64,000 nucleotides of DNA from Rufibacter roseus (GTDB lineage: Bacteria > Bacteroidota > Bacteroidia > Cytophagales > Hymenobacteraceae): NCBI RefSeq assembly GCF_001647285.1, contig NZ_LRML01000002.1, forward strand, positions 186,001 through 250,000, read 5' to 3'. Shown piece by piece: positions 1 to 64,000 of this stretch. The notes under the pieces are model-generated. The model did no database searches. It saw nothing but the letters and a program-made list of their open reading frames with translations, and was not told the DNA's origin. A program made the translations under genes and the position numbers. Position 1 is the stretch's first letter, and the number at the start of each line of letters is the position of its first letter.

Positions 1-2
1 AT

Positions 3-1241
3 CTGGTCTTCAACTTAAAGGATAATTCCTTCATTATTCATGAATGGTATAACCTCAGAAAAAGAGTAAAAAAATATGAGGCCTCTTTTGATCAAGCTAA
101 AGAGGAATTCTACACCCTTTTTACTGATGCCGTTAAGTTAAGGCTCAGATCAGATGTTAAAGTTGGATCATGTCTTTCTGGAGGTATTGATAGTACCTCT
201 ATTGTATGCTCTATCAATCAGTTACTAAAGAAAGAAAACAAACAAGGAGTTCAAGAGACAGTTTCAGCTTGTTCAACTGTTAAAAAATATGATGAGCAGC
301 AGTTTATTGATGCTGTCATTAAGAATACTGAAATAAAACCCCATAAGGTATACCCAAACCTTGATGGTCTTTTTGATTTGCTGGATGAGCTGATCTGGCA
401 CCAAGATGAGCCTTTTACTTCTACCAGCACCCTAGCTCAATGGAGTGTTTTCGCTGAAGCAAAAAAGAATGATATTACTGTTATGCTTGATGGGCAGGGT
501 GCCGATGAATCACTGGCAGGATATCTTCCCTTCCATGATGCACATTTGATAGGAATGCTCAAAGCTGCCAACATTGGGGGCATTCTCTCTGAGGTGGGTG
601 CGTTAAAAAAATTAAAAGGATATCCTGCCAAAAAGGCGTGGCAGTTTTTATTCAAGTTTCTCCTTCCCTCCAGCATCAGCTTGAAATTGAGAAGCCATAC
701 CTTACCCTTCCGGCTTAAAACGGATACAGAAAAGCAGTCTCTTTACAAACCACAGTTCTTTGGCAGTATTCAAGAAATGTCTTTTGACCAACTGCTTTGC
801 TCCAATTTACCCATGCTTCTTCACTATGAAGACCGCAATTCTATGGCCCATTCTATAGAGTCTAGAGTTCCTTTTCTTGATTATAGATTGGTGGAATTTA
901 TTGTTGGGCTACCAGACAGCTATAAAATAAGAGACGGCCAGACAAAATACATCTTGAGAGAGGCCTTGGCGCATGAAATACCAGCGGAGATAAAAAATAG
1001 GCATGACAAAATGGGGTTCTTAACCTCTGAAGCTGTCTGGATACAAGAGCATCAAGAAGAATTCAGGTCGCACCTCTTAAAAGCGGTTAAGGAAATGGAA
1101 TTTCTACTTGATCAGGAAGAAGTAATGGACTCTTTTGACAATCTTGTTTCTGGAGGAAAAGAAATTTCCATTGGTTCGGTTTATTTTAGAATTTTGACAC
1201 TTCACCGTTGGATGAGGGTTTTTCAAGTGAATCCCTCATAA
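3..1241 (+). CDS. asnB: Asparagine synthase-like glutamine amidotransferase, 5' end missing
   Basis: This is the C-terminal synthetase part of an AsnB-type enzyme. The reading frame is open from the left edge, so the N-terminal glutaminase domain lies outside the window. The ATP-pyrophosphatase P-loop SGGIDST is encoded at 177-197. The family's late motif IESRVPFLDYRLVEF is encoded near 860-900. The enzyme class forms an amide from a carboxylate with glutamine nitrogen and ATP. It sits 9 bp before wecB and is followed by glycosyltransferases, so it may amidate a sugar acid in the polysaccharide rather than make free asparagine; that is inference. An internal Met at 378 is not the real start, because the P-loop lies upstream of it. 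Confidence 0.9.
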   Translation: MVFNLKDNSFIIHEWYNLRKRVKKYEASFDQAKEEFYTLFTDAVKLRLRSDVKVGSCLSGGIDSTSIVCSINQLLKKENKQGVQETVSACSTVKKYDEQQFIDAVIKNTEIKPHKVYPNLDGLFDLLDELIWHQDEPFTSTSTLAQWSVFAEAKKNDITVMLDGQGADESLAGYLPFHDAHLIGMLKAANIGGILSEVGALKKLKGYPAKKAWQFLFKFLLPSSISLKLRSHTLPFRLKTDTEKQSLYKPQFFGSIQEMSFDQLLCSNLPMLLHYEDRNSMAHSIESRVPFLDYRLVEFIVGLPDSYKIRDGQTKYILREALAHEIPAEIKNRHDKMGFLTSEAVWIQEHQEEFRSHLLKAVKEMEFLLDQEEVMDSFDNLVSGGKEISIGSVYFRILTLHRWMRVFQVNPS

Positions 1242-1250
1242 GAAATTGGC

Positions 1251-2333
1251 ATGGTAAAAATTGTTACGATAGTAGGGGCTCGTCCCCAATTCATAAAAGC
1301 AGCAGCCGTAAGCAGGGCATTCTCCAAATCAGCAGAGATAACTGAAATTATAGTGCATACGGGGCAACACTTTGATGATAACATGTCAAAAGTGTTTTTT
1401 GATGAGCTAAACATACCCACTCCACATTATCACCTACACATTAATGGCGGCTCTCACGGAGCTATGACCGGTAAAATGCTGGAGAGCATTGAGGAAGTAC
1501 TATTAAAAGAGCAACCTCACTTCGTGCTGGTGTACGGTGACACCAATTCTACTCTAGCCGGTGCTTTAGCTGCAAAGAAACTGCACATTAAAGTAATTCA
1601 TGTAGAAGCCGGGTTGCGTAGCTTTAACATGAGAATGCCGGAAGAAGTAAATCGTATTCTAACAGATAGAATATCAGATCTCCTGTTCTGCCCTACTGAC
1701 ACTGCGGTAGCCAATCTACAAGCTGAAGGATTTGAAAACCTGCCAGTGAAGGTGATCAAAAACGGCGATGTGATGCAAGACGCCGCCCTTTACTATCAAA
1801 ACAAGCTAGCAGAAACAAACGGAGATAAGACTATACCAACAGCAGGATCCTATATATTAGCAACAATACACAGGGCTGAAAATACAGACAATCCGGATAA
1901 TTTACGCAGCATCATTGAAGCTTTCAATGAGATAAATACTACCACTCCAATTGTGCTGCCCTTGCACCCGCGCACCAGAAAGCTACTTCAGCAGCAGGGT
2001 ATTTCCACAACTGTAAAATTGATTGAACCTATTGGCTATTTAGAGATGATTCAACTCATCATGAATGCCCAACTAATCATGACCGACAGCGGAGGACTCC
2101 AGAAAGAAGCCTTCTTCTTCAAGAAGCATTGTGTTACCTTGCGTGAACAAACTGAGTGGGTAGAATTAGTGCAAAACGGGGTAAATATTATAACAGGAAC
2201 AGACAAGACTAAAATTATAGAGGCTGTAGAGACCCTGAGAAATAAAGAGTCTAATTTTGAAATAGATTTATACGGTTCAGGGAAAGCCAGTGAGAGAGTT
2301 GTACGTGAAATCTTGAGCTATTCAGCCGAATGA
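1251..2333 (+). CDS. wecB: Non-hydrolysing UDP-N-acetylglucosamine 2-epimerase
   Basis: It interconverts UDP-GlcNAc and UDP-ManNAc in the cytoplasm, feeding ManNAc-type sugars to surface polysaccharide. The 360-residue length is typical of the family. Visible motifs in order: GARPQFIKAA at the N-terminus, HTGQHFDDNMS, VYGDTNSTLAGA, HVEAGLRSF, MPEEVNRILTD, then DSGGLQKEAFFF and LREQTEW in the C-terminal half, which are UDP-binding and catalytic signatures. The stop overlaps the next start (ATGA at 2330-2333), so translation is probably coupled to the downstream glycosyltransferase. The neighbouring genes make a polysaccharide role likely. Confidence 0.95.
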   Translation: MVKIVTIVGARPQFIKAAAVSRAFSKSAEITEIIVHTGQHFDDNMSKVFFDELNIPTPHYHLHINGGSHGAMTGKMLESIEEVLLKEQPHFVLVYGDTNSTLAGALAAKKLHIKVIHVEAGLRSFNMRMPEEVNRILTDRISDLLFCPTDTAVANLQAEGFENLPVKVIKNGDVMQDAALYYQNKLAETNGDKTIPTAGSYILATIHRAENTDNPDNLRSIIEAFNEINTTTPIVLPLHPRTRKLLQQQGISTTVKLIEPIGYLEMIQLIMNAQLIMTDSGGLQKEAFFFKKHCVTLREQTEWVELVQNGVNIITGTDKTKIIEAVETLRNKESNFEIDLYGSGKASERVVREILSYSAE

Positions 2334-3442
2334 GAATTGCATATTTACTTTCTTGGGAGTTGGGGAAACAGGACGGGGTCACCAAAAAAGTACTTGCCCA
2401 AACCAGCGAATGGATAAAATTAGGCCATGAGGTTACAGTTTTCTGTGTATGTAAGAATGATTCCTTACCCAATACCTCTGTACCCATTATTCCTTTTAAA
2501 AGAGAACCAGCTTCTACAATTTTAAAAGAGTATTTTTCATTGAAGAAAGCCCATAAAAAGGTAAAAGCTGCGCTAGCTGCCTTCAAACCAGATATTATAT
2601 ACCACCGCGCCGAAATTCCACAGTCTGCCCTTGGTGAAATCATCGCAAAGTTTCCTACCGTTATGGAAATGAACACGAATGATATGTCTGAGTTAAGGGA
2701 ACTTGCGAAGAAGAATCTGAAAGGTAAAGTAAGATTCCTTTATTACTCTCTTATCAGAGACAGATACTTGGGCAGAGCATCTGGCTTTTGCTGCGTTACA
2801 AATGAAATTGGTAACCTGAGCAGCATAAAGAAATATAAAAAGCCTATTGCAGTCATACCCAATACTATAAGAACTAGTAATTATGCACCGGCACCTACCC
2901 AAACAAAAGCCGAAGCTCCTAAATTGCTGTTCATGGGTTCACCTGATCAAAGCTGGCATGGTACAGATAAAATTTTAGAACTTGCCTCTAAAACTATCAA
3001 TGATTTGCAGTTTGAACTGGTGGGGCCCAGCAAGCCTAACTACAAAACACCGCAGAATATAAATTTTCATGGTTTTCTGAAACAGGCAGAGTATGAAAAC
3101 ATTGTTAAATCCTGTGATGTAGGTATCTGCACCCTTGCCCTACATAGAAATAACATGCATGAGGCTTCACCCCTAAAAACACGCGAGTACCTGGCGTATG
3201 GTTTACCAATTATACTTGGGTATAAAGACACCGCTTTTATGGAGCAGTCTCCTGAATGGGTTCTTCAATTAGACAACACAGAAGACAATGTTGAGTCTAA
3301 CCTTGAAGAAATCAAAGCTTTCTGTTTTAAAAATAAAGGAGTAAGATTAAAGAACGAACAGGTCAAAAAATACATTGACGTAAGCGTTTATGAAAAGAAA
3401 AGATTGGCTTTTTTAGAAAGTGTAGTTCTAAAAAAGAAATAG
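2330..3442 (+). CDS. Glycosyltransferase, GT4-like (GT-B fold)
   Basis: A 370-residue soluble protein with a two-domain GT-B layout. An N-terminal acceptor-side domain has YHRAEIP near residue 90. The C-terminal donor domain contains the stretch SPLKTREYLAYGLPII, whose Glu in a helix before GLP corresponds to the second Glu of the GT4 E-x7-E motif. Similarity to well-known families is weaker than for the other GT4 genes here, so donor and acceptor cannot be named. It starts inside the wecB stop codon and ends 10 bp before the polymerase gene, so it belongs to the same operon. Confidence 0.8.
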   Translation: MRIAYLLSWELGKQDGVTKKVLAQTSEWIKLGHEVTVFCVCKNDSLPNTSVPIIPFKREPASTILKEYFSLKKAHKKVKAALAAFKPDIIYHRAEIPQSALGEIIAKFPTVMEMNTNDMSELRELAKKNLKGKVRFLYYSLIRDRYLGRASGFCCVTNEIGNLSSIKKYKKPIAVIPNTIRTSNYAPAPTQTKAEAPKLLFMGSPDQSWHGTDKILELASKTINDLQFELVGPSKPNYKTPQNINFHGFLKQAEYENIVKSCDVGICTLALHRNNMHEASPLKTREYLAYGLPIILGYKDTAFMEQSPEWVLQLDNTEDNVESNLEEIKAFCFKNKGVRLKNEQVKKYIDVSVYEKKRLAFLESVVLKKK

Positions 3443-3452
3443 GTAGCCCTCT

Positions 3453-4757
3453 ATGCAGATTTCAATAAGCAAGATCATTTTCTACTTGTTTCTCTTACTG
3501 CCGCTAAGCTTTAAAATAGAGCCTGTAGAGGGCGTTGCAGTTTATCCGCAGGAGTTATTGTTCCCGGTACTGATTGTCTTGTCAGTTATGGGAGGCTATA
3601 AAAAGATATTACCAGAGTCTAAGCCGTTTCAGTTTTACTTTGTAGCTTTTGCGGTGGTTTTGGTAGCTACCATACTCTCTCAGTTACACACTCCAGATCT
3701 AAGTGGATTACTTAAAGTAATTAAATACCTGCTTTATCTTACTTCCATTCTATTGCTCTCAAATTATAACTTTGAGAATTTCTTAAGCAAGTTCAACACC
3801 GTAGGTTTTCTCTGTATTGTAAGCTCTATCTTGCTGTACCTGTACAAGTTTCTCATTTTTGAGGGTACGGCCTCAGAATTTGTGGGATTAACCACTTGGA
3901 ACACTGATTATACCCCTTCTGGTTATTCTAATTTAGTTTACCAAGTTTACTCTGGGGAGTTTGAAAGGACCACGGGTAATCATGGTATTTACGGCTCTTA
4001 CCTGATTCTAATTTATATTCTTAATTTAGCCAAAGTACTGGAAGGAAAATCTAAACTGATAAATAAAAGTCTGGTGGTGCTGGCGCTATCTAACTTACTG
4101 CTCATTAACTCAAGAGAGGCATTAATGGTATTTATTATTGTTAATTTTCTCTATTTCACAAAGCCACTGCTAAAGCTTAAGTTAAAGATATCTTATATCA
4201 TCATATTTGCCGTCATAATTTTAGGCATGGTAGCCTTGGTGATGTATGATGTTAATATAGGCATGGTGCAAAAGGTGCAATACACCATTGAATCTTTTAA
4301 TGAAAAAGGGAGTGAAAACAATATTTCCTTGAGATTCAGGGTATGGCATCTTATTCTTCTTTCCTTTACCCTTTACCCGCTCAGCCTTTTATTTGGTACA
4401 GGCTATAACCTGCCAATTTTTGAGAAACATCTCACTAATACTAATGCACATTATCAATTGTACAACGATTTTGTGACAGTGCCAGAGAGTATGTTTCTAT
4501 TTTTCTTGAGTTTTGGCGGTATCTTGGCATTTATCTTCATTTTGCTGTTCTTTTTATCTGCGGTAGTTGAAGTTTATAAATTGGAGAACAAATCTATTAC
4601 CACCGAATTGTTTTTCATCACGTTTTTAGGGCTGATCTTAGCAAATAACACAGGCGGATCTCTCATGTCTGACCTGCTCTTGGCTCAGTTTTCGTTAGTT
4701 TACCTTTGGATAGTTAAGAAATATGGCACCAAAAAAGATCTTGCTCCTAACCGTTAG
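3453..4757 (+). CDS. O-antigen polymerase/ligase-like membrane protein
   Basis: 434 residues with about ten hydrophobic segments spread over the whole length (for example residues 5-20, 30-45, 55-75, 95-105, 230-270 and 340-375), as in Wzy polymerases and WaaL ligases. The segment before the large periplasmic loop carries NISLRFRVWHLILLSF, and the loop has GTGYNLPIFEKH then TNAHYQLYNDF, resembling the Wzy_C/O-antigen ligase pattern of an Arg-rich helix followed by a GxGxG loop and a conserved N-H. It should polymerise or transfer lipid-linked oligosaccharide outside the inner membrane. The next gene starts 35 bp before its stop. A second gene of this type lies at 8259. Confidence 0.8.
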   Translation: MQISISKIIFYLFLLLPLSFKIEPVEGVAVYPQELLFPVLIVLSVMGGYKKILPESKPFQFYFVAFAVVLVATILSQLHTPDLSGLLKVIKYLLYLTSILLLSNYNFENFLSKFNTVGFLCIVSSILLYLYKFLIFEGTASEFVGLTTWNTDYTPSGYSNLVYQVYSGEFERTTGNHGIYGSYLILIYILNLAKVLEGKSKLINKSLVVLALSNLLLINSREALMVFIIVNFLYFTKPLLKLKLKISYIIIFAVIILGMVALVMYDVNIGMVQKVQYTIESFNEKGSENNISLRFRVWHLILLSFTLYPLSLLFGTGYNLPIFEKHLTNTNAHYQLYNDFVTVPESMFLFFLSFGGILAFIFILLFFLSAVVEVYKLENKSITTELFFITFLGLILANNTGGSLMSDLLLAQFSLVYLWIVKKYGTKKDLAPNR

Positions 4758-5808
4758 AGCGGACCATGGAGGAGGGCCAAAGCACCTAGATATTCTTCTA
4801 AACTATCTATCTGAAAGTTTCTCTTTATTCGTTGCTTGCCCTAAAGACAAGCCTTTCTTTCAGATCTGGCAAACTAACCCAGCGGTGAAGGCAATGATAG
4901 AAGTGCCTCATAGGAAATTCACTCTTTCCGCCCTTTTTAAATTACGGCAATTTATAATAGACCAAGAAATAGAAATAGTACATTCTCATGGCAAAGGAGC
5001 TGGTGTATACAGCAGGCTACTGAAAGCAACTTTACCTAGCTTAAAAGTGCTTCATACTTTTCATGGGGTTCATGTGCAAGAATATGGGGTTTTAAGCAAA
5101 GCCATGTACACATTCTATGAAAAGCTAGTAAAGCCGCTGACAAACAAATTTATCAACGTATCTGAGGGAGAGAAGAATGCCTGCCTTGCCCTTGGGCTGT
5201 TAGATCAAAAAAGACAGGTTACAGTTTATAATGGAATACCCGCAGCACCAGCACTTAAGGCTCCTACATCTAGGTTAAACCAAAAGTTTGTCATCATTTC
5301 TATCTCAAGATTTGATTACCAGAAGAACATGGGGTTACAATATGAAATTGCTAAAGCCATGGCTCCTTTTCAACATGTTCAGTTTTGGTGGGTGGGAGAC
5401 GGACCTGAAAAAGAATTTTTAGAAAGAAAAGCAAAAGAAGAGAACCTAAACAATATTACCTTTCTAGGGTTTCAAAACAATCCTGGTCAGTTTTTACAGG
5501 AAGCACAAGTATACTTGTCTACCTCGAGGTGGGAAGGCCTTCCCTTGGCACTACTTGAAGCTGCCTCCTATGGCTTGCCAATAGTAGCCACCAACGTTAC
5601 TGGAAATAATGAAGTGGTAGAGCACGAGGTAAATGGTTTTCTGTTCAATGAAGATGCCTTAACTTCAGTTACAGACTACCTCTTGCAGCTAGAATCAGAC
5701 AGCGATCTGTATAAAAAAATGTCATTGAGTTCATTGGAGATTTTTGAACAAAAGTTCACAACCAACACCATGATACAAAAGACAGAGAAAGTATATTTAT
5801 CACTGTAA
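4723..5808 (+). CDS. Glycosyltransferase family 4
   Basis: A 361-residue GT-B glycosyltransferase. The N-terminal domain has a glycine-rich loop (RADHGGGPKHLDILL), HSHGKGAGVYSRLL and HTFHGVHVQEYG. The C-terminal domain carries the donor-binding signature EGLPLALLEAASYGLPIVAT, including the E-x7-E motif. This is a retaining NDP-sugar transferase by family; the sugar is unknown. The ATG at 4723 lies 35 bp inside the polymerase gene in another frame, so the two are probably translationally coupled. This is the last gene of the left operon before a converging methyltransferase. Confidence 0.9.
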   Translation: MAPKKILLLTVRADHGGGPKHLDILLNYLSESFSLFVACPKDKPFFQIWQTNPAVKAMIEVPHRKFTLSALFKLRQFIIDQEIEIVHSHGKGAGVYSRLLKATLPSLKVLHTFHGVHVQEYGVLSKAMYTFYEKLVKPLTNKFINVSEGEKNACLALGLLDQKRQVTVYNGIPAAPALKAPTSRLNQKFVIISISRFDYQKNMGLQYEIAKAMAPFQHVQFWWVGDGPEKEFLERKAKEENLNNITFLGFQNNPGQFLQEAQVYLSTSRWEGLPLALLEAASYGLPIVATNVTGNNEVVEHEVNGFLFNEDALTSVTDYLLQLESDSDLYKKMSLSSLEIFEQKFTTNTMIQKTEKVYLSL

Positions 5809-5815
5809 TGCAACC

Positions 5816-5859
5816 CACTATTTAAATTAAAATACAACACTATTTAAATTAAAATACAA
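5816..5859 (+). repeat. Tandem 22-bp direct repeat, two copies
   Basis: Two perfect adjacent copies of a 22-bp AT-rich unit (5816-5837 and 5838-5859), beginning cactatttaaatt. They lie just after the stop of the upstream glycosyltransferase and before the end of the converging methyltransferase. No function is evident. Confidence 0.9.
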
Positions 5860-5892
5860 TAAGCTAGCAGGTTACATTACAGAGGCATAAAA

Positions 5893-6636
<744 letters not shown>

Positions 6637-7129
6637 ACTTTTTATTAAATTTATTCTTCCAATATTTAAAACCTTAACTCATGAAGCAAACAACAAGTGC
6701 TTCTTTGTAGAAAGGACCACTTATGTGAACTTTTGAGCTAGCCTGAGAGATGGGTACTCTATATTTCATCCCTCTTTCAGAATGAAATAATATGCAATAT
6801 AAATAAGTTATTCTCTTCAGAAATAAAAAAAATCTAAATAGAAGGTACCAGTACATGTAGCCAAGAAATTTTGAGTTTTCAATTCTTCTGAAACTGCCCC
6901 CTGCCCCGGCAGTGCTCCAATAAAAAGAACAATTGTTTCAACAGCCCTATTTAAATACAGAAGACGGTCAGAACCTCGGGGAAAGATTATATCTTGCGGT
7001 TATCTTCAGATTTAAGTCTGTACAAAATATTGCCGTTGGGTGCGATATGGTGTTTGAGCAAATCTAGTTGCTCAGGCCATCACCAAAAAGACGGAAGCAT
7101 TTATAAGCCTAATTGGGCTTCTTTGATTA
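6637..7129. other. 493-bp AT-rich gap between divergent genes, no convincing gene
   Basis: It lies between the divergently transcribed methyltransferase and the GT4 gene at 7130, so it should hold both promoters. I see a 7-bp hairpin (7055-7061 with 7068-7074) and no good ORF. A 60-codon frame on the minus strand has no recognisable features. Confidence 0.5.
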
Positions 7130-8278
7130 ATGAAAGCAAAATCAGAACTACAAACCTATTCTAATACCAAAACCGCCATTGTACATGAATGGCTATCTGT
7201 TATAGGAGGGTCAGAAAAAGTATTAGAAGACATTCATAAAGTTTTTGGCGGGCCCATCTATACTTTAGTGAAGAACGAAGAAGTAGTAAACAATAGCTAT
7301 TTCAAAGACACTGAAATTCATACTTCATTCATTCATAATCTTCCGTTTGGTAAAACCGCATATAGAAATTACCTCCCCCTCTTCCCATTAGCCATAGAAC
7401 AATTTGATCTGTCTGATTTTGAGATCATAATATCTTCCTCCCACTCCGTGGCAAAGGGGGTGCTTACCACCCCCAATCAGCTACATATTTGTTACTGCCA
7501 TTCTCCTATGCGTTATGCCTGGGACTTATACCACCAATACCTGCGCGATGCGAATTTAGGCTTCGGTATCAAAGGATTGCTTGCCCGCAGTGTGTTGCAT
7601 TATATTAGAACCTGGGATGTGTCGTCTGTGAACAGGGTTGACCACTTTATAGCCAACTCCAATTTTATAGCAAGAAGAATAAAAAAGATTTACAACCGCG
7701 AAGCGGTGGTGATATACCCACCGGTTGATCTAGACAAATTCACACTTGTTTCTGTCAAAGAAAACTATTACTTGGCTGCTTCCAGATTAGTGCCCTACAA
7801 AAGAATAGATTTAATAGTAGAGGCTTTCTCCAAAATGCCCGACAAAAAATTAGTTGTGATTGGTGATGGTCCGGACCTAAAACTGATAACAGAAAAAGCC
7901 AAAGGAAGCGCAAATGTGCAAATGCTAGGGTTTCAGAGCTCTGAGGTACTTATACAGTACATGCAAAAGGCCAAGGCCTTTGTTTTTGCGGCGGAAGAAG
8001 ATTTTGGCATAATGCCAGTGGAGGCACAGGCATGCGGAACACCTGTTATTGCCTTAGGCAAAGGAGGCTCACTTGAGACAGTTACCGCTGAAACTGGTGT
8101 GTTCTTCAAAGAACAAACTGCTCAAAGTCTAATAGAGGCGGTACAAAACTTTGAATTGAACCAGAGCCGCTTTGACAGTGCCACTATCAGGCAAAATGCA
8201 GAGCGGTTCAGCAGACCAAGGTTTATCTCAGAAATCAAAGATTTTATACTTCAGAAACATGCTGAATTTAAATCATGA
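7130..8278 (+). CDS. Glycosyltransferase family 4 (WbaZ-like mannosyltransferase type)
   Basis: 382 residues. The N-terminus IVHEWLSVIGGSEKVLEDI, the central CYCHSPMRYAWDLYHQYL, and the linker FIANSNFIARRIKKIYNR followed by VIYPPVDLDKF are hallmarks of a GT4 subgroup containing mannosyltransferases of O-antigen synthesis. The donor site reads FGIMPVEAQACGTPVIA. It acts on the cytoplasmic face of the inner membrane. Its last 20 bp overlap the following polymerase-like gene. Sugar specificity by motif similarity is only suggestive. Confidence 0.9.
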   Translation: MKAKSELQTYSNTKTAIVHEWLSVIGGSEKVLEDIHKVFGGPIYTLVKNEEVVNNSYFKDTEIHTSFIHNLPFGKTAYRNYLPLFPLAIEQFDLSDFEIIISSSHSVAKGVLTTPNQLHICYCHSPMRYAWDLYHQYLRDANLGFGIKGLLARSVLHYIRTWDVSSVNRVDHFIANSNFIARRIKKIYNREAVVIYPPVDLDKFTLVSVKENYYLAASRLVPYKRIDLIVEAFSKMPDKKLVVIGDGPDLKLITEKAKGSANVQMLGFQSSEVLIQYMQKAKAFVFAAEEDFGIMPVEAQACGTPVIALGKGGSLETVTAETGVFFKEQTAQSLIEAVQNFELNQSRFDSATIRQNAERFSRPRFISEIKDFILQKHAEFKS

Positions 8279-9524
8279 GCATAAAGCTGTAATATATTGG
8301 CAAACAGCATATTTAACACTAGTCTATTTATATGCGTTTACCCTTCCGCTTTCAGTTAAAATAAATGCCGTTGTTTTTATAGCACTAGCTGCCTATTGGC
8401 TTGTGTACTCCTTTAGGTTTAATTTTAAACTGAAAAAGTTTTTCACTTCCCCCTACGCTAAAGTACTTGCATTTTATTTAGTGCTGCTCTGCCTGTCCAT
8501 CTTGGTGAGTGACAACAAAGGTAACAGCCTAAAGTACCTCACACTGCAGACGTCTATCTTTCTACTTCCGCTGGTATTTTATAAAAAACTGTCTCCTAAC
8601 CAAACTAGGTTTTGCCTGAAGCTTTACGTATTGGGCTGCATTTTAATCTCTTTTTTTGCGCTCTACAAAAACTACACAGAAAACTTTAACTCCTTCGCCT
8701 TTACGGCAGAAAGCTTGGGACAAGTAGATTGGACGTACTTTTCGTACATGCTGCCCATTTCAGTGAAGTTTCATGCGCCTTACTTTAGCTTATACTGCTG
8801 TACAGCTCTCATCATTACTTTTTGGTTTTGCTTAACACACATACAGAAAAGAGAATTTTGGAAAGCTGGATTTTTGGGAATAGCATCAGGCTACTTATTT
8901 GCGTTTTCTGGTGTGTTGGCCTCCAGAAGTTCATTGGCTTTTACAATCATAGTTCTGACTGTTGCGCTGTTGGTGTGGGGGTTGAAAGAAAGAAGGTATG
9001 TTGCTGTGCTTGTTATTTTATCCTTAGCACCAATTCTCGCTTTCTATACCTATAAAAAGGTGCCATACCTAAAAAGCAAGCTGGAAAGCTCGGCAGGCTT
9101 AGATGAAAGGCTGACGCTATGGGAAAACGGATTAGAAGTTATCAAGAACAACCTGTTTTTGGGCACCGGAACAGGTGACACCCAGGATACACTCACCAAT
9201 ACATATAAGGAGAATGGTTTTGAGAACGGAGTAAAAGAAGAACTCAACATGCATAACCAGTATCTGGAGACTACTGTTGGGCTAGGAATTATAGGTCTCC
9301 TGACTCTGCTTTCTATGTACTTTTTAATTTTTAGAAGCGCTTTTGTTCAGAAAAAAATCATACTGATATGCTTTATAAGTGTTTTTAGCCTTTGCAGCTT
9401 GACAGAGTCTTTGCTAGACGGAAGAGCGGGCGTGCTGTTATTTTCTTTTATTGTCAGCTTAATGCTCTTAAACCCAATGCATTCAGAAACAGAATCACGT
9501 AGCATAGAAGAAGGTAGTTTATAA
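8259..9524 (+). CDS. O-antigen ligase/polymerase family membrane protein
   Basis: About 421 residues from the chosen ATG (8259), which overlaps the preceding gene by 20 bp. An earlier in-frame start at 8172 would add 29 polar residues read out of frame through the GT4 gene, so I reject it. About ten membrane segments are visible. The signature region is LDERLTLWENGLEVIKNNLFLGTGTGDTQD followed by HNQYLETTVGLGIIGLL, the Wzy_C pattern with R-x-x-x-W, GxGxGD and a conserved H-N-x-Y. The family attaches or polymerises glycans in the periplasm. It is a second protein of this type in the cluster. Confidence 0.85.
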   Translation: MLNLNHEHKAVIYWQTAYLTLVYLYAFTLPLSVKINAVVFIALAAYWLVYSFRFNFKLKKFFTSPYAKVLAFYLVLLCLSILVSDNKGNSLKYLTLQTSIFLLPLVFYKKLSPNQTRFCLKLYVLGCILISFFALYKNYTENFNSFAFTAESLGQVDWTYFSYMLPISVKFHAPYFSLYCCTALIITFWFCLTHIQKREFWKAGFLGIASGYLFAFSGVLASRSSLAFTIIVLTVALLVWGLKERRYVAVLVILSLAPILAFYTYKKVPYLKSKLESSAGLDERLTLWENGLEVIKNNLFLGTGTGDTQDTLTNTYKENGFENGVKEELNMHNQYLETTVGLGIIGLLTLLSMYFLIFRSAFVQKKIILICFISVFSLCSLTESLLDGRAGVLLFSFIVSLMLLNPMHSETESRSIEEGSL

Positions 9525-9546
9525 TGTCTTTGCACCTAGTTTCTAT

Positions 9547-9582
9547 GTTTTTAACCTACTTTTATAAAAAGAAGCCTAAAAC
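9547..9582. repeat. 36-bp palindromic element, copy 1
   Basis: The left arm begins gtttttaacct and the right arm ends gcctaaaac. It lies 22 bp after the polymerase-like gene and is the leftmost copy of the family in the window, at the end of the AT-rich cluster. Confidence 0.75.
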
Positions 9583-9645
9583 AGCATATTAGTTCCTATA
9601 CAGCTTTCGCTTTCATTCCTCCTCTATTCTAAAACCAGTTTTTGC

Positions 9646-9653
9646 TATCTTCG
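9646..9653 (+). promoter_or_regulatory. Possible -7 promoter box of hisS-hutH
   Basis: TATCTTCG differs from the Bacteroidetes -7 consensus TAnnTTTG at one base and lies 17 bp before the hisS ATG. No clear -33 TTTG is present at the right spacing, so this is weak. Confidence 0.35.
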
Positions 9654-9670
9654 CGGGATTTCTTTTTCCT

Positions 9671-11053
9671 ATGAGCAAAGACAAACCATCTATTCCCAAG
9701 GGCACCCGAGATTTTGGGCCGGCCACTGTGGTGAAACGTAATCATATATTTTCGGTCATCCGCCGTACGTTTGAGAAGTTCGGATTCCTGCCGCTGGAAA
9801 CCCCGGCCATGGAAAACCTTTCGGTCTTGACCGGAAAGTACGGCGATGAGGGCGACCAGCTGATTTTCAAAATCCTGAATTCAGGTGATTACTTGGGTAA
9901 AGTAAAGCCTGAAGACCTGGAGAAAGGATATAAAGCCCTTACCCCCAGAATCTCAGAGAAAGCGCTGCGCTACGATTTAACGGTGCCTTTTGCCCGTTAC
10001 GTGGTCATGAACCGCAATGACATTTCTTTCCCCTTCAAGCGGTACCAGATTCAGCCGGTGTGGCGGGCCGACCGTCCGCAGCGGGGCCGGTACCGGGAGT
10101 TCTACCAGTGTGATGCCGATGTGGTAGGCACCAACTCTCTGCTTTGCGAGGCGGAGATTATTCTGATGATGGACGAGGTACTGAGTTCTTTGGGCTTAGA
10201 TGACTTCACCATCAAATTCAACCACCGCGGGCTGTTGGCTGGTATTGCGGAGGCCATTGGTGCTAACGGACGCGAGGCTGATTTATGTGTGGCCATTGAC
10301 AAACTGGACAAGATTGGGCAGGAAGCTGTGAATGAGGAACTTCGGCAGAAAGCTTTTTCTGAGGAATCTATCACCAAACTAGCTCCCATCTTTGGCTTAA
10401 CCGGTGAAATACAAGATCTGCTTCCGCAGTTAGATACCTTACTGGCTGATTCAGAGGAAGGCAAAAGAGGTTTGAAAGACATACGCCAGATGCTGGCGTT
10501 TTTAAGCTCTTTTTCTGTAAACAAGGCAAAACTGCAACTCGACGTGACGCTTGCCCGTGGCCTCTCCTACTACACAGGCTGCATCTTCGAGGTGAAGGTA
10601 AATAATGTGCAGATGGGCAGCATCAGTGGTGGCGGCAGGTACGACAACCTCACCGGCATGTTCGGTCTGCCAGGTGTTTCAGGAGTAGGATTCTCTTTTG
10701 GTGTAGACCGTATTTTTGACGTACTGGAAGAGCTGAAACTGTTTCCGGAAGACAGCCAGACTATCACCCAAGTGCTTATTGCCAATTTTGACGAGGCCTC
10801 TATGCAATATGCGCTGCCGGTGCTGCAGACACTCCGGAAAGCGGGCGTTGCCACTGAATTGTTTCCAGAATCGGCTAAGCTAAAAAAACAGATGGCCTAC
10901 GCCGACCAGAAGAATATTCCGTATGTGCTGTTGATTGGCTCTGAGGAAATGGAGAGCGGCTTGTTGAACCTGCGCAACATGCGCACCGGCCTGCAGGAAC
11001 GACTCACATTGGACAACATCCAGAAAGTTTTACAAAACAACCTGAACCTATAA
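9671..11053 (+). CDS. hisS: Histidine--tRNA ligase
   Basis: A 460-residue class II aminoacyl-tRNA synthetase charging tRNA-His. Visible features: N-terminal IPKGTRDFGP, motif 2 RPQRGRYREFYQCDAD (about residues 134-149), the histidine-specific LARGLSYYTGCIFEV, GSISGGGRYDNL, and motif 3 GVGFSFGVDRI. A C-terminal anticodon-binding domain follows (ITQVLIANFDE onward). The stop codon shares its last A with the start codon of hutH, so the two genes are coupled. GC content rises sharply here compared with the polysaccharide genes upstream. Confidence 0.98.
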   Translation: MSKDKPSIPKGTRDFGPATVVKRNHIFSVIRRTFEKFGFLPLETPAMENLSVLTGKYGDEGDQLIFKILNSGDYLGKVKPEDLEKGYKALTPRISEKALRYDLTVPFARYVVMNRNDISFPFKRYQIQPVWRADRPQRGRYREFYQCDADVVGTNSLLCEAEIILMMDEVLSSLGLDDFTIKFNHRGLLAGIAEAIGANGREADLCVAIDKLDKIGQEAVNEELRQKAFSEESITKLAPIFGLTGEIQDLLPQLDTLLADSEEGKRGLKDIRQMLAFLSSFSVNKAKLQLDVTLARGLSYYTGCIFEVKVNNVQMGSISGGGRYDNLTGMFGLPGVSGVGFSFGVDRIFDVLEELKLFPEDSQTITQVLIANFDEASMQYALPVLQTLRKAGVATELFPESAKLKKQMAYADQKNIPYVLLIGSEEMESGLLNLRNMRTGLQERLTLDNIQKVLQNNLNL

Positions 11054-12558
11054 TGCCTGAGCAGCACCTGATTACATCTGCCCCCCTGTCGCTGGCTAAA
11101 ATTGGTCAGGTGCTTCGTGGCAAAGAAACTTTAACACTTTCTGAGGAAGCCGAACAGCAGATTGAGCAATGCTTCAACTATCTGCACGCGCACCTTAAAA
11201 GCTCCACAGTACCTGTTTATGGCATAAACACGGGGTTCGGAGCACTTTGCAATACCTCCATCTCCACCGAGAACCTGGAAACCTTGCAACGTAATCTGGT
11301 GGTTTCTCATGCCTGCGGCACTGGCGACGAAGTACCGGCAGAGATTGTGAAACTGATGCTGTTCCTGAAAGTACAGTCCCTGGCTTACGGGCACAGTGGG
11401 GTACAGGTGGCTACGGCGCAACGGCTATTGGCCTTCTATAACCGCGACATTTATCCGGTGGTGTACCAGTTGGGCTCTTTGGGTGCCAGTGGCGATTTGG
11501 CGCCACTCGCTCATCTGTGCCTACCACTTTTAGGCGAAGGCGAAGTTCAATTCCAAGATTTCAAACTGAAAGGACAAGACGTACTGGATATTTTCTCCTG
11601 GCAGCCTATCAAATTACAAGCCAAGGAAGGATTGGCCCTGCTGAACGGTACGCAATTTATGACGGCCTACGGAGTTCTTACCTGCCTCAAAGCTCGCCAG
11701 ATTGCCGCCGCCGCCGATGTGATTGCTGCTCTGTCGCTAGAGGCTTTTGACGGATTGGCCTCCCCTTTCTCCCCGTTGGTCCATCAGGTTAGGCCACACG
11801 CAGGGCAACGAACTTCGGCCGACAGAATTTTGCAGTTACTTCAGGGCAGCGAATTACAGGCTAAACCCAAGGCTCAGGTGCAGGATCCATATTCTTTCCG
11901 TTGCGTGCCGCAGGTACACGGGGCCAGTTTAGATGCCCTGGCCTACGCTGAACAGGTATTCACCACAGAAGTAAATTCGGTCACCGACAACCCAAACATT
12001 TTCCCGGAAGAGGATGTGATTATCTCAGGCGGCAATTTCCATGGGCAGCCGCTGGCGCTGGCGCTGGATTTCCTGAGTATAGCGTTGGCAGAGTGGGGCA
12101 GCATTTCGGAGCGGAGGACGTTTCAGCTGGTGTCGGGGCAGCGGTGTTTGCCACAGTTCCTGATTCAGGAGCCGGGGCTTAACTCGGGGTTCATGATTCC
12201 GCAATACACGGCCGCCTCCATCGTTAGTCAAAATAAGCAGCTTTGCACACCAGCCAGCGTTGACTCCATTGTTTCCTCTAACGGGCAGGAAGATCACGTA
12301 AGTATGGGCGCTAATGCCGCCACCAAGGCTTGGCAAGTAGTACAGAATGTGGAACGGATTTTGGCCATTGAGCTAATGACCGCTGTACAGGCTCTGGAGT
12401 TTCGCCGTCCGCTGCGTACCTCAGAGCCTCTAGAGATATTGGTGGCGGCTTTTCGGAAACAAGTGGCACCGTTGGAGCAGGACCGCGTGCTGCAACCAGA
12501 CATAGACAAGAGCCTCACCTTTATAAGACAATTTCCTTTTGAAGAGTTGATGACGTGA
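11053..12558 (+). CDS. hutH: Histidine ammonia-lyase
   Basis: A 501-residue cytoplasmic enzyme deaminating L-histidine to urocanate, the first step of histidine use. The Ala-Ser-Gly triad that cyclises to the MIO electrophile is at about residues 145-147 in GSLGASGDLAPLAH. Other family blocks are YGINTGFGAL near residue 55, LLNGTQFMTAYG, and QDPYSFRCVPQVHGA with NSVTDNPNIF. No hutU, hutI or hutG lies nearby, and the partner gene is hisS, so this may be a stand-alone copy. The ATG at 11053 overlaps the hisS stop and the 3' end overlaps the next gene's GTG. Confidence 0.97.
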   Translation: MPEQHLITSAPLSLAKIGQVLRGKETLTLSEEAEQQIEQCFNYLHAHLKSSTVPVYGINTGFGALCNTSISTENLETLQRNLVVSHACGTGDEVPAEIVKLMLFLKVQSLAYGHSGVQVATAQRLLAFYNRDIYPVVYQLGSLGASGDLAPLAHLCLPLLGEGEVQFQDFKLKGQDVLDIFSWQPIKLQAKEGLALLNGTQFMTAYGVLTCLKARQIAAAADVIAALSLEAFDGLASPFSPLVHQVRPHAGQRTSADRILQLLQGSELQAKPKAQVQDPYSFRCVPQVHGASLDALAYAEQVFTTEVNSVTDNPNIFPEEDVIISGGNFHGQPLALALDFLSIALAEWGSISERRTFQLVSGQRCLPQFLIQEPGLNSGFMIPQYTAASIVSQNKQLCTPASVDSIVSSNGQEDHVSMGANAATKAWQVVQNVERILAIELMTAVQALEFRRPLRTSEPLEILVAAFRKQVAPLEQDRVLQPDIDKSLTFIRQFPFEELMT

Positions 12559-14204
12559 GAAAAGGGATAACATTTCTGTTCGTTTGGCTAATTGCCTGTT
12601 TTGGAGCCTGGGCGCAATCGCCGTGCTTTCTGGCGTACAATGAACAGAACGTACCCGTGCAAACCTTCTGCGTAGGTGAGCGCATCACCTTCAAAGACAA
12701 TTCCGGCCAAAGCAACGTAGTAGAGTTCTATGACTTTGACGACCGCAACGGCTTAGACTTTTCCAGTTCAGCCACTTCGCACACTTTTACCACCCCTGGC
12801 ACATTTGTAATTACACAATTGGCCAATGGCTTTAACCAGTGCCAAAGAACCTTTCAGGTAAAGGCGCAGCGGCCTGATTCTCCGCCTGTGCTACAGTCGC
12901 TTTCCGTCACCACCAGTGGTCTACAGCTCAAGATTCAGTCCTCTGCCATCAATGATTTGGTATTGGAAAGAGCCGCCTCGCCCACAGGTACCTTCACCGC
13001 CGTGGAAACCTTTTCTGCCGTTCCTTCAGGCCAAAGCGACCGCACCGTAACCGTAGCTCAAACCGGCGGCTGTTTTCGGCTGCGCGTCACCAACGTGTGC
13101 ACCGGTGAAGAAAACATTGTCTCTAACACCGTTTGCGTTCAGTCGATTTCCGTTACCGCAGGCGACCGGCAAAACCAACTCTTTTGGACCGCTAACACCA
13201 GCCCTGCCGCTTTAAGCAATTATCAAATAATAAGAGGCGGTCAACCGTACCAGACACTCCCTCCCAACCAAAATTCCTTCACCGATGCTCAAGTGGCGTG
13301 CGGACGGCAGTACACGTATTCTTTAGCAGCAGTTTTCACAGACGGCGCCCAAAGCACTTCGGCACCGGTGCAGGTAGAGACACAGGGCACCACGCCCCCG
13401 TCGGCCCCTATTCTTCTTGTGAGCTTCAACTTGCAGAACCAAATCGTTCTAGAGACTATAGTGCCGGAGCAGGAGACTTTTAAAGAACAAGCCCTGTTCC
13501 GCAGCCTAAACGGAGGTGCTTTTGACCTGATTTCTGAAAAACAGCCGCAAAACGCATTAGATACCACTCTTCCCGACCTCAGTCAGCGTCCCTGCTACCA
13601 AACCGCCTACACCGATTCCTGCAGCCTTGTATCTCCCCGCAGCAACACCGCCTGCCCTGCCCTTTTAGCGGCAACCTATAGAACAGAAAACGGTGCTGTT
13701 GCCTTGACCTGGAGCCCCTATGAAGGTTTTCCTAACGGAATTGAGAGCCAGACGCTGGAGTTGCTGGATGAGCAAGGAAACGTTTACTGGAGCACCACTG
13801 TCAGTGGACAAAGCTATGTACACCAGCAGTTACCACAAACGTACCAGCGACTCTCTTACCGTTTGCTCAGTAGTTCAGAAGCAGGCAATCTGCAGAGCGC
13901 CTCCAACACCGCCACCATTGACCAACCATTCCAGTTCTTCTTCCCCACCGCCTTCAGCCCCAACGGCGACGGGTTGAACGATGTGTTCAGAGCCGTAGGC
14001 CCTCCTTTCGCCTCTACTTTCAAGTTGCAGGTACTCAACCGCTGGGGGCAAATCATATTCGAATCAAACAGCCCCCAAAGCGGCTGGGATGGCACCTACA
14101 ACAGTAAACCCGCCCCACCAGAAACGTATCTCTATCGTTTTGAAGCCACTGATGTGAACGGACAGCGCATCACCAAAAGCGGCAAAATTACGCTGGTGCG
14201 GTAA
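12555..14204 (+). CDS. Secreted protein with type B T9SS sorting domain
   Basis: 549 residues. It begins with a signal peptide (hydrophobic residues 5-18, AWAQS cleavage site). A PKD-like region (VEFYDFDDRNG, then FTTPGTFVITQ) and fibronectin III-like repeats follow, with several Cys pairs. The C-terminal 85 residues match the gliding-motility type B sorting domain: FFPTAFSPNGDGLNDVF, then VLNRWGQIIFES and GWDGTYN, ending ITKSGKITLVR. It is therefore probably exported by Sec and then the type IX system to the cell surface. The start is GTG (12555), overlapping the hutH stop by 4 bp; this is the only start that keeps the signal peptide. The ligand is unknown. Confidence 0.9.
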   Translation: MRKGITFLFVWLIACFGAWAQSPCFLAYNEQNVPVQTFCVGERITFKDNSGQSNVVEFYDFDDRNGLDFSSSATSHTFTTPGTFVITQLANGFNQCQRTFQVKAQRPDSPPVLQSLSVTTSGLQLKIQSSAINDLVLERAASPTGTFTAVETFSAVPSGQSDRTVTVAQTGGCFRLRVTNVCTGEENIVSNTVCVQSISVTAGDRQNQLFWTANTSPAALSNYQIIRGGQPYQTLPPNQNSFTDAQVACGRQYTYSLAAVFTDGAQSTSAPVQVETQGTTPPSAPILLVSFNLQNQIVLETIVPEQETFKEQALFRSLNGGAFDLISEKQPQNALDTTLPDLSQRPCYQTAYTDSCSLVSPRSNTACPALLAATYRTENGAVALTWSPYEGFPNGIESQTLELLDEQGNVYWSTTVSGQSYVHQQLPQTYQRLSYRLLSSSEAGNLQSASNTATIDQPFQFFFPTAFSPNGDGLNDVFRAVGPPFASTFKLQVLNRWGQIIFESNSPQSGWDGTYNSKPAPPETYLYRFEATDVNGQRITKSGKITLVR

Positions 14205-14333
14205 GAGCTTACGCGCTTAAAAAGAAACCTATATGTAGAGCTCTCATTCCAGATACTTCCCCCTGAAGGGTAGGGTCGTTGATTTTTAAAAGAATTAATC
14301 TGGTTCAAGTTTCTAACCTGGACCTACAACAGG

Positions 14334-14399
14334 CTGAAGTTTGAAACTTCAGTGAGGCGAGAGCCTCAAAATCTGCAGTAATAGCAGTGGTTTACCACT
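14334..14399. repeat. Four consecutive short hairpins, possible structured RNA or repeat
   Basis: Hairpin 1 at 14334-14352 has 9-bp arms with one loop base. Hairpin 2 at 14353-14368 has 6-bp arms closing a GAGA (GNRA-type) loop. Hairpin 3 at 14373-14387 has 4-bp arms. Hairpin 4 at 14386-14399 has 5-bp arms. Such density in 66 bp outside any gene is unlikely by chance, but whether it is an RNA or a repeat is unknown. Confidence 0.5.
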
Positions 14400-14489
14400 T
14401 TGACCAAAAAATTCAGGTAGAACTTAACGGCCATACCTTTTAAAGGGTGCTAAGGGGAGATGTATAAACGGGAGTATCCCTACATTAAC

Positions 14490-14524
14490 GTTTTCAGCTT
14501 TTTTTTAAAAAACAGACTGAAAAC
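14490..14524. repeat. 36-bp palindromic element, copy 2
   Basis: Arms gttttcagct and agactgaaaac with a T/A-rich centre. It lies about 40 bp upstream of the ybaB promoter. Confidence 0.75.
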
Positions 14525-14565
14525 ACAAATCTTCAAAAATCCTTTGTCCATAATTTCAGACACTC

Positions 14566-14598
14566 TTTGACACCATTCCCGCAAATCCCTTACTTTTG
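14566..14598 (+). promoter_or_regulatory. Bacteroidetes-type promoter of ybaB
   Basis: TTTG at 14566-14569, a 21-bp spacer, then TACTTTTG at 14591-14598, matching the -33/-7 consensus TTTG-N19-21-TAnnTTTG. The predicted start is near 14605, giving an 80-nt leader that ends with the Shine-Dalgarno-like AAAGGAG at 14674-14680. Confidence 0.7.
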
Positions 14599-14686
14599 GC
14601 ACCGGAACAGGAAATCAGGCGAAGAAGCATCTGAAGCGCCGGTTTCCACGTTACTGTTGTACAACTAAACCAGAAAGGAGAAGCTT

Positions 14687-15022
14687 ATGTTTGATATGAT
14701 GGGCATGATGAACAAGGTAAAGGAGATGCAGGCCAAGATGAAGGAAGCCCAGGAAAAGCTGAAACACATTACGGTCACCTCTGAAGCCGGGGGCGGCATG
14801 GTCAAAGCCACAGCCAACGGTGAGCGCCGTCTGCTAAAGATTGAGTTTGATGAAACGCTCATGAACCCCAATGACAAAGAAATGTTGGCCGACCTGGTAG
14901 TGGCTGCCGTGAACAAAGCCATGGACGAAGCCGGTGAGCGCGGCCGCGAGGAAATGAAGAAAAACACGGAAGGCATGCTCCCTAACATCCCCGGACTAGA
15001 CCTGAGCAACTTTGGACTCTAA
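14687..15022 (+). CDS. ybaB: YbaB/EbfC family nucleoid-associated protein
   Basis: 111 residues, the usual size for this DNA-binding dimer family. The N-terminal helix is Met- and Lys-rich (MMGMMNKVKEMQAKMKEAQEKL), followed by the beta region GMVKATANGERRLLKIEFDE and the C-terminal helix with LVVAAVNKAMDEAGERGREEM. It binds DNA without strong sequence specificity. An unusually clear ribosome-binding site (AAAGGAG, 6 bp spacing) supports the ATG at 14687. In many bacteria ybaB neighbours recR/dnaX; here it is followed by a GT2 gene that starts inside its last codons. Confidence 0.95.
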   Translation: MFDMMGMMNKVKEMQAKMKEAQEKLKHITVTSEAGGGMVKATANGERRLLKIEFDETLMNPNDKEMLADLVVAAVNKAMDEAGERGREEMKKNTEGMLPNIPGLDLSNFGL

Positions 15023-16064
15023 TTCTCCGAGCGTTGCCGTTGTTATCCTGAACTGGAACGGCCGACATTGGCTTGAGCAGTTTCTGCCCAATGTGCTGCA
15101 AAACAGCCCCGAGGCCGAGGTAATAGTGGCAGACAATGCCTCTACCGATGATTCTGTATCTTTCCTGCAGCAACAACTCCCGCAGGTACGCCTGATTCAG
15201 CTGTCTGAGAATTATGGCTTTTGCGAAGGCTACAACCAAACTCTAAAGCAGGTACAGGCGACGTATTATGTGTTGCTAAATTCAGACGTAGAGGTAACGC
15301 CGCATTGGCTCTCTCCCATGGTTCAGCTGCTGGAAGGAAACAGTTCCATTGCCGCCTGTCAGCCAAAAATAAAGTCTTTTCACCAGCGCACCCACTTTGA
15401 ATATGCCGGCGCGGCGGGCGGGTTTCTAGATGCTTACGGCTACCCTTTCTGCCGGGGCAGGTTGTTTGGCACGCTGGAGGAAGACAAAGGGCAGTATGAC
15501 GATGTGCTGCCGGTTTTCTGGGCCACAGGCGCCTGCCTTTTTGTGAGGTCAAATGCTTATTGGCAAGCGGGCGGGCTGGAGAAAAAGTTTTTCGCGCACA
15601 TGGAAGAAATTGATTTGTGCTGGCGGTTGCAAAACCTGGGACTCCAGATTTACTACCAGGGCCGCAGCACCGTGTACCACGTGGGCGGCGGTACTTTGCC
15701 CAAAGCCAACCCCAGAAAAACGTTCCTGAACTTTAGAAACGGAGCCGCTTTGCTATACAAGAACCTGTCTGACCAAGAACTTAACAGAGTGCTTTACAAA
15801 AGGCTAGTTATAGACGGAATAGCAGCGGCGCAGTTCTTCTTCAAGGGAGATATAAAGCAGGTGCAGGCGGTATGGCAGGCGCACAGAGCGTTTTTCAGAA
15901 TGAAGAAGTACCTGGACCAAAAAAGGAAAGAAGTGCCGCAGAAAAAACATACCACGCAATTGAGCGGCTGGTACCGCAAAAGCGTGGTGTGGCAGTATTT
16001 TGTGAAAGGTAAAAAAGAATTCGGGCAGCTAGACGTCCCAGACGGTGCTACGTTCACGCCGTAA
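15012..16064 (+). CDS. Glycosyltransferase family 2
   Basis: 350 residues. The GT-A fold begins VAVVILNWNGRHWLEQFLP, with VIVADNASTDDSV, LLNSDVEVTP (the DXD-type motif is NSDVE) and CWRLQNLGLQIYYQG in the acceptor region. The architecture resembles rhamnosyltransferases of the RfbF/WbbL type. The start is TTG at 15012, within the last codons of ybaB. It is the only usable start, because an in-frame TGA stands at 15003 and the GT2 signature begins at residue 8. The last 36 bp overlap the converging pspC gene. Confidence 0.9.
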   Translation: MDSNSPSVAVVILNWNGRHWLEQFLPNVLQNSPEAEVIVADNASTDDSVSFLQQQLPQVRLIQLSENYGFCEGYNQTLKQVQATYYVLLNSDVEVTPHWLSPMVQLLEGNSSIAACQPKIKSFHQRTHFEYAGAAGGFLDAYGYPFCRGRLFGTLEEDKGQYDDVLPVFWATGACLFVRSNAYWQAGGLEKKFFAHMEEIDLCWRLQNLGLQIYYQGRSTVYHVGGGTLPKANPRKTFLNFRNGAALLYKNLSDQELNRVLYKRLVIDGIAAAQFFFKGDIKQVQAVWQAHRAFFRMKKYLDQKRKEVPQKKHTTQLSGWYRKSVVWQYFVKGKKEFGQLDVPDGATFTP

Positions 16065-16247
16065 GTGCTTGCGCACATTCAACCAAAAAGCCAGTACCAA
16101 ATACACCAATACCGGTGAGCCAAACGTTAGAAACGAAAGGTAAATAAAATACAGCCGAATACTGCTGGTGGCAAAACCCAGCTTTTCACCTAATTTGGTG
16201 CACACCCCAAAGGCTTGGCTTTCCAGGAAATATTGCAGTTGTTTCAT
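16029..16247 (-). CDS. PspC domain protein
   Basis: 72 residues. It matches the small membrane PspC domain: FGVCTKLGEKLGFATSSIRLYFIYLSF followed by a transmembrane segment LVYLVLAFWLNV and a basic tail. The domain family is linked to membrane-stress (phage shock) responses. The 3' end overlaps the 3' end of the GT2 gene by 36 bp, a convergent coding overlap. Both frames carry recognisable domain sequence, so the overlap is probably real. Confidence 0.85.
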   Translation of the reverse strand: MKQLQYFLESQAFGVCTKLGEKLGFATSSIRLYFIYLSFLTFGSPVLVYLVLAFWLNVRKHLRRERSTVWDV

Positions 16248-16380
16248 GTGCTTGAAAAGTTAGGAAGCCTAAGTTAACTAATTTTAAACTTATCTTGCGT
16301 ACTGGTACACCCAAAAGAACTATTTTAGTTTGGTGGGCGGTATAGCAACCTGTCTATACGAAGATCTCTAAAAAATAGAT

Positions 16381-18177
16381 ATGCCTTTTGCACTAAATCG
16401 CCTGACTGGCTCTTTTTTAATCTTTTTACTTTTATCAATCACGTTTAGCACTGGCTGCACTTTCACCAGAATGGTGAAAAAAGCAGAAAAGGAGCAGAAA
16501 TTAACAGTGACCCCAGAAGTGCTGATGGTGCGCGGAAACCAAGTGCCTTTTGAGATAGAGGCTCAATTGCCCCAAAACCTACTCAAAAAGAACTACAATT
16601 ATAACATAAGAGTATTTTATAAAGCAGCTCAAGGTGTAGAGCAGCATGTAGGTTCCCTGCCTTTCGAGTTTGGCAACTATAATTTTGTAGGCGGCAAACC
16701 AACTATCAAAACCAGTTTTTCCTTTCCATATACCCCATCCAAGATTCAGGGTCAGCTGATGGCACAGGGAGTAGTAACCAATCCGAAAGGCAGAAAGAAA
16801 TTCACAAAGGCCACGTTACTGGCTCCTGGAATCAGAACTACCCCGCACATGATTCAGGTTGTGCATGCTCCTTCTTATGTTGCAGATCAGGCCAAGGCAC
16901 AAGTACCGGATTATCTTAAATTCACCATTTATTTTGATGAAGGATTAGCTACTCTTCGCAAAGGGTTAGGTACTAACTTTCAACAGCTTGATGAATTTAT
17001 TCTGTCAAACCAAAAAACAAAGAGAATAGACATTCTGGCAACCCAATCGCCAAATACAGATGAGTATAAAACGCGTAATCTGGCCATGCGCCGGGCGGTG
17101 GCACTTGAGCAGTACATCAAAAAAAAGATAGATACTGAAACGTACGCCAACACCCTTTCCTCCATTAAGTTTGAAAAGAAAGTCATAACCAACAGCTGGA
17201 GCGCTTTCTTAGGCCGTATTCAGAATTCTGCTTTGCCTGAGGAGCAAATTCAGCAGATTTTAGATATAGTGAACGGCCCAGGTTCTTTCTCAGAGAAGGA
17301 AAACCAACTACAGGAGCTGCCTTCTTACGAATACATAGACATGTATGTGTACCCGGTGCTGCGTTATGCCGAGGTGACCGTAGACTACGTGCCTACCCCC
17401 CGGAAAGACTATGAGATATATCTTTTGGCCAAGAAAATAATGCAGAACAGAGCAAACGCAGACGCGCTTTCCGCCGATGATATGCAATACGCAGCCACTC
17501 TTACTCCTTTACTGGCTGAGAAAAAGAAAATATACGAAAGTGCGGTAGAGAATTATATGAGCTGGCAGGCCTTGAATAACCTGGGCATAGTGTATTTTGA
17601 GCAGGCGCAAAAAGAGCTGAACCCTAAGATCAAAAAGAACTTGCTGGAGAACGCTATTTTAAACTTACAGTACGCCGCACACAGAAACCCTACCGCTCAG
17701 CAGTTTTACAACCTGGCTGTAGCTCACCACCAAAACGGCAATGTGCTGGAAGCCATGCACAGCTATGATTATGCCATAAAGCAAGGTGGCGCAATTGCTT
17801 TACTGCAAAATATTTTCACAGACAAAGCTGCGCTTGAACTTAAACTGGGGCAGTATGATGATGCGGTCAGAAGTATCTCTTTCGCCGGCTCAGGTTATGC
17901 GGCACAGTTCAACAAAGCGCTCCTGTACTTCCTGAAAGAGAATTATGAAGGTGCCAGCGAATTAGCTGTAAAGCTACTTCAGGAGTTTCCAGAGGATGCC
18001 AGTACCCATTATCTTTTGGCAGTGATTGGTGCCCGTACCCAGCAGGAGTCCCTAATGGCTGAGCATCTACAGAAAGCAGTAGCCTTGCAGCCAACGTTAG
18101 CCGGCAAAGCCATTGAAGACTTAGAATTCGTGAATTACCATAAGTCGCAGGCTTTTTCATCGGCGTTGAAAAAGTAA
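16381..18177 (+). CDS. TPR-containing lipoprotein
   Basis: 598 residues. The N-terminus is a type II signal peptide with lipobox STGC (Cys at about residue 26), so the protein is probably a membrane-anchored periplasmic lipoprotein. Residues 45-150 form a beta-rich domain. Residues 170-290 contain FTIYFDEGLATLRKG and an RRAVALEQYI segment reminiscent of OmpA-like peptidoglycan-binding domains, but not decisive. From about residue 390 to the end there are tetratricopeptide-type helices (WQALNNLGIVYFEQAQKE, FYNLAVAHHQNGNVLEAMHSYDYAI). A scaffold role is plausible; no specific function can be assigned. Confidence 0.8.
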   Translation: MPFALNRLTGSFLIFLLLSITFSTGCTFTRMVKKAEKEQKLTVTPEVLMVRGNQVPFEIEAQLPQNLLKKNYNYNIRVFYKAAQGVEQHVGSLPFEFGNYNFVGGKPTIKTSFSFPYTPSKIQGQLMAQGVVTNPKGRKKFTKATLLAPGIRTTPHMIQVVHAPSYVADQAKAQVPDYLKFTIYFDEGLATLRKGLGTNFQQLDEFILSNQKTKRIDILATQSPNTDEYKTRNLAMRRAVALEQYIKKKIDTETYANTLSSIKFEKKVITNSWSAFLGRIQNSALPEEQIQQILDIVNGPGSFSEKENQLQELPSYEYIDMYVYPVLRYAEVTVDYVPTPRKDYEIYLLAKKIMQNRANADALSADDMQYAATLTPLLAEKKKIYESAVENYMSWQALNNLGIVYFEQAQKELNPKIKKNLLENAILNLQYAAHRNPTAQQFYNLAVAHHQNGNVLEAMHSYDYAIKQGGAIALLQNIFTDKAALELKLGQYDDAVRSISFAGSGYAAQFNKALLYFLKENYEGASELAVKLLQEFPEDASTHYLLAVIGARTQQESLMAEHLQKAVALQPTLAGKAIEDLEFVNYHKSQAFSSALKK

Positions 18178-18185
18178 ACAGCTGC

Positions 18186-18221
18186 GTTTTAGGCTTCTTT
18201 TCCAAAAAATAGGCTTAAAAC
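18186..18221. repeat. 36-bp palindromic element, copy 3
   Basis: gttttaggct / aggcttaaaac arms, with complementary flanking bases extending the stem. It starts 9 bp after the stop of the TPR lipoprotein. Confidence 0.85.
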
Positions 18222-18337
18222 GTAGCTTTTCACCACTTCCGGAACCGGTACGGCAGATCAGTTTTTTTATTTGTGGCCTATGTCTTAATTTTACCGGTAC
18301 TTAATAGAGAAGAATCTTATCCAGTAATAAAGCTAAC

Positions 18338-19321
18338 ATGCGAACCATACAATTCAGAGAGGCATTGCGCGAGGCAATGAGCGAGGAAATGCGCCGCGAC
18401 CCAAAGGTATTCCTGATGGGCGAAGAAGTTGCCGAGTATAACGGTGCCTACAAAGTAAGCCAAGGAATGTTGGACGAGTTCGGTCCGGAGCGGGTGATTG
18501 ACACCCCTATCGCCGAGCTGGGCTTTGCCGGTATTGGAGTGGGTGCCGCCATGAACGGGCTGCGTCCTATCATTGAGTTCATGACTTTCAACTTTTCGTT
18601 GGTAGCCATTGACCAGGTAATTAACTCGGCCGCCAAAATCATGTCCATGTCTGGTGGTCAATATTCGGCCCCAATGGTGTTCAGAGGTCCAACCGGTAAC
18701 GCCGGTATGCTGTCTTCTCAGCACTCGCAGAACTTTGAGAATTGGTTTGCCAATACGCCTGGCTTGAAAGTGGTAGTTCCTTCTAACCCTTATGATGCCA
18801 AAGGCCTTTTGAAAACGGCCATCCGTGACAATGACCCAGTGATCTTTATGGAATCTGAGTTGATGTACGGCGACAAAGGTGAAGTTCCAGAGGAAGAATA
18901 CCTGATTCCGATTGGCGTTGCCGACACCAAGCGCAAAGGCAATGATGTTACCATAGTTTCTTTTGGTAAAATGATGAAACTTGCCTTACAGGCTGCTGAG
19001 GAACTGGCCAAAGACGGAGTTGATGCTGAAGTAATTGACTTACGCTCTGTTAGACCAATAGACTACAATGCCATTGTAGAATCAGTTAAGCGCACCAACC
19101 GTTTGGTTGTGGTGGAAGAAGCATGGCCACTTGCCTCTATTTCTTCAGAAATAGCTTTCCATGTGCAGCACAACGCATTTGATTACCTGGATGCTCCGGT
19201 AAAACGTGTTACCTGCCGTGACGTTCCTTTACCGTACGCACCTACCTTGATTGAGGCTTCATTGCCAAACGTAAAGCGTATCATAGACGCGGTGAAGGAT
19301 GTAACTTACGCCAAAGCATAA
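18338..19321 (+). CDS. pdhB: Pyruvate dehydrogenase E1 component, beta subunit
   Basis: 327 residues, the normal E1-beta length. The N-terminal [39 protein letters not shown] includes the Glu that activates thiamine diphosphate. [21 protein letters not shown] and [12 protein letters not shown] follow, then the transketolase C-terminal domain with [20 protein letters not shown]. With E1-alpha it decarboxylates pyruvate to hydroxyethyl-ThDP and acetylates E2. The alpha subunit and E2/E3 genes are not adjacent, as often seen in Bacteroidetes. A strong terminator follows at 19342. Confidence 0.95.
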
Positions 19322-19341
19322 TAGGTCTTTACACTATTTCA

Positions 19342-19379
19342 CAAGAGCCGCCGTTTACAAAAGGCGGCTCTTGCTTTTT
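19342..19379 (+). terminator. Rho-independent terminator after pdhB
   Basis: An 11-bp perfect GC-rich stem (19342-19352 with 19363-19373), a 10-nt loop, then CTTTTT. Confidence 0.85.
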
Positions 19380-19425
19380 CTGGCGTTTTGTGCCTCATTT
19401 TAGAAAAGTAGCTCTAAAAGGGTTT

Positions 19426-19839
19426 ATGAAGAAAAGTCTCTTAGTTTTTTTAGCAGTGTTCATTTGCCTAGGTATTAATGCCTGCAGTGAAAATTCTGAT
19501 TTGGTGGAAGTAGAGGTACCTACTTCTGTGTCTGCTTTCAGAAACTTTCCTGAGGTGCCTGTGAAGGTAGATACAGCCCTTAATTTGCAGATACTTTTTC
19601 AGACGGAGAACGGGTGTGGCCGCTATTCAAGAGTAGACACAGCCACCGTAGGTAAAACCTTTAGACTACAGTATTTTGTGAAGTATCCGGTAGAAGGTTC
19701 TGACGTGGTTTGTTCAGAAGTGTCAAAACCTTTGGTTTTCACCAAACCGTTCCGCCCAGGAGAAGCGGGCACCTATAGGTTCCGCATCTGGAAAACAGGT
19801 GAAGAATATGAAGAAAAAACTATTGAGGTAGTAGAATAG
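19426..19839 (+). CDS. Small lipoprotein of unknown function
   Basis: 137 residues from the ATG at 19426, where a canonical lipoprotein signal (MKKSLLVFLAVFICLG, lipobox INAC) begins; an earlier in-frame ATG at 19390 would add 12 residues before the signal and is rejected. The mature part is beta-rich with Cys residues (NGCGRY, VVCSEV) and ends with a sequence like a small beta sandwich (PGEAGTYRFRIWKTG). No family recognised. It is probably outer-membrane or periplasmic. Confidence 0.75.
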   Translation: MKKSLLVFLAVFICLGINACSENSDLVEVEVPTSVSAFRNFPEVPVKVDTALNLQILFQTENGCGRYSRVDTATVGKTFRLQYFVKYPVEGSDVVCSEVSKPLVFTKPFRPGEAGTYRFRIWKTGEEYEEKTIEVVE

Positions 19840-19848
19840 TTAACAGCT

Positions 19849-19882
19849 GTTTTAGAGCTTATTTCTGAAAAGGAGGCAAAAC
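19849..19882. repeat. Palindromic element, copy 4 (34 bp)
   Basis: gttttagagctt / ggaggcaaaac arms. It lies 10 bp after the lipoprotein stop and 25 bp before the end of the converging methyltransferase, where it could terminate both. Confidence 0.75.
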
Positions 19883-19906
19883 AGTAACTAGTATAACTGT
19901 TTTTTT

Positions 19907-20623
19907 CTATTGAACTGCCAGTCGCGCTATATAGTGACCGTCTTCTTCATTCAATAGCAGTTCTGCCTGCAGCCCCTCATGGCTGGCATATTGTTGCAGC
20001 AAATCAAAATCTATAAACAGCCAGTCAAAAGGTTGAGTACGCTCATTTTTGTATTGCATTACATAGGTAAGCTCACCATAGTAAGGACCGTTCAAATCAA
20101 GTAAAACAGATCCGTCTTCCTCTTCATATAAGTAAATAATATCAGAAGACTCTAAAAGTATTTGCCCGTCTGGGGCTAACCAACGTTTACATGCCTGTAA
20201 AAATTCAGGTAATTTCTCCAAAGATCCTGCCAACCCAATGCCGTTCATCAGCAACAGCAAAGTGTCAAAAGGCTGAGGAGGCAACAAGAAAAAGTCACCT
20301 GCTATTATCTGCTTTACACCTCTTTGCTTTTGCACGTCTACGGCTCTTTCTGAAATTTCCAGAGCAGTGACGTCAACAGCACGTTCCTGCAGCGCCAGAG
20401 CATGAGACCCTGCTCCTGCTCCTACGTCTAACACTCTACCCACACAGTGTTCCAATGCAAACCGTTCTCTGTCAGGCATTTCTTTAAAGCCTCGGAACAT
20501 ATAGGCTGCCGGCAATTCATCAGGATCAGCTTGGTCAGTAAACACCTTGACGGTAGCCCGTTTGTTTCCGTTCCAATAATCTTGAATTGCAAGCCCCAGC
20601 GGGTCTGTACTATTAGTTGACAT
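19907..20623 (-). CDS. Class I SAM-dependent methyltransferase
   Basis: 238 residues. The SAM site is VLDVGAGAGSHALALQE (about residues 65-81), followed by VTALEISERAVDV (acidic end of strand 2), IIAGDFFLLP and FDTLLLLMNGIGLAGSLEKL, the Methyltransf_25 pattern. The C-terminal part includes a beta region (GPYYGELTYVMQYKNERTQPFDWLFID). The substrate is unknown. A -7 box at 20645-20652 fits the ATG at 20623. Confidence 0.88.
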   Translation of the reverse strand: MSTNSTDPLGLAIQDYWNGNKRATVKVFTDQADPDELPAAYMFRGFKEMPDRERFALEHCVGRVLDVGAGAGSHALALQERAVDVTALEISERAVDVQKQRGVKQIIAGDFFLLPPQPFDTLLLLMNGIGLAGSLEKLPEFLQACKRWLAPDGQILLESSDIIYLYEEEDGSVLLDLNGPYYGELTYVMQYKNERTQPFDWLFIDFDLLQQYASHEGLQAELLLNEEDGHYIARLAVQ

Positions 20624-21138
20624 ATGAGCAGCAGAATATTTCTACAAATATACTCACCCTCTCCGCATGCCTGAATATTTTTTGATGATTGCCGCCGCCA
20701 CACCACAGATAAGGCAGTTGAACGCCGGGAACGCTGATTTCATCGAAAAGCGAATAATATCATCTTTGAAAAAGGCAAATTGCACTGTGTTTCATTTTTT
20801 GATTCACAAAATGACCTTTTATCCCCTGCTACACCCTATTTATGCAAAATGCTGCTAAAAGGCAATTACAGGAACAAAAAAATTAAACGCATTCTTCATT
20901 ATAAGATAATAGACAATTAACCAGAAGACGGATATAGTGCAATTCTACGCTTTACACCATCAAATAAACAAAACTTTTCTCTACTAGCTGCTCTTATTCA
21001 ATTTTGCAAAATGATTTCACTGGTGTATCAGAAGCATCTGCGATTTTAATTTCAGCACCTACCCTGTTGTACAGGAACTTAAAGGAGAACAAAGGCTGTA
21101 GGTTTTCCTTTTCCTGACCTAATTAAATTTAAGATTAT
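20624..21138. other. 515-bp intergenic gap, AT-rich, no gene seen
   Basis: It separates two divergent genes. Apart from the methyltransferase -7 box I see no repeat, hairpin or credible ORF; a 63-codon frame at 20667-20858 looks random. Confidence 0.5.
20645..20652 (-). promoter_or_regulatory. -7 promoter box of the methyltransferase gene
   Basis: TATATTTG on the minus strand (TAnnTTTG), 22 bp before the ATG at 20623. No convincing -33 box. Confidence 0.4.
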
Positions 21139-21216
21139 ATGCCAAATAACAGGCACACAAATTCTATCTTTGATATATTCCCCACTAAACTAATAGGGTT
21201 TCAGGCGATACTTTCC

Positions 21217-22725
21217 ATGAAATTAATCACCAAAATTCACTTAGCCATTGGTTTTATCTTATTTACCTTTTGTGTTGTTACCATAGGATATATAAAGCAA
21301 ACCAATGAAGTAAAAGAAAACGTGGAGGATGTACTGTACACTTCCGATGTCATCAAAGAAAGTGAGACAGCCCAGAAAATGATTCTGGATATGGAAACAG
21401 GTTTGCGGGGTTATTTACTAACCGGCAACAGAAACTTTCTCTCCCCTTTCTTTAACGGGCAGAAAGGTTTTGCCCGTTCTTTCGATCGTTTAGATTCTTT
21501 AACCGCCTCTGTGCCCCAATTAAACCTACTGGTACAACAAGTTAATAAAGACGTAGATGTTTGGCTCAACAGCTTTGCCAGACCATTGGTGCGCAGTAAA
21601 TCTTCTGCACCTAACAGCCCCAGACATAAGGCTCATTATGATTCTTTGTTCGCCGCGACCGCACAAATTGGTTCAGGAAAAAAAATCATTGACATGTCCA
21701 GGCAAAGATTTGCGCAGATTCAGGAAGTGGAAGAAGCCTCAAGAAAAAGACGTTTGGCCGAAATGAACAGTTCTCTTCTGAACACAAACGATATAGCCAT
21801 TGGCCTAACCTTATTTGCCATTGTAACGGGTATTATTACCGCTAATTTGTTGGGTAACACTATCAGAAAGCGCTTCATCAAAATGAATGCGCTTGCCAAC
21901 AGCATTGCAAACGGAGACTACAGTGCTTCATTGAAAGATTACCGGCATGATGAAATAAGCACCTTAACTAACTCTCTGAACATTATGGCCAGTAAGCTAA
22001 AAGAGAGTTTCACGCACCTCACGAAGGTGAACCAGGAACTAGATCAGTTTGCCTACGTTGTGTCACATGACTTGAAGGCGCCTTTAAGAGCGATCAATAA
22101 TTTGGCTGAGTGGATAGCCGAAGATTTAGAAACCCAAGACCCAGATATCATCCATAACATTAAAATATTGAGGGGCAGAGTACAACGGATGGAGAATCTT
22201 ATCAACGGTATATTAGATTACTCTAAGGTTGGGCGCAAAAACCTTCCACAGGTTCCTTTCTCAGTAAGAGAGGTTATGCAGGAAACCATTGAAAACTTAT
22301 CCCCTCCCGCCTCTTTTGTTTTCTCAGTGCCACAAGACTTACCTACCATTGTAGGTGAACGCACTCTTTTTTACCAGGTGTGCTCTAACTTGTTTAGTAA
22401 CTCAGTTAAATACCACCACAAAACAGAAGGTCACATACAAATAAGATGTACGGAGTTAGAAGATTTTTACCAGTTTGAAGTACAAGACGATGGACCGGGC
22501 ATACCCAAAGAATTCCACACCAAGGTCTTCGGCATTTTTCAAACCATGGAAGCCCGTGATGTAAAAGAAAGCACTGGTGTAGGGCTTGCCATTGTTAAAA
22601 AAATCATAGAAGAAAAAGGGGGCAGTATCTGGATTGATTCTGAACGCGGTGAAGGTTCAACTTTTGTTTTTACTTGGCCTAAAGTACCGGTTACTGCTAC
22701 ATTAAAGTTACAAGAGCATGAGTGA
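21217..22725 (+). CDS. Sensor histidine kinase with CHASE3 and HAMP domains
   Basis: 502 residues from the ATG at 21217. Transmembrane segment 1 (residues 8-25) is followed by a periplasmic CHASE3 domain with the family's DMETGLRGYLLTGN. TM2 lies at about residue 190, then a HAMP linker. The dimerisation helix carries YVVSHDLKAPLRAINNL with the phospho-accepting His at residue 284. The ATPase domain has N box SNLFSNSVKYH, G1 DDGPGIP and G2 GVGLAIVKKI. An in-frame ATG at 21139 would add 26 residues before TM1 and is less likely. It overlaps the next kinase gene by 8 bp. The signal is unknown. Confidence 0.92.
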   Translation: MKLITKIHLAIGFILFTFCVVTIGYIKQTNEVKENVEDVLYTSDVIKESETAQKMILDMETGLRGYLLTGNRNFLSPFFNGQKGFARSFDRLDSLTASVPQLNLLVQQVNKDVDVWLNSFARPLVRSKSSAPNSPRHKAHYDSLFAATAQIGSGKKIIDMSRQRFAQIQEVEEASRKRRLAEMNSSLLNTNDIAIGLTLFAIVTGIITANLLGNTIRKRFIKMNALANSIANGDYSASLKDYRHDEISTLTNSLNIMASKLKESFTHLTKVNQELDQFAYVVSHDLKAPLRAINNLAEWIAEDLETQDPDIIHNIKILRGRVQRMENLINGILDYSKVGRKNLPQVPFSVREVMQETIENLSPPASFVFSVPQDLPTIVGERTLFYQVCSNLFSNSVKYHHKTEGHIQIRCTELEDFYQFEVQDDGPGIPKEFHTKVFGIFQTMEARDVKESTGVGLAIVKKIIEEKGGSIWIDSERGEGSTFVFTWPKVPVTATLKLQEHE

Positions 22726-23431
22726 AGATAATTTTGAGAGTCTGAAACAAAAGTATGACGCTTTAAAAAGCGAGTATGAAGAGTTTGCCTATATCGTGTC
22801 ACATGATTTAAAGGCTCCCTTGCGCGCTATCAACAACCTCTCTGGTTGGATCAAAGAAGACCTGGGCGAAAATCTAGATAAAGATGTGCAGCATAACATA
22901 AATTTACTGCAGAACCGAGCAGAGCGAATGGAACGCATGATCAACGGCATTTTGCAGTTTTCAAGAGTTGAGCGAATGGATATGGAGATAAAGGAAATCA
23001 ACGTTCAGAACCTGGTTCAGGAAATTGTGGCGGGCACAGACACTCCTACTACTCTGCAGGTGCATACTTCTAACCTTCCTCAGTTCACCACCTATTCAAA
23101 GAAACTGGAAGAAGTTTTAAATCAACTCCTTCAGAACGCCGTATTATATAATGAGAATACCCACCCACAAATTACTGTTAGCTGTACCGAGGAGGGAGAA
23201 TTTTATTTGTTCAGTATAAAAGACAACGGTATTGGCATACCGGCAGATGCACAGGAAAAAGTGTTTAAGTTGTTTTTTACAGTGCTGCCAAAAGATAAAA
23301 GCGACCATTTAGGGGCAGGACTCACTATAGCTCGTAAAATAGTAAAGTTTGTTGGCGGCGAAATTAAAATAGAATCTTCAGTTGGCAAAGGGTCTGAATT
23401 TTCCTTCACCTGGCCAAAATCGATTAAATAA
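22718..23431 (+). CDS. Short sensorless histidine kinase
   Basis: 237 residues with no sensor or membrane segment. It starts almost directly with the H-box YIVSHDLKAPLRAINNL (His29), close to that of the kinase upstream. The ATPase domain has NQLLQNAVLYN, DNGIGIP, FKLFFT and GAGLTIARKIV, so it looks catalytically complete. The two kinases look like paralogues, one of which lost its input domain. It overlaps the upstream kinase by 8 bp and lies 29 bp before a response regulator. It may form heterodimers with the upstream kinase or be driven by a partner protein. Confidence 0.9.
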   Translation: MSEDNFESLKQKYDALKSEYEEFAYIVSHDLKAPLRAINNLSGWIKEDLGENLDKDVQHNINLLQNRAERMERMINGILQFSRVERMDMEIKEINVQNLVQEIVAGTDTPTTLQVHTSNLPQFTTYSKKLEEVLNQLLQNAVLYNENTHPQITVSCTEEGEFYLFSIKDNGIGIPADAQEKVFKLFFTVLPKDKSDHLGAGLTIARKIVKFVGGEIKIESSVGKGSEFSFTWPKSIK

Positions 23432-23460
23432 AGATCAAGTATTTACTTTTAATCAAAATT

Positions 23461-23874
23461 ATGGAAGAGAAAGTGGTAAACATATTGTTGGTTGAGGATG
23501 ATGAAGTAGATATCATGAATGTACAGCGTGCCTTCAAAAAAAATAGCATTAATAATCCATTGCACATTGCCAATAACGGACTTGAAGCGTTAGAAATGCT
23601 GAGATCAGGATCTATACCAATGCCCCCCATCGTTATCTTAGACATCAACATGCCCAAGATGAATGGCATTGAGTTTTTGCAAGAACTCCGCAAAGATCCT
23701 GAATTGAACAGAATCAGTGTTTTTGTCATGACCACTTCTAATGAAGACAGCGATAAGATCAATGCCTATAACTTGAACGTAGCAGGGTACATTTTAAAAC
23801 CGCTTTCATTCGAGAAGTTTATTGGTGCCGTTGCAACACTAGACCGCTACTGGAAATTGTGCGAAAGACCTTAA
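23461..23874 (+). CDS. Single-domain response regulator (Rcp-like)
   Basis: 137 residues, a receiver domain only. Acidic pocket VEDDEVD (about residues 11-17), phospho-Asp61 in VILDINMPKMNG, Thr/Ser switch VMTTSNED and conserved Lys in ILKPLSFEKF. It belongs to the Rcp1-like class typically paired with kinases whose H-box reads SHDLKAPLR, as in the two genes just upstream. With no output domain it should act by protein contact or as a phosphate shuttle. Confidence 0.93.
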   Translation: MEEKVVNILLVEDDEVDIMNVQRAFKKNSINNPLHIANNGLEALEMLRSGSIPMPPIVILDINMPKMNGIEFLQELRKDPELNRISVFVMTTSNEDSDKINAYNLNVAGYILKPLSFEKFIGAVATLDRYWKLCERP

Positions 23875-23975
23875 GGACTACCTCAGAATTTAACTCGAAT
23901 TTGTTATAATATTCAAGAATTGAAGCCTGGCTGAGCAAGTATCTTTCAAAAACTAGAAATCACCCTCTATAATTT

Positions 23976-24015
23976 AAAACCACTGGCACAGGAATGTAAA
24001 CATGCCAGTGGTTTT
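23976..24015 (+). terminator. Rho-independent terminator after the first response regulator
   Basis: A 13-bp perfect stem (23976-23988 with 24003-24015) with a 14-nt loop and a T-rich 3' side. Confidence 0.75.
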
Positions 24016-24046
24016 TAGTTTACTTTTTGAAAAAAAGGTCAAAAAA
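24011..24046. repeat. 36-bp palindromic element, copy 5 (degenerate)
   Basis: It starts at the 3' arm of the terminator: gtttttagttt on the left and an A-rich right arm with ggtcaaaaaa. The match is weaker than other copies. Confidence 0.5.
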
Positions 24047-24151
24047 AGATTAGCTGCTCTTCATTCTGCTTTCTACTATTTTAACACTAAAAAGCTTCTA
24101 AGCATTAATTAATTCTTTTAGTTACTTTTCGGCAGTTATTATATTAAACAC

Positions 24152-24580
24152 TTGAAAAACAAGCCAGCCCATATTTTACTGGTAGAAGACGACGAAGTAG
24201 ACGTAGCTAACATTAAAAGAGCTTTTTCTACAAAAGGTCTTCCTTATACCTTGCATGTCGCTTCTACAGGAAGTGTAGCTCTCAGCATGCTAAAAGGCAA
24301 TATCTTGCCTTTGATTAACCCTCTGCCAAAAATCATTTTGCTAGATCTTCACTTGCCCGACATGGGTGGTCTAGATTTTTTGAGATTGCTTAGAAGTGAC
24401 CCACTACTGAAGGCCTGCAATGTGATTGTTATGACCACCTCCAGCACTGAAAAAGATATTTTAGAGGCGTATGACTTGAATGTAGCGGGCTATATTATAA
24501 AACCTATACAACACCATTCACTTTTAAGCATAGTAGACACCCTAGATTCTTACTGGAATCTAATAGAATTGCCACATTAA
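24152..24580 (+). CDS. Single-domain response regulator (Rcp-like)
   Basis: 142 residues, a second stand-alone receiver, similar to the one at 23461 (VEDDEVDVANIKRAF; phospho-Asp65 in ILLDLHLPDMGG; VMTTSSTEKDI; Lys in IIKPIQHHS; shared DLNVAGYI). A TTG start at 24152 is used because the receiver's first strand begins six codons later and no ATG is available. It lies 16 bp before the hybrid kinase gene. Two nearly equivalent receivers in a row suggest duplication. Confidence 0.9.
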   Translation: MKNKPAHILLVEDDEVDVANIKRAFSTKGLPYTLHVASTGSVALSMLKGNILPLINPLPKIILLDLHLPDMGGLDFLRLLRSDPLLKACNVIVMTTSSTEKDILEAYDLNVAGYIIKPIQHHSLLSIVDTLDSYWNLIELPH

Positions 24581-24596
24581 GGAATCAACCCCTCCC

Positions 24597-26927
24597 ATGG
24601 AACCCGTTATAAAGCTTCTGATAGTAGATGATGATGAAGTGGACAGAATGATCATAAAAAGATCACTACGTTCTGCCAAACTAAATACTGAAATACATAC
24701 GGCCATAACTGGGGCTGAAGCGCTGGAAGCTCTTCAGAAGCAAACGTATGACTTCATCTTCATAGATTTCATGCTACCAGACATGAATGGGCTGGAGTTG
24801 CTACAGAAAATCAGAGAAAGAGAGATTACCACGCCTGTTCAGATTGTCACCTCACAGGGCGATGAACGTTTGGCGGTAGAGGCTATTAAAACCGGCGCTT
24901 CAGATTATTTGCCTAAAACACTGCTAACGCCCGAAGGTATTTCCCAGAGCATAAGATCTGCCATTCGGCTTCACCAGATTGAGCAGGAACGGCGGCAAAC
25001 CCAGCAACAACTAAAACATACACAGGAGCAGTTAGAGACGGTAATTACAGGTGCCCCTATAATCTTGTGGGCAATAGACACAAACGGAGTCATCACCATG
25101 AGTAGAGGCAAAGGCCTTTCACTTATTGGCAAAAAAGATGGCGACTCTCTTGGCCACTCTATTTATGACCTATACAAAGAGTATAACATTATCATTTCTT
25201 GTATACAAAGAACCCTTAAAGGAATCGAATCGAAATGCACCACTCAAATAAGTGATACGTGGTTTGATTGTTTGTTTCTGCCTACTTTCAATGAAAAAGG
25301 AGAGGTAACTGGGGTGATTGGGGTAAGTTATGACATAACTGAAAGAATAAAAACCGAGCAGGAACTTGAGAAAGCGAAAGACACTGCTCTTAAAATGGCT
25401 CAGGTAAAAGAGCAGTTTCTGGCCAACATGAGCCATGAAATACGCACCCCCATGAATGGAATTTTGGGTTTAACCGAGGTATTGGCTAAAACCAACTTGA
25501 ACGACCACCAGAGAGATTATCTGAAAGCCATCAGCACGTCAGCTAACAACCTCATGATTATCATTAATGACTTGTTAGATTTCTCTAAAATTGAAGCCGG
25601 TAAAATCACGCTGGAAATTATTCCCTTTGAACTGCGTCAACTTTTAAAGCAGCTACTAGACATACTGGAAATAAGAGCCAAGGAAAGAAAGAACATTCTA
25701 AAGCTCATGCTGGATGATGATATTCCGCAGTATGTCATGGGTGATCCGTTCAGGTTAAGCCAAATACTGAACAACCTGGTGGGCAACGCCATAAAGTTCA
25801 CTGAAAATGGATCCATTAGAGTAAGTGTTGAAGTGGTTTCTAAGGTAAAAGACCTATTTGATATTGAGTTTACTATCAAAGACTCGGGGATAGGCATTCC
25901 GCAGGAAAAGCTGGAAAGCATTTTTGATAAGTTTACCCAAGGAAGCAGTGACACCACCCGCAGATTTGGCGGTACAGGGTTGGGCCTGTCCATAGCCAAA
26001 GAACTGGTAGAGGTGCAGGGCGGACAAATTTCGGTTAAAAGTGAGGTGGGGAAAGGCAGCACTTTCAAATTTAATTTACCTTACCAGAAAATAGACAAGA
26101 AACCTGAATCAATAGCACCACCCCAAAGCTCCCCTGCTGAGCAGCAGTTCCACCATTTGCGCCATTTCAATGTTCTTTTAGCCGAAGACAACCCCATAAA
26201 CCAGTTGTTGGTGAAAAAGGTATTAGGTGACCATGACATCAGACTACTGGTAGCCAACAACGGTAGAGAAGCCTTACATCTATTAGAAGAGCATGATTTT
26301 GATTTGGTTTTAATGGACATGCAAATGCCGGAGATAGACGGCTATGAAGCCATGGAAAACATAAGGCAGAAAGATTGCCCTAAAAAAGACATTCCTATTA
26401 TTGCCTTAACCGCCCATGCCTCGGTGGGTGAAGCAAATAAATGCATAGCCTCTGGAGCCAATTCGTATGTCTCTAAACCCTTTCAAGCGGAAACCCTGCT
26501 AAAGGAAATTTCTAAATATCTTACTCCTGAAAAAGCGCATGAAACCACGCCAGCCAGTACTGCAGAAGAACCGCTTCATGTAGACTTAAGTTATTTAGAG
26601 CTGTTTGCCAACGGTAATATTGAATTCATGCTGGACATTCTGCAGATGTTCATTGACCAAACGCCAGGCCAGGTGCAGGAACTCACAAGAGCGGTATCTT
26701 TCTCTAACTGGGCCGAAACAAGAACCATTGCCCACAAAATAAAACCCTCTTTAGCTTTGGTGGGCATTCGGGAAATTGAGGAACTTAACTCTGAAATAGA
26801 ACAAAGTGCCCTTCACCGCTCCAATACAGAACAAATACCATCACTAGTACAGAAAATGGTGGTGTTTGTAGACAGGGCAGTAAAAGTATTGGAACAGGAA
26901 ATAAACCTACTAAAGAATAAACTTTAA
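24597..26927 (+). CDS. Hybrid histidine kinase: REC-PAS-HisKA-HATPase-REC-HPt
   Basis: 776 residues, cytoplasmic, with no membrane segment. Receiver 1 is at residues 1-120 (phospho-Asp57, FIDFMLPDMNG), a PAS domain at about 140-255, and the HisKA helix with FLANMSHEIRTPMNG (His280). The ATPase domain has NNLVGNAIKFTENG, DSGIGIP and GGTGLGLSIAKEL. Receiver 2 has Asp574 (LMDMQMPEIDG). A C-terminal HPt domain has IAHKIKPS (His713). It therefore carries every step of a phosphorelay in one chain, with an extra N-terminal receiver as input. The final target is not in the window, since no DNA-binding regulator is nearby. Confidence 0.95.
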   Translation: MEPVIKLLIVDDDEVDRMIIKRSLRSAKLNTEIHTAITGAEALEALQKQTYDFIFIDFMLPDMNGLELLQKIREREITTPVQIVTSQGDERLAVEAIKTGASDYLPKTLLTPEGISQSIRSAIRLHQIEQERRQTQQQLKHTQEQLETVITGAPIILWAIDTNGVITMSRGKGLSLIGKKDGDSLGHSIYDLYKEYNIIISCIQRTLKGIESKCTTQISDTWFDCLFLPTFNEKGEVTGVIGVSYDITERIKTEQELEKAKDTALKMAQVKEQFLANMSHEIRTPMNGILGLTEVLAKTNLNDHQRDYLKAISTSANNLMIIINDLLDFSKIEAGKITLEIIPFELRQLLKQLLDILEIRAKERKNILKLMLDDDIPQYVMGDPFRLSQILNNLVGNAIKFTENGSIRVSVEVVSKVKDLFDIEFTIKDSGIGIPQEKLESIFDKFTQGSSDTTRRFGGTGLGLSIAKELVEVQGGQISVKSEVGKGSTFKFNLPYQKIDKKPESIAPPQSSPAEQQFHHLRHFNVLLAEDNPINQLLVKKVLGDHDIRLLVANNGREALHLLEEHDFDLVLMDMQMPEIDGYEAMENIRQKDCPKKDIPIIALTAHASVGEANKCIASGANSYVSKPFQAETLLKEISKYLTPEKAHETTPASTAEEPLHVDLSYLELFANGNIEFMLDILQMFIDQTPGQVQELTRAVSFSNWAETRTIAHKIKPSLALVGIREIEELNSEIEQSALHRSNTEQIPSLVQKMVVFVDRAVKVLEQEINLLKNKL

Positions 26928-26950
26928 CCCAAAGCCTTACCAAAATCTGC

Positions 26951-26987
26951 CATTTTAGGCCTGATTTTTTTAAAAACAGGCCGAAAC
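26951..26987. repeat. Palindromic element, copy 6
   Basis: attttaggcctg / caggccgaaac arms around a T/A centre. It lies 23 bp after the hybrid kinase and 19 bp before the DinB-like gene. Confidence 0.85.
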
Positions 26988-27005
26988 AAGTAGACACAAA
27001 AAGCC

Positions 27006-27533
27006 ATGCACATTTCATTTCACCACCTGTTTCAGAAGTTAGAAAAGCAGCGGCAAGAGTATGTACGGTTGGCAAAAGAATTCCCCAATGAGGCTTTGCA
27101 AATAGCTCCTCGGGCAGATTCGTGGTCAACGGCACAGGTACTTTATCATTTGGAACAGGTAGATGCGCAGGTTTTAAAGTCTATTGAAAAGTCTCTGACA
27201 ATTGTTCAGAAATTACCTTCTGCAAGTCTTAAAACAAACTTCAGGTCACTGTTGCTGAACGTGTTTTTGAGGCTTCCGCTCAAATTCAAAGCCCCTCCTG
27301 TTCTAGGAAATATGCCTTCTCATGTTGATTTGGAAGAGGTATTGAATAGCTGGGAAACCTCCAGAAGCAGATTGAAAGATTTACTTGATCAATTCCCACC
27401 TGAGCTAATGCACAAAAGCATGTTCAGGCACCCAATTTCCGGCATGCTTACCATGCGCCAGACGCTTACATTTCTGCATGCCCACGCTGCCCATCATTCA
27501 AAACAGTTTAAGGCTACGTTGCCAACTGTTTAA
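27006..27533 (+). CDS. DinB-like family protein
   Basis: 175 residues, all-helical. The family's metal-binding His residues are visible in VLYHLEQV (about residue 46) and in HAHAAHHSKQF near the C-terminus. The WSTAQVLYHLEQVD block is typical of the DinB_2 group, whose members include thiol-dependent transferases. The exact reaction is unknown. guaD follows after 52 bp. Confidence 0.82.
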   Translation: MHISFHHLFQKLEKQRQEYVRLAKEFPNEALQIAPRADSWSTAQVLYHLEQVDAQVLKSIEKSLTIVQKLPSASLKTNFRSLLLNVFLRLPLKFKAPPVLGNMPSHVDLEEVLNSWETSRSRLKDLLDQFPPELMHKSMFRHPISGMLTMRQTLTFLHAHAAHHSKQFKATLPTV

Positions 27534-27585
27534 GCCAACGCTTCCAGCATACAGGACGTATGCCTATTTCATTATTACTATTTAT

Positions 27586-28071
27586 ATGAGTGACTTTTCA
27601 GATTCTAGAAATGCCTTCATGCGCGAAGCCATTAAGCTTTCTATTGATAAAATGAAGGAAGGCAAAGGTGGACCGTTTGGAGCCGTGGTGGTGAAAAACG
27701 GGGAAATAATTGCCAGAGGCTTCAACAATGTAACATCCAGCAACGACCCTACCGCCCATGCCGAGGTAGATGCTATTAGAAAAGCCTGCCAAGCTTTAGG
27801 TACTTTTCAATTAACTGGCTGTGAACTTTACACCAGCTGCGAGCCCTGCCCCATGTGCTTGGGCGCTATCTACTGGGCCCGCCCCGACAAAGTGTACTAC
27901 GGCAACACAAAAGCAGACGCCGCTGCCATTGGCTTCGATGACGCTTTCATATACGAAGAACTCGAAAAGCCTCTCGATCAGCGTACCCTACCTCTACAGC
28001 AAATGTTAAGAGAAGAAGCTCTAGAAGGTTTCAGAGAGTGGGTAAAATTGGAGGGGAAAACGGAATATTGA
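27586..28071 (+). CDS. guaD: Guanine deaminase (cytidine deaminase fold)
   Basis: 161 residues from the ATG at 27586. An upstream in-frame ATG at 27478 lies inside the DinB-like gene and adds an unrelated segment, so it is rejected. The zinc site is formed by HAE (58-60) in DPTAHAEVDAIRKAC and PCPMC (Cys88 and Cys91). The close fit to Bacillus GuaD (GGPFGAVVVK, NNVTSSNDPTAHAE, YWARPDKVYYG, AIGFDDAFIYEEL) supports hydrolysis of guanine to xanthine over tRNA adenosine deaminase. It is a purine salvage/catabolism enzyme in the cytoplasm. A strong terminator follows. Confidence 0.93.
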   Translation: MSDFSDSRNAFMREAIKLSIDKMKEGKGGPFGAVVVKNGEIIARGFNNVTSSNDPTAHAEVDAIRKACQALGTFQLTGCELYTSCEPCPMCLGAIYWARPDKVYYGNTKADAAAIGFDDAFIYEELEKPLDQRTLPLQQMLREEALEGFREWVKLEGKTEY

Positions 28072-28094
28072 TTTTCAAGCAATATCAGAATAGT

Positions 28095-28130
28095 GTTTTC
28101 GGCTTAATTTCCAGAAAATAGGCCAAAAAC
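28095..28130. repeat. 36-bp palindromic element, copy 7
   Basis: gttttcggctta / taggccaaaaac arms. It lies 23 bp after guaD and directly abuts the terminator hairpin. Confidence 0.8.
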
Positions 28131-28165
28131 AGAAAGACCCGCACCATATTGGTGCGGGTCTTTCT
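28131..28165. terminator. Bidirectional terminator between guaD and ffh
   Basis: A perfect 16-bp stem (28131-28146 with 28150-28165) with a 3-nt loop. The arms start with agaaag and end ctttct, so T tracts exist in both directions. It serves guaD on + and ffh on -. Confidence 0.9.
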
Positions 28166-28206
28166 GTTTATCATTTTTATTATTCGAATTACTAAAATCT
28201 AAAACC

Positions 28207-29544
28207 CTAGCGTCTGCCCATCATGCTGCCTAATTTGGCTAGGCCGCCTTTGGTGCCAGCCATTTTGTTCATGCTGCGCATCATTTTACGCATGTCATTG
28301 AACTGCTTCATAAGGTTGTTAACCTGCTGAATAGTAGTTCCGGAACCCTTTGCAATACGGTTACGGCGGCTGCCGCTGATCATATCTGGGTTCTGGCGTT
28401 CTTCCTTGGTCATTGATTTAATGATGGCCTCAATGGGTTTAAAGGCACCCTCATCAATCTCCACGTCTTTCAGCATTTTGCTTACACCCGGTATCATCCC
28501 CACCAAATCTTTGATATCACCCATCCGCTTGATCTGCTCTAACTGAGACAGGAAGTCATCAAAGTTGAACTGGTTTTTGCGGATGTTCTTATTGATTCTT
28601 TTGGCTTCTTCTTCGTCAAAGGTTTGCTGCGCACGCTCTACCAGGGAGATTACGTCACCCATACCCAAAATACGCTGGGCCATACGGTCTGGGTAGAAGA
28701 GGTCAAGTGCTTCCATCTTCTCACCGGTAGAGATAAACTTGATTGGTTTCTCTACTACGGCTCTGATGGAAAGGGCTGCCCCACCGCGTGAGTCACCATC
28801 TAACTTTGTCAACACAACCCCATCAAAGTTGATGCGCTCGTTGAACGTTTTTGCGGTATTCACAGCGTCCTGACCAGTCATGGAGTCTACTACAAACAAC
28901 GTCTCAGTAGGTTTAATGGCCTCTTTGATGTTGTAAATCTCCTTCATCATGGCCTCGTCTACTGCCAAACGACCGGCTGTATCTATGATGACAACTTTCT
29001 TACCAGTACGTTTTGCATGCTCAACGGCATTGCGGGCAATCTGTACCGGATCTTTAGAATCACGCTCAGCAAAGAACTCCACTCCTACCTGATCAGCCAA
29101 TACATTCAGCTGGTCAATAGCGGCCGGACGGTACACATCGCAGGCTGCTACCATTACCCCTTTGCCCTGCTTCTTCAGGTAGCTGGCCAATTTACCGGTG
29201 AAGGTGGTTTTACCAGAACCCTGAAGACCAGCAATAAGCACAATGGCCGGAGAACCGTTTATATTGATGTCTTTCTTTTCGCCCCCCATCAATTCGGTGA
29301 GCTCTTCGTGCACAATCTTCACCATCAACTGCCCCGGTGACACGGCTATCAAAACATCGCGGCCCATGGCCTCGTCTTTGATTTTGTCAGTCACGGTTTT
29401 AGCCACCTTGTAGTTTACGTCGGCATCTACCAGCGCACGGCGAACTTCTTTAATGGTTTGGGCTACGTTTATTTCAGTGATGCTGCCCTGCCCCTTAAGG
29501 GTTTTGAAGGCACGGTCTAGCTTGGTACTTAAATTCTCAAACAT
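28207..29544 (-). CDS. ffh: Signal recognition particle protein Ffh
   Basis: 445 residues. N domain, then the SRP GTPase: P-loop GLQGSGKTTFTGKLA, DVYRPAAIDQL, DTAGRLAVDE, TKLDGDSRGGAALS and the closing GEKMEALDLFYPDRMAQRILGMGD. The M domain has GMIPGVSKML and GSRRNRIAKGSGTTIQQVN, then a Met-rich tail. It binds signal sequences of nascent membrane proteins together with the SRP RNA, which is also in this window (43958-44054, minus). A promoter is seen at 29596-29628. Confidence 0.98.
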   Translation of the reverse strand: MFENLSTKLDRAFKTLKGQGSITEINVAQTIKEVRRALVDADVNYKVAKTVTDKIKDEAMGRDVLIAVSPGQLMVKIVHEELTELMGGEKKDININGSPAIVLIAGLQGSGKTTFTGKLASYLKKQGKGVMVAACDVYRPAAIDQLNVLADQVGVEFFAERDSKDPVQIARNAVEHAKRTGKKVVIIDTAGRLAVDEAMMKEIYNIKEAIKPTETLFVVDSMTGQDAVNTAKTFNERINFDGVVLTKLDGDSRGGAALSIRAVVEKPIKFISTGEKMEALDLFYPDRMAQRILGMGDVISLVERAQQTFDEEEAKRINKNIRKNQFNFDDFLSQLEQIKRMGDIKDLVGMIPGVSKMLKDVEIDEGAFKPIEAIIKSMTKEERQNPDMISGSRRNRIAKGSGTTIQQVNNLMKQFNDMRKMMRSMNKMAGTKGGLAKLGSMMGRR

Positions 29545-29595
29545 GTTGTTTATATGGCTGAGTTAGATGAATTCAGAGAAAATTGTTCTATATAA

Positions 29596-29628
29596 CAAAT
29601 ATAAAACAGATACAAAAATACAGAGAAA
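29596..29628 (-). promoter_or_regulatory. Promoter of ffh
   Basis: Minus strand TTTC, 21-bp spacer, TATATTTG (29596-29603), a near match to TTTG-N19-21-TAnnTTTG. The predicted start is about 45 nt before the ATG. Confidence 0.5.
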
Positions 29629-29821
29629 TTACGGAAGTACACCATCTTTTAAGCAAGGCTATGTATATTCGAACTTAACAAAGCATGCTTGGCAGGTTCA
29701 GCTAAATTCCCCCTTCACGTAAGTTATATTAATGTAAATACTTACGTATTTTTACCATAGCTATAACCAATGCAAATCGTTTTTCGTTGCCTTAGTTGGT
29801 TTTTACGTTACTTACCATTGC

Positions 29822-29857
29822 GTTTTAAGCCTTGTTTTTCAAAAACAGCAGTAAAAC
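29822..29857. repeat. 36-bp palindromic element, copy 8
   Basis: gttttaagcct / cagcagtaaaac arms. It lies 38 bp upstream of the GT4 gene, in the ffh-GT4 divergent gap. Confidence 0.8.
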
Positions 29858-29894
29858 GGCGTACGTTTTTCAAATTACCCAAACGAAATAAACT

Positions 29895-31214
29895 TTGAAG
29901 CCTACTGAACAACCTGATACCCTGAACGCACTATTCATTACTTATTACTGGCCTCCCTCTGGTGGGGCAGGCGTGCAGCGCTGTCTTAAATTTGTGAAGC
30001 ACCTTCCTGAGTTTGGGGTGACTCCCACAGTGATTACTGTAGATGAAAACCAAGCCTCTTACCCTGTTCTTGACCAAACGCTTCAAGCGGAAGTACCAGA
30101 TTCCATCACCGTTGTCCGGACGCCTACCCGTGAACCTTTTGAGTTCTACAAAAAGATTACCGGTAAAAAAGACATTCCGTTTGGCGGGTTTGCTAATACC
30201 GGCAAAGAGTCATTTTTGCAGAAGCTGTTAAAGTTTGTGCGCGGCAACCTCTTTATACCAGATCCGCGTATTGGCTGGAACAGCTACGCGCTCACCGCTG
30301 CGCATAAATGTATTCAGCGGCACGATGTTCAGGCGGTAGTTACCTCCAGTCCGCCTCACTCTACCCAATTAATCGGGTTAAAACTGAAGAAGAAATTTGG
30401 TCTGAAGTGGATAGCCGACATGCGAGACCCTTGGACAGACATCTATTATTACCAAGACTTGAACCACACGCTGGTAGCCCAAAAGCTAGACGAAAAGTAT
30501 GAGCGTGAGGTGCTGGAAAATGCCGACGCCATACTGGTGGTAAGCAATGACATGAAACGCCTTTTCCTGAACAAGTCCACTACCCTGGATCCTGACAAGA
30601 TCCACGTAATCCCGAACGGGTACGACGAGTCAGATTTCAAATACCCGTCAAACCCGTCAAAGGAAGAGTTTGTAATCACCTACACCGGTACCATTACCGA
30701 GGCTTATAACATTGAAGGCTTTTTGCAGGCTCTTTGTGATACCGTGACCCGAAATCCTTTTATCAGGTACAAATTACGTTTTGTTGGCAAAGTTTCAGCG
30801 GAGGTAAAGAGGCAGGTGGAAACAGCGGGTCTGTCTTTGATTACCGAGTACATTGACTATGTGCCTCATGACGAATCAATAAAATACTTGATGTCCAGCA
30901 CGGTGCTGTTGATGGCAATACCAGACGTGCCAAACAACTTTGGTATACTAACCGGTAAATTATTTGAATATCTGGCAGCCAACAAGCCAATTATCTGTAT
31001 TGGCCCTATTCAAGGCGATGCAGACAGAATTATTGATGAATGTGGAGCTGGACGTGTATTCCACTACTCAGGCTATGAGTTGATGCTAGATCATCTCATG
31101 CTCATCAGCAAGACCTGGAAGGTAAATCCAAACCTTGACTTGCCTATCATCAACTATACCCAATATTCAAGACGCGCTCTCACTGAAAAGTTAGCCGAAC
31201 TGCTACTCAATTGA
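29895..31214 (+). CDS. Glycosyltransferase family 4
   Basis: 439 residues. The N-terminal domain starts LFITYYWPPSGGAGVQRCLKF, typical of a GT4 group with a longer acceptor domain (WcaI/WbuB-like). IPDPRIGWNSYA, WIADMRDPWTD and the linker ILVVSNDMKRLFL with IPNGYDESDF follow. The donor site includes YTGTITEAYNIEGFL and FEYLAANKPIICIG. The start is TTG at 29895, since no ATG precedes the first beta strand. It opens the second polysaccharide region. Confidence 0.88.
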   Translation: MKPTEQPDTLNALFITYYWPPSGGAGVQRCLKFVKHLPEFGVTPTVITVDENQASYPVLDQTLQAEVPDSITVVRTPTREPFEFYKKITGKKDIPFGGFANTGKESFLQKLLKFVRGNLFIPDPRIGWNSYALTAAHKCIQRHDVQAVVTSSPPHSTQLIGLKLKKKFGLKWIADMRDPWTDIYYYQDLNHTLVAQKLDEKYEREVLENADAILVVSNDMKRLFLNKSTTLDPDKIHVIPNGYDESDFKYPSNPSKEEFVITYTGTITEAYNIEGFLQALCDTVTRNPFIRYKLRFVGKVSAEVKRQVETAGLSLITEYIDYVPHDESIKYLMSSTVLLMAIPDVPNNFGILTGKLFEYLAANKPIICIGPIQGDADRIIDECGAGRVFHYSGYELMLDHLMLISKTWKVNPNLDLPIINYTQYSRRALTEKLAELLLN

Positions 31215-31220
31215 TTTTCT

Positions 31221-31256
31221 GTTTTGGGGCTGGTTTTGGTAAAACAGCTCCAAAAC
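31221..31256. repeat. 36-bp palindromic element, copy 9
   Basis: gttttggggctgg / cagctccaaaac arms. It starts 7 bp after the GT4 stop codon. Confidence 0.85.
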
Positions 31257-31366
31257 AGAAATCTGGCTGGCTACAGAATTCAAAGAATTTTCTAGAACGT
31301 TTTGCTGCCACGGTTTAAGCCACTAATTTAGGTTTTCCCTTCTTCACCAGCCTTTACCATTTCTCT

Positions 31367-32686
31367 GTGCAGATTCTACTGGATTACGTGCTTTTTCACT
31401 TCAAACGGGTATATCATTTGCCAGAACCACTGGAATTTAGCTATGGCTTTGACGGATTTAGCCGAATTCAGATAAAGAAGACTAACAGCAATTTCTTTGA
31501 AAAAACAGAGCCGCAGCCAAAGCACATTCTCTGGAAAGATTGGCAAGACAAACCTCTACCCCTTTTTTTTGATGATAAAACTACACAAGAATGGCTGACG
31601 CAAGATGAGCAGGGGAACACGATAATCTCCTATGATCTAATTGCATCATCCTTCTACTTACTAAGCGGCTGGCAAGAGTATTATGGAAAAGAGCGTGATC
31701 AGTTTGACCGGTTCCCATACCAGGCGTCTGTACAGTCCATCTATTCTTTTGTGACAACCCCAGTAGTCAACTATTATTTTGATATACTTAGGGAAGCTGT
31801 ACAAGCTGCCTATGGGCAGGAAGTGAAAATAAAGAATTGGAATGGTAAGCCCTTCGCTACCTGTCTCACCCATGATATAGACTACATACAAAGTGCCTGG
31901 AAAGTAGCGGGCAAACCAGCTTTGTTGAAAGGTAGCTTGCCTATTTTTCTAAAACTACTGTGGAAAAAATTGAGGGGCAAAGAAGCTTGGTTTAACATTT
32001 CTGAAGTAGCCAAAGAACTGGAAAAGCTAAACGCCAAGGGCACCTTTTACTTTCTGCCGGAACATGCCTCCCATCATGGCCACCCCAACAGTGATTATAA
32101 AATTGAAGACGCTTACATTCAGCAGGAAATAGAAAAATTAGCGGCGGCAGGCCACGAAATAGCTGTTCATGGAAGCCATGGTACTGGGGCAAACAAGGAA
32201 AAGTTGAAGGCAGAAATTCAGAAGCTAGAATTACCCATTTCAGGCAATAGGTTCCACTACCTCCGTTTTGATCCTGCGCACTCCACTGCTATTCTGGAGG
32301 AACTGAATTTACATTATGATTCCAGCTTAGGATTCTCTGAACATTTTGGGTTCCGGAACAGCTATTGTCAGCCGTTTAAGCTCTTCCATTTTCAGGATAG
32401 AAGAATGTCGTCTGTTTGGCAGCTCCCCTTGAACCTGATGGACATAACACTGCACCACCCACGCTATCTACAACTAAAACCAAGTGAGGTTATGCCTGCC
32501 ATTACACCCATGCTGGAAGAAATCATCAGATTCAGCGGCGTGTTTACATTGCTCTGGCATAACGAGAATTTCAGCACGTATGGTTTGCCCAACGGATTGA
32601 CTTTGTTCCAAGAAATCACTGCATTTTTGCAAAAACAGCAGACTGCATTTCTTACCGCTTCTGAGGCCTTGGATCAAGTTTCTTAA
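31367..32686 (+). CDS. Polysaccharide deacetylase family protein
   Basis: 439 residues with a GTG start (31367). An N-terminal domain of about 160 residues precedes a NodB-type deacetylase fold. The metal-binding and catalytic pieces visible are LTHDIDYIQ (Asp pair), HEIAVHGSHGT (the H-x3-H metal site) and RFDPAHST; a late LLWHNENFS supplies the usual C-terminal His motif. No signal peptide is seen, so a cytoplasmic or inner-face role in glycan tailoring is likely. The flippase gene follows. Confidence 0.85.
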   Translation: MQILLDYVLFHFKRVYHLPEPLEFSYGFDGFSRIQIKKTNSNFFEKTEPQPKHILWKDWQDKPLPLFFDDKTTQEWLTQDEQGNTIISYDLIASSFYLLSGWQEYYGKERDQFDRFPYQASVQSIYSFVTTPVVNYYFDILREAVQAAYGQEVKIKNWNGKPFATCLTHDIDYIQSAWKVAGKPALLKGSLPIFLKLLWKKLRGKEAWFNISEVAKELEKLNAKGTFYFLPEHASHHGHPNSDYKIEDAYIQQEIEKLAAAGHEIAVHGSHGTGANKEKLKAEIQKLELPISGNRFHYLRFDPAHSTAILEELNLHYDSSLGFSEHFGFRNSYCQPFKLFHFQDRRMSSVWQLPLNLMDITLHHPRYLQLKPSEVMPAITPMLEEIIRFSGVFTLLWHNENFSTYGLPNGLTLFQEITAFLQKQQTAFLTASEALDQVS

Positions 32687-32759
32687 GAACAGCTGCTATT
32701 TCACCATAACATAGTAAAACCCACCGCAGAAGCTGCTATTTTTGTTTCTGGCTATAGCT

Positions 32760-32795
32760 GTTTTTCACCTGTTTTTCAAAAAACAGCTCCAAAAG
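32760..32795. repeat. 36-bp palindromic element, copy 10
   Basis: gtttttcacctg / cagctccaaaag arms, with the left arm degenerate. It lies 14 bp before the flippase start. Confidence 0.65.
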
Positions 32796-32809
32796 CCCCT
32801 CTCACACTC

Positions 32810-34291
32810 ATGGATGTTATCCGTAAACAAGGCTATTGGAATACCGTCATCTCCACAGTTGGAATGGTGATTGGGTATTTGAATACAGTTTTAGTTCTCC
32901 CCTATTTTCTGGCTGATCCTGACAAGGTTGGTTTAACCCGCTTTCTGCTTAGCGTATCACCAGTATTTGCACAGTTCGCGGCTTTAGGCTTTACAAACAC
33001 AAGTGCCCGTTTTTTCCCTTACTTCCGAGACAGAGACAAACAGCACAACGGGTTTCTTTTCCTGATGCTCATAATTCCCACCATGGGGTTTGTTGTGGTT
33101 ACCGTTCTTTTTTTGCTCCTAAAACCTGTTGTTTTTGATCTGTACAGAGTGACTTCCCCACTAGCGGTTGACTATTATTACTACATTATTCCGCTAAGCT
33201 TTTTCACACTGCTATTCCTGCTGTTAGATGCCTATCTAAGGTCTCTGTATAAAACCATTGTACAGACTTTTTTACAAGACTTTCTGGTACGCGTGCTTAC
33301 TATGGTTTGTGCCGCCCTTTTTTATTGGGGTTACATAGATTTTCAATGGTTTGTGATCTTATTTATAGCGGCCAACTCTTGTACTGCCTTTATCTGCATT
33401 GTTTACTTGCTCTGGCTAAGGCAATTCTTTGTTTTGCCTGGTAAAAACATGTTCCAGATTGTGCCCATTGTTGAAGTGGTGCAATACGGTCTGTATGCCT
33501 TTCTGGGAAATATTTCCAGCACCATCATCACCTTTACAGATACCGCCATGATCATGGCCTACAGTGGCTTAGATGATGTGGCCTATTACACCACCGGCTA
33601 TTTTATCACTAGTGCCATACTGGTCCCTTACCGGTCTATGAATAAAATTTTAAGTCCGCAAGTGGCAGACTTATTTAAGCAGCAAGATATGGGAGCCCTG
33701 GCAGCGCTTTATAAGCAAATGACAAGAGTAAACCTTCTCATTGGTTTGTTATTGTTTCTTGGCATTTGGTGCAATGTAGACAACATTTTTGCTCTTATGC
33801 CAGAGGAATACAGCGCCGGCCGATATGTGATTCTGTTCATGGGCATTGCCCGTATTTTCGAACTTGCCACCGGTTTGAATGCCATGATACTGGTTACCTC
33901 ACACAAATACCGTTATGATCTCATCCTGAACATTCTCATGGTGATTCTGGTCATCATTACTAATTATTTACTCATACCTGTTTACGGTATCAGCGGCGCG
34001 GCTTTTGCCTCAATGCTGGTCTTTGTTTTAATCAATGTTTTTAGAGTTTCCTTTGTAGCCTTTTTCTTCAGAATGCAACCCTTTGGCTGGGACTCCTTCA
34101 TGATTCTTATGATTGCAGGAATTGCATTTGGAGCGTCTTGGCTTTTACCTCAGTTGCCTCACCTTTTACTAGACATAGCAGTAAGATCTTTCTTGATTAC
34201 GTTTGTTTATGCTGGCCTAATATTGCTCCTGAAAGTTGCCCCTGAATTTAATACCGGTTTAAGTAAACTGCTGAAGAAGCAAAACTTTTAG
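32810..34291 (+). CDS. Polysaccharide flippase (Wzx/oligosaccharide exporter-like)
   Basis: 493 residues with 12-14 predicted membrane helices along the whole chain, as in the MOP superfamily (Wzx, RfbX). N-terminal VIRKQGYWNTVISTVGMVIGYLNTVLVLPYFL resembles the first helices of lipopolysaccharide biosynthesis exporters. PYRSMNKILSPQVADLFKQ is a central cytoplasmic loop. It should flip undecaprenyl-linked oligosaccharide to the periplasm. Confidence 0.88.
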   Translation: MDVIRKQGYWNTVISTVGMVIGYLNTVLVLPYFLADPDKVGLTRFLLSVSPVFAQFAALGFTNTSARFFPYFRDRDKQHNGFLFLMLIIPTMGFVVVTVLFLLLKPVVFDLYRVTSPLAVDYYYYIIPLSFFTLLFLLLDAYLRSLYKTIVQTFLQDFLVRVLTMVCAALFYWGYIDFQWFVILFIAANSCTAFICIVYLLWLRQFFVLPGKNMFQIVPIVEVVQYGLYAFLGNISSTIITFTDTAMIMAYSGLDDVAYYTTGYFITSAILVPYRSMNKILSPQVADLFKQQDMGALAALYKQMTRVNLLIGLLLFLGIWCNVDNIFALMPEEYSAGRYVILFMGIARIFELATGLNAMILVTSHKYRYDLILNILMVILVIITNYLLIPVYGISGAAFASMLVFVLINVFRVSFVAFFFRMQPFGWDSFMILMIAGIAFGASWLLPQLPHLLLDIAVRSFLITFVYAGLILLLKVAPEFNTGLSKLLKKQNF

Positions 34292-34371
34292 AAAAAGAAG
34301 CTTAACTTTCATAAAGTATAAAGTGCAAACAAGATTTATTTATAGTGTTTACTATATCTAATCTAACACCC

Positions 34372-35778
34372 ATGAAATACAAGATCTTATACTTTATTTG
34401 TCTTTCTGTTCTTAATGTTATAAATCTCTCTGCCCAAACTACAACTGAGAGGCTGATAGCTCATTACCCATTTGACGGGAATGCCAGAGATGTAGCGGGC
34501 AATAACTACCATGCCACTGTAAATGGTGCTATCTTGACCACCAACCGATTCGGAACCCCAAACAGTGCCTACTATTTTGATGGAATCAATGACAACATTA
34601 TTCTACCCAATAGTTTTGATTTTCTTCCAAAGACAATCAGTTTTTGGTTTAATGCGCACACCATAGACAATTCGTCAAGGGTTATGTATGTTTCTGACAA
34701 CCCAAATCTAAACTATGGCTTAACCGCCATAGAAGTCAAACAAATTGCCGGTGTTCCTAAAATTGCCACTCATATTACCAGCTCAAGAGATACGGCAGAT
34801 GTTTCACCCAACACTTGGTACCACTTTGCAATTACCATAAACAGTGACTCCACCCATTTCTATTTAAATGGCGTGAAACTTAAAAGCCGTAAGGTAACAG
34901 GCTATCCTAAATCAAACACAGGAGACACTAGAACATTTGTCGGCTCTCACCGGCAGGGCAATACCAACAGCATTTATTTCCATGGGAAAATAGACGATGT
35001 AAAAATTTACAACAGAGAATTAACTAAAAACGAAATAAACAAAGAGGCGAGCAGACCACTGCAAATTGACCGCGGGAATGAATTTTGTTTAAAAGAGGGT
35101 ACAACCCAAATCTTGAAGGCACCAGGTTACGCTAGCTATAAATGGAGTAACGGCTCTACAGCTCCCACTATTGAAGTTAGCCAACCTGGCATTTACAGCT
35201 TAGAGGCAAAAGACCAAAGAGGCAACTCTTATTTTGGAGAAATCAATATTGAGGTTTGCCCTACGCCAGACTTCTCCTATACTTTTGATTGCAAAACAAA
35301 TTCATTCCAGTTTCAGACCGAAATTGATTTTCCTTTTGATAGTTTTCAGTGGCAGATTGAAAACCTTACCATTCAAAATCAGCTGACTGTGTCACACAAT
35401 TTTTCTCAGGAAGGTAGGCAGCTGGTAAGCCTACATGTGGTTAAGGATGGGATAGAGTTTACTGTTCAGAAGGAAATATTTTATATGCCCACTTCAGAGT
35501 CTGACTGCGCAGGTATTACCATCCCCAATATTTTCACACCGAATGGTGACGGTAACAATGACAAATTTGTGGTAAAAGGACTTTTCTGGTGGGGTAGCAG
35601 TGAACAGTCTACTTGGCGACTGATCGTGTATGATCGCTGGGGCAGGCAAGTATACCAATCGTCTGATTATAGGAATGACTGGGCAGGAGAAAACATATCA
35701 GAAGGCACCTATTATTACCACTTCTCAAATAAAGCTTTGAATCAAAACTACAAAGGCTGGGTTGAGATAGTAAGATAA
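34372..35778 (+). CDS. LamG-domain secreted protein with type B T9SS sorting domain
   Basis: 468 residues from the ATG at 34372, where the signal peptide begins (MKYKILYFICLSVLNVINLSAQ); a GTG nine codons earlier is less likely. Residues 28-225 form a LamG/concanavalin-like domain (LIAHYPFDGNARDVAGNNYHA, AYYFDGINDNI, IYFHGKIDDVKIYNREL). An Ig/PKD-like region follows. The C-terminal 85 residues are the type B gliding sorting domain: IPNIFTPNGDGNNDKF, VYDRWGRQVYQS, NDWAGENI, GWVEIVR. It is probably a cell-surface glycan-binding protein. It ends 5 bp before the converging glycosyltransferase. Confidence 0.9.
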   Translation: MKYKILYFICLSVLNVINLSAQTTTERLIAHYPFDGNARDVAGNNYHATVNGAILTTNRFGTPNSAYYFDGINDNIILPNSFDFLPKTISFWFNAHTIDNSSRVMYVSDNPNLNYGLTAIEVKQIAGVPKIATHITSSRDTADVSPNTWYHFAITINSDSTHFYLNGVKLKSRKVTGYPKSNTGDTRTFVGSHRQGNTNSIYFHGKIDDVKIYNRELTKNEINKEASRPLQIDRGNEFCLKEGTTQILKAPGYASYKWSNGSTAPTIEVSQPGIYSLEAKDQRGNSYFGEINIEVCPTPDFSYTFDCKTNSFQFQTEIDFPFDSFQWQIENLTIQNQLTVSHNFSQEGRQLVSLHVVKDGIEFTVQKEIFYMPTSESDCAGITIPNIFTPNGDGNNDKFVVKGLFWWGSSEQSTWRLIVYDRWGRQVYQSSDYRNDWAGENISEGTYYYHFSNKALNQNYKGWVEIVR

Positions 35779-35783
35779 CAGCT

Positions 35784-36851
35784 TTATTTTCTTAAGGTAT
35801 GCAGTAATTGCAATAGCGCCTGCTCTCTTTTAATTGCAGGAAAATGTGTGGCAATTCTTTCTCTACACTTTAGACCATCAATAGCCTTAGCATCTGCAAT
35901 AGCTTTTTTTAGCAACTGCGCCAACAGCGTTGGGTCTTTTTTCGGCAGCACATATCCTGAGTCTCCCACTATGTCTGGCATACCGGCTACATGGCTTACA
36001 ATTGGCACACAACCACAAAGCATGCTTTCGCTTAGTGCATTGGGAAAACCTTCAGATAGAGAAAGCTGCAGGTAAAAGAAATGTGCACTGTATACCGCCC
36101 GCAAATCAGCTAAAGGCATCAATGGTAGCAAAGTAAGATTTTCTGGTTGATCAGGAAATCTATATCCCTCTGGCGCCCCCACAATAGTGAAAACTGCGTC
36201 AGGCAATTGTCTGGCCGCTTCTAAAATAAGATCTATGCCTTTTAATTTTTGCGTGAAGCGCATGTGCAATCCAGCACACACCGTCAAAAATGACTTTGGC
36301 TTACGAGTTACACCAGAAGCTGGAAGCCAGGCAGTAGGGTTATAGCCATTGTAAACGACCGTATGCGGGGTCTTTAAGCCTGGGCAGTGGTAGCGAAATC
36401 CTTGGTAAGGATAATCATTTGGTTGATAAGTGTATTCCTGCCACACAAGCTTTTCATGCACGGGCGCTATGTGAGCCGCCAAGTGGTAAGACCATTTTGT
36501 GAAGGTGCCTAATACAGGTTTAGAGAAACAGCCGTAGTTAATGCTAGGGAAAGAAACACAGTCTGTACCACCGGCCATTATTAAAGTCGGTTTTTGGCCT
36601 GTTTTCCCAAAAAGAGCCGGAAAAAAGGAATGGTAGCCAGCAAACATGCAAACTAAAATGTCAGCTTCCCAAATATGACGGAGCAAGAAGAGTAGCTGCC
36701 CGAACCATGTAAAAGGAGTCTTCCATTTTTTTGATGGGAGAAAACCCATGTGCCGCACCTCATACTGCTGCTCCATCAGCTGCAAGTCTTTCACTACAAA
36801 AGAAGAAAGTCCCGGATAGAAATATAACAGTACAGGTTTACGCTCTGACAT
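35784..36851 (-). CDS. Glycosyltransferase family 4
   Basis: 355 residues. The N-terminal domain has YHSFFPALFG and LIMAGGTDCV. The C-terminal donor domain has FLTVCAGLHMRFTQKLKGIDLILEAA, FTIVGAPEGYRFP and LSEGFPNALSESMLCGCVPIVS with the E-x7-E motif. Part of the N-terminal domain (codons covering 36590-36625, peptide FFPALFGKTGQK) is encoded by DNA that fits the palindromic repeat family. It is the last gene of a minus-strand run starting with the DegT aminotransferase. Confidence 0.88.
   Translation of the reverse strand: MSERKPVLLYFYPGLSSFVVKDLQLMEQQYEVRHMGFLPSKKWKTPFTWFGQLLFLLRHIWEADILVCMFAGYHSFFPALFGKTGQKPTLIMAGGTDCVSFPSINYGCFSKPVLGTFTKWSYHLAAHIAPVHEKLVWQEYTYQPNDYPYQGFRYHCPGLKTPHTVVYNGYNPTAWLPASGVTRKPKSFLTVCAGLHMRFTQKLKGIDLILEAARQLPDAVFTIVGAPEGYRFPDQPENLTLLPLMPLADLRAVYSAHFFYLQLSLSEGFPNALSESMLCGCVPIVSHVAGMPDIVGDSGYVLPKKDPTLLAQLLKKAIADAKAIDGLKCRERIATHFPAIKREQALLQLLHTLRK
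36590..36625. repeat. 36-bp palindromic element, copy 11, inside a coding sequence
   Basis: gtttttggcctg / gagccggaaaaa arms, within the glycosyltransferase gene and in frame with it. The coding strand reads peptide FPALFGKTGQK, similar to FWAVFKKTAQK encoded by the copy inside menF, because both are read in the same frame of the element. Confidence 0.7.
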
Positions 36852-36871
36852 GCTTCATTACAAAACAGAAT

Positions 36872-37558
36872 TTACAGCCACTTAGAATAAAGATCCTGTA
36901 ACTTAAGTGACACTTTAGATTTTACCTTTACCTCTGTTGGAACTAACCGTGGCCTTAAAATTATCCATTGGTAATCAAAAGTGGTGGTAAACAGAGAGTA
37001 ACTCTTCAGTTTTTCCAGATAGAAGCCAGCGGCATAGGTGTTCTGAAGCAATTCGTCTGTATGTATTGGTTGGTCTATCACTTGCAGCAACTCCGGCTGG
37101 TGTTCACGCACCCATGTTAGGTACAACGGGTGCGGTATATTGATAGCAACCGTAGAATTTTCATGAAGGTGCTGAGCAATTACCTTAAACAGATGCGGAT
37201 GCTGCTCCAGTGGTATATGTTCTATGACATCAGGCAGCACTACAAAGTCAAACTTTTCTGGTCGGCTAAAGTCCGTCATGTCCGTAACGGCAAATTCTAC
37301 ATGGCTGAACTGCTGGTTGAATTTGCGAGCCATTTCTATACTTTTTGGGCTAATATCAACGGCTAAGACCTTGCCTTGTGGCGTGGCTTTAGCTATGAGG
37401 TGAGTAACCGTGCCTATGCCGCAGCCAATCTCTAATACTTTTGAATCAGCTTTCAGGCCTGCTTTTTTCAGGTTCTTCAGAATAGTCCGGTGCCTAATGT
37501 GAATTCCTTTCTTAAACTGCTGCTCGGTATATTCGTCGTAAAAATCTGAAACGGCCAT
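36872..37558 (-). CDS. Class I SAM-dependent methyltransferase
   Basis: 228 residues. SAM-binding motif VLEIGCGIGTVTHLIAKATP (about residues 41-60), acidic VLAVDISPKSIEMA, and VEFAVTDMTDF with FVVLPDVIEHIPLEQH. This is the Methyltransf_11/25 pattern. It lies between the Gfo/Idh dehydrogenase and a glycosyltransferase, so a sugar or lipid-linked glycan is the likely substrate; that is inference. The acceptor cannot be named. Confidence 0.87.
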   Translation of the reverse strand: MAVSDFYDEYTEQQFKKGIHIRHRTILKNLKKAGLKADSKVLEIGCGIGTVTHLIAKATPQGKVLAVDISPKSIEMARKFNQQFSHVEFAVTDMTDFSRPEKFDFVVLPDVIEHIPLEQHPHLFKVIAQHLHENSTVAINIPHPLYLTWVREHQPELLQVIDQPIHTDELLQNTYAAGFYLEKLKSYSLFTTTFDYQWIILRPRLVPTEVKVKSKVSLKLQDLYSKWL

Positions 37559-37567
37559 TCTTTTTTT

Positions 37568-37729
37568 AATTAAAAATTATGAATTAAAAATTAGAAATTT
37601 AATGGAAGGAAAAGGGGGTTAAGTGCGAGTTTTAAATTGCAGGCGAAAAGGCAAATTTTCACATGCATTCTCTAACTTATTACCAGCAGATTTCCTCCAA
37701 AGTATATTTTTAGTTTCTAGTTTTTAATT
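37568..37729. repeat. Heptanucleotide-patterned inverted repeat (AT-rich)
   Basis: The left arm 37568-37601 is built of 7-base words (attaaaa attatga attaaaa attagaa). The right arm 37711-37729 is the inverted partner (17 of 19 bases), about 110 bp away, and codes for the last residues of the Gfo/Idh protein (QLKTRN). The same 7-base periodicity is seen at three other loci. Confidence 0.65.
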
Positions 37730-38741
37730 GCTCCCGTAGGGAATAAATTCGCTCTATAATCTCCACTACCTTCAGACCTTCCAGTGCGTTGGTGGTGGCG
37801 AATGATTTTCCTTTAAGAGTGTCAATTACATTTTCAAAAATGTAATGGTGGTTGGCGGCGCTGCCTTTGTAATGACCATAGTCGTTGGCAGGGTTGCTAG
37901 GGGCCAACTCCGGCATTTCATAATCCTGCACATGGCAATACTCCACCTCATTCATGTACTGTCCACCCACTTTTATACTGCCTTTTTCGCCAATAATGGT
38001 GATGCTGCTTTCTAAGTTAGTGTCCCACACGGCAGTGGAGTAATTAAGGCAGCCGTTGCCCCCGTTCATAAACTCAAACTGAATGAGCCCGCTGTCTTCA
38101 AAATCAGTGAGGGTTTGGTGGGTGTAGTCCATAAACCGGCCACTGATGTTTTTGATGTCACCAAAGAGCCAGTACATGATATCAATAAAGTGACTGAACT
38201 GCGTAAACAAGGTTCCACCATCTAATTTCTGATCTCCTTTCCAAGTACCCGCTTTGTAGTAGCGCTCATCGCGGTTCCAGTAGCAGTTAATCTGTACCAT
38301 AAAAATCTGCCCTAAACGGTTTTCAGAAATCATTTCCTTCAGCCAGAGAGAAGGCGGACTGTAGCGGTTCTGCATCACGCAAAACACCAACTTTGACGTC
38401 TGCAAAGATTTGTAGATGATCCGTTCACAGTCTGCCTTACTGAGCGCCATAGGTTTTTCACACACCACATGACAGCTATTCTCCAGCGCCATTATAGCTT
38501 GCTCAGCGTGATAGCCATTGGGAGTGCAGACACAGATGACATCAGCCTTGGGCCCCTCGGCAAAGAACTTTTCAGTGCTTTCAAAAAAGGGAACTCCAAA
38601 GGCCTCTACTTCCGCCCTACGTGCCGGGTCAGTATCTACCATAGCCACTAATTCACCTTCCGGATACCGCTGTGCCATGGTAGCATGGCGCTTGCCAATA
38701 TGACCCGCCCCAATGACGGCAAACTTTATTTTGTCTGGCAT
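37710..38741 (-). CDS. Gfo/Idh/MocA family NAD(P)-dependent dehydrogenase (WbpB-like)
   Basis: 343 residues. Rossmann start FAVIGAGHIGKRHATMAQR (GxGxxG), DVICVCTPNGYHAEQA, and the catalytic region VVCEKPMALSKADCERI with the conserved EKP Lys, followed by the C-terminal alpha/beta domain (KLDGGTLFTQFSHFIDIMYWLFGD, GGTLFxQxxHxID type). The length and GGTLFTQFSHFIDI block resemble WbpB/WlbA, UDP-GlcNAcA 3-dehydrogenases. It lies downstream of a DegT aminotransferase, the partner expected for making 3-amino-sugar acids. Substrate assignment is inference. The end of the gene overlaps a repeat arm. Confidence 0.88.
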   Translation of the reverse strand: MPDKIKFAVIGAGHIGKRHATMAQRYPEGELVAMVDTDPARRAEVEAFGVPFFESTEKFFAEGPKADVICVCTPNGYHAEQAIMALENSCHVVCEKPMALSKADCERIIYKSLQTSKLVFCVMQNRYSPPSLWLKEMISENRLGQIFMVQINCYWNRDERYYKAGTWKGDQKLDGGTLFTQFSHFIDIMYWLFGDIKNISGRFMDYTHQTLTDFEDSGLIQFEFMNGGNGCLNYSTAVWDTNLESSITIIGEKGSIKVGGQYMNEVEYCHVQDYEMPELAPSNPANDYGHYKGSAANHHYIFENVIDTLKGKSFATTNALEGLKVVEIIERIYSLREQLKTRN

Positions 38742-38759
38742 AAAAAAATTATTGATTCT

Positions 38760-38795
38760 GTTTTAAGCCTGTTTTTAGAAAAACAGCTCAAAAAG
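38760..38795. repeat. 36-bp palindromic element, copy 12
   Basis: gttttaagcctg / cagctcaaaaag arms. It sits between the aminotransferase and the dehydrogenase genes, in the transcribed gap of the operon. Confidence 0.85.
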
Positions 38796-38829
38796 AACTG
38801 TTCTATCTCCTGTAAGGAAAACTATAAAA

Positions 38830-39960
38830 CTAATTTTTGAAGAATGCTAAAACGGCTTCTGCTATAAAAGTCTGTTGCTCCTGCGTTAACTCAGTATGCA
38901 TTGGCAGCGAAATTACCTTTTGGCAAAGATCTTCAGAAACCGGAAAATCTCCTGCTTTGTGTCCTAAGAAGGAATAAGCCTCGTGCAGGTGCAGCGGAAC
39001 TGGGTAATAGATCATGCTGGGTATTTCCTTCTCATGCAAATAAGCCTTCAAAGCATCCCGGTCTTCTGCGGGCACGCGTAATGTATATTGGTGGAAAACA
39101 TGGCTGCTGTAAGGTGCTAAAGTGGGTATTTGTATTTGTTCTGCCTCTGCAAAAAATGAATCATAAAACGCAGCCGCTTTCTGCCTGCGCAAAATGAAAT
39201 CATCTAGGTGCTGCAACTTCACGTCTAACAGGGCTGCCTGTAGCGTATCTAACCTTGAATTTACCCCTACCCTTGAGTAATGGTATTTCTTATGCTGGCC
39301 ATGGTTGGCCGTTTGCTGTAGTACCAAAGCAATGTCTTCGTCTTGGGTAAAAATAGCCCCTCCATCTCCCATGCATCCTAAATTCTTAGACGGAAAGAAT
39401 GAAGTTGTTCCCACATGCCCAATAGTGCCGGCAAATGAAGTTCCACCTTCGGCATCAACATATTCTGCACCTATGGCCTGGGCGTTGTCTTCAATGACAA
39501 AAAGCTCCTGCGCAATGGCCAGATCCATAATCTCTTCCATGGGCGCACACTGCCCAAAAAGATGAACCGGCATGATAGCTACAGTTTTCTCAGTTATTGC
39601 CTCCCTTACCTTGGCAGGGTCTATGCAAAAAGTATCTGGTAGCACATCTACAAACACTGGCTTCAACCCTAATAAGGCTATTACTTCAGCGGTGGCCACA
39701 TAATTGAAAGCAGGCACAATTACTTCCCCCCCTTGCGGAAGGTCAAGAGCCATCAATGCAATTTGCAGGGCGTCGGTGCCGTTGGCACAAGGCACCACAT
39801 GCGCCACCTGTAAATAGTTGGAAAGGTTTTGAGCAAAGGTTTTTACCTGAGGGCCATTGATGAAGGCGGTGCTGTCTATTACGGCTTGCATGGCCGCATC
39901 AATCTGTGGTTTCAGGCGTTGGTATTGACCTTTTAGGTCTACCATCTGCAATTGATTCAT
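38830..39960 (-). CDS. DegT/DnrJ/EryC1/StrS aminotransferase (WbpE-like)
   Basis: 376 residues, a PLP-dependent aminotransferase of nucleotide-sugar synthesis. Visible motifs: MVDLKGQYQRLKPQIDAAM, CANGTDALQIALMAL, PAFNYVATAEVIALLG, VIEDNAQAIGAEY, the PLP-Lys loop TTSFFPSKNLGCMGDGGAIF, NHGQHKKYHYSRVGVNSRLD, and QYTLRVPAEDRD in the C-terminal domain. With the Gfo/Idh gene next to it, it probably installs a 3-amino group on an oxidised UDP-sugar. A -7 box at 39979-39986 fits its start. Confidence 0.93.
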   Translation of the reverse strand: MNQLQMVDLKGQYQRLKPQIDAAMQAVIDSTAFINGPQVKTFAQNLSNYLQVAHVVPCANGTDALQIALMALDLPQGGEVIVPAFNYVATAEVIALLGLKPVFVDVLPDTFCIDPAKVREAITEKTVAIMPVHLFGQCAPMEEIMDLAIAQELFVIEDNAQAIGAEYVDAEGGTSFAGTIGHVGTTSFFPSKNLGCMGDGGAIFTQDEDIALVLQQTANHGQHKKYHYSRVGVNSRLDTLQAALLDVKLQHLDDFILRRQKAAAFYDSFFAEAEQIQIPTLAPYSSHVFHQYTLRVPAEDRDALKAYLHEKEIPSMIYYPVPLHLHEAYSFLGHKAGDFPVSEDLCQKVISLPMHTELTQEQQTFIAEAVLAFFKN

Positions 39961-39978
39961 TCAATAAATATTAAGAAG

Positions 39979-39986
39979 CAAATATA
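39979..39986 (-). promoter_or_regulatory. -7 promoter box of the aminotransferase operon
   Basis: TATATTTG on the minus strand, 19 bp before the ATG at 39960. The -33 region is weak. Confidence 0.4.
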
Positions 39987-40170
39987 ATTAGGGGAAACCG
40001 GATGAGAACGGAATTGAACCTATTTATTATAATAATATTATCTTATCTCCAATAGCTTCATTCTACAAAAAGTATAATATTTCATAACTCGACCTCTCAC
40101 GAAACATCCTAATTTTAAACTCGTTCAAGTCACTAAGAACTTTTAGTAAACACTAAAAAATTACTAAACT

Positions 40171-41016
40171 ATGAAAATTATGAATTTATTTAAAAAACAT
40201 AGCATAGTGTATTTGGCAGCTTTTCTTATGGCTTTTGGCCAAATAGCTTGTAGCCGCACTGAAACCGGTGAAACTGCCATGACCAGTGATCAGGCTTTTG
40301 AAGATTACAGAAGCCATGTTACCGCGTTTGAACAAGACGTGAACCGTGGCTGGGACTCAACCACTACAGACGCTAACGCTCAAATGGAGCAGTGGCGTAC
40401 CGATTATGACACCAGACGTAATGCCGTAGCCCAGTATGAGGGTGAGTTCGATGAAAGACGCCGTCAGGAATATGAAGAACTGCAAACTAGATACAACAAC
40501 GCCTGGAATACGCGTGAGCAACAGTACAACACTTGGCGTCAAAATAACCAAAGCGCCGGTATGTCTACTGTAGATATGTCTATGATGGATGAAACTAAAG
40601 TTTCATCCTTTAGTTCAGCCCGTGATATCAGAGAAGCTTACGAGGCATTTGTGGCACATGTAGAAGCCAATAAAAACAACTATACCAATGACGACTGGAA
40701 AGTTGTTGAGAACTACTGGAATGAGCTTGATGACCGCAAGAATGCATTGCAAAGCCAATTAACCGACAAAGACAAGTGGGAAATTGCAAAGGCTAAAACA
40801 AAATATATTACCATGAAGAACGCCAGCAAAGCCGGAAATACTGCCGGTAATGTAGGTTCTAATCTGAAGGAAACTGGTAAAGACGTGAAAGGCGGAGTGA
40901 AAGATGCCGGTAAAGCGGTAGGAAACTCTGCTGAGAAAGCAGGTAAAGCAGTAGGGAATACTGCTGAGAAAGCTGCTAATAAAGTAGAAAATGTCATTGA
41001 TGATGACAAAAACTAA
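40171..41016 (+). CDS. Lipoprotein with charged helical body and LEA-like 11-residue repeats
   Basis: 281 residues. Lipoprotein signal with lipobox GQIAC (Cys about residue 28). Residues 35-210 are very charged and helical with many Arg, Glu, Gln and aromatic residues (ERRRQEYEELQTRYNNAWN). The C-terminal 60 residues consist of 11-residue units: KAVGNSAEKAG then KAVGNTAEKAA, preceded by KDVKGGVKDAG. The DNA shows a 33-bp direct repeat (40909-40941, 40942-40974). The 11-mer pattern recalls LEA/apolipoprotein amphipathic helices and suggests a stress or membrane-surface role, but no function is known. Confidence 0.75.
   Translation: MKIMNLFKKHSIVYLAAFLMAFGQIACSRTETGETAMTSDQAFEDYRSHVTAFEQDVNRGWDSTTTDANAQMEQWRTDYDTRRNAVAQYEGEFDERRRQEYEELQTRYNNAWNTREQQYNTWRQNNQSAGMSTVDMSMMDETKVSSFSSARDIREAYEAFVAHVEANKNNYTNDDWKVVENYWNELDDRKNALQSQLTDKDKWEIAKAKTKYITMKNASKAGNTAGNVGSNLKETGKDVKGGVKDAGKAVGNSAEKAGKAVGNTAEKAANKVENVIDDDKN
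40909..40974 (+). repeat. 33-bp tandem repeat encoding 11-residue units
   Basis: Two copies (40909-40941 and 40942-40974) differing at a few bases, in frame within the lipoprotein gene. Confidence 0.9.
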
Positions 41017-41042
41017 TTCATTAACAGAGAAATGAATGTAAT

Positions 41043-41073
41043 GCAAGAGCCTCACCTTTGGTGAGGCTCTTGC
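41043..41073 (+). terminator. Terminator after the LEA-like lipoprotein
   Basis: A perfect 14-bp stem (41043-41056 with 41060-41073) with a TTT loop. It is followed at once by a palindromic element starting gtttta. Confidence 0.85.
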
Positions 41074-41074
41074 T

Positions 41075-41110
41075 GTTTTAGGCCTGTTTTATAAAAAGTA
41101 GCCCTATAAC
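41075..41110. repeat. 36-bp palindromic element, copy 13
   Basis: gttttaggcctg / tagccctataac arms. It ends exactly one base before the stop codon of the minus-strand GT2 gene (41111) and begins 2 bp after the terminator of the plus-strand gene. Confidence 0.85.
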
Positions 41111-41995
41111 TCACTTCACATATTTTATAAGCAACAAAAGTTTGTACAGGTCAAACAAAAATAAGCTCGGGTTCTCTGATCTCAAATTTCTTCGTAACAC
41201 CGGCAACAGCCAGTGCAACTGACTTTTCAGCCTTCCCACAAGACCCGTACTTTTTAGTTTGCAGTAAGTCTTGAACAGCATGCTTTCCTGCCCAAGCCCC
41301 TCTGTTTTTTGCAGATGCACCAAATTCTCTATCGCCTGTTCTGTTTTTGCCAGAAAAACGTCAGCCGATTCAAGGCCCAGGTGATAAACGTAATTATCAA
41401 GATGCTGAACGTCTACCTGTTCCAGTTTTAACCTATGGGCAAATAAAGAGTCTTCATGACCATACCCCTGCACGGCTATGCCGGCCATGGCTGTCAGGAA
41501 GACCTGTTTTTTTAACAACAGATTACTGAAGAAAACCCGATCATACGGCGTTTTTTGTCTGTTAAATGAACTTGCCTGCTCTCTGTTTTTACCGTACAAC
41601 CACCGTAGTTTAGCTTCTCTAGGATATTTTTCTTGATAAGCCACGCCTCCCACCGCTACTGGTGCTTTGCTGTTTTGAATGTACTTAAGTAGAAAATCTT
41701 CCTTTGCGGGCAACACGTCATTATCCAAAAATAAAAGCCACTCATATTGGGCTTCCTGCGCCAGTAAATACCTGATTTTGGAGCGGCCAATATTCTCTGC
41801 GACTTCTTGGTAGACCACATTTGGCTGAGAAGAAAGACGTTGATTAACTGATTTTACTTCAGCAGATGAGCCATCGTCATACACCCTTATTTCATAAGGA
41901 ACCGTTAGTGAGGAAGCCTGAAGTAGTAAAGCCTCCACCAGCGGAAGCACGTTTTGGTTATAAACCGGAATAAGAATGGAAATCTCAGAAACCAT
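41111..41995 (-). CDS. Glycosyltransferase family 2
   Basis: 294 residues. GT-A fold start ISILIPVYNQNVLPLVEALL, then IRVYDDGSSAEV, and a DxD-type WLLFLDNDVLPAKEDFL (NDV). KLRWLYGKNREQ and GYGHEDSLFAHRLKLEQV resemble the catalytic domain of galactosyltransferase/chondroitin polymerase-like GT2 enzymes. It starts inside the end of ftsE (11-bp overlap), so the two genes are co-transcribed. The donor is unknown. Confidence 0.88.
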   Translation of the reverse strand: MVSEISILIPVYNQNVLPLVEALLLQASSLTVPYEIRVYDDGSSAEVKSVNQRLSSQPNVVYQEVAENIGRSKIRYLLAQEAQYEWLLFLDNDVLPAKEDFLLKYIQNSKAPVAVGGVAYQEKYPREAKLRWLYGKNREQASSFNRQKTPYDRVFFSNLLLKKQVFLTAMAGIAVQGYGHEDSLFAHRLKLEQVDVQHLDNYVYHLGLESADVFLAKTEQAIENLVHLQKTEGLGQESMLFKTYCKLKSTGLVGRLKSQLHWLLPVLRRNLRSENPSLFLFDLYKLLLLIKYVK

Positions 41996-42695
41996 CTACC
42001 AGGTCAAAGGTCTCTTTGGCAGAATCGAGCACCCGCCCCCGCTCGCATTTTAAAATACGGCGCGGATATCGCTTCAGGATATGGTGGTTGTGTGTAGCCA
42101 TAAGAATGGCGGTACCGCTGTTATTGATTTCCTGAAAGAGCTCCATAATGCCCTGGGTAACGTCTGGGTCAAGGTTTCCAGTAGGCTCGTCTGCGAATAA
42201 AATGACAGGTTCATTCAACAGGGCCCGGGCAATAACTACCCGCTGCTGCTCACCACCAGAAAGTTGGTGCGGCATTTTATTGGCGGCAGAGTCAAGCCCC
42301 ACCCGCATCAGCACTTCAGAAATGCGGTTCTTGATTTTGGAATTATCTTTCCAGCCGGTGGCTTTCAACACAAACCTAAGGTTATCAGAAACGCTACGAT
42401 CAAACAGTAACTGGAAATCCTGAAAGACTATACCAATTTTACGGCGCAGGTAGGGCACCTGGCTCCAATTGATGGCATGAATATTAAAACCTGCTACCTG
42501 CGCGGTTCCCACTTTCAGTGGCAAGTCTGCATACAGCGTTTTAAGCAAGGAGCTTTTCCCGCTTCCGGTACGCCCAACCAAATAAACAAATTCTCCTTTC
42601 TCAATGGCAAAGCTCACCTCTGCCAAAATGGTGTTTACCTCTTGGAAGATTGAAACTTTCTGTAACTGAACCACTGAATTAGATGAGAACTCCAT
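41985..42695 (-). CDS. ftsE: FtsE-like ABC transporter ATP-binding protein
   Basis: 236 residues. Walker A GRTGSGKS at 41-48, signature LSGGEQQR, Walker [15 protein letters not shown]-loop ATHNHHI. The [25 protein letters not shown] and [11 protein letters not shown] blocks are typical of FtsE. FtsE with FtsX regulates peptidoglycan hydrolases at the division site. FtsX is not adjacent. It is co-transcribed with a GT2 gene on the same strand. Confidence 0.88.
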
Positions 42696-42787
42696 AGCAA
42701 TCTAACACCGGCACTTCTGGGTGCCTTCTTCAAACTTTCTTTAACAACGCAAGAGACAGGGCAGCTGGTGTAGCCCAAACAGAAAAA

Positions 42788-42991
42788 CTAAATGTCCAGC
42801 TTCTGCAATTTGCCAAACTCCAGGCTTTCAATAAGGGCAGCCAAAGCTTCTTCTTTTCCGCCAAGTCCATAGCGGTCCATATTCTTCAGAGGCCGGTCTG
42901 CTCGAAAATAAGCGATCAGCACGAAGTTTTCATCGCGCAGCTGAATGTAATCCGGAATCTTGGCCTTGCCCTTTACTTTGATGATGTACAC
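42788..42991 (-). CDS. Conserved small protein, unknown function
   Basis: 67 residues, no signal peptide. The sequence (IIKVKGKAKIPDYIQLRDENFVLIAYFR, then NMDRYGLGGKEEAL) has a compact beta-beta-alpha look. No named family recognised. It lies 92 bp upstream of ftsE on the same strand. Confidence 0.65.
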   Translation of the reverse strand: MYIIKVKGKAKIPDYIQLRDENFVLIAYFRADRPLKNMDRYGLGGKEEALAALIESLEFGKLQKLDI

Positions 42992-43003
42992 ACCACTTCA
43001 ATT

Positions 43004-43073
43004 ATAAATGATTAATGAACAATGACTAATAATTTAATATTTAATCATTGTTCATTAATCATTACTCATTTAA
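43004..43073. repeat. Heptanucleotide-patterned inverted repeat
   Basis: The left arm 43004-43036 reads as 7-base words (aatgatt aatgaac aatgact aat). The right arm is inverted, with an exact 18-bp match (atgattaatgaacaatga). The second arm reaches the stop region of fsa. The spacer is aatttaatatt-like. Confidence 0.8.
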
Positions 43074-43726
43074 GAATTCGCTTTCTTATGATCAGCCAAG
43101 AAGGTAGCTAAACCGCTGTCAGTCAACGGATGCTTCAGCAAGGAGGTGATTACGTTGAGTGGGCATGTCACTACGTCAGCACCAATTTCAGCGCACTGCA
43201 CCAGGTGCATTACGTGACGCACAGAAGCAGCTAGTACCTCGGTTGGGTAGCCGTAGTTGCCGTAGATCTGCACAATCTGCTCAATTAAAGCTAAGCCATC
43301 GGTAGAGATATCATCTAAGCGACCTACAAACGGAGACACATACGTTGCTCCAGCTTTGGCGGCAAGCAAAGCCTGACCTGCCGAGAAAACAAGGGTACAG
43401 TTAGTCTTGATACCTTTGTCAGTGAAATACTTAATAGCTTTCACACCATCTTTAATCATGGGCACTTTCACCACAATATTCGGGTGCAGTTGGGCCAACT
43501 CCTCCCCTTCCTTGATCATGGTAGCATAATCAGTGGCAATCACTTCGGCACTGATGTCACCGTCCACAATTTCGCAGATGGCTTTGTAATGCTTCATGAC
43601 ATTGTCGTATCCAACAATACCTTCTTTGGCCATCAAAGAGGGGTTGGTGGTCACTCCGTCTAAAACTCCCAAATTATGGGCTTCGCGGATATCGTTTAGA
43701 TTGGCGGTATCAATGAAAAATTTCAT
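43070..43726 (-). CDS. fsa: Fructose-6-phosphate aldolase / transaldolase-like
   Basis: 218 residues, the short (type 3) transaldolase/FSA family, a TIM barrel. N-terminal [18 protein letters not shown], the Schiff-base Lys87 in [40 protein letters not shown] and [12 protein letters not shown]. It could act as transaldolase in the pentose phosphate pathway or as F6P aldolase; sequence alone does not settle it. A -7 box (TAGATTTG, minus, 43749-43756) is 23 bp upstream. Confidence 0.93.
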
Positions 43727-43748
43727 AGCTAATTAAGGTTGTGAAACA

Positions 43749-43756
43749 CAAATCTA
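43749..43756 (-). promoter_or_regulatory. -7 promoter box of fsa
   Basis: TAGATTTG on the minus strand, 22 bp before the ATG. The -33 region is only loosely matching. Confidence 0.4.
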
Positions 43757-43855
43757 ATTCAATCCGGTTTAAAACCGAATTGCTTACAAAAGTATTTTGC
43801 AAGAAGATAAACGAATAATGAGGATGCCCTAGAGATAGATACTAGGTCTGACGCT

Positions 43856-43891
43856 GTTTTAGTGCCATTTTTAAAAAAACAGGCTTAAAGC
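43856..43891. repeat. 36-bp palindromic element, copy 14
   Basis: gttttagtgcc / aggcttaaagc arms. It lies downstream of the SRP RNA gene on its own strand. Confidence 0.75.
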
Positions 43892-43957
43892 AGGCACTTA
43901 AAGAACTTGACTGGCTTGAGCAAAAAGGCAGAAGCCGTTGAGGTATGGGCAAAAAAA

Positions 43958-44054
43958 AGCGGCAAACCGAGTATCGCGCCGCTCAACCACCTACCCTTGC
44001 TCCCTTCCGGGCCTGGGGGAGTTCAGCAGGAGCTGGCCGTACCGATTTGCCGCT
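43958..44054 (-). ncRNA. ffs: Small bacterial SRP RNA (4.5S type)
   Basis: About 97 nt on the minus strand. The invariant domain IV hairpin is present: CAGGCCCGGAAGGGAGCAAGG, with the GGAA tetraloop and the asymmetric AGCA internal loop recognised by Ffh. The ends pair: agcggcaaatcg with cggtttgccgct, one G-U. A run of T follows the 3' end (43951-43958). A perfect -7 box lies just upstream (44056-44063). It scaffolds Ffh in co-translational targeting; ffh is at 28207-29544. The short length has no Alu domain. Confidence 0.93.
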
Positions 44055-44055
44055 G

Positions 44056-44086
44056 CAAAGATACGAAGCCTTTTATTCAGTACAAG
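44056..44086 (-). promoter_or_regulatory. Promoter of SRP RNA
   Basis: Minus strand CTTG, 19-bp spacer, TATCTTTG (44056-44063), a full match to TAnnTTTG, with the predicted start a few bases downstream at the RNA 5' end. Confidence 0.6.
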
Positions 44087-44088
44087 CT

Positions 44089-44123
44089 GTTTTTGGCTTA
44101 TTTTTCTAAAAACAAACTTAAAC
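44089..44123. repeat. Palindromic element, copy 15 (35 bp)
   Basis: gtttttggctt / aaacttaaac arms. It lies upstream of the SRP RNA promoter, so the RNA gene is bracketed by two copies. Confidence 0.6.
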
Positions 44124-44249
44124 CAGCCGTTCAGATGATTAATTACCTGATCATCAGCAATCCTTTATTTTAGGTTTTTTAACTTTAGAAATTGCTTTTC
44201 GGCAACCTCCCCTTTTAAAGCACCTGTTTTGCCACAAAGCATAGAAGCC

Positions 44250-44285
44250 GTTTAGTGGCTGATTTTTGTAAACCAACCTCTAAAC
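44250..44285. repeat. 36-bp palindromic element, copy 16
   Basis: gtttagtggctg / aacctctaaac. The outer stem is extended to 11 bp by flanking bases (aagccgtttag with ctaaacggctt, 44247-44289). It follows the stop of the minus-strand lipoprotein by about 25 bp and could terminate it. Confidence 0.65.
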
Positions 44286-44311
44286 GGCTTATTTCTATAA
44301 CACGAAATTCT

Positions 44312-44974
44312 TTACCTTTCTTGGTAAGACTTTACATTCTGGAAAGAGATAGTAAGATTTCTATTCGAGCCGCTAGATTTGAAAACATTTCCCGCTCTAT
44401 TTGGGAAGGCGTAGTCAGGCACGTAATATTCAAGGCCTAATTTAAGTTCTTTTACTTCACCGTTTAAAACATTGGTAGAGGCATTGAAATCCAAAGAAAT
44501 TGTTCCGTCTAAAACAGAAAGACAACCAGGCGCTAAGGCAGCACTTCCATCTTTAAAACTCTGCCCATTCTGTACGCAAACTTGTGAGGCATCTTTTAAA
44601 GAAAGAGTAGCCGGCAAATTTTTTATAGTGCGGTTCTTGAAGTGAAAAGAAACCCATGACCGTTCTTGCACGCTGGAGGTATCTTTGAAAAACAAGGTCA
44701 CTCCTCCATTTTCTTCATAATAATAGGCCTGCAGCTTATTTTGAGCCTCAACCTTATATGTTTTATCCTTGTAGGTTTGGTAAAGATCTGGGTTAGAGCT
44801 TTGAAAAAAAGCATCTACTTTAATACTATCTACTAACGTAAAGCTGGAGGTAGTGGTGCCTACCAACGGAGACGGTTCCAGAGAGTCTGTGTCTGCATCA
44901 CAACTGGTCAGCATGAGAGCGCCACACAATAAGCTGAGGCTGGCGCGCAAAGGGAAGCGTAAATATTTTAACAT
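44312..44974 (-). CDS. Lipoprotein of unknown function
   Basis: 220 residues. Type II signal (residues 5-22, lipobox MLTSC, Cys about residue 25), then a Ser/Thr-rich linker and a beta-rich body with one Cys pair (VCVQNG, APGCLSV). It is not recognised as a named family. It is expected to be a periplasmic or surface lipoprotein. Confidence 0.75.
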   Translation of the reverse strand: MLKYLRFPLRASLSLLCGALMLTSCDADTDSLEPSPLVGTTTSSFTLVDSIKVDAFFQSSNPDLYQTYKDKTYKVEAQNKLQAYYYEENGGVTLFFKDTSSVQERSWVSFHFKNRTIKNLPATLSLKDASQVCVQNGQSFKDGSAALAPGCLSVLDGTISLDFNASTNVLNGEVKELKLGLEYYVPDYAFPNRAGNVFKSSGSNRNLTISFQNVKSYQER

Positions 44975-45166
44975 AAAGGGTAGAGTAGTGGCTATAACAT
45001 TTGAGATATTTTCTCAGATAAGTTTCTTACAAAATACGTGCCTGAATTAAAGCACTCACTAATTAATTTTGATAAATAGATAATGAAGGATTTAGTCTTT
45101 GCTTTGGCTATGCTCCACTATAGACAAACAATACCTCCATCTCCCCTATTCTGCCTGTTTTTTGAT

Positions 45167-45197
45167 TTTCATGTTTCAACTCCCCCACTTACCTTTG
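45167..45197 (+). promoter_or_regulatory. Promoter of guaA
   Basis: TTTC (45167-45170), 19-bp spacer, TACCTTTG (45190-45197). The predicted transcription start falls at or within a few bases of the ATG at 45201, so the mRNA may have almost no leader. Confidence 0.5.
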
Positions 45198-45200
45198 CAC

Positions 45201-46730
45201 ATGCCAGAAAAGATACTCATCCTCGATTTCGGGTCACAGTATACCCAGCTGATTGCCCGTCGCGTTCGCGAGCTCAACGTTTACTGCGAAATTCATCCTT
45301 ACAATAATATTCCTGACATCACCCCTGATATAAAAGGCCTAATTCTCTCCGGTAGCCCTTGCTCAGTGCGTGATGCGGATTACCCAAACCCAGATTTGTC
45401 TGCTTTTTTGGGTGAAATGCCTGTTTTGGGCGTTTGTTACGGAGCGCAACTCATGGCGCAAGAGGGCGGCGGTGAAGTAATTCCCTCCACCATCAGAGAA
45501 TATGGCCGAGCCAAACTGCAGCAGGTAGACCAGCACAACCGCTTGTTCAAAGAGATTCCGGTTGGTTCACAAGTCTGGATGAGCCACGGCGACACCATCA
45601 AGCAAATAGCCGATAACTTTGAGATTATTGCCAGCACAGAGTCAGTGCAGGTGGCGGCGTACAAAGTCAAAGATCAAGAAACCTACGGTATTCAGTTCCA
45701 CCCAGAGGTAACCCACTCTACAGAGGGCAAGCGTCTGCTCCGGAACTTTGTAGTGCATATCTGCGGCTGCTCCCAAGACTGGACTCCGGACATGTTCATT
45801 GAAAACACGGTGGCGGAACTGCGTGAGAAGATTGGCAATGACAAAGTTATATTGGGCTTATCGGGCGGAGTAGACTCAAGCGTGGCCGCCATGCTTATTC
45901 ACCAGGCCATCGGTAAGAACTTGTACTGCATATTCGTAGACAACGGCCTGCTACGCAAGAATGAGTTTGAAGACGTGCTTCATTCTTACAAAGACATGGG
46001 TCTCAACGTGAAAGGCGTAGATGCCAAAGAGCAATTCTACAGCGCCCTTTCCGGACTAACTGACCCTGAAGCCAAGCGTAAGGCTATTGGCAGGGTTTTT
46101 ATAGAAGTGTTTGACCAGGAGTCGCACCAGGTGGAAGATGCCAAGTGGCTGGGCCAAGGCACTATATACCCAGATGTAATTGAGTCTGTGTCAGTAAAAG
46201 GCCCATCGGCTACTATTAAATCGCACCACAACGTTGGCGGTTTGCCAGACTTCATGAAACTGAAAGTAGTGGAGCCGCTAAATACTTTGTTTAAAGACGA
46301 AGTGAGAATTGTGGGCAAGACATTGGGCATTGATGATACCATCATTGGTCGCCATCCTTTCCCTGGCCCGGGCTTGGCAATTCGTATTTTAGGTGATATC
46401 ACTCCGGAGAAAGTGGCTATACTGCAAGAGGTAGACCACATCTTCATTTCTTCGTTAAAGAAGACCGGTTTATATGACCAGGTATGGCAGGCCGGAGCTA
46501 TGCTGTTGCCTATCCAGAGCGTAGGAGTAATGGGCGATGAGCGTACCTATGAGCGCGTGGTGGCGCTGCGGGCTGTGACCAGCGTTGACGGCATGACCGC
46601 CGACTGGTGCCATTTGCCGTATGAATTTCTGGCAGATGTCTCCAATGAAATAATCAATAAAGTACGCGGCGTGAACCGCGTAGTGTATGACATCAGCTCC
46701 AAACCACCGGCCACTATTGAGTGGGAATAG
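45201..46730 (+). CDS. guaA: GMP synthase (glutamine-hydrolysing)
   Basis: 509 residues from the ATG at 45201, where the family's usual start [20 protein letters not shown] is reached within a few residues; the longer frame from 45099 adds unrelated sequence upstream of the promoter. Glutaminase Cys79 in GVCYGAQLM with [11 protein letters not shown], then the ATP-pyrophosphatase P-loop [13 protein letters not shown], and the C-terminal dimerisation domain ([28 protein letters not shown]). It converts XMP to GMP with glutamine and ATP. An element with a palindromic repeat follows its stop at 2 bp. Confidence 0.97.
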
Positions 46731-46731
46731 T

Positions 46732-46767
46732 GTTTTAGACCTATTTTTCAAAAAACGATGAGAAAAC
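46732..46767. repeat. 36-bp palindromic element, copy 17, spanning a start codon
   Basis: gttttagaccta / gatgagaaaac arms. It starts 2 bp after the guaA stop and contains the ATG (46758) and next codons of the downstream gene. Confidence 0.75.
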
Positions 46768-48446
46768 GAATTGTTCTTGCCGCAGCTGTTTTTGCTTTTA
46801 GTCTGAACCTACAGGCCCAAAGCAACGCTGAACAAAATACGCGTCTGCAAAACGGAAAGCTCTTGGTAGACCAGCAAAAGTACCAGCTGGCTATGACTGA
46901 ATTGTTGCCATTAACCACTGGCACCTCTTCTGATGCCCTTGCCGCCGATGCCGCTTATTTGTACAGCGTTGCCGCGTCTAAGCAAAAAAATTGGGCCGAA
47001 GCCGACCGCATGCTCAATCAGCTCATCACGCAGTACCCCACCTGGGCAAACATTAATGACGCCCGTTACCTTCTGGGGCAGGTACTTTTTGAGAAAAAGG
47101 AATATCTGCGGGCGCTAAATGCGCTTCAGACTATCACCAGTGCTGAGTTACAGGATGAGGTGGCAGCCATGAAACGGCATTACATGATGCTGCTCACTGA
47201 CAAAAACACCTTCCAATACCTGTTGCGCCAGTTTTCTGATGATGCCACCCTTGCCCGTGCGTATGCCGATAAGTTGGTAAGCGGCTGGTATACCTCCGCA
47301 GACAAAACTCAGCTGGAAGATTTGGTTCGAAAGTTCAACTTAAACCGCAGTTATCTGCAACGCACTGCCGCCATCAAAAAAAATGAGTACAACGTGGCGG
47401 TTATGCTTCCGTTCAACGTGACGGAACAGGGCGTGCAGGTAGATAAGCGAAATTTGTTTGTCACCGACTTCTATGCCGGTATTCTGTCAGCGCAAGATTC
47501 ATTGCAGAAGCAAGGAGCCCGCATCAATCTGTTCCCATATGACACCAGCAATGATACGGCTCAGGTACGCCAGGTAATGGAATTACCGGAATTAGCCTCA
47601 ATGGATTTGATCATTGGCCCTGTGTTTAAAGTGAATAGTGCCTTTGCCTCCAAAATTGCCAAAGAACGGAACCTGAATATGGTCAACCCTTTCTCAGACG
47701 ATTTGGACATTACCTTCGGCAATCCCTTCATGTACATGATGGAGACCTCTCTGGCTACCCAAGGCAAACGGGCAGCGGCTTATGCTTACCAAGCCTTCCC
47801 TAATAAAACGGCCGTAGTGGTTTTTGACAGCACGCCAAATGATACCACTTTCGCCGGTAATTTCCGGAGAGCCTACATTGCTTTAGGCGGGAAAGTGGTG
47901 GCTTACCAGAAAATAAATTCTAAAAGCGGGGCCAACATGAGCAGTGCACTGGGCAACGTAAACCTGAAGGATTTAGGGGTGCTGGTAGTGCAGTCCTCGG
48001 CTGCCAATGTTTCTAACAGTACCGTCAGCTTTTTAGAACAGCGGGCATCTAAAGTTCCCGTTCTGGTTCCCTCAGCCTGGTTAGAGATGAACCAAATAAG
48101 TTTATCACAGTTAGACTTTCTGGAAATGTATTTCCATTACCCAAAATACATTGATCCTGAAAACTCAAATGTACAGCAGTTTAAACGTGCCTATGCCAGA
48201 AAATACAACCTGCCGCCATCTAATTTTACTTACTCAGGCTTCGAGTTAATGAATTACTATGGCAAACAGCTGCAGGAAAAAGGCTACAGTGCTCCTTTGA
48301 AGCTAAGTCCTGTTCAGCCCGGAGTGTTTTACCAAGGCATTGGCTACTTTAACAGCAGCACCGGCCAGCAGATGCAAGACAACCAATACCTCCCCATCCT
48401 GAAACTGGAGAATGGCAGGCTTTTGGTTATGAATCCAGCTTTTTAA
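46758..48446 (+). CDS. Periplasmic protein with TPR and substrate-binding-like domain
   Basis: 562 residues. Signal peptide MRKRIVLAAAVFAFSLNLQAQS. Residues 25-190 hold tetratricopeptide-like helices (YQLAMTELLPL, EADRMLNQLITQYPTW, DARYLLGQVLFEKKEYLRALNALQ). Residues 210-560 form a type I periplasmic-binding fold (NVAVMLPFNVTEQGVQ, FYAGILSAQDSL, MDLIIGPVFKVNSAFASKIAK, AYAYQAFPNKTAVVVFDST). The TPR plus binding-fold layout resembles the LpoA activator of peptidoglycan synthesis and branched-chain amino-acid binding proteins, but neither can be asserted. It follows guaA closely. Its first codons come from a repeat copy. Confidence 0.8.
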   Translation: MRKRIVLAAAVFAFSLNLQAQSNAEQNTRLQNGKLLVDQQKYQLAMTELLPLTTGTSSDALAADAAYLYSVAASKQKNWAEADRMLNQLITQYPTWANINDARYLLGQVLFEKKEYLRALNALQTITSAELQDEVAAMKRHYMMLLTDKNTFQYLLRQFSDDATLARAYADKLVSGWYTSADKTQLEDLVRKFNLNRSYLQRTAAIKKNEYNVAVMLPFNVTEQGVQVDKRNLFVTDFYAGILSAQDSLQKQGARINLFPYDTSNDTAQVRQVMELPELASMDLIIGPVFKVNSAFASKIAKERNLNMVNPFSDDLDITFGNPFMYMMETSLATQGKRAAAYAYQAFPNKTAVVVFDSTPNDTTFAGNFRRAYIALGGKVVAYQKINSKSGANMSSALGNVNLKDLGVLVVQSSAANVSNSTVSFLEQRASKVPVLVPSAWLEMNQISLSQLDFLEMYFHYPKYIDPENSNVQQFKRAYARKYNLPPSNFTYSGFELMNYYGKQLQEKGYSAPLKLSPVQPGVFYQGIGYFNSSTGQQMQDNQYLPILKLENGRLLVMNPAF

Positions 48447-48450
48447 TTTT

Positions 48451-48520
48451 TAGACGCAAGAAACAAGACATAAGATTTAAGATTATAAATTTCTTGTGTC
48501 TTACGTCTTGTGTCTTAATT
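48451..48520. repeat. Heptanucleotide-patterned inverted repeat
   Basis: The left arm reads 7-base words (aagaaac aagacat aagattt aagatta); the right arm is the inverse (aagacac aagacgt aagacac on the other strand). It lies between the TPR protein and hemL and forms one long imperfect hairpin. Confidence 0.8.
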
Positions 48521-48529
48521 CCCTAAACT

Positions 48530-49828
48530 ATGTCACTTACACATACTACCAGTCAAGAACTTTTTCAACGGGCGCAGCAGTCTATTCCCGGAGGCGTGAA
48601 TTCGCCGGTGCGGGCGTTTAGGGCGGTGGGCGGCCAGCCGCTTTTCCTGAAATCTGCCAAAGGTGCTTTTTTGTATGACGAAGACGGCAATCAGTACCTT
48701 GACATGATTAACTCATGGGGCCCTATGATTTTGGGGCACGCACATGAGATTATAGAAAAGGCTGTGCGTGATGCGTTGCCTGGCTCACTTTCTTTTGGGG
48801 CGCCCACTAAACGCGAGGTGGAAATGGCTGAGTTGATCATCAGCATGATTCCGAGCGTGGAAAAGGTACGGATGGTAAATTCCGGTACAGAGGCCACCAT
48901 GAGCGCCATTCGGGTTGCCAGAGGCTATACTAACCGTGATAAGATTATCAAATTTGAAGGCTGCTACCACGGTCACGGCGACTCCTTCTTAATTGCTGCC
49001 GGTAGCGGAGCGGTTACGTTAGGTGTGCCAGATAGCCCAGGCGTGACAAAAGGCGTGGCAAACGATACTCTTACTGCCCCATACAATGACCTGGCTGCTG
49101 TTCAAACCTTGATTGACGCAAATCCCGCACAAATTGCCGCCATTATCTTGGAGCCAGTTGTAGGCAACATGGGCTTAGTACCTCCTGCCGAAGGTTTCCT
49201 GCAAGGTCTCCGCGACTTGTGTACCAAAGAAGGCATCGTTTTTATTTTTGACGAAGTAATGACAGGTTTTAGGTTGGCCAGAGGTGGCGCCCAAGAACTG
49301 TTCGGTGTTACCCCAGATTTGACCACCTTGGGTAAAATTATTGGCGGAGGCATGCCCGTAGGTGCTTACGGCGGAAAAAAGGAAATTATGAACGCGGTGG
49401 CTCCTGCCGGTCCTGTTTATCAGGCTGGTACTCTTTCTGGCAACCCAATTGCCATGTCTGCTGGTTTGGCGGCTTTAACATATTTGAATGAGCACGTTGA
49501 GGTGTATACGCAATTACAGCAGATCTCTGACAAACTGGTGACCGGCACCAAAAAGAACATGCAAGAGTTGGGGATGAATTATACGCTGAACCAGGTGGGC
49601 TCTATGTTCAGTCTGTTTTTCACAGAGCAGCCGGTAACAGATTTCGCTTCGGCTAAGACTTCTGACTTGCAGCTATTTGGTAAGTATTTCCATGAGATGC
49701 TGCAGCGAGGCATTTATCTGGCTCCGTCGCAATTTGAAACGCTTTTTGTTTCCGCCGCAGTTACCGATGAGTTGGCTGAACAATATTTGACTGCTAACAG
49801 AGAAGCAATTCAGGCAATAAAGGCTTAG
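48530..49828 (+). CDS. hemL: Glutamate-1-semialdehyde 2,1-aminomutase
   Basis: 432 residues, PLP-dependent class III. It makes 5-aminolevulinate from glutamate-1-semialdehyde for haem synthesis. Start [55 protein letters not shown], the GCYHGHGD loop, and the PLP-Lys region [18 protein letters not shown] followed by [17 protein letters not shown]. The gltX/hemA partners are not in this window. A terminator follows. Confidence 0.97.
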
Positions 49829-49846
49829 GTTAAATCAACTAAGAGT

Positions 49847-49887
49847 ACAGAAAGGCGCTGGAGAAATTCAGCGCTTTTCTGTTTTTG
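49847..49887 (+). terminator. Terminator after hemL
   Basis: A 14-bp stem with one G-T pair (49847-49860 with 49869-49882), followed by a T run. The 3' arm runs into a palindromic element. Confidence 0.75.
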
Positions 49888-49916
49888 ACCTGTTTTCAGA
49901 AAATCATGTCGAAAAC
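49881..49916. repeat. 36-bp palindromic element, copy 18
   Basis: gtttttgacctg / catgtcgaaaac arms. It overlaps the last bases of the hemL terminator. Confidence 0.75.
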
Positions 49917-49978
49917 AGACTGATAGTGGTATAGAAAGTACAACTTGCTTATCTTAGTTCATCATCAATGACTCTTCT

Positions 49979-50383
49979 ATGTCCGCTACCCCCCACCCCA
50001 ACGCCTTCAACATCAACATTTACATTACCGAAGCCGACATTGATGCTTTAGGCCACGTAAACAACGTGGTGTACCTGCGTTGGGTACAGGAGGTCTCGGC
50101 GGCACACTGGGCTACTGTAGCCCCACCCGAAATGCAGGAGAAATATCTGTGGGTGGTGCTTCGGCACGAAATAGATTTCTATAAACCCGCTCTTTTGCAA
50201 GATACTGTCTCTGGCTTCACGTGGGTGGGTAATCACCATGGAGCAAAGTTTGAGCGTTACGTGAGCCTGTACAAAGCAGGAACTGAAACCTTGCTGGCAG
50301 CTGCTAAGACTACCTGGTGCCTTTTAGACGCGCAAACCATGCGCCCAAAACGTATTGAATCAGATGTTCTTTCGGTATTGTAG
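49979..50383 (+). CDS. Hotdog-fold acyl-CoA thioesterase (YbgC/FadM-like)
   Basis: 134 residues. The 4-hydroxybenzoyl-CoA thioesterase signature appears as ALGHVNNVVYLRWVQEVSAAHW at residues 22-43, where Asp/Asn and His of the catalytic region are embedded, then VVLRHEIDFYKPALLQDTV and LAAAKTTWCLLDAQTMRPKRI. It hydrolyses acyl-CoA in the cytoplasm; the acyl chain is unknown. It is a monocistronic gene. Confidence 0.87.
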   Translation: MSATPHPNAFNINIYITEADIDALGHVNNVVYLRWVQEVSAAHWATVAPPEMQEKYLWVVLRHEIDFYKPALLQDTVSGFTWVGNHHGAKFERYVSLYKAGTETLLAAAKTTWCLLDAQTMRPKRIESDVLSVL

Positions 50384-50469
50384 TTACCATTTTATTCTAC
50401 TAACTAAAATTCCAAACTTCACCCACTTAGCTGCTTTTGTATTCCCTTTGATGTTCATTTAAAGATCAC

Positions 50470-51425
50470 ATGAATTTAAGAAAACTTACTCTAGCCCTTT
50501 TGCTGCTCATTTGCTCGTTGCAGCCTCAGCACAGTTTGTGAAAAAGCATGGTGCTTTACAGGTAGACGGAACACAGCTGAAAGATCAGCATGGGCAACCT
50601 ATTGTGCTCAGAGGCATGAGCTTTGGCTGGCATAACTTCTGGCCTAGGTTCTATACTCCAGAAACAGTGAGCTGGCTTAAGAAAGACTGGAAGATAAATG
50701 TGATCAGAGCCGCCATGGGCATTGAGCCGAAAGACGGTTACCTGCAAAAGCCGGAATGGTCAAAAGAAAAAATAAAGATGGTGGTAGACGCCGCCATCAA
50801 AGAAGACATATACGTGATCATTGACTGGCACAGCCACGGCATCCAACTAGAAGAGGCAAAAGCTTTTTTTAAAGAAATGGCGCAAACCTATGGAAAGCAC
50901 CCCCACGTTATCTATGAAATCTTCAATGAGCCAGACCAGGAAACTTGGCCTGAGGTAAAGGCATATTCAAAAGAAGTCATTTCTATCATTAGAGCCATTG
51001 ATCCTGATAACATCATTTTAGTAGGCACTCCGCACTGGGACCAGGACGTACATTTAGCCGCCGACGACCCTATCAAGGGAATAAACAACCTCATGTACAC
51101 CCTCCATTTTTATGCGGCAACCCACAAAGAGGAGTTGCGCAAGCGCGGTGACTATGCCCTTAGCAAGGGGCTTCCACTGTTTATTTCAGAGTCTGCGGGA
51201 ATGGAGGCCTCTGGTGATGGCCCCTTAAACGAAAAAGAGTGGCAGCGCTGGATTGACTGGGCCGAGAAAAACAAGATCAGCTGGGTTACCTGGTCTGTCT
51301 CAGATAAAGACGAAACCTGCTCCGTGTTACTTCCCTCGGCCTCTTCTACCGGCAACTGGAAAGACAGTGATTTGAAACCTTCTGGCCTGAAGACAAGGGC
51401 TCTTCTCAGAAAGTATAACAAATAA
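50470..51425 (+). CDS. GH5 family glycoside hydrolase (cellulase), signal peptide out of frame
   Basis: The enzyme body (frame starting 50511, 304 residues) is a complete family 5 TIM barrel: PIVLRGMSFGWHNFWP, VIRAAMGIEPK, IIDWHSHGIQ, acid/base Glu in YEIFNEPDQETW, nucleophile Glu in PLFISESAGME, and WVTWSVSDKDET. Upstream, an ATG at 50470 begins a good signal peptide (MNLRKLTLALLLLICS), but in a different frame. The two join if one base is restored near 50515-50517, giving a VAASA-Q cleavage site. As written, the signal frame stops at 50539. It is either a real frameshift, leaving a non-secreted or silent gene, or a sequence error. Probable substrate: beta-1,4-glucan. Confidence 0.8.
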
Positions 51426-51492
51426 AGTTCCTGTCACATAGTTAAAGCTCTCAGACCTGCCCCAGAGATTAATTGAGAAATGTCTTTGGGGC

Positions 51493-51528
51493 TTTTTTGT
51501 GCTCCTTTTCCAAAAACTGAGGTAAAAC
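51493..51528. repeat. 36-bp palindromic element, copy 19
   Basis: ttttttgtgctc / gaggtaaaac. The left arm is degenerate. It lies between the cellulase gene and dcd. Confidence 0.6.
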
Positions 51529-51602
51529 GTTGGAACCCACTGCAGCCTTGGCAAGTCCGGGAAATTCAGTGTACCTTGCAAGGTAAAATAGCAATACTCC
51601 GC

Positions 51603-52139
51603 ATGATACTCACCGACCTTCAGATACTGGAAGAAATTGAAAAAGGCACCATTTTAATTGAGCCTTATGACCGCAGCTTTTTAGGCACCAACTCTTATGA
51701 TGTGCATTTAGGAAAGTATTTGGCCTCTTATAAAGATGAAGTGCTGGATGCTCGCAAACACAATGAAATAGATGTGTTTGAAATACCTGAGGAAGGCTTT
51801 GTGTTAGAACCTGGAAGACTTTATTTAGGTGTTACCGAAGAGTATACTGAAACGCATGCACATGTGCCTTTTCTGGAAGGAAAGTCTAGCGTGGGCAGGC
51901 TAGGGATTGATATACATGCCACTGCTGGTAAAGGGGACGTGGGCTTCTGCAACCACTGGACTTTAGAGATTTCAGTAAGCCAGAAAGTACGGGTGTATCA
52001 CAACATGCCTATTGGCCAATTAATTTACTTTGAAGTGAAAGGTGGTATTGAAAACTACTACAACAAGAAGAGCAACGCAAAGTATAACCAGCGGTCGGTG
52101 TACCCGGTTGAGTCCATGATGTGGAAGAACAAGTTTTAA
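51603..52139 (+). CDS. dcd: dCTP deaminase
   Basis: 178 residues from the ATG at 51603, which matches the normal start MILTDLQILEEIEKG; a longer frame from 51480 is rejected. Trimer-forming nucleotide deaminase with family blocks LIEPYDRSFLGTNSYDVHLGKYL, FLEGKSSVGRLGIDIHATAGKGDVGF and NHWTLEISVSQKVRVYHNMPIGQLIYF. It deaminates dCTP to dUTP in pyrimidine deoxynucleotide supply. A TACCTTGC box at 51572 may be its -7 promoter. Confidence 0.93.
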   Translation: MILTDLQILEEIEKGTILIEPYDRSFLGTNSYDVHLGKYLASYKDEVLDARKHNEIDVFEIPEEGFVLEPGRLYLGVTEEYTETHAHVPFLEGKSSVGRLGIDIHATAGKGDVGFCNHWTLEISVSQKVRVYHNMPIGQLIYFEVKGGIENYYNKKSNAKYNQRSVYPVESMMWKNKF

Positions 52140-52321
52140 CTCTCTCGGCATAGGTAACAAGGCTACAGTTGCAGCATTTTAAGAAGCGGATTGTAATACA
52201 AGAAGAACTTTAGAGCTACTGCTCATTTTTGAGGCGCTGGATAGAACTAACTGCCCTTGGTCACGTTTATTTTTTAGAGGAAAAGCCAACTATTTCGCCT
52301 TCGGTTTTGTTATAAAATAGA

Positions 52322-52337
52322 TGGCACGAGAATTGTG
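52322..52337 (+). promoter_or_regulatory. Possible sigma-54-type promoter
   Basis: TGGCACG then four bases then TTGTG, matching the consensus TGGCACG-N4-TTGCW except the -12 C. The spacing is exact. The predicted start is about 15 bp before the ATG of the 52363 gene. Confidence 0.4.
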
Positions 52338-52362
52338 TTATAACTCTCAAAACTGAAAGACT

Positions 52363-52842
52363 ATGAAAAATTTTGTGTATACCTTGGCCCTAGTTTTATT
52401 TGTTTGTGTGGGTGCATTCGCTCAAAACACACAAACAGCTGAACAGCGTGCCAGAAACCTATCTGATAAAATGATCCGTGACTTGCAGCTGAATAACTAC
52501 CAGTCAAAGAAGTTGCGGGCAATTAATCTGGACAAAGCCAAAAAGATGGCTGAGTTTGAAAGAATGTACGCTGGAAACCCAGCTGAACTGGAGAAGTGTT
52601 ACAAAGGTCTTTGTAAAGAACGCGACAAAGAGCTAGAGGATTTTTTGAGCACCGCTCAGTATTCACAGTACTATAGCACTCGTAAATCTTTCAACTCGTA
52701 TGACCAAGAATATGCTCTTAAGCTGAAAAAAGAAAATGCCAAAGTTGCCAAAACATTGGTAGCTGAAGACAGCAAAGACGCTAAACGAACCTTCCCTCAA
52801 CCGGAAGTAGCGGTAATTAAAGAAGGGACAGCTAAAAACTAA
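52363..52842 (+). CDS. Secreted charged helical protein, unknown function
   Basis: 159 residues. Signal peptide MKNFVYTLALVLFVCVGAFAQ. The mature part is helical and basic (RARNLSDKMIRDLQLNNYQSKKLRAINLDKAKKM), with pairs of helices resembling small periplasmic Spy/CpxP-like chaperones, but the LTxxQ motif is not present. CYKGLCKERDKE is a Cys-containing segment. A possible sigma-54 promoter lies upstream and a strong terminator downstream. Confidence 0.75.
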   Translation: MKNFVYTLALVLFVCVGAFAQNTQTAEQRARNLSDKMIRDLQLNNYQSKKLRAINLDKAKKMAEFERMYAGNPAELEKCYKGLCKERDKELEDFLSTAQYSQYYSTRKSFNSYDQEYALKLKKENAKVAKTLVAEDSKDAKRTFPQPEVAVIKEGTAKN

Positions 52843-52854
52843 TTAGCTTGAACA

Positions 52855-52893
52855 GTAACAAAAAAGCCACCTTAAGGTGGCCTTTTTTGTTAC
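52855..52893. terminator. Bidirectional terminator between 52363 gene and gldC
   Basis: A stem of about 19 bp (gtaacaaaaaagccacctt with its inverse, one bulge). T runs on both strands. It reaches the last codon of the minus-strand gldC. Confidence 0.8.
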
Positions 52894-53252
52894 TGAGGGT
52901 TTTGGGCAGCATTACGTTTTTGCTGCTCCTCTACGTGCTTCATAAGTTCCTGGCACAGGCTGCGCATTTTCTCGGCCATCAGCTTATCATTGGTAGCCGC
53001 CTCTAAACTTTGGGCCATGGCGCCAAGGGTATCAATGTAGAAGTACTTCATTTCATCTACTGGCATGTCCTTCGTCCAAAGGTCAATTTTCATGGTTCCG
53101 GTGTCATTGCGGTCCCAAAGGGCAATGTTGATGGCTTTAGCGAAATGGATATCTTCGCCAGCATCAGTGGCTCTCCAGCTGATGGCTTCTGGTACACGTT
53201 GATCGTCTAAGGCTATGCTGAAGTGTATTTCTGATTTCTTCATTTGTTTCAT
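52890..53252 (-). CDS. gldC: Gliding motility protein GldC
   Basis: 120 residues from the ATG at 53252 (MKQMKKSEIHFSIALDD). A longer frame to 53405 crosses a promoter and a repeat element, so it is rejected. The sequence IHFSIALDDQRVPEAISWRA, IALWDRNDTGTMKIDLWTKDMPVDEMK and MRSLCQELMKHVEEQQ matches GldC, a small protein associated with gliding in Flavobacteria and Cytophagales. Its exact role is unknown. A -7 box (53286-53293) supports this start. It fits the type IX secretion proteins elsewhere in the window. Confidence 0.88.
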   Translation of the reverse strand: MKQMKKSEIHFSIALDDQRVPEAISWRATDAGEDIHFAKAINIALWDRNDTGTMKIDLWTKDMPVDEMKYFYIDTLGAMAQSLEAATNDKLMAEKMRSLCQELMKHVEEQQKRNAAQNPQ

Positions 53253-53285
53253 GGTATTAGCGCTGCCGCGCCGGTTACTAAACTG

Positions 53286-53293
53286 CAAAGGTA
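53286..53293 (-). promoter_or_regulatory. -7 promoter box of gldC
   Basis: TACCTTTG on the minus strand, 33 bp before the ATG at 53252. Confidence 0.45.
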
Positions 53294-53343
53294 AAATGTT
53301 TTTCGCAGTTATGGCAGGCTTAATTCTTTTGAGTTCACCTTCT

Positions 53344-53379
53344 GTTTCAGGCATACTTTTAGAAAAACAGGCTAAAAAC
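53344..53379. repeat. 36-bp palindromic element, copy 20
   Basis: gtttcaggcata / aggctaaaaac arms. It lies between dnaN and gldC, 16 bp beyond the dnaN terminator. Confidence 0.75.
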
Positions 53380-53394
53380 AGAAGTTGCCCCCAT

Positions 53395-53449
53395 AAATTA
53401 AACAAGAAGGCCTCCTGAAGAAATATCAGGAGGCCTTCTTGTTTAATTT
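53395..53449. terminator. Very long terminator hairpin after dnaN
   Basis: A perfect 24-bp stem (53395-53418 with 53426-53449) with a 7-nt loop and AT-rich ends giving T runs on both strands. Confidence 0.9.
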
Positions 53450-53462
53450 ATTATTCTATGTA

Positions 53463-54587
53463 CTAAACGTAGTTATTCAGCATTACCGGCATTACCAGCA
53501 TCAAGATGTTTTCATCTTCATCGTTGGTGGCAGGCATTAACAAACCAGCCCGGTTAGGGGTAGAAAGCTCTAAAGTGATTTCATCTGAATCCATGTTGTT
53601 CAGCATCTCGGTCAGGAATTTAGCATTGAATCCTATTTCCATGTCTTCGCCGTCATACTGGCAAGTTAAGCGCTCACTGGCTTCGTTAGAGAAATCAAGA
53701 TCCTCGGCTGAAATCTGCAACTCACTGCCGGTGATGCGAAGGCGAACCTGGTGCGTAGTCTTGTTTGAATAGATAGAGATACGCTTCACTGAGCTAAGGA
53801 AATCATAGCGGTCAATGCTCAGTTTGTTCGGGTTCTGCACCGGAATCACGTTCTCGTAATCTGGGTAACGCTCATCAATCAGGCGGCAAATCATCCGGAT
53901 GTTGTCAAAGCTGAAGAACGCGTTAGAGGTGTTAAATTCTACTCTCACAGCCGTAGCCTCACTTGGCAAGGTAGACTTAAGCAGGTTGAACGCTTTTTTT
54001 GGAATGATGATAGAGGTGGTGTTCTCGCTGCTAACATCGTTGCGGCGGTAACGCAACAAACGGTGACCATCTGTGGCTACAAACGTGATGTTTCCGCTGT
54101 TCAACTGCACAAAAATACCCGTCATGGCCGGACGAAGCTCATCGTTGCTTACCGCAAAAATGGTTTTGTTGATAGCCCGGCTCAACACGTTAGATGGAAT
54201 CTCTATGGCATTGCCCCCACGCACCACCGGCACTTTAGGGAAGTCGGTGGCGTTTTCGCCAGACAGTTTATAACGACCGTTAGAAGAACTGATCTCAATG
54301 GTGTACGTTTCCTCGTCAATGGTGAAAGTTACCGGTTGGTCTGGCAGGTTCTTTAGCGTATCAATCAAGATACGGGCTGGTGCGGCAATACGACCGTTCT
54401 CACGAGCTTCTACATGTATCTCCGTCATCATGGAGGTTTCCAGGTCACTGGCCGTAATAGTCAAAACACCATCGTTGATTTCGAACAGGAAGTTCTCCAG
54501 AATAGGCACCACCGGATTGTTGGCTACTACTCCGTTAATGCTGGTGAGCTGCTTTAGCAGCGCCGTAGAAGATACAATGAATTTCAT
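53463..54587 (-). CDS. dnaN: DNA polymerase III sliding clamp (beta subunit)
   Basis: 374 residues, the usual clamp length, with three beta-clamp domains. MKFIVSSTALLKQLTSINGVV at the N-terminus, LPDQPVTFTIDEETYTI, FPKVPVVRG, FVATDGHRLLRYRR in the second domain, RFNAKFLTEMLNN-like GFNAKFLTEMLNNMDSDEITLEL in the third, and the C-terminal LMLVMPVMLNNYV that forms the peptide-binding pocket edge. Here it is a single-gene unit. A -7 box lies upstream at 54624-54631. Confidence 0.97.
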   Translation of the reverse strand: MKFIVSSTALLKQLTSINGVVANNPVVPILENFLFEINDGVLTITASDLETSMMTEIHVEARENGRIAAPARILIDTLKNLPDQPVTFTIDEETYTIEISSSNGRYKLSGENATDFPKVPVVRGGNAIEIPSNVLSRAINKTIFAVSNDELRPAMTGIFVQLNSGNITFVATDGHRLLRYRRNDVSSENTTSIIIPKKAFNLLKSTLPSEATAVRVEFNTSNAFFSFDNIRMICRLIDERYPDYENVIPVQNPNKLSIDRYDFLSSVKRISIYSNKTTHQVRLRITGSELQISAEDLDFSNEASERLTCQYDGEDMEIGFNAKFLTEMLNNMDSDEITLELSTPNRAGLLMPATNDEDENILMLVMPVMLNNYV

Positions 54588-54623
54588 GCTTTATAGTCGT
54601 TTAGCGAAAGGTCTATTATCGAG

Positions 54624-54631
54624 CAAAGTTA
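54624..54631 (-). promoter_or_regulatory. -7 promoter box of dnaN
   Basis: TAACTTTG on the minus strand, 36 bp before the ATG. The -33 box is not clear. Confidence 0.45.
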
Positions 54632-54685
54632 GCCAAAAATGCATTTTTTCCTACCCCTAGCTATTGGTTTGTTTTCAACTATTCT

Positions 54686-54721
54686 GTTTTAGAGCTGAAT
54701 TTTCTAAAACAGGCCTAAAAC
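54686..54721. repeat. 36-bp palindromic element, copy 21
   Basis: gttttagagctg / caggcctaaaac. The right arm is a perfect consensus. It lies next to the terminator of the lipoprotein at 54813. Confidence 0.9.
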
Positions 54722-54725
54722 GCAA

Positions 54726-54769
54726 AAGCGTTGTGCGGCACCCTTTACAAATAGTGCCGCACAACGCTT
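54726..54769 (-). terminator. Terminator after the 54813 lipoprotein gene
   Basis: A perfect 16-bp GC-rich stem (54726-54741 with 54754-54769), 12-nt loop, then TTTT on the minus strand. Confidence 0.8.
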
Positions 54770-54812
54770 AATAAAGGGTTTTCTATGTTCCCTCTTTTCT
54801 AGGTATGAAGAT

Positions 54813-55553
54813 CTAATTCTTCTTAAGTTTTTTAAAAGAAGCTCTTTGGGTAGATGTTTCTACATCAATGGGATTCAAAAAATAGATAAAGTTTGGTTCT
54901 GCGCCAGCCACAAATGCTTTGCTGTTAAATAAAGTGGTTAATTCAAGAGCGTTACCAGTAGAATTTTTATCGGCGCTTACTACATGCATTTCATCAGACA
55001 AAGAAAACACGACAGCGGCATTTGTTTCTTTCAGCAATGCATTAAATTGTTCTTGACTCGTACCTTCCTCTAACGCCACAATGAATTCATTTGTAAGGCC
55101 AATCCATTGATAAGTGCCGGCATCTTGAGGTGTCGGGTTAAAGGCAGGGTTGGCAAACAAAACACTTTCATGCTTCTCCAATTCTTTCAAGGTTTTCCAG
55201 GCTTCAAAGCAGGTAGCATCAGAAATCAATTTGACTCTGGTAATTATGCCTGAATCCATGGTTACTTCTCCGTCTATCTCATTGGTAAACGGAAATAAGC
55301 GAATGATTTGCTGCCTTTCCTCCAGCGTTAAATTTGGTTTGAAGCCTACTAAAATAACGTCGCCACGGGCTGTGCCTAAATCAATGGTTTCGGCGTCTTT
55401 GGTAGTGTATGAGTGAGAGTCACAACTGGCAATGCGTGACTCATACGGAAGTACCATAGCCGTAACGGATGAATTATCCATACCACCTATCTGGCAGGAA
55501 GACAACAGCGGAACCAACAGGGCAGAATAGGAAAGGTACAATATTCGTTTCAT
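54813..55553 (-). CDS. Lipoprotein of unknown function
   Basis: 246 residues. Lipoprotein signal with lipobox LSSC (Cys about residue 20). The mature part is a mixed alpha/beta protein of some 220 residues with LTLEERQQIIRLFPFTNEIDG and SQEQFNALLKETNAAVVFSL segments; two similar alpha/beta halves (residues 70-130 and 170-240) may be an internal repeat resembling inhibitor I9/S8 pro-domains, but that is uncertain. No named family recognised. Confidence 0.7.
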   Translation of the reverse strand: MKRILYLSYSALLVPLLSSCQIGGMDNSSVTAMVLPYESRIASCDSHSYTTKDAETIDLGTARGDVILVGFKPNLTLEERQQIIRLFPFTNEIDGEVTMDSGIITRVKLISDATCFEAWKTLKELEKHESVLFANPAFNPTPQDAGTYQWIGLTNEFIVALEEGTSQEQFNALLKETNAAVVFSLSDEMHVVSADKNSTGNALELTTLFNSKAFVAGAEPNFIYFLNPIDVETSTQRASFKKLKKN

Positions 55554-55682
55554 AGTAAGCTAACATTTCAAAATTTACAATCCTCTCTTACGGGAATATT
55601 TAAAGGAAAGATTGTGTTTTTTCAAAATATTTTCTTACTTGCAGGTTTTACTTAAAATAAGAATATTAATATATAATACTCT

Positions 55683-57230
55683 TTATATTTTTCGCAAAAC
55701 TCTCCCACTCCTTTCAGGAGCGTATTTTCCTGCCTCTGCAGCTGCTTTTCCATTTATAAAAATGAAGTCAAAGCCTCTAGCTAACTGAAAAGGATTTTCA
55801 TAAGTGGCGGTGGTTTTCACTTCTTTTGGATCAAAAATTAATAAGTCCGCTTTCATAGCCACAGCAACTCTACCACGATCTGTTAAACCCAAAGTTTTTG
55901 CCGGGAGCCATGTCATCTTGTAAACTGCCTGCTCTAACGGTAGTAAATTCTTCTGCACCACATACTCTTCAATTATCTTAGAAAAAGAACCGTAGCCCCG
56001 AGGGTGCCGCATTTCAGGTCCGCCGTCTGAGGAAATCATGGTAGTAGAATCAATGATCAAACGAGATTGCAAGTCCTCATCCATCACAAAATAAGCTGCC
56101 GATGCCCTGCCTGGTTTTATGTCATCTATCAAGACATCTTCAAAGGGTTTGTTTTTCTCCTGCGCTAGCTGCGCCAGCGTTTTACCCGCGAACGGGGCGG
56201 TGCCAATAAGTGTGGCTTCGGGTCCGTTCCGTTTGTTTACCCGCTCCCGCAAATAGGTAGCTAACTCTTTTCGACGGGTTTTTACTACTTGCTCATAATT
56301 GTGAGGGGGCAGCGCCCAGTCCGGAAACAGAAGGCTTATTCCTGTAAAGCTGGCGGTGTACGGATATACATCGGCAGTCACCTTGACACCTTCTTTCCTT
56401 GCACGCTCCAGCAGCGCCAGTATCTCTTCTGCCCGCTGCTCACCACTTCCATAAACTACCTTTAAATGCGACACATGCACAGAACAGTGTTTGCCTTGCA
56501 AAAACAATTCTTTTATAGAAGCTTCCACTGCATTGTCATCTTCGTTCCGGATGTGGCTGGTAATTAATTTCCCCTTCTCCCCAACTACCTTAGCCAGATA
56601 CTCCAGTTCATAGGCGGGTGCATACAACCCGGGCAGATACTCTAATCCAGTGGAAAGACCTATAGCACCAGCCTCTAACTGCTCGCGCAGTAACTGCCCC
56701 ATGCGCTCCAGCTGTTGCTGAGAAGGCAACGAATCATATTGAATGCCAGAGGCTATTCTAATAGTGCCGTGCCCTACAAACAGCGCCACGTTCACATCTG
56801 GCTTATGATCCTCCACCTTTTGCATCCACTCCTGCAAGTTGTCCGGACTGGAGCCATCGTTACCTAACGTTACTGTGGTAGCCCCCATCGCCAAGAAATT
56901 CCTGAATCCGTTTTTGCCCCTTGGCTCACCGTGTGCGTGGGTGTCAATGAAACCGGGGCTTACAATTTTACCGGACGCGTTAATTATTTTTCTCACTTGT
57001 ACAAGCGCCGTGTCCACCTCGCCTACATATACAATGGAATCTCCAGCAACTAACACATCTGCCTTAAAGGCTGCTTTACCTGTACCATCTATTACCTGCC
57101 CGTTGAAGATAAGCAAATCAAATACTTTGCTAGGCTGCTGCCCCAGAAACTGTTGGAAGCTGGAGGATTTAGGGGTGCAGGCAAAAATAAAGAGGAGTGA
57201 AAACAGGAATAGAATGTATAGAAGTCGCAC
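55683..57230 (-). CDS. D-aminoacylase/N-acyl-D-amino-acid deacylase-like amidohydrolase
   Basis: 515 residues, a metal-dependent amidohydrolase. A lipoprotein signal (LLFIFAC) suggests export. Motifs in order: DLLIFNGQVIDGTGKAAFKADVLV, PGFIDTHAHGEP, GLSTGLEYLPGLYAPAYEL, TSHIRNEDDNAVEA, HVSHLKVVYG, DVYPYTASFTGI, and SSDGGPEMRHPRGYGSF, matching D-aminoacylases that release D-amino acids or split N-acyl derivatives. The substrate is not certain; a role in peptidoglycan-derived D-amino acid turnover is possible. Confidence 0.88.
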   Translation of the reverse strand: MRLLYILFLFSLLFIFACTPKSSSFQQFLGQQPSKVFDLLIFNGQVIDGTGKAAFKADVLVAGDSIVYVGEVDTALVQVRKIINASGKIVSPGFIDTHAHGEPRGKNGFRNFLAMGATTVTLGNDGSSPDNLQEWMQKVEDHKPDVNVALFVGHGTIRIASGIQYDSLPSQQQLERMGQLLREQLEAGAIGLSTGLEYLPGLYAPAYELEYLAKVVGEKGKLITSHIRNEDDNAVEASIKELFLQGKHCSVHVSHLKVVYGSGEQRAEEILALLERARKEGVKVTADVYPYTASFTGISLLFPDWALPPHNYEQVVKTRRKELATYLRERVNKRNGPEATLIGTAPFAGKTLAQLAQEKNKPFEDVLIDDIKPGRASAAYFVMDEDLQSRLIIDSTTMISSDGGPEMRHPRGYGSFSKIIEEYVVQKNLLPLEQAVYKMTWLPAKTLGLTDRGRVAVAMKADLLIFDPKEVKTTATYENPFQLARGFDFIFINGKAAAEAGKYAPERSGRVLRKI

Positions 57231-57338
57231 GGCAGAGGCTGTTGGTGAATGATTCGGAAAAATAGCAATTGGTAACGGTCAAAAAAAGTATGAACCATAA
57301 CACTTAAACCTTATCCTAATACTAAAGCGCTCACTCTT

Positions 57339-57373
57339 GTTTTAAGCCTCTTTTAGAAAAACAGCCTAAAAAC
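57339..57373. repeat. Palindromic element, copy 22 (35 bp)
   Basis: gttttaagcct / cagcctaaaaac arms. It ends one base before the stop codon of menE. Confidence 0.85.
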
Positions 57374-57374
57374 A

Positions 57375-58469
57375 CTACAGCAACGCCATGCCTCCACGCC
57401 GGTCAATTTTACCAGTGGCCGTTTCAGGTAAGCGGGGCAGGTAACCGAATTGCTTCGGTATTTCATATTTGCCCAAGGTCTCGCTGAGTTTGCCTTTCAG
57501 GTTTTCCTCTTCCAGATCGGTGAGTGGTTGTCCCTCCAGCACCGCAATCAGGCGCTCACCCAGCGCCTCATCGGGCAAGGCGGAAGCAAAACACCTGCGG
57601 TTCATTCCCATCTCCCTCAGCGCCTGCTCCAATGTCCGCTCTACTTTTTCTAACTGTATTTTCACTCCGCCGGAGTTGATGGTATAATCTGCGCGGCCCA
57701 ACCACCGGAATGTCTGCGCATCCAGCAGTTCAACTTTATCATTGGTTACCAGTGTTTCATGATTTGTGACGTCAGCGGAAATGGTAAGGCAGCCGCGCTC
57801 ATCCTGCCCCAGTGTCACTCCTTCGGACGCACGGTAGAAATCAGTTTTTTCAGGTCCGTTTAGCCGCCTCACTGCCACATGTGAAACGGTTTCGGTCATA
57901 CCGTAGCTTTGGTACACGGGCACCTGCAACTGCTGCACCAGCTCTTCCTGGTATTTTGACAAGGGAGCACCACCTAACAATAGCGCTTTCATCTTGTTCA
58001 GGATACTGACCTTCTCCGGGGTCTGTTCCAGTACAGTCTGTAGCTGAAGCGGCACCATGGCAGCAAAAGCGAACGCAGCATCTGCTTCCACTCCAGCCAA
58101 TGGATTCCCTGCGGGTTCAACAATAGTCATGTGAAGTTGTCCCACGAACCCACGCACCAGCATCATCATACCGGCAATGTATTCCGTGTTCAGGCAAACC
58201 AATACCTTGTCCCCGGAAAGTAAGTCAAAAATCTGCAGGGTTCTTTTAGCGCTGGCTTCCATGGCCTCCCTTTTCAGCGCGAGCAGTTTTGGGGTTCCGG
58301 TGCTGCCCGATGTCTGCACCGGAAACTCCTGCACCCCCAGAAGCCAATTCTTGCAGAACTCTAACGTCTTAGCTTCATACCCATTGATGGGAATACTCTC
58401 GCGGAACGAGTAGTGCTGAATTTCATCTAGAAAGAATTTCTTACCGTTGAGTAGCAGATGGTCAGGCAT
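57375..58469 (-). CDS. menE: o-Succinylbenzoate--CoA ligase (MenE-like)
   Basis: 364 residues, a short AMP-forming acyl-CoA ligase as seen in Bacteroidetes. P-loop SGSTGTPK at residues 54-61, YQSYGMTETVSHVAVR, LGRADYTINSGGVKIQLEKVE, and the C-terminal TATGKIDRRG Lys motif. It activates o-succinylbenzoate as its CoA ester in menaquinone synthesis. Its place after menB supports this against a general ligase. The gene upstream (menB) is separated by a terminator, so menE may have its own promoter. Confidence 0.88.
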   Translation of the reverse strand: MPDHLLLNGKKFFLDEIQHYSFRESIPINGYEAKTLEFCKNWLLGVQEFPVQTSGSTGTPKLLALKREAMEASAKRTLQIFDLLSGDKVLVCLNTEYIAGMMMLVRGFVGQLHMTIVEPAGNPLAGVEADAAFAFAAMVPLQLQTVLEQTPEKVSILNKMKALLLGGAPLSKYQEELVQQLQVPVYQSYGMTETVSHVAVRRLNGPEKTDFYRASEGVTLGQDERGCLTISADVTNHETLVTNDKVELLDAQTFRWLGRADYTINSGGVKIQLEKVERTLEQALREMGMNRRCFASALPDEALGERLIAVLEGQPLTDLEEENLKGKLSETLGKYEIPKQFGYLPRLPETATGKIDRRGGMALL

Positions 58470-58486
58470 GGACGTAGTGTTTTAGC

Positions 58487-58640
58487 ATTGGACGTAAGAC
58501 ACAAGACATAAGATTCAAGACTTAGAAATAATCATAAAGTTGATCTTATATGAAGCAAAAGAGCAGCTTGAAAAAAGCTGCTCTTTATTATTTCTATAGA
58601 AATTTTTGTCTCACGTCCTGTGTCTTGAATCTAGTGTCTA
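58487..58640. repeat. Heptanucleotide-patterned inverted repeat around a terminator
   Basis: The left arm (about 58490-58525) is built of 7-base words (aagacac aagacat aagattc aagactt). The right arm (58606-58640) is the inverse (agacact agattca agacaca). Between them lies the menB terminator (58558-58586). It fills the menE-menB gap. Confidence 0.75.
58558..58586 (-). terminator. Terminator after menB
   Basis: A 12-bp stem (58558-58569 with 58575-58586) with a 5-nt loop; TTTT follows on the minus strand. Confidence 0.75.
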
Positions 58641-59465
58641 TCAAGGAAACTTAGGATACTTAGAGAAATCTGGCTTGCGCTTTTCCAGGAAAGCATTCTT
58701 CCCTTCTTTAGCTTCGTCTGACAGGTAGTAGAGCAAGGTAGCGTCACCGGCTAACTGTTGCACTCCGGCTTGACCGTCTAGTTCGGCGTTGAAAGAGGCT
58801 TTTAGCATGCGTAGGGCCAAGGGGCTCTTTTCTAAAATTTTCTGGCACCACTCTACCGTAGTTTCCTCCAACTGCTCCAGCGGCACCACTTTGTTCACCA
58901 AACCCATGTCTAAAGCTTCCTGGGCATTGTATTGGTCACAGAGGTACCAGATTTCGCGGGCTTTCTTTTGGCCAACAATGCGGGCAAGGTATGACGCCCC
59001 GAAACCACCATCAAAAGAACCTACTTTTGGACCAGTCTGGCCGAAGCGGGCGTTTTCAGCAGCAATACTCAAATCGCACACCACGTGAAGCACGTGACCA
59101 CCACCAATGGCCCAACCAGCTACCATGGCTATTACAGGCTTCGGAATCCGGCGAATCTGCATTTGCAGGTCCAGCACGTTCAGGCGCGGAACGGTGTCTT
59201 CGCCAATGTAACCGCCGTGGCCGCGTACACTTTGGTCACCGCCTGAACAGAAAGCTTTTCCGCCTTCGCCTGTGAAAATAATAACGCCAATGTCTGAATT
59301 ATCGCGGCAGATGTTCATGGCATCAATCATTTCAGACACGGTAAGTGGCGTAAACGCATTGTGCACCTGCGGACGGTTAATGCTGATCTTGGCTATGCCG
59401 TTGTAGAACTGAAAAAGTATCTCCTTATATTCTTTTAGAGTACTCCAGTTGTATTTGCTTTCCAT
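58641..59465 (-). CDS. menB: 1,4-Dihydroxy-2-naphthoyl-CoA synthase
   Basis: 274 residues from the ATG at 59465. A longer frame runs upstream to 59636 but passes a -7 box (59560-59567), so the downstream start is preferred. Crotonase fold: [55 protein letters not shown], and [22 protein letters not shown]. It closes the second ring of DHNA-CoA from OSB-CoA in menaquinone synthesis, with the conserved GGDQ oxyanion region. It follows menE in transcriptional order from menI. Confidence 0.95.
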
Positions 59466-59559
59466 AGTGGGTAAATTAGGTAAAACGTATTCTTCAGTAT
59501 CTGAAGAACTGGCAGAAGTCTGAATTGTAAACGTAAAGCCCTGCCTCAAAGATTTGCTG

Positions 59560-59567
59560 CAAAGGTA
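59560..59567 (-). promoter_or_regulatory. -7 promoter box of menB
   Basis: TACCTTTG on the minus strand, about 95 bp before the ATG at 59465. It argues that menB is also transcribed separately from menD. Confidence 0.45.
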
Positions 59568-59603
59568 TTCAGGCTTGGTTAAAATTAAAATTCCGAAACC
59601 TTT

Positions 59604-59790
59604 ATGGCGCAAGCGTCCGCTGGTGTCCGTGAGCAATCATGATAAATTACTTGGTGCTTTCGCTTTTAACTCTGCCGTTGTTGCGTGCTTTCACCAACAA
59701 CCAAAACTGCAGCGGGTAGCACAAGTGCACGCACAAGGGATTGCACCTACATCTGGAATATACGCGGACACATGCGGACGCTTGCGCCAT
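59604..59790. mobile_element. MITE-like element with 27-bp terminal inverted repeats
   Basis: The left repeat 59604-59630 and right repeat 59764-59790 are inverted copies matching at 24 of 27 positions (atggcgcaagcgtccgc and its inverse). The 133-bp interior carries no transposase. No clear target-site duplication is seen. An ORF reading through both ends (59554-59811) looks spurious. Confidence 0.55.
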
Positions 59791-59821
59791 GATATACCAA
59801 CTGAAGCTTAAGGCCTCACCT

Positions 59822-59857
59822 GTTTTAGGCCTACTTTCACAAAAACTGGCCTAAAAC
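59822..59857. repeat. 36-bp palindromic element, copy 23
   Basis: gttttaggccta / tggcctaaaac arms. It starts 5 bp beyond the menD stop codon. Confidence 0.9.
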
Positions 59858-59862
59858 AGCAT

Positions 59863-61572
59863 CTACAGTTTTATTTCCTGCACTGCTTTCCGGTACTGGT
59901 CAAAGATGGCGTAATTCTCCGGGCTACTAGTTTCAACCTCTAACAACTGCGGACCGGCAGATACGTCAAAGAAAGTATTTAAAGCTTCAGCCAAACCTGC
60001 TGCATCAGTTACTTTCAAATAGTTCAAGCCCATGTCCTCTGCTGTTTTCTGCGCCGTCTGACGCTGCTCCGTTTCGAAGAAGGGCCTAAGTTCCGGCTGG
60101 TTTCTGGGGCCTTCAATCATTCTGAAGATGCCGCCGCCGTGGTTGTTCAATACCACAACGCGGAAGTTCTGGGGCAGGTAATTGTGCCAGAGCGCGTTTC
60201 GGTCGTACAGAAATGCCATGTCACCGGTGAGCAGAGTCACCAGATTATCAGTGCTGAGAGCGGCACCAACGGCTGTGCTGGTGCTGCCGTCAATACCGCT
60301 GGTGCCACGGTTAGCGAATACCTCCACGTTTTCTTTATCGGCTACGCCGATGAGGTTGGCATAGCGCACACTCATGCTGTTGGCCAGGTGCAGGAGGCTG
60401 TTGTCCGGCAAATTACGGAGCACTGTATGACAAGCTTGAAACTCTGAAAATGGGCTGTTTTTCTGAAATTGCTCTAAAATTGACTTCCCCTTAAAATTCA
60501 AAGAATGCCAACTCTGCGTAAATGCTGGTTTCACCTGAGGACTTGTTTCTCCTTGATTAAGCTTCAAAAAGAAATCTTTGGGCTCAGTTCTGATGATGCG
60601 GGTAAGGAACTGAAAAGTGTCGGCCACGAACCCAGCGGGCTGCACGTGCCAGTGCTGGAGCCCCTGCTGCTTTCGAAGGAACAGTTTCATGTTTTTTGAT
60701 ATCAATGACTGATGAAACGTGATGAGCAAATCTGGTTGAAGAGCAGCCTCTGCGTGCAGATGTTTGGCACCTAAAAAAACATCATGGTAATTGATTGTCT
60801 CGCCCTCTATCTGCAGGTTACTGATAACATCGGTCACAAACACTGCCCCCGAAGCACGGCAAAACAATTGCACTGCTTCATAAGTGTTCGGGCACTTCTG
60901 CCCCTGACCTGCTACCACTAAGATTCTAGAGAATTTTGATAATTCCGCCCTAAGATTCTGCCATGCTTCTTCTGGCAATCCGTAGGCAGAAGGCATTTCT
61001 TCAATGACTCTTACCTTATCGTTAAACTTTATTTCCTCGTCGGGCTCTGGGTAAAAAGGCTCCCGCAGCGGGATGTTCAGGTGGACTGGTCCCTGCGGAA
61101 AAGCAAGCGCCTCGTTCAATGCTTCGTTCACCAAGCGGTTGGCGTGCCACTGGGCATCCGGGTGTGTCGTATCTACCGGAAAATCTAGGCTGCTTTTGAC
61201 GTGCTTCCCGTAAATGTGGCTCTGCCGAATGGTTTGTCCGTCAAGCTGGTCAATCCACTCGGGCGGGCGGTCAGCAGTTAGTACCAGCAGCGGAATGTTC
61301 TGGTAAAAAGCCTCGGCCACAGCGGGGGCATAATTATAGGCGGCGGTGCCGGAAGTACACACCAACACCACTGGCCGTCTTGTTTGCTGAGCTAGGCCCA
61401 ACCCAATAAAGGCCGCGCTCCGTTCATCGGGCACGGTGCGCACCCTCAGTTTCGGGTGCCGCGCAAACGCAATGGTTAAGGGCGCGCAGCGGGAGCCCGG
61501 TGAAAGCACCACATCTTGCACGCCTTTGCGGGCGCAGATTTCCACCAAGTCAACTATAGGTTGTAAAATCAT
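59863..61572 (-). CDS. menD: 2-Succinyl-5-enolpyruvyl-6-hydroxy-3-cyclohexene-1-carboxylate synthase
   Basis: 569 residues, thiamine diphosphate-dependent. The N-terminal half has VLSPGSRCAPLTIAFARHPKLRVRTVPDERSAAFIG and TSGTAAYNYAPAVAEAFYQNIPLL with LDGQTIRQSHIYGKHVKSS. The C-terminal half carries the ThDP/metal site: VFANRGTSGIDGSTSTAVGAAL, LTGDMAFLYDRNALW and NNHGGGIF. It joins isochorismate and 2-oxoglutarate. It overlaps menF by 4 bp (ATGA-type), so the two are coupled. Confidence 0.97.
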   Translation of the reverse strand: MILQPIVDLVEICARKGVQDVVLSPGSRCAPLTIAFARHPKLRVRTVPDERSAAFIGLGLAQQTRRPVVLVCTSGTAAYNYAPAVAEAFYQNIPLLVLTADRPPEWIDQLDGQTIRQSHIYGKHVKSSLDFPVDTTHPDAQWHANRLVNEALNEALAFPQGPVHLNIPLREPFYPEPDEEIKFNDKVRVIEEMPSAYGLPEEAWQNLRAELSKFSRILVVAGQGQKCPNTYEAVQLFCRASGAVFVTDVISNLQIEGETINYHDVFLGAKHLHAEAALQPDLLITFHQSLISKNMKLFLRKQQGLQHWHVQPAGFVADTFQFLTRIIRTEPKDFFLKLNQGETSPQVKPAFTQSWHSLNFKGKSILEQFQKNSPFSEFQACHTVLRNLPDNSLLHLANSMSVRYANLIGVADKENVEVFANRGTSGIDGSTSTAVGAALSTDNLVTLLTGDMAFLYDRNALWHNYLPQNFRVVVLNNHGGGIFRMIEGPRNQPELRPFFETEQRQTAQKTAEDMGLNYLKVTDAAGLAEALNTFFDVSAGPQLLEVETSSPENYAIFDQYRKAVQEIKL

Positions 61573-62792
61573 GATTCAGACGCTTGAAACAGCCGCAGCA
61601 CGGTCTGCATTTTCAGTTCAGTTTCCTGCCACTCTCTGGCGGGTATGGAATCAGCGGTCATACCAGCACCGGCATAGGCCGTAACGGTGTCTTTGCCTAA
61701 CTCTACGCAACGCAAATTTACATACAGACTTGTCTCCTGCCCCAGCTGCACCGGCCCTAAATAGCCACTGTAATAGCGGCGGTCGTGCGGTTCCAGCTCC
61801 TTTATCATTTTTAACGCTGATGCTTTAGGCATTCCTCCCACCGCTGAAGTTGGGTGTAACAACTCCAACATTTGGGTACCTAAGTGAGGAAACCCTACTT
61901 CTTCCATGGCAGCGCTATAATCTGTTTTAAGGTGCAGCAGGTTTCCGGCAGCTACAGTTCTCGGGCCTACTTCAACGTAGTCACGTAGCCTGATGTGCTT
62001 AAAACAGCTGATGATGTAACGCTGCACCAGCGCCTGCTCCTCTATTTCTTTCTGCCGCCAAATGGCATCGGCAGAAGTCAAGCCCTCCGTCAGAGGTTGT
62101 GTACCAGCCAATGCCACCGTTCTGAATACTTTGTGCTTGTCTATCTGCACCAGCAGCTCAGGGGTAGCTCCCAACCAAGTTCCCAACCCAGGCACCGCCA
62201 CCAAAGAAACAAAGGCAGTGGGGTACAGTTGCGTTAGTTGGGTAAAAGTGTTCAGCAGGTTAAAGCCTTCATAAAGAGGCAACGTCTTCGTACGGGACAG
62301 CACCACTTTCTCTAGGCAACCCGCCTGCATGGCCTCCACAGCGTTGGCTACACTTTTTTCAAAAGCATCGCGGGCAAGAAATTTAGCTGTTCCGTCAGGG
62401 TGGGTTGGCCAAGTCAGGTCTGATGGCTGTTTTTGGGCTGTTTTTTTAAAAACTGCCCAAAAACGCTCAGGCAGCTCCTGCTCTCCGGTTTCTAAACTTT
62501 CTTTTATTTTGCTGCAGAAATACAAAACGGCAGGCAAAAACACTTTTGGCGCAGCCTCAGAAAGCTGGAACGGACAAAAAGCAAAACCTTTCTGGCCGCC
62601 TTCTAACTGCGGCAACTCATTTTGGCGCTCACCCGAAACCAGAACCTGTATGTCTTGAGAATTAGGTAATCGCCAAAGCGCCGCTGGTAACTCAGCCTGT
62701 AAAGCAGCAGTGAATAAATGGTAAGCAATTTCTTCTGGAGAGGCATCAACTGAAGAAATCAGATTTTGAATGTGTGAGGTTGTATGGGGCAT
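61569..62792 (-). CDS. menF: Isochorismate synthase (MenF/EntC type)
   Basis: 407 residues of the chorismate-binding family. Core motifs: VVLSRTKTLPLYEGF, WLGATPELLVQ, FRTVALAGTQP, EEQALVQRYIISCF, LHPTSAVGGMPKASAL, YYSGYLGPVQLG and GAGMTADSIPAREWQETELK. It converts chorismate to isochorismate, committing it to menaquinone (or a siderophore); adjacency to menD favours menaquinone. Residues about 110-122 (FWAVFKKTAQK) are encoded by an in-frame copy of the 36-bp palindromic element. The stop overlaps the menD start by 4 bp. Confidence 0.93.
   Translation of the reverse strand: MPHTTSHIQNLISSVDASPEEIAYHLFTAALQAELPAALWRLPNSQDIQVLVSGERQNELPQLEGGQKGFAFCPFQLSEAAPKVFLPAVLYFCSKIKESLETGEQELPERFWAVFKKTAQKQPSDLTWPTHPDGTAKFLARDAFEKSVANAVEAMQAGCLEKVVLSRTKTLPLYEGFNLLNTFTQLTQLYPTAFVSLVAVPGLGTWLGATPELLVQIDKHKVFRTVALAGTQPLTEGLTSADAIWRQKEIEEQALVQRYIISCFKHIRLRDYVEVGPRTVAAGNLLHLKTDYSAAMEEVGFPHLGTQMLELLHPTSAVGGMPKASALKMIKELEPHDRRYYSGYLGPVQLGQETSLYVNLRCVELGKDTVTAYAGAGMTADSIPAREWQETELKMQTVLRLFQASES
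62429..62464. repeat. 36-bp palindromic element, copy 24, inside menF
   Basis: gtttttgggctg / ctgcccaaaaac arms inside the menF coding sequence, length 36 = 12 codons, so no frameshift. It encodes FWAVFKKTAQK. Confidence 0.8.
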
Positions 62793-62799
62793 GAAATAA

Positions 62800-63219
62800 T
62801 TATCTGTCCAAAACGGCCATGGTGATGCGGCTTATGCAAACTAAATCACCGGCCTCTGAGGTAATACGGATTTCCCAGACCTGGGTGCGGCGGCCCACAT
62901 GAAGCGCAGTAGCTTTTCCATACACATACCCGCTGCGCACGCTCTTAATGTGGTTAGCGTTAATCTCCAGCCCCACGCAATACTGCTTACCCAAGTCTAA
63001 GAACATGGTGGCACCAACACTTCCTAAAGTTTCAGCTAGCGCTACAGATGCCCCCCCATGCAAAAGACCCATGGGCTGGTGCGTGCGGTGGTCTACCGGC
63101 ATACGCCCCACAAGGTAATCATCGCCAATTTCGGTATACTCTATACCAATGTGTTCGCCCATTGTATTTTTGTTCCAGCTATTTAGCTGCTCCAACGAGA
63201 CATCCGCGCGTCTTTTCAT
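62800..63219 (-). CDS. menI: 1,4-Dihydroxy-2-naphthoyl-CoA hydrolase-like thioesterase (MenI/YdiI type)
   Basis: 139 residues, a hotdog thioesterase closely resembling E. coli YdiI over its full length: LEQLNSWNKNTMGEHIGIEY, GRMPVDHRTHQPMGLLHGGASVALAETLGSVGA (with HGG and catalytic Glu in AETLGS), ALHVGRRTQVWEIRI. It releases DHNA from DHNA-CoA. It starts the minus-strand men run, 7 bp before menF. Broad-specificity acyl-CoA hydrolysis is the alternative. Confidence 0.85.
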   Translation of the reverse strand: MKRRADVSLEQLNSWNKNTMGEHIGIEYTEIGDDYLVGRMPVDHRTHQPMGLLHGGASVALAETLGSVGATMFLDLGKQYCVGLEINANHIKSVRSGYVYGKATALHVGRRTQVWEIRITSEAGDLVCISRITMAVLDR

Positions 63220-63273
63220 CCGTAGTATTCGTATTTATGCCCTACCTTTAGGGTCTGCAAATTAGCGTAAAAA

Positions 63274-63888
63274 TTGAGCCTCAAAAAAATATACCTCATC
63301 CGCCACGGCCAAACTGACCTTAACCTACAGGGTATAGTGCAGGGAAGCGGCGTAGACAGTTCCCTCAATGATACCGGCCGCTGGCAGGCAGATAAATTCT
63401 TCGACGCCTACCAACATGTTCCTTTTGACAAAATCTATACGTCGGCGCTGCAGCGCAGTGTGCAGAGCGTGCAAAAGTTCATTGATTTAGGCATACCCCA
63501 TGAGCGGCACGCCGGGCTAAACGAGATAAGCTGGGGCCACCGTGAGGGCACCAGAATAACCCCAGAGGAAGATGCCTATTATTATGAGATGCTGGAGCGC
63601 TGGAACCAGGGAGAGACGGATGTGCCCATTGAGGGCGGTGAAAGCCCCCAGCAAGTAGCTGACCGCCAAAAACCGGTGCTGGACCTGATACTCTCCCGCC
63701 CCGAGGAAGAAACTATACTGGTTTGCATGCACGGCCGAGCCATGCGGGTACTGCTGGCTCAAATTCTGAACTACCCCCTGCACCAGATGGACCGCTTTGT
63801 GCACCAGAACCTTTGCCTGTATCTTCTGAACCATACTGGTTCTATGTATTGGGTTGAACGCTTTGCCGATGTATCACATTTGGCCTGA
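63274..63888 (+). CDS. Histidine phosphatase family protein
   Basis: 204 residues with TTG start (63274). The catalytic RHG motif is at residues 8-10 (YLIRHGQTDLN), then YTSALQRSVQSVQ, GLNEISWGHREGTR and the second catalytic His in VCMHGRAMRVLLAQ. It belongs to the phosphoglycerate-mutase-like branch; substrate unknown (alpha-ribazole phosphatase or broad phosphatase are alternatives). A weak -7-like TACCTTTA lies at 63243. Confidence 0.88.
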   Translation: MSLKKIYLIRHGQTDLNLQGIVQGSGVDSSLNDTGRWQADKFFDAYQHVPFDKIYTSALQRSVQSVQKFIDLGIPHERHAGLNEISWGHREGTRITPEEDAYYYEMLERWNQGETDVPIEGGESPQQVADRQKPVLDLILSRPEEETILVCMHGRAMRVLLAQILNYPLHQMDRFVHQNLCLYLLNHTGSMYWVERFADVSHLA

Positions 63889-63908
63889 AAATGAAAGTGA
63901 ACTTTACT

Positions 63909-63944
63909 GTTTTAGACCTGTTTTTTTGAAAATAGCTCAAAAAC
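63909..63944. repeat. 36-bp palindromic element, copy 25
   Basis: gttttagacctg / tagctcaaaaac arms. It starts 21 bp after the phosphatase stop and is the rightmost copy. Confidence 0.85.
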
Positions 63945-64000
63945 GCCTGCATATTCTCTTTAAACCTTATTTGTATTAGAGCATTTTTGCCTCTATTTTT

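What the first reader, a model, noticed from the sequence alone, without database searches (positions are those of the whole stretch)
9547..63944. A dense family of about 25 short palindromic elements across 54 kb
Seen directly: about 25 copies, 34-37 bp each (most exactly 36), with arms GTTTTAGGCCTG and CAGGCCTAAAAC around a T/A centre. Positions: 9547, 14490, 18186, 19849, 24011, 26951, 28095, 29822, 31221, 32760, 36590, 38760, 41075, 43856, 44089, 44250, 46732, 49881, 51493, 53344, 54686, 57339, 59822, 62429 and 63909. Copies differ, but the two arms tend to vary in matched pairs (e.g. left aagcct with right aggctt-like), which suggests selection on a folded RNA or DNA hairpin. The density, about one per 2.2 kb, is comparable to REP-type elements. 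Inference: a mobile or once-mobile REP-like family, maybe serving as 3' ends of mRNA. I know of no name for it.
Basis: partly seen in the sequence, partly recalled or inferred. Interest (0 to 1): 0.82.

Follow-up and report, generated by a model that had tools for sequence, protein, structure and literature searches.

The report
Genome-wide palindromes with species dialects
Bacteria of the genus Rufibacter carry very many copies of a 36-46 base palindrome, mostly between genes; copies tend to sit at the same places in different species, yet species spell them differently, which points to an unknown DNA-binding factor rather than to jumping DNA or RNA hairpins.

Summary
The repeat is real. All 25 reported copies are recovered within 1 bp; a weight matrix scores 28 places in the window and 307 in 864 kb of the genome at 10 or more, against 1 in reversed sequence. 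Relatives are named Rufibacter and Sabulibacter. All 16 genomes of the genus examined have the family; 21 genomes of other genera of the same family do not.

It fails tests for RAYT/GTAG-type mobile REPs. Copies sit in orthologous intergenic regions: among species with well-kept copies 105 region pairs have it in both, 139 in neither, 25 differ. 286 of 286 own copies differ from each other. Yet arm consensus differs by species at shared positions, and some lineages hold mostly decayed copies. One copy lies inside a chorismate-binding-enzyme gene at the same codons in 15 of 15 genus genomes scored.

RNA tests are negative: sense-strand G.U and A.C mismatches are equal (429 vs 399). Half-sites almost never occur alone. 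Best reading: sites of an unidentified, symmetric, lineage-specific DNA-binding protein that changes together with its sites. HU, ParB, Y1 and large serine recombinase genes do not track the family.

The parts
9547..9582 (.). palindromic element
   Evidence: matrix score 42.6, reversed-control maximum 10.3
10498..10533 (.). weak copy inside the histidyl-tRNA-synthetase gene (not on the first list)
   Evidence: score 25.0; gene
13518..13553 (.). copy inside the CHU_C-domain gene (not on the first list)
   Evidence: score 40.6; gene
14489..14524 (.). palindromic element
   Evidence: score 24.5
18186..18221 (.). element 8 bp after a stop codon; G013 has one 7 bp after the orthologous stop
   Evidence: score 44.4
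19385..19420 (.). element (not on the first list); 63 bp after the stop, 68 bp in G013
   Evidence: score 34.2
19849..19884 (.). palindromic element, degraded
   Evidence: score 20.9
24011..24046 (.). palindromic element
   Evidence: score 31.5
26952..26987 (.). palindromic element
   Evidence: score 27.5
28095..28130 (.). element between convergent genes, abutting an ordinary terminator hairpin
   Evidence: score 47.1
29822..29857 (.). element between divergent genes; G013 has one in the orthologous region
   Evidence: score 36.6
31221..31256 (.). element 6 bp after a stop codon; 5 bp in G013
   Evidence: score 46.7
32760..32795 (.). element 73 bp after a stop codon; 70 bp in G013
   Evidence: score 40.2
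36590..36625 (.). palindromic element
   Evidence: score 40.1
38760..38795 (.). element 18 bp from the neighbouring gene; 17 bp in G013
   Evidence: score 48.0
41075..41110 (.). element between convergent genes, present in that region in 13 of 13 comparable genus relatives (up to 4 mismatches to the pattern)
   Evidence: score 37.7
43856..43891 (.). element on one side of the SRP RNA gene (43956-44059, - strand)
   Evidence: score 40.4
44089..44124 (.). element on the other side of the SRP RNA gene
   Evidence: score 42.8
44250..44285 (.). palindromic element
   Evidence: score 26.1
46732..46767 (.). element between the GMP synthase gene and the next, overlapping the latter's start; present in 14 of 15 genus relatives (up to 4 mismatches; not in G006)
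   Evidence: score 34.0
49881..49916 (.). palindromic element
   Evidence: score 46.1
51493..51528 (.). palindromic element, degraded
   Evidence: score 23.0
53344..53379 (.). palindromic element
   Evidence: score 43.1
54686..54721 (.). element 98 bp from the neighbouring gene; 100 bp in G013
   Evidence: score 42.4
57338..57373 (.). palindromic element (one base out of register)
   Evidence: score 30.6
59822..59857 (.). palindromic element
   Evidence: score 47.7
62429..62464 (.). element inside the coding sequence of the chorismate-binding-enzyme gene (codons 110-122), kept in place in 15 of 15 genus genomes scored, own included
   Evidence: score 49.8
63909..63944 (.). palindromic element
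   Evidence: score 49.7

Best explanation
Each element is a double-stranded DNA site of 36 to about 46 bp with two half-sites that occur together. Shown by computation: the family is confined to the Rufibacter genus group among the genomes searched, is largely inherited in place, has arm sequences that differ by species at shared positions, is decayed in place in several lineages, and shows no sign of being read as RNA. Inferred: a symmetric (dimeric or larger) sequence-specific DNA-binding protein recognises the sites along the helix, touching the outer TTTT, the purine-purine-S-pyrimidine core and the inner TTT; a change in that protein's preference pulls its sites along, and loss of the protein lets them decay. 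Because the sites sit mostly at transcription-unit boundaries, but one is also kept inside a coding sequence, I think the protein most likely organises or insulates the chromosome (a nucleoid-associated or boundary protein) rather than ending transcription. The protein is unidentified.
For: Abundance and specificity. Same position, different spelling: 3 bp after one stop codon in G000, G012, G005, G013 and G009 and 6 bp in G006, i.e. 6 of 9 genomes compared; G008, G004 and G015, all of the decayed clade, have none there. Pooled over species with well-kept copies 105 both / 139 neither / 25 discordant of 269 orthologous-region pairs; orthologous copies agree at 0.514 of 20 variable positions, random copies of the other species 0.458, random copies of the own species 0.571, n=76. 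Dialects: G013 T at position 6 in 96%; G012 C6 61%, C12 90%, A13 73%; G000 A/T at 6 and G12; G005 A at 5 in most copies of one stretch. Half-sites together: G006, G012, G013 have 190, 249, 233 strong half-sites within palindromes and 0 outside; G000 451 against 6, reversed control 5. DNA not RNA: pooled G.U 429 vs A.C 399 on the sense strand, p=0.31; centre CA 118 vs TG 100, p=0.25. In-gene copy at the same codons in 15 of 15 genus genomes scored. Element-free stretches of 12 kb or more: 12 of 12 below their contig in GC (some only slightly) and in coding score.
Against: No protein was found. HU (PF00216), ParB (PF02195), large serine recombinase (PF07508) and Y1 (PF01797) genes do not follow the family. 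Mirror position 6 in the own genome pairs more than independent half-sites should (0.51 vs 0.29), and swapping right halves between elements weakens the predicted fold by 1.9, 1.7, 1.3 and 0.05 kcal/mol in four genomes, so some link between the halves remains that simple dimer binding does not explain. Shifting a thousand or more sites in concert is a lot to ask of a binding protein; the HIP1 paper makes that objection for HIP1 (PMC4390886, passages). G012 and G013 compared directly gave only 4 orthologous regions, 1 with both and 3 with G013 only. Spacing shows no consistent regularity: of five stretches two are clustered, one nearly so, one regular, one neutral. A divergent-gene location is common too (83 of 209 regions).
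Confidence: 0.45

Rival explanations
1. A REP-type family: miniature mobile elements spread by a Y1/RAYT transposase, now fixed and degenerate.
For: Size, copy number, intergenic bias and genus restriction resemble REPs (PMC3733652, abstract and passages). Six Y1_Tnp matches in the own genome; their six loci hold 10 copies (up to 2 mismatches) in 19.5 kb, where the average of 120 in 464 kb would give 5. G012 has groups of 12 and 13 identical copies.
Against: Positions conserved to a few bp between species; 286 of 286 own copies differ; no clear GTAG/CGTC tag: largest excesses GTAG 16 vs about 11 in G000 and CGTC 9 vs about 6 in G013; G007 has 798 pattern matches and no Y1 hit at E<=0.001, G012 has six Y1 hits.
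Confidence: 0.15
2. Protein-assisted, two-way transcription terminators or roadblocks at gene ends: a bound protein stops RNA polymerase over the outer T-tract.
For: Convergent intergenic regions occupied 142 of 199, divergent 83 of 209 (p=1e-10); tandem elements lie nearer the upstream stop (mean relative position 0.28-0.35); for elements at least 70 bp from the gene a strong hairpin lies within 70 bp on the 3' side in 75 of 289 cases against 34 of 494 on the 5' side; in convergent regions elements are rarer where an ordinary terminator is found (49 of 83 vs 93 of 116, p=0.0015).
Against: In tandem regions there is no such complementarity (78 of 148 with a terminator, 318 of 691 without). A high-scoring element lies inside a coding sequence in 15 of 15 genus genomes scored. 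Divergent regions are often occupied. Ordinary terminators are present as well, upstream of the element in 49 of 63 tandem cases. The GTTTT...AAAAC polarity is the opposite of an intrinsic terminator.
Confidence: 0.18
3. RNA hairpins at mRNA 3' ends (stabilisers or processing signals).
For: Palindromic; modest co-variation at mirror positions 6-9 in the own genome; right-half swaps weaken folds in three of four genomes; 3' bias. G012 alone leans to G.U (102 vs 76, p=0.06).
Against: Pooled G.U equals A.C in transcription sense, and G006 leans the other way (60 vs 82, p=0.08); position 9 behaves as independent columns in G012 and G013; right-half swap changes folding by only 0.05 kcal/mol in G013; no Rfam family matches the elements in the window.
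Confidence: 0.05
4. Sites spread and homogenised by a biased process (biased repair or conversion, or biased DNA uptake) rather than by selection for binding, as proposed for HIP1 and as in Neisseria DUS.
For: Concerted change at fixed positions and decay in some lineages are what such drive would give (PMC4390886 and PMC3630211 passages).
Against: Half-sites hardly occur alone and copies are rare in genes, unlike DUS (PMC3630211 passages); a 36-46 bp two-part motif is long for biased repair.
Confidence: 0.17

Closest known systems
REP elements (GTAG/CGTC families) with RAYT transposases
   Same: 20-40 bp palindromes, high copy, mostly extragenic, preference for convergent and tandem regions (PMC3733652, abstract and passages)
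   Different: No tag, no tracking transposase, positions kept across species, no sense-strand excess of G.U pairs (that paper points to G.T pairing of stem residues in REPs)
Neisseriaceae DNA uptake sequence (DUS) dialects
   Same: About a thousand or more sites per genome, species dialects, slow decay proposed where specificity is lost, inverted pairs at terminators (PMC3630211, passages)
   Different: DUS work singly and are common in genes; here both halves go together and copies are almost all intergenic
HIP1 palindromes of cyanobacteria
   Same: Very abundant palindromes with rapid loss and replacement in some lineages (PMC4390886, passages)
   Different: HIP1 is 8 bp and tied to methyltransferases; here the site is 36-46 bp
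Rickettsia palindromic elements
   Same: Palindromes found within reading frames (recalled, not checked)
   Different: Here few copies are in genes, and positions are conserved between species

Membership tests
REP (GTAG/CGTC) families | 20-40 bp palindrome in high copy, extragenic | tested here: met
REP (GTAG/CGTC) families | GTAG or CGTC tag at one end | tested here: not met
   GTAG 16/572, 4/242, 3/332, 5/306 element ends (chance about 11, 5, 6, 6); CGTC 5, 2, 0, 9
REP (GTAG/CGTC) families | associated RAYT (Y1) gene | tested here: not met
   Y1 counts do not track copy number, G007 has none; the six own Y1 loci have about twice the average element density, 10 copies in 19.5 kb
REP (GTAG/CGTC) families | mobility (copy presence varies between close strains) | tested here: inconclusive
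   between species positions are conserved; no pair closer than 86% nucleotide identity was at hand
DNA uptake sequences | single copies of the motif occur alone, also in genes | tested here: not met
   solo half-sites 0, 0, 0 and 6; 37 of 726 copies outside intergenic regions of 40 bp or more
DNA uptake sequences | preferential uptake | not testable with these tools
   needs transformation assays
Intrinsic terminators | hairpin followed by T-tract in the sense strand | tested here: not met
   element polarity is GTTTT...AAAAC; ordinary terminators are separate
Structured RNA | strand-asymmetric G.U pairing; match to a known RNA family | tested here: not met
Binding sites of a nucleoid or boundary protein | a protein that binds the site | not tested
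   no candidate found; HU and ParB genes do not track the family

The most novel reading that the evidence does not exclude
A whole genus uses an unknown, fast-changing DNA-binding system with roughly a thousand or more obligate two-part sites per genome; its recognition sequence has been rewritten in concert at fixed chromosomal positions several times and abandoned in other lineages, a bacterial parallel to co-evolving site/reader systems, with a chromosome-architecture role unlike REP, DUS or HIP1.
Probability: 0.35. Interest if true: 0.9.

Novelty: new variant of a known kind. Interest (0 to 1): 0.72.

Why it matters
REP-like repeats are usually read as mobile relics or hairpins. Here position is conserved while sequence changes in step across very many sites, so it offers a natural experiment on how a DNA reader and its genome-wide sites co-evolve, with clean, re-spelled and decayed species side by side in one genus.

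Tried and rejected
Y1/RAYT mobility: Y1_Tnp counts do not follow copy number or element quality; element density around the six own Y1 genes is about twice average, on small numbers. HU family: 13 of 16 genus genomes have one PF00216 match and three have two, and the 13 non-genus genomes searched have one or two, so no genus-specific HU. ParB: one in each of 16 genus genomes and found in 6 of 7 others. Large serine recombinases, considered because of the asymmetric central CA/TG: matches in 13 of 16 genus genomes (none in G002, G006, G015), none in 7 order-level genomes; the three genes I read look like ordinary recombinases, and most of the 18 loci lack good elements. A look-alike in G037 (15 pattern matches; 14 fetched) belongs to a longer repeat with homologous flanks in most copies. 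Solo half-sites: 0, 0, 0 and 6 (about a tenth or so of true solos could have been masked as weak palindromes). A viral-contig scan gave three contigs; L157 holds a consensus-like copy beside a terminator hairpin, the other two an AT-rich match that looks like chance. Rfam, window only: the SRP RNA alone. I did not build a covariance model; pairing was tested by scripts. Papers: searches with Pontibacter, Rufibacter or Hymenobacter plus palindrome/repeat terms and REP terms plus Bacteroidetes listed no title on this family; for these I saw listings only. I saw passages of PMC3733652, PMC3630211 and PMC4390886 and no whole paper. Searches were for analogues.

Limits: gene calls come from a simple codon-score caller of my own; start codons are uncertain. 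Copies with more than 2-3 mismatches to the skeleton were left out of most counts, so decayed copies are under-counted and skeleton positions look more conserved than they are. Orthologous copies were paired only if within 12 bp of the same place from either gene, so their closeness is partly by selection: 40 of 76 differ by 0-3 bp measured from the left gene, and 13 of 76 match only from the right gene. Pooled occupancy counts share regions and ancestry and are not independent observations. G006 gave no comparable regions.
Full report
What is there. The window is part of a 5.12-Mb genome in 39 contigs. A matrix trained on two other contigs of the same genome finds 28 places in the window, and 306 in 864 kb (training contigs included), above the best score of reversed sequence; that extrapolates to about 1,800 per genome. 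The skeleton is GTTTT N8 TTT N4 AAA N8 AAAAC. Outside it the own genome favours CT, G006 and G012 CC, G013 C; in G012 the flank TTTCC brings the palindrome to about 46 bp.

Distribution. With up to one mismatch the spaced pattern matches 31 to 1407 places in each of the other 15 genomes of the genus, 0-3 in 21 genomes of other genera of the family (0 in 19 of them), and 0-15 in 22 genomes of other families of the order; the 15 in G037 belong to a different, longer repeat. In 395 genomes drawn from the phylum the exact pattern has 374 places in the own genome and one place in each of seven others.

Where copies lie. Of 120 own copies (up to 2 mismatches, 464 kb) 77 lie between tandem genes, 26 between convergent and 11 between divergent genes, 5 inside called genes, 1 at an edge. 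Over four genomes convergent regions of 40 bp or more are occupied in 142 of 199 cases and divergent ones in 83 of 209; 37 of 726 copies fall outside such regions, though 79-84% of the DNA is called coding. The SRP RNA gene at 43956-44059 has an element on either side.

Inheritance in place. In the 38-58 kb part of the window the convergent region at 41017-41110 has an element in 13 of 13 comparable genus relatives, and the short gap after the GMP synthase gene in 14 of 15 (up to 4 mismatches), while several other regions lack it in all or nearly all. G000 and G012 agree in 24 of 25 orthologous regions, G000 and G013 in 21 of 22; G012 and G013 share only 4 comparable regions and agree in 1. 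Pooled over species with clean copies: 105 both, 139 neither, 25 discordant; over all pairs of species in the compared blocks, decayed ones included: 366, 453 and 186. Five syntenic stretches of other genera have at most two weak matches each, much as their reversed controls.

Dialects. At shared places the arms tend to follow the species. Three bp after one stop codon positions 6-12 read AGACCTA in G000, CGGGCTC in G012, TGGGCTG in G013, AAGGCTA in G009 and GGGGCTC (after CTTTA) in G005; G006 has AGGGCTG 6 bp after it; G008, G004 and G015 have no element there. The G012, G013 and G005 spellings match the consensus of those species, while G000 copies are more varied. Orthologous copies are a little more alike (0.514) than random copies of two species (0.458) and less alike than copies within a species (0.571; 76 pairs, 20 variable positions): change in place, in concert. 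In a tree of eight concatenated proteins (three of them missing from some genomes) the early branches hold clean copies and a crown clade (G002, G011, G015, G008, G004, G014, G003) mostly copies with 2-3 mismatches; G009 and G010 are intermediate; several nodes have weak support. Low pattern counts alone do not mean decay: G012 has 31 pattern matches because its dialect breaks the pattern, yet its copies are the most uniform of the four genomes sampled, whereas G008 has few recognisable palindromes at all in the stretch examined (3, against 10 in G012 and 14 in G013).

DNA or RNA. In tandem settings, read in transcription sense, mismatched pairs are G.U 192, 60, 102, 75 and A.C 182, 82, 76, 59 in G000, G006, G012, G013; singly p=0.64, 0.08, 0.06, 0.20 with opposite leanings, pooled 429 vs 399, p=0.31. 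The asymmetric centre (CA or TG at positions 18-19 in 137 of 166 G012 and 106 of 153 G013 copies) has no strand preference overall (118 vs 100), though G006 alone gave 12 vs 3, p=0.035. Position 9 behaves as two independent columns in G012 and G013 (observed/expected pairing 0.54/0.50 and 0.48/0.47) and less so in G000. Mirror position 6 co-varies in G000 and G012, and swapping halves weakens predicted folds in three of four genomes; this remains unexplained and could reflect several paralogous readers or repair between the arms. Half-sites hardly ever stand alone.

A copy inside a gene. The element at 62429 lies in codons 110-122 of a chorismate-binding-enzyme gene (Pfam PF00425). The same codons carry a recognisable element in all 15 genus genomes scored, the own included (0 mismatches to the skeleton in 4, 1 in 1, 2 in 8, 3 in 2, best of the offsets tried), and not in four genomes of other families of the order (5-9 mismatches). 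G015 and the other genera of the family were not in that search set. This speaks against efficient transcription termination as the general function.

Terminators. Ordinary hairpin terminators exist beside the elements, upstream of the element in 49 of 63 tandem cases. A strong hairpin within 70 bp is commoner on 3' sides (75 of 289) than on 5' sides (34 of 494). In convergent regions the element is somewhat rarer where a terminator is found (49 of 83 vs 93 of 116), in tandem regions it is not (78 of 148 vs 318 of 691). This fits an element that lies at transcription-unit boundaries without replacing terminators.

Candidate readers. No gene family tested follows the elements: Y1_Tnp, HU, ParB, large serine recombinase. 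The six own Y1 loci hold about twice the average density of elements, 10 copies in 19.5 kb, the one hint in favour of a RAYT link. Element-free gaps of 12 kb or more, 12 in five stretches, all have lower GC (some only slightly) and lower coding scores than their contig, as expected for recently acquired DNA.

Verdict. Real, not chance; REP-like in shape but not a member of the RAYT/GTAG REP families by the tests run; most likely sites of an unidentified lineage-specific DNA-binding protein, with a chromosome-organising or boundary role as the favoured but unproved function.

Noticed in passing
window 43956-44059 (- strand): Bacteroidales small SRP RNA gene, with a palindromic element on either side (43856 and 44089).
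   Followed up: partly
L127-L140 (G037), position 2001 in each: A different dispersed repeat, longer than 100 bp by its shared flanks in most copies, contains a stretch that resembles the Rufibacter element.
   Followed up: partly
L158-L175: Serine recombinase genes, large and small, in several genus members, in stretches with few or no good elements; probably mobile islands.
   Followed up: partly
L157:1275-1310: A contig filed as viral carries a perfect-looking element directly after a terminator hairpin; phage or host flank not decided.
   Followed up: no
G012 C1:118024-133932 (loci L052-L053): 16-kb stretch at 34% GC in a 50% GC chromosome without any element; a likely acquired island.
   Followed up: no
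positions 18-19 of the element in G012 and G013: The centre avoids self-complementary CG/TA and prefers CA/TG; reason unknown, reminiscent of crossover dinucleotides of serine recombinase sites (recalled).
   Followed up: partly
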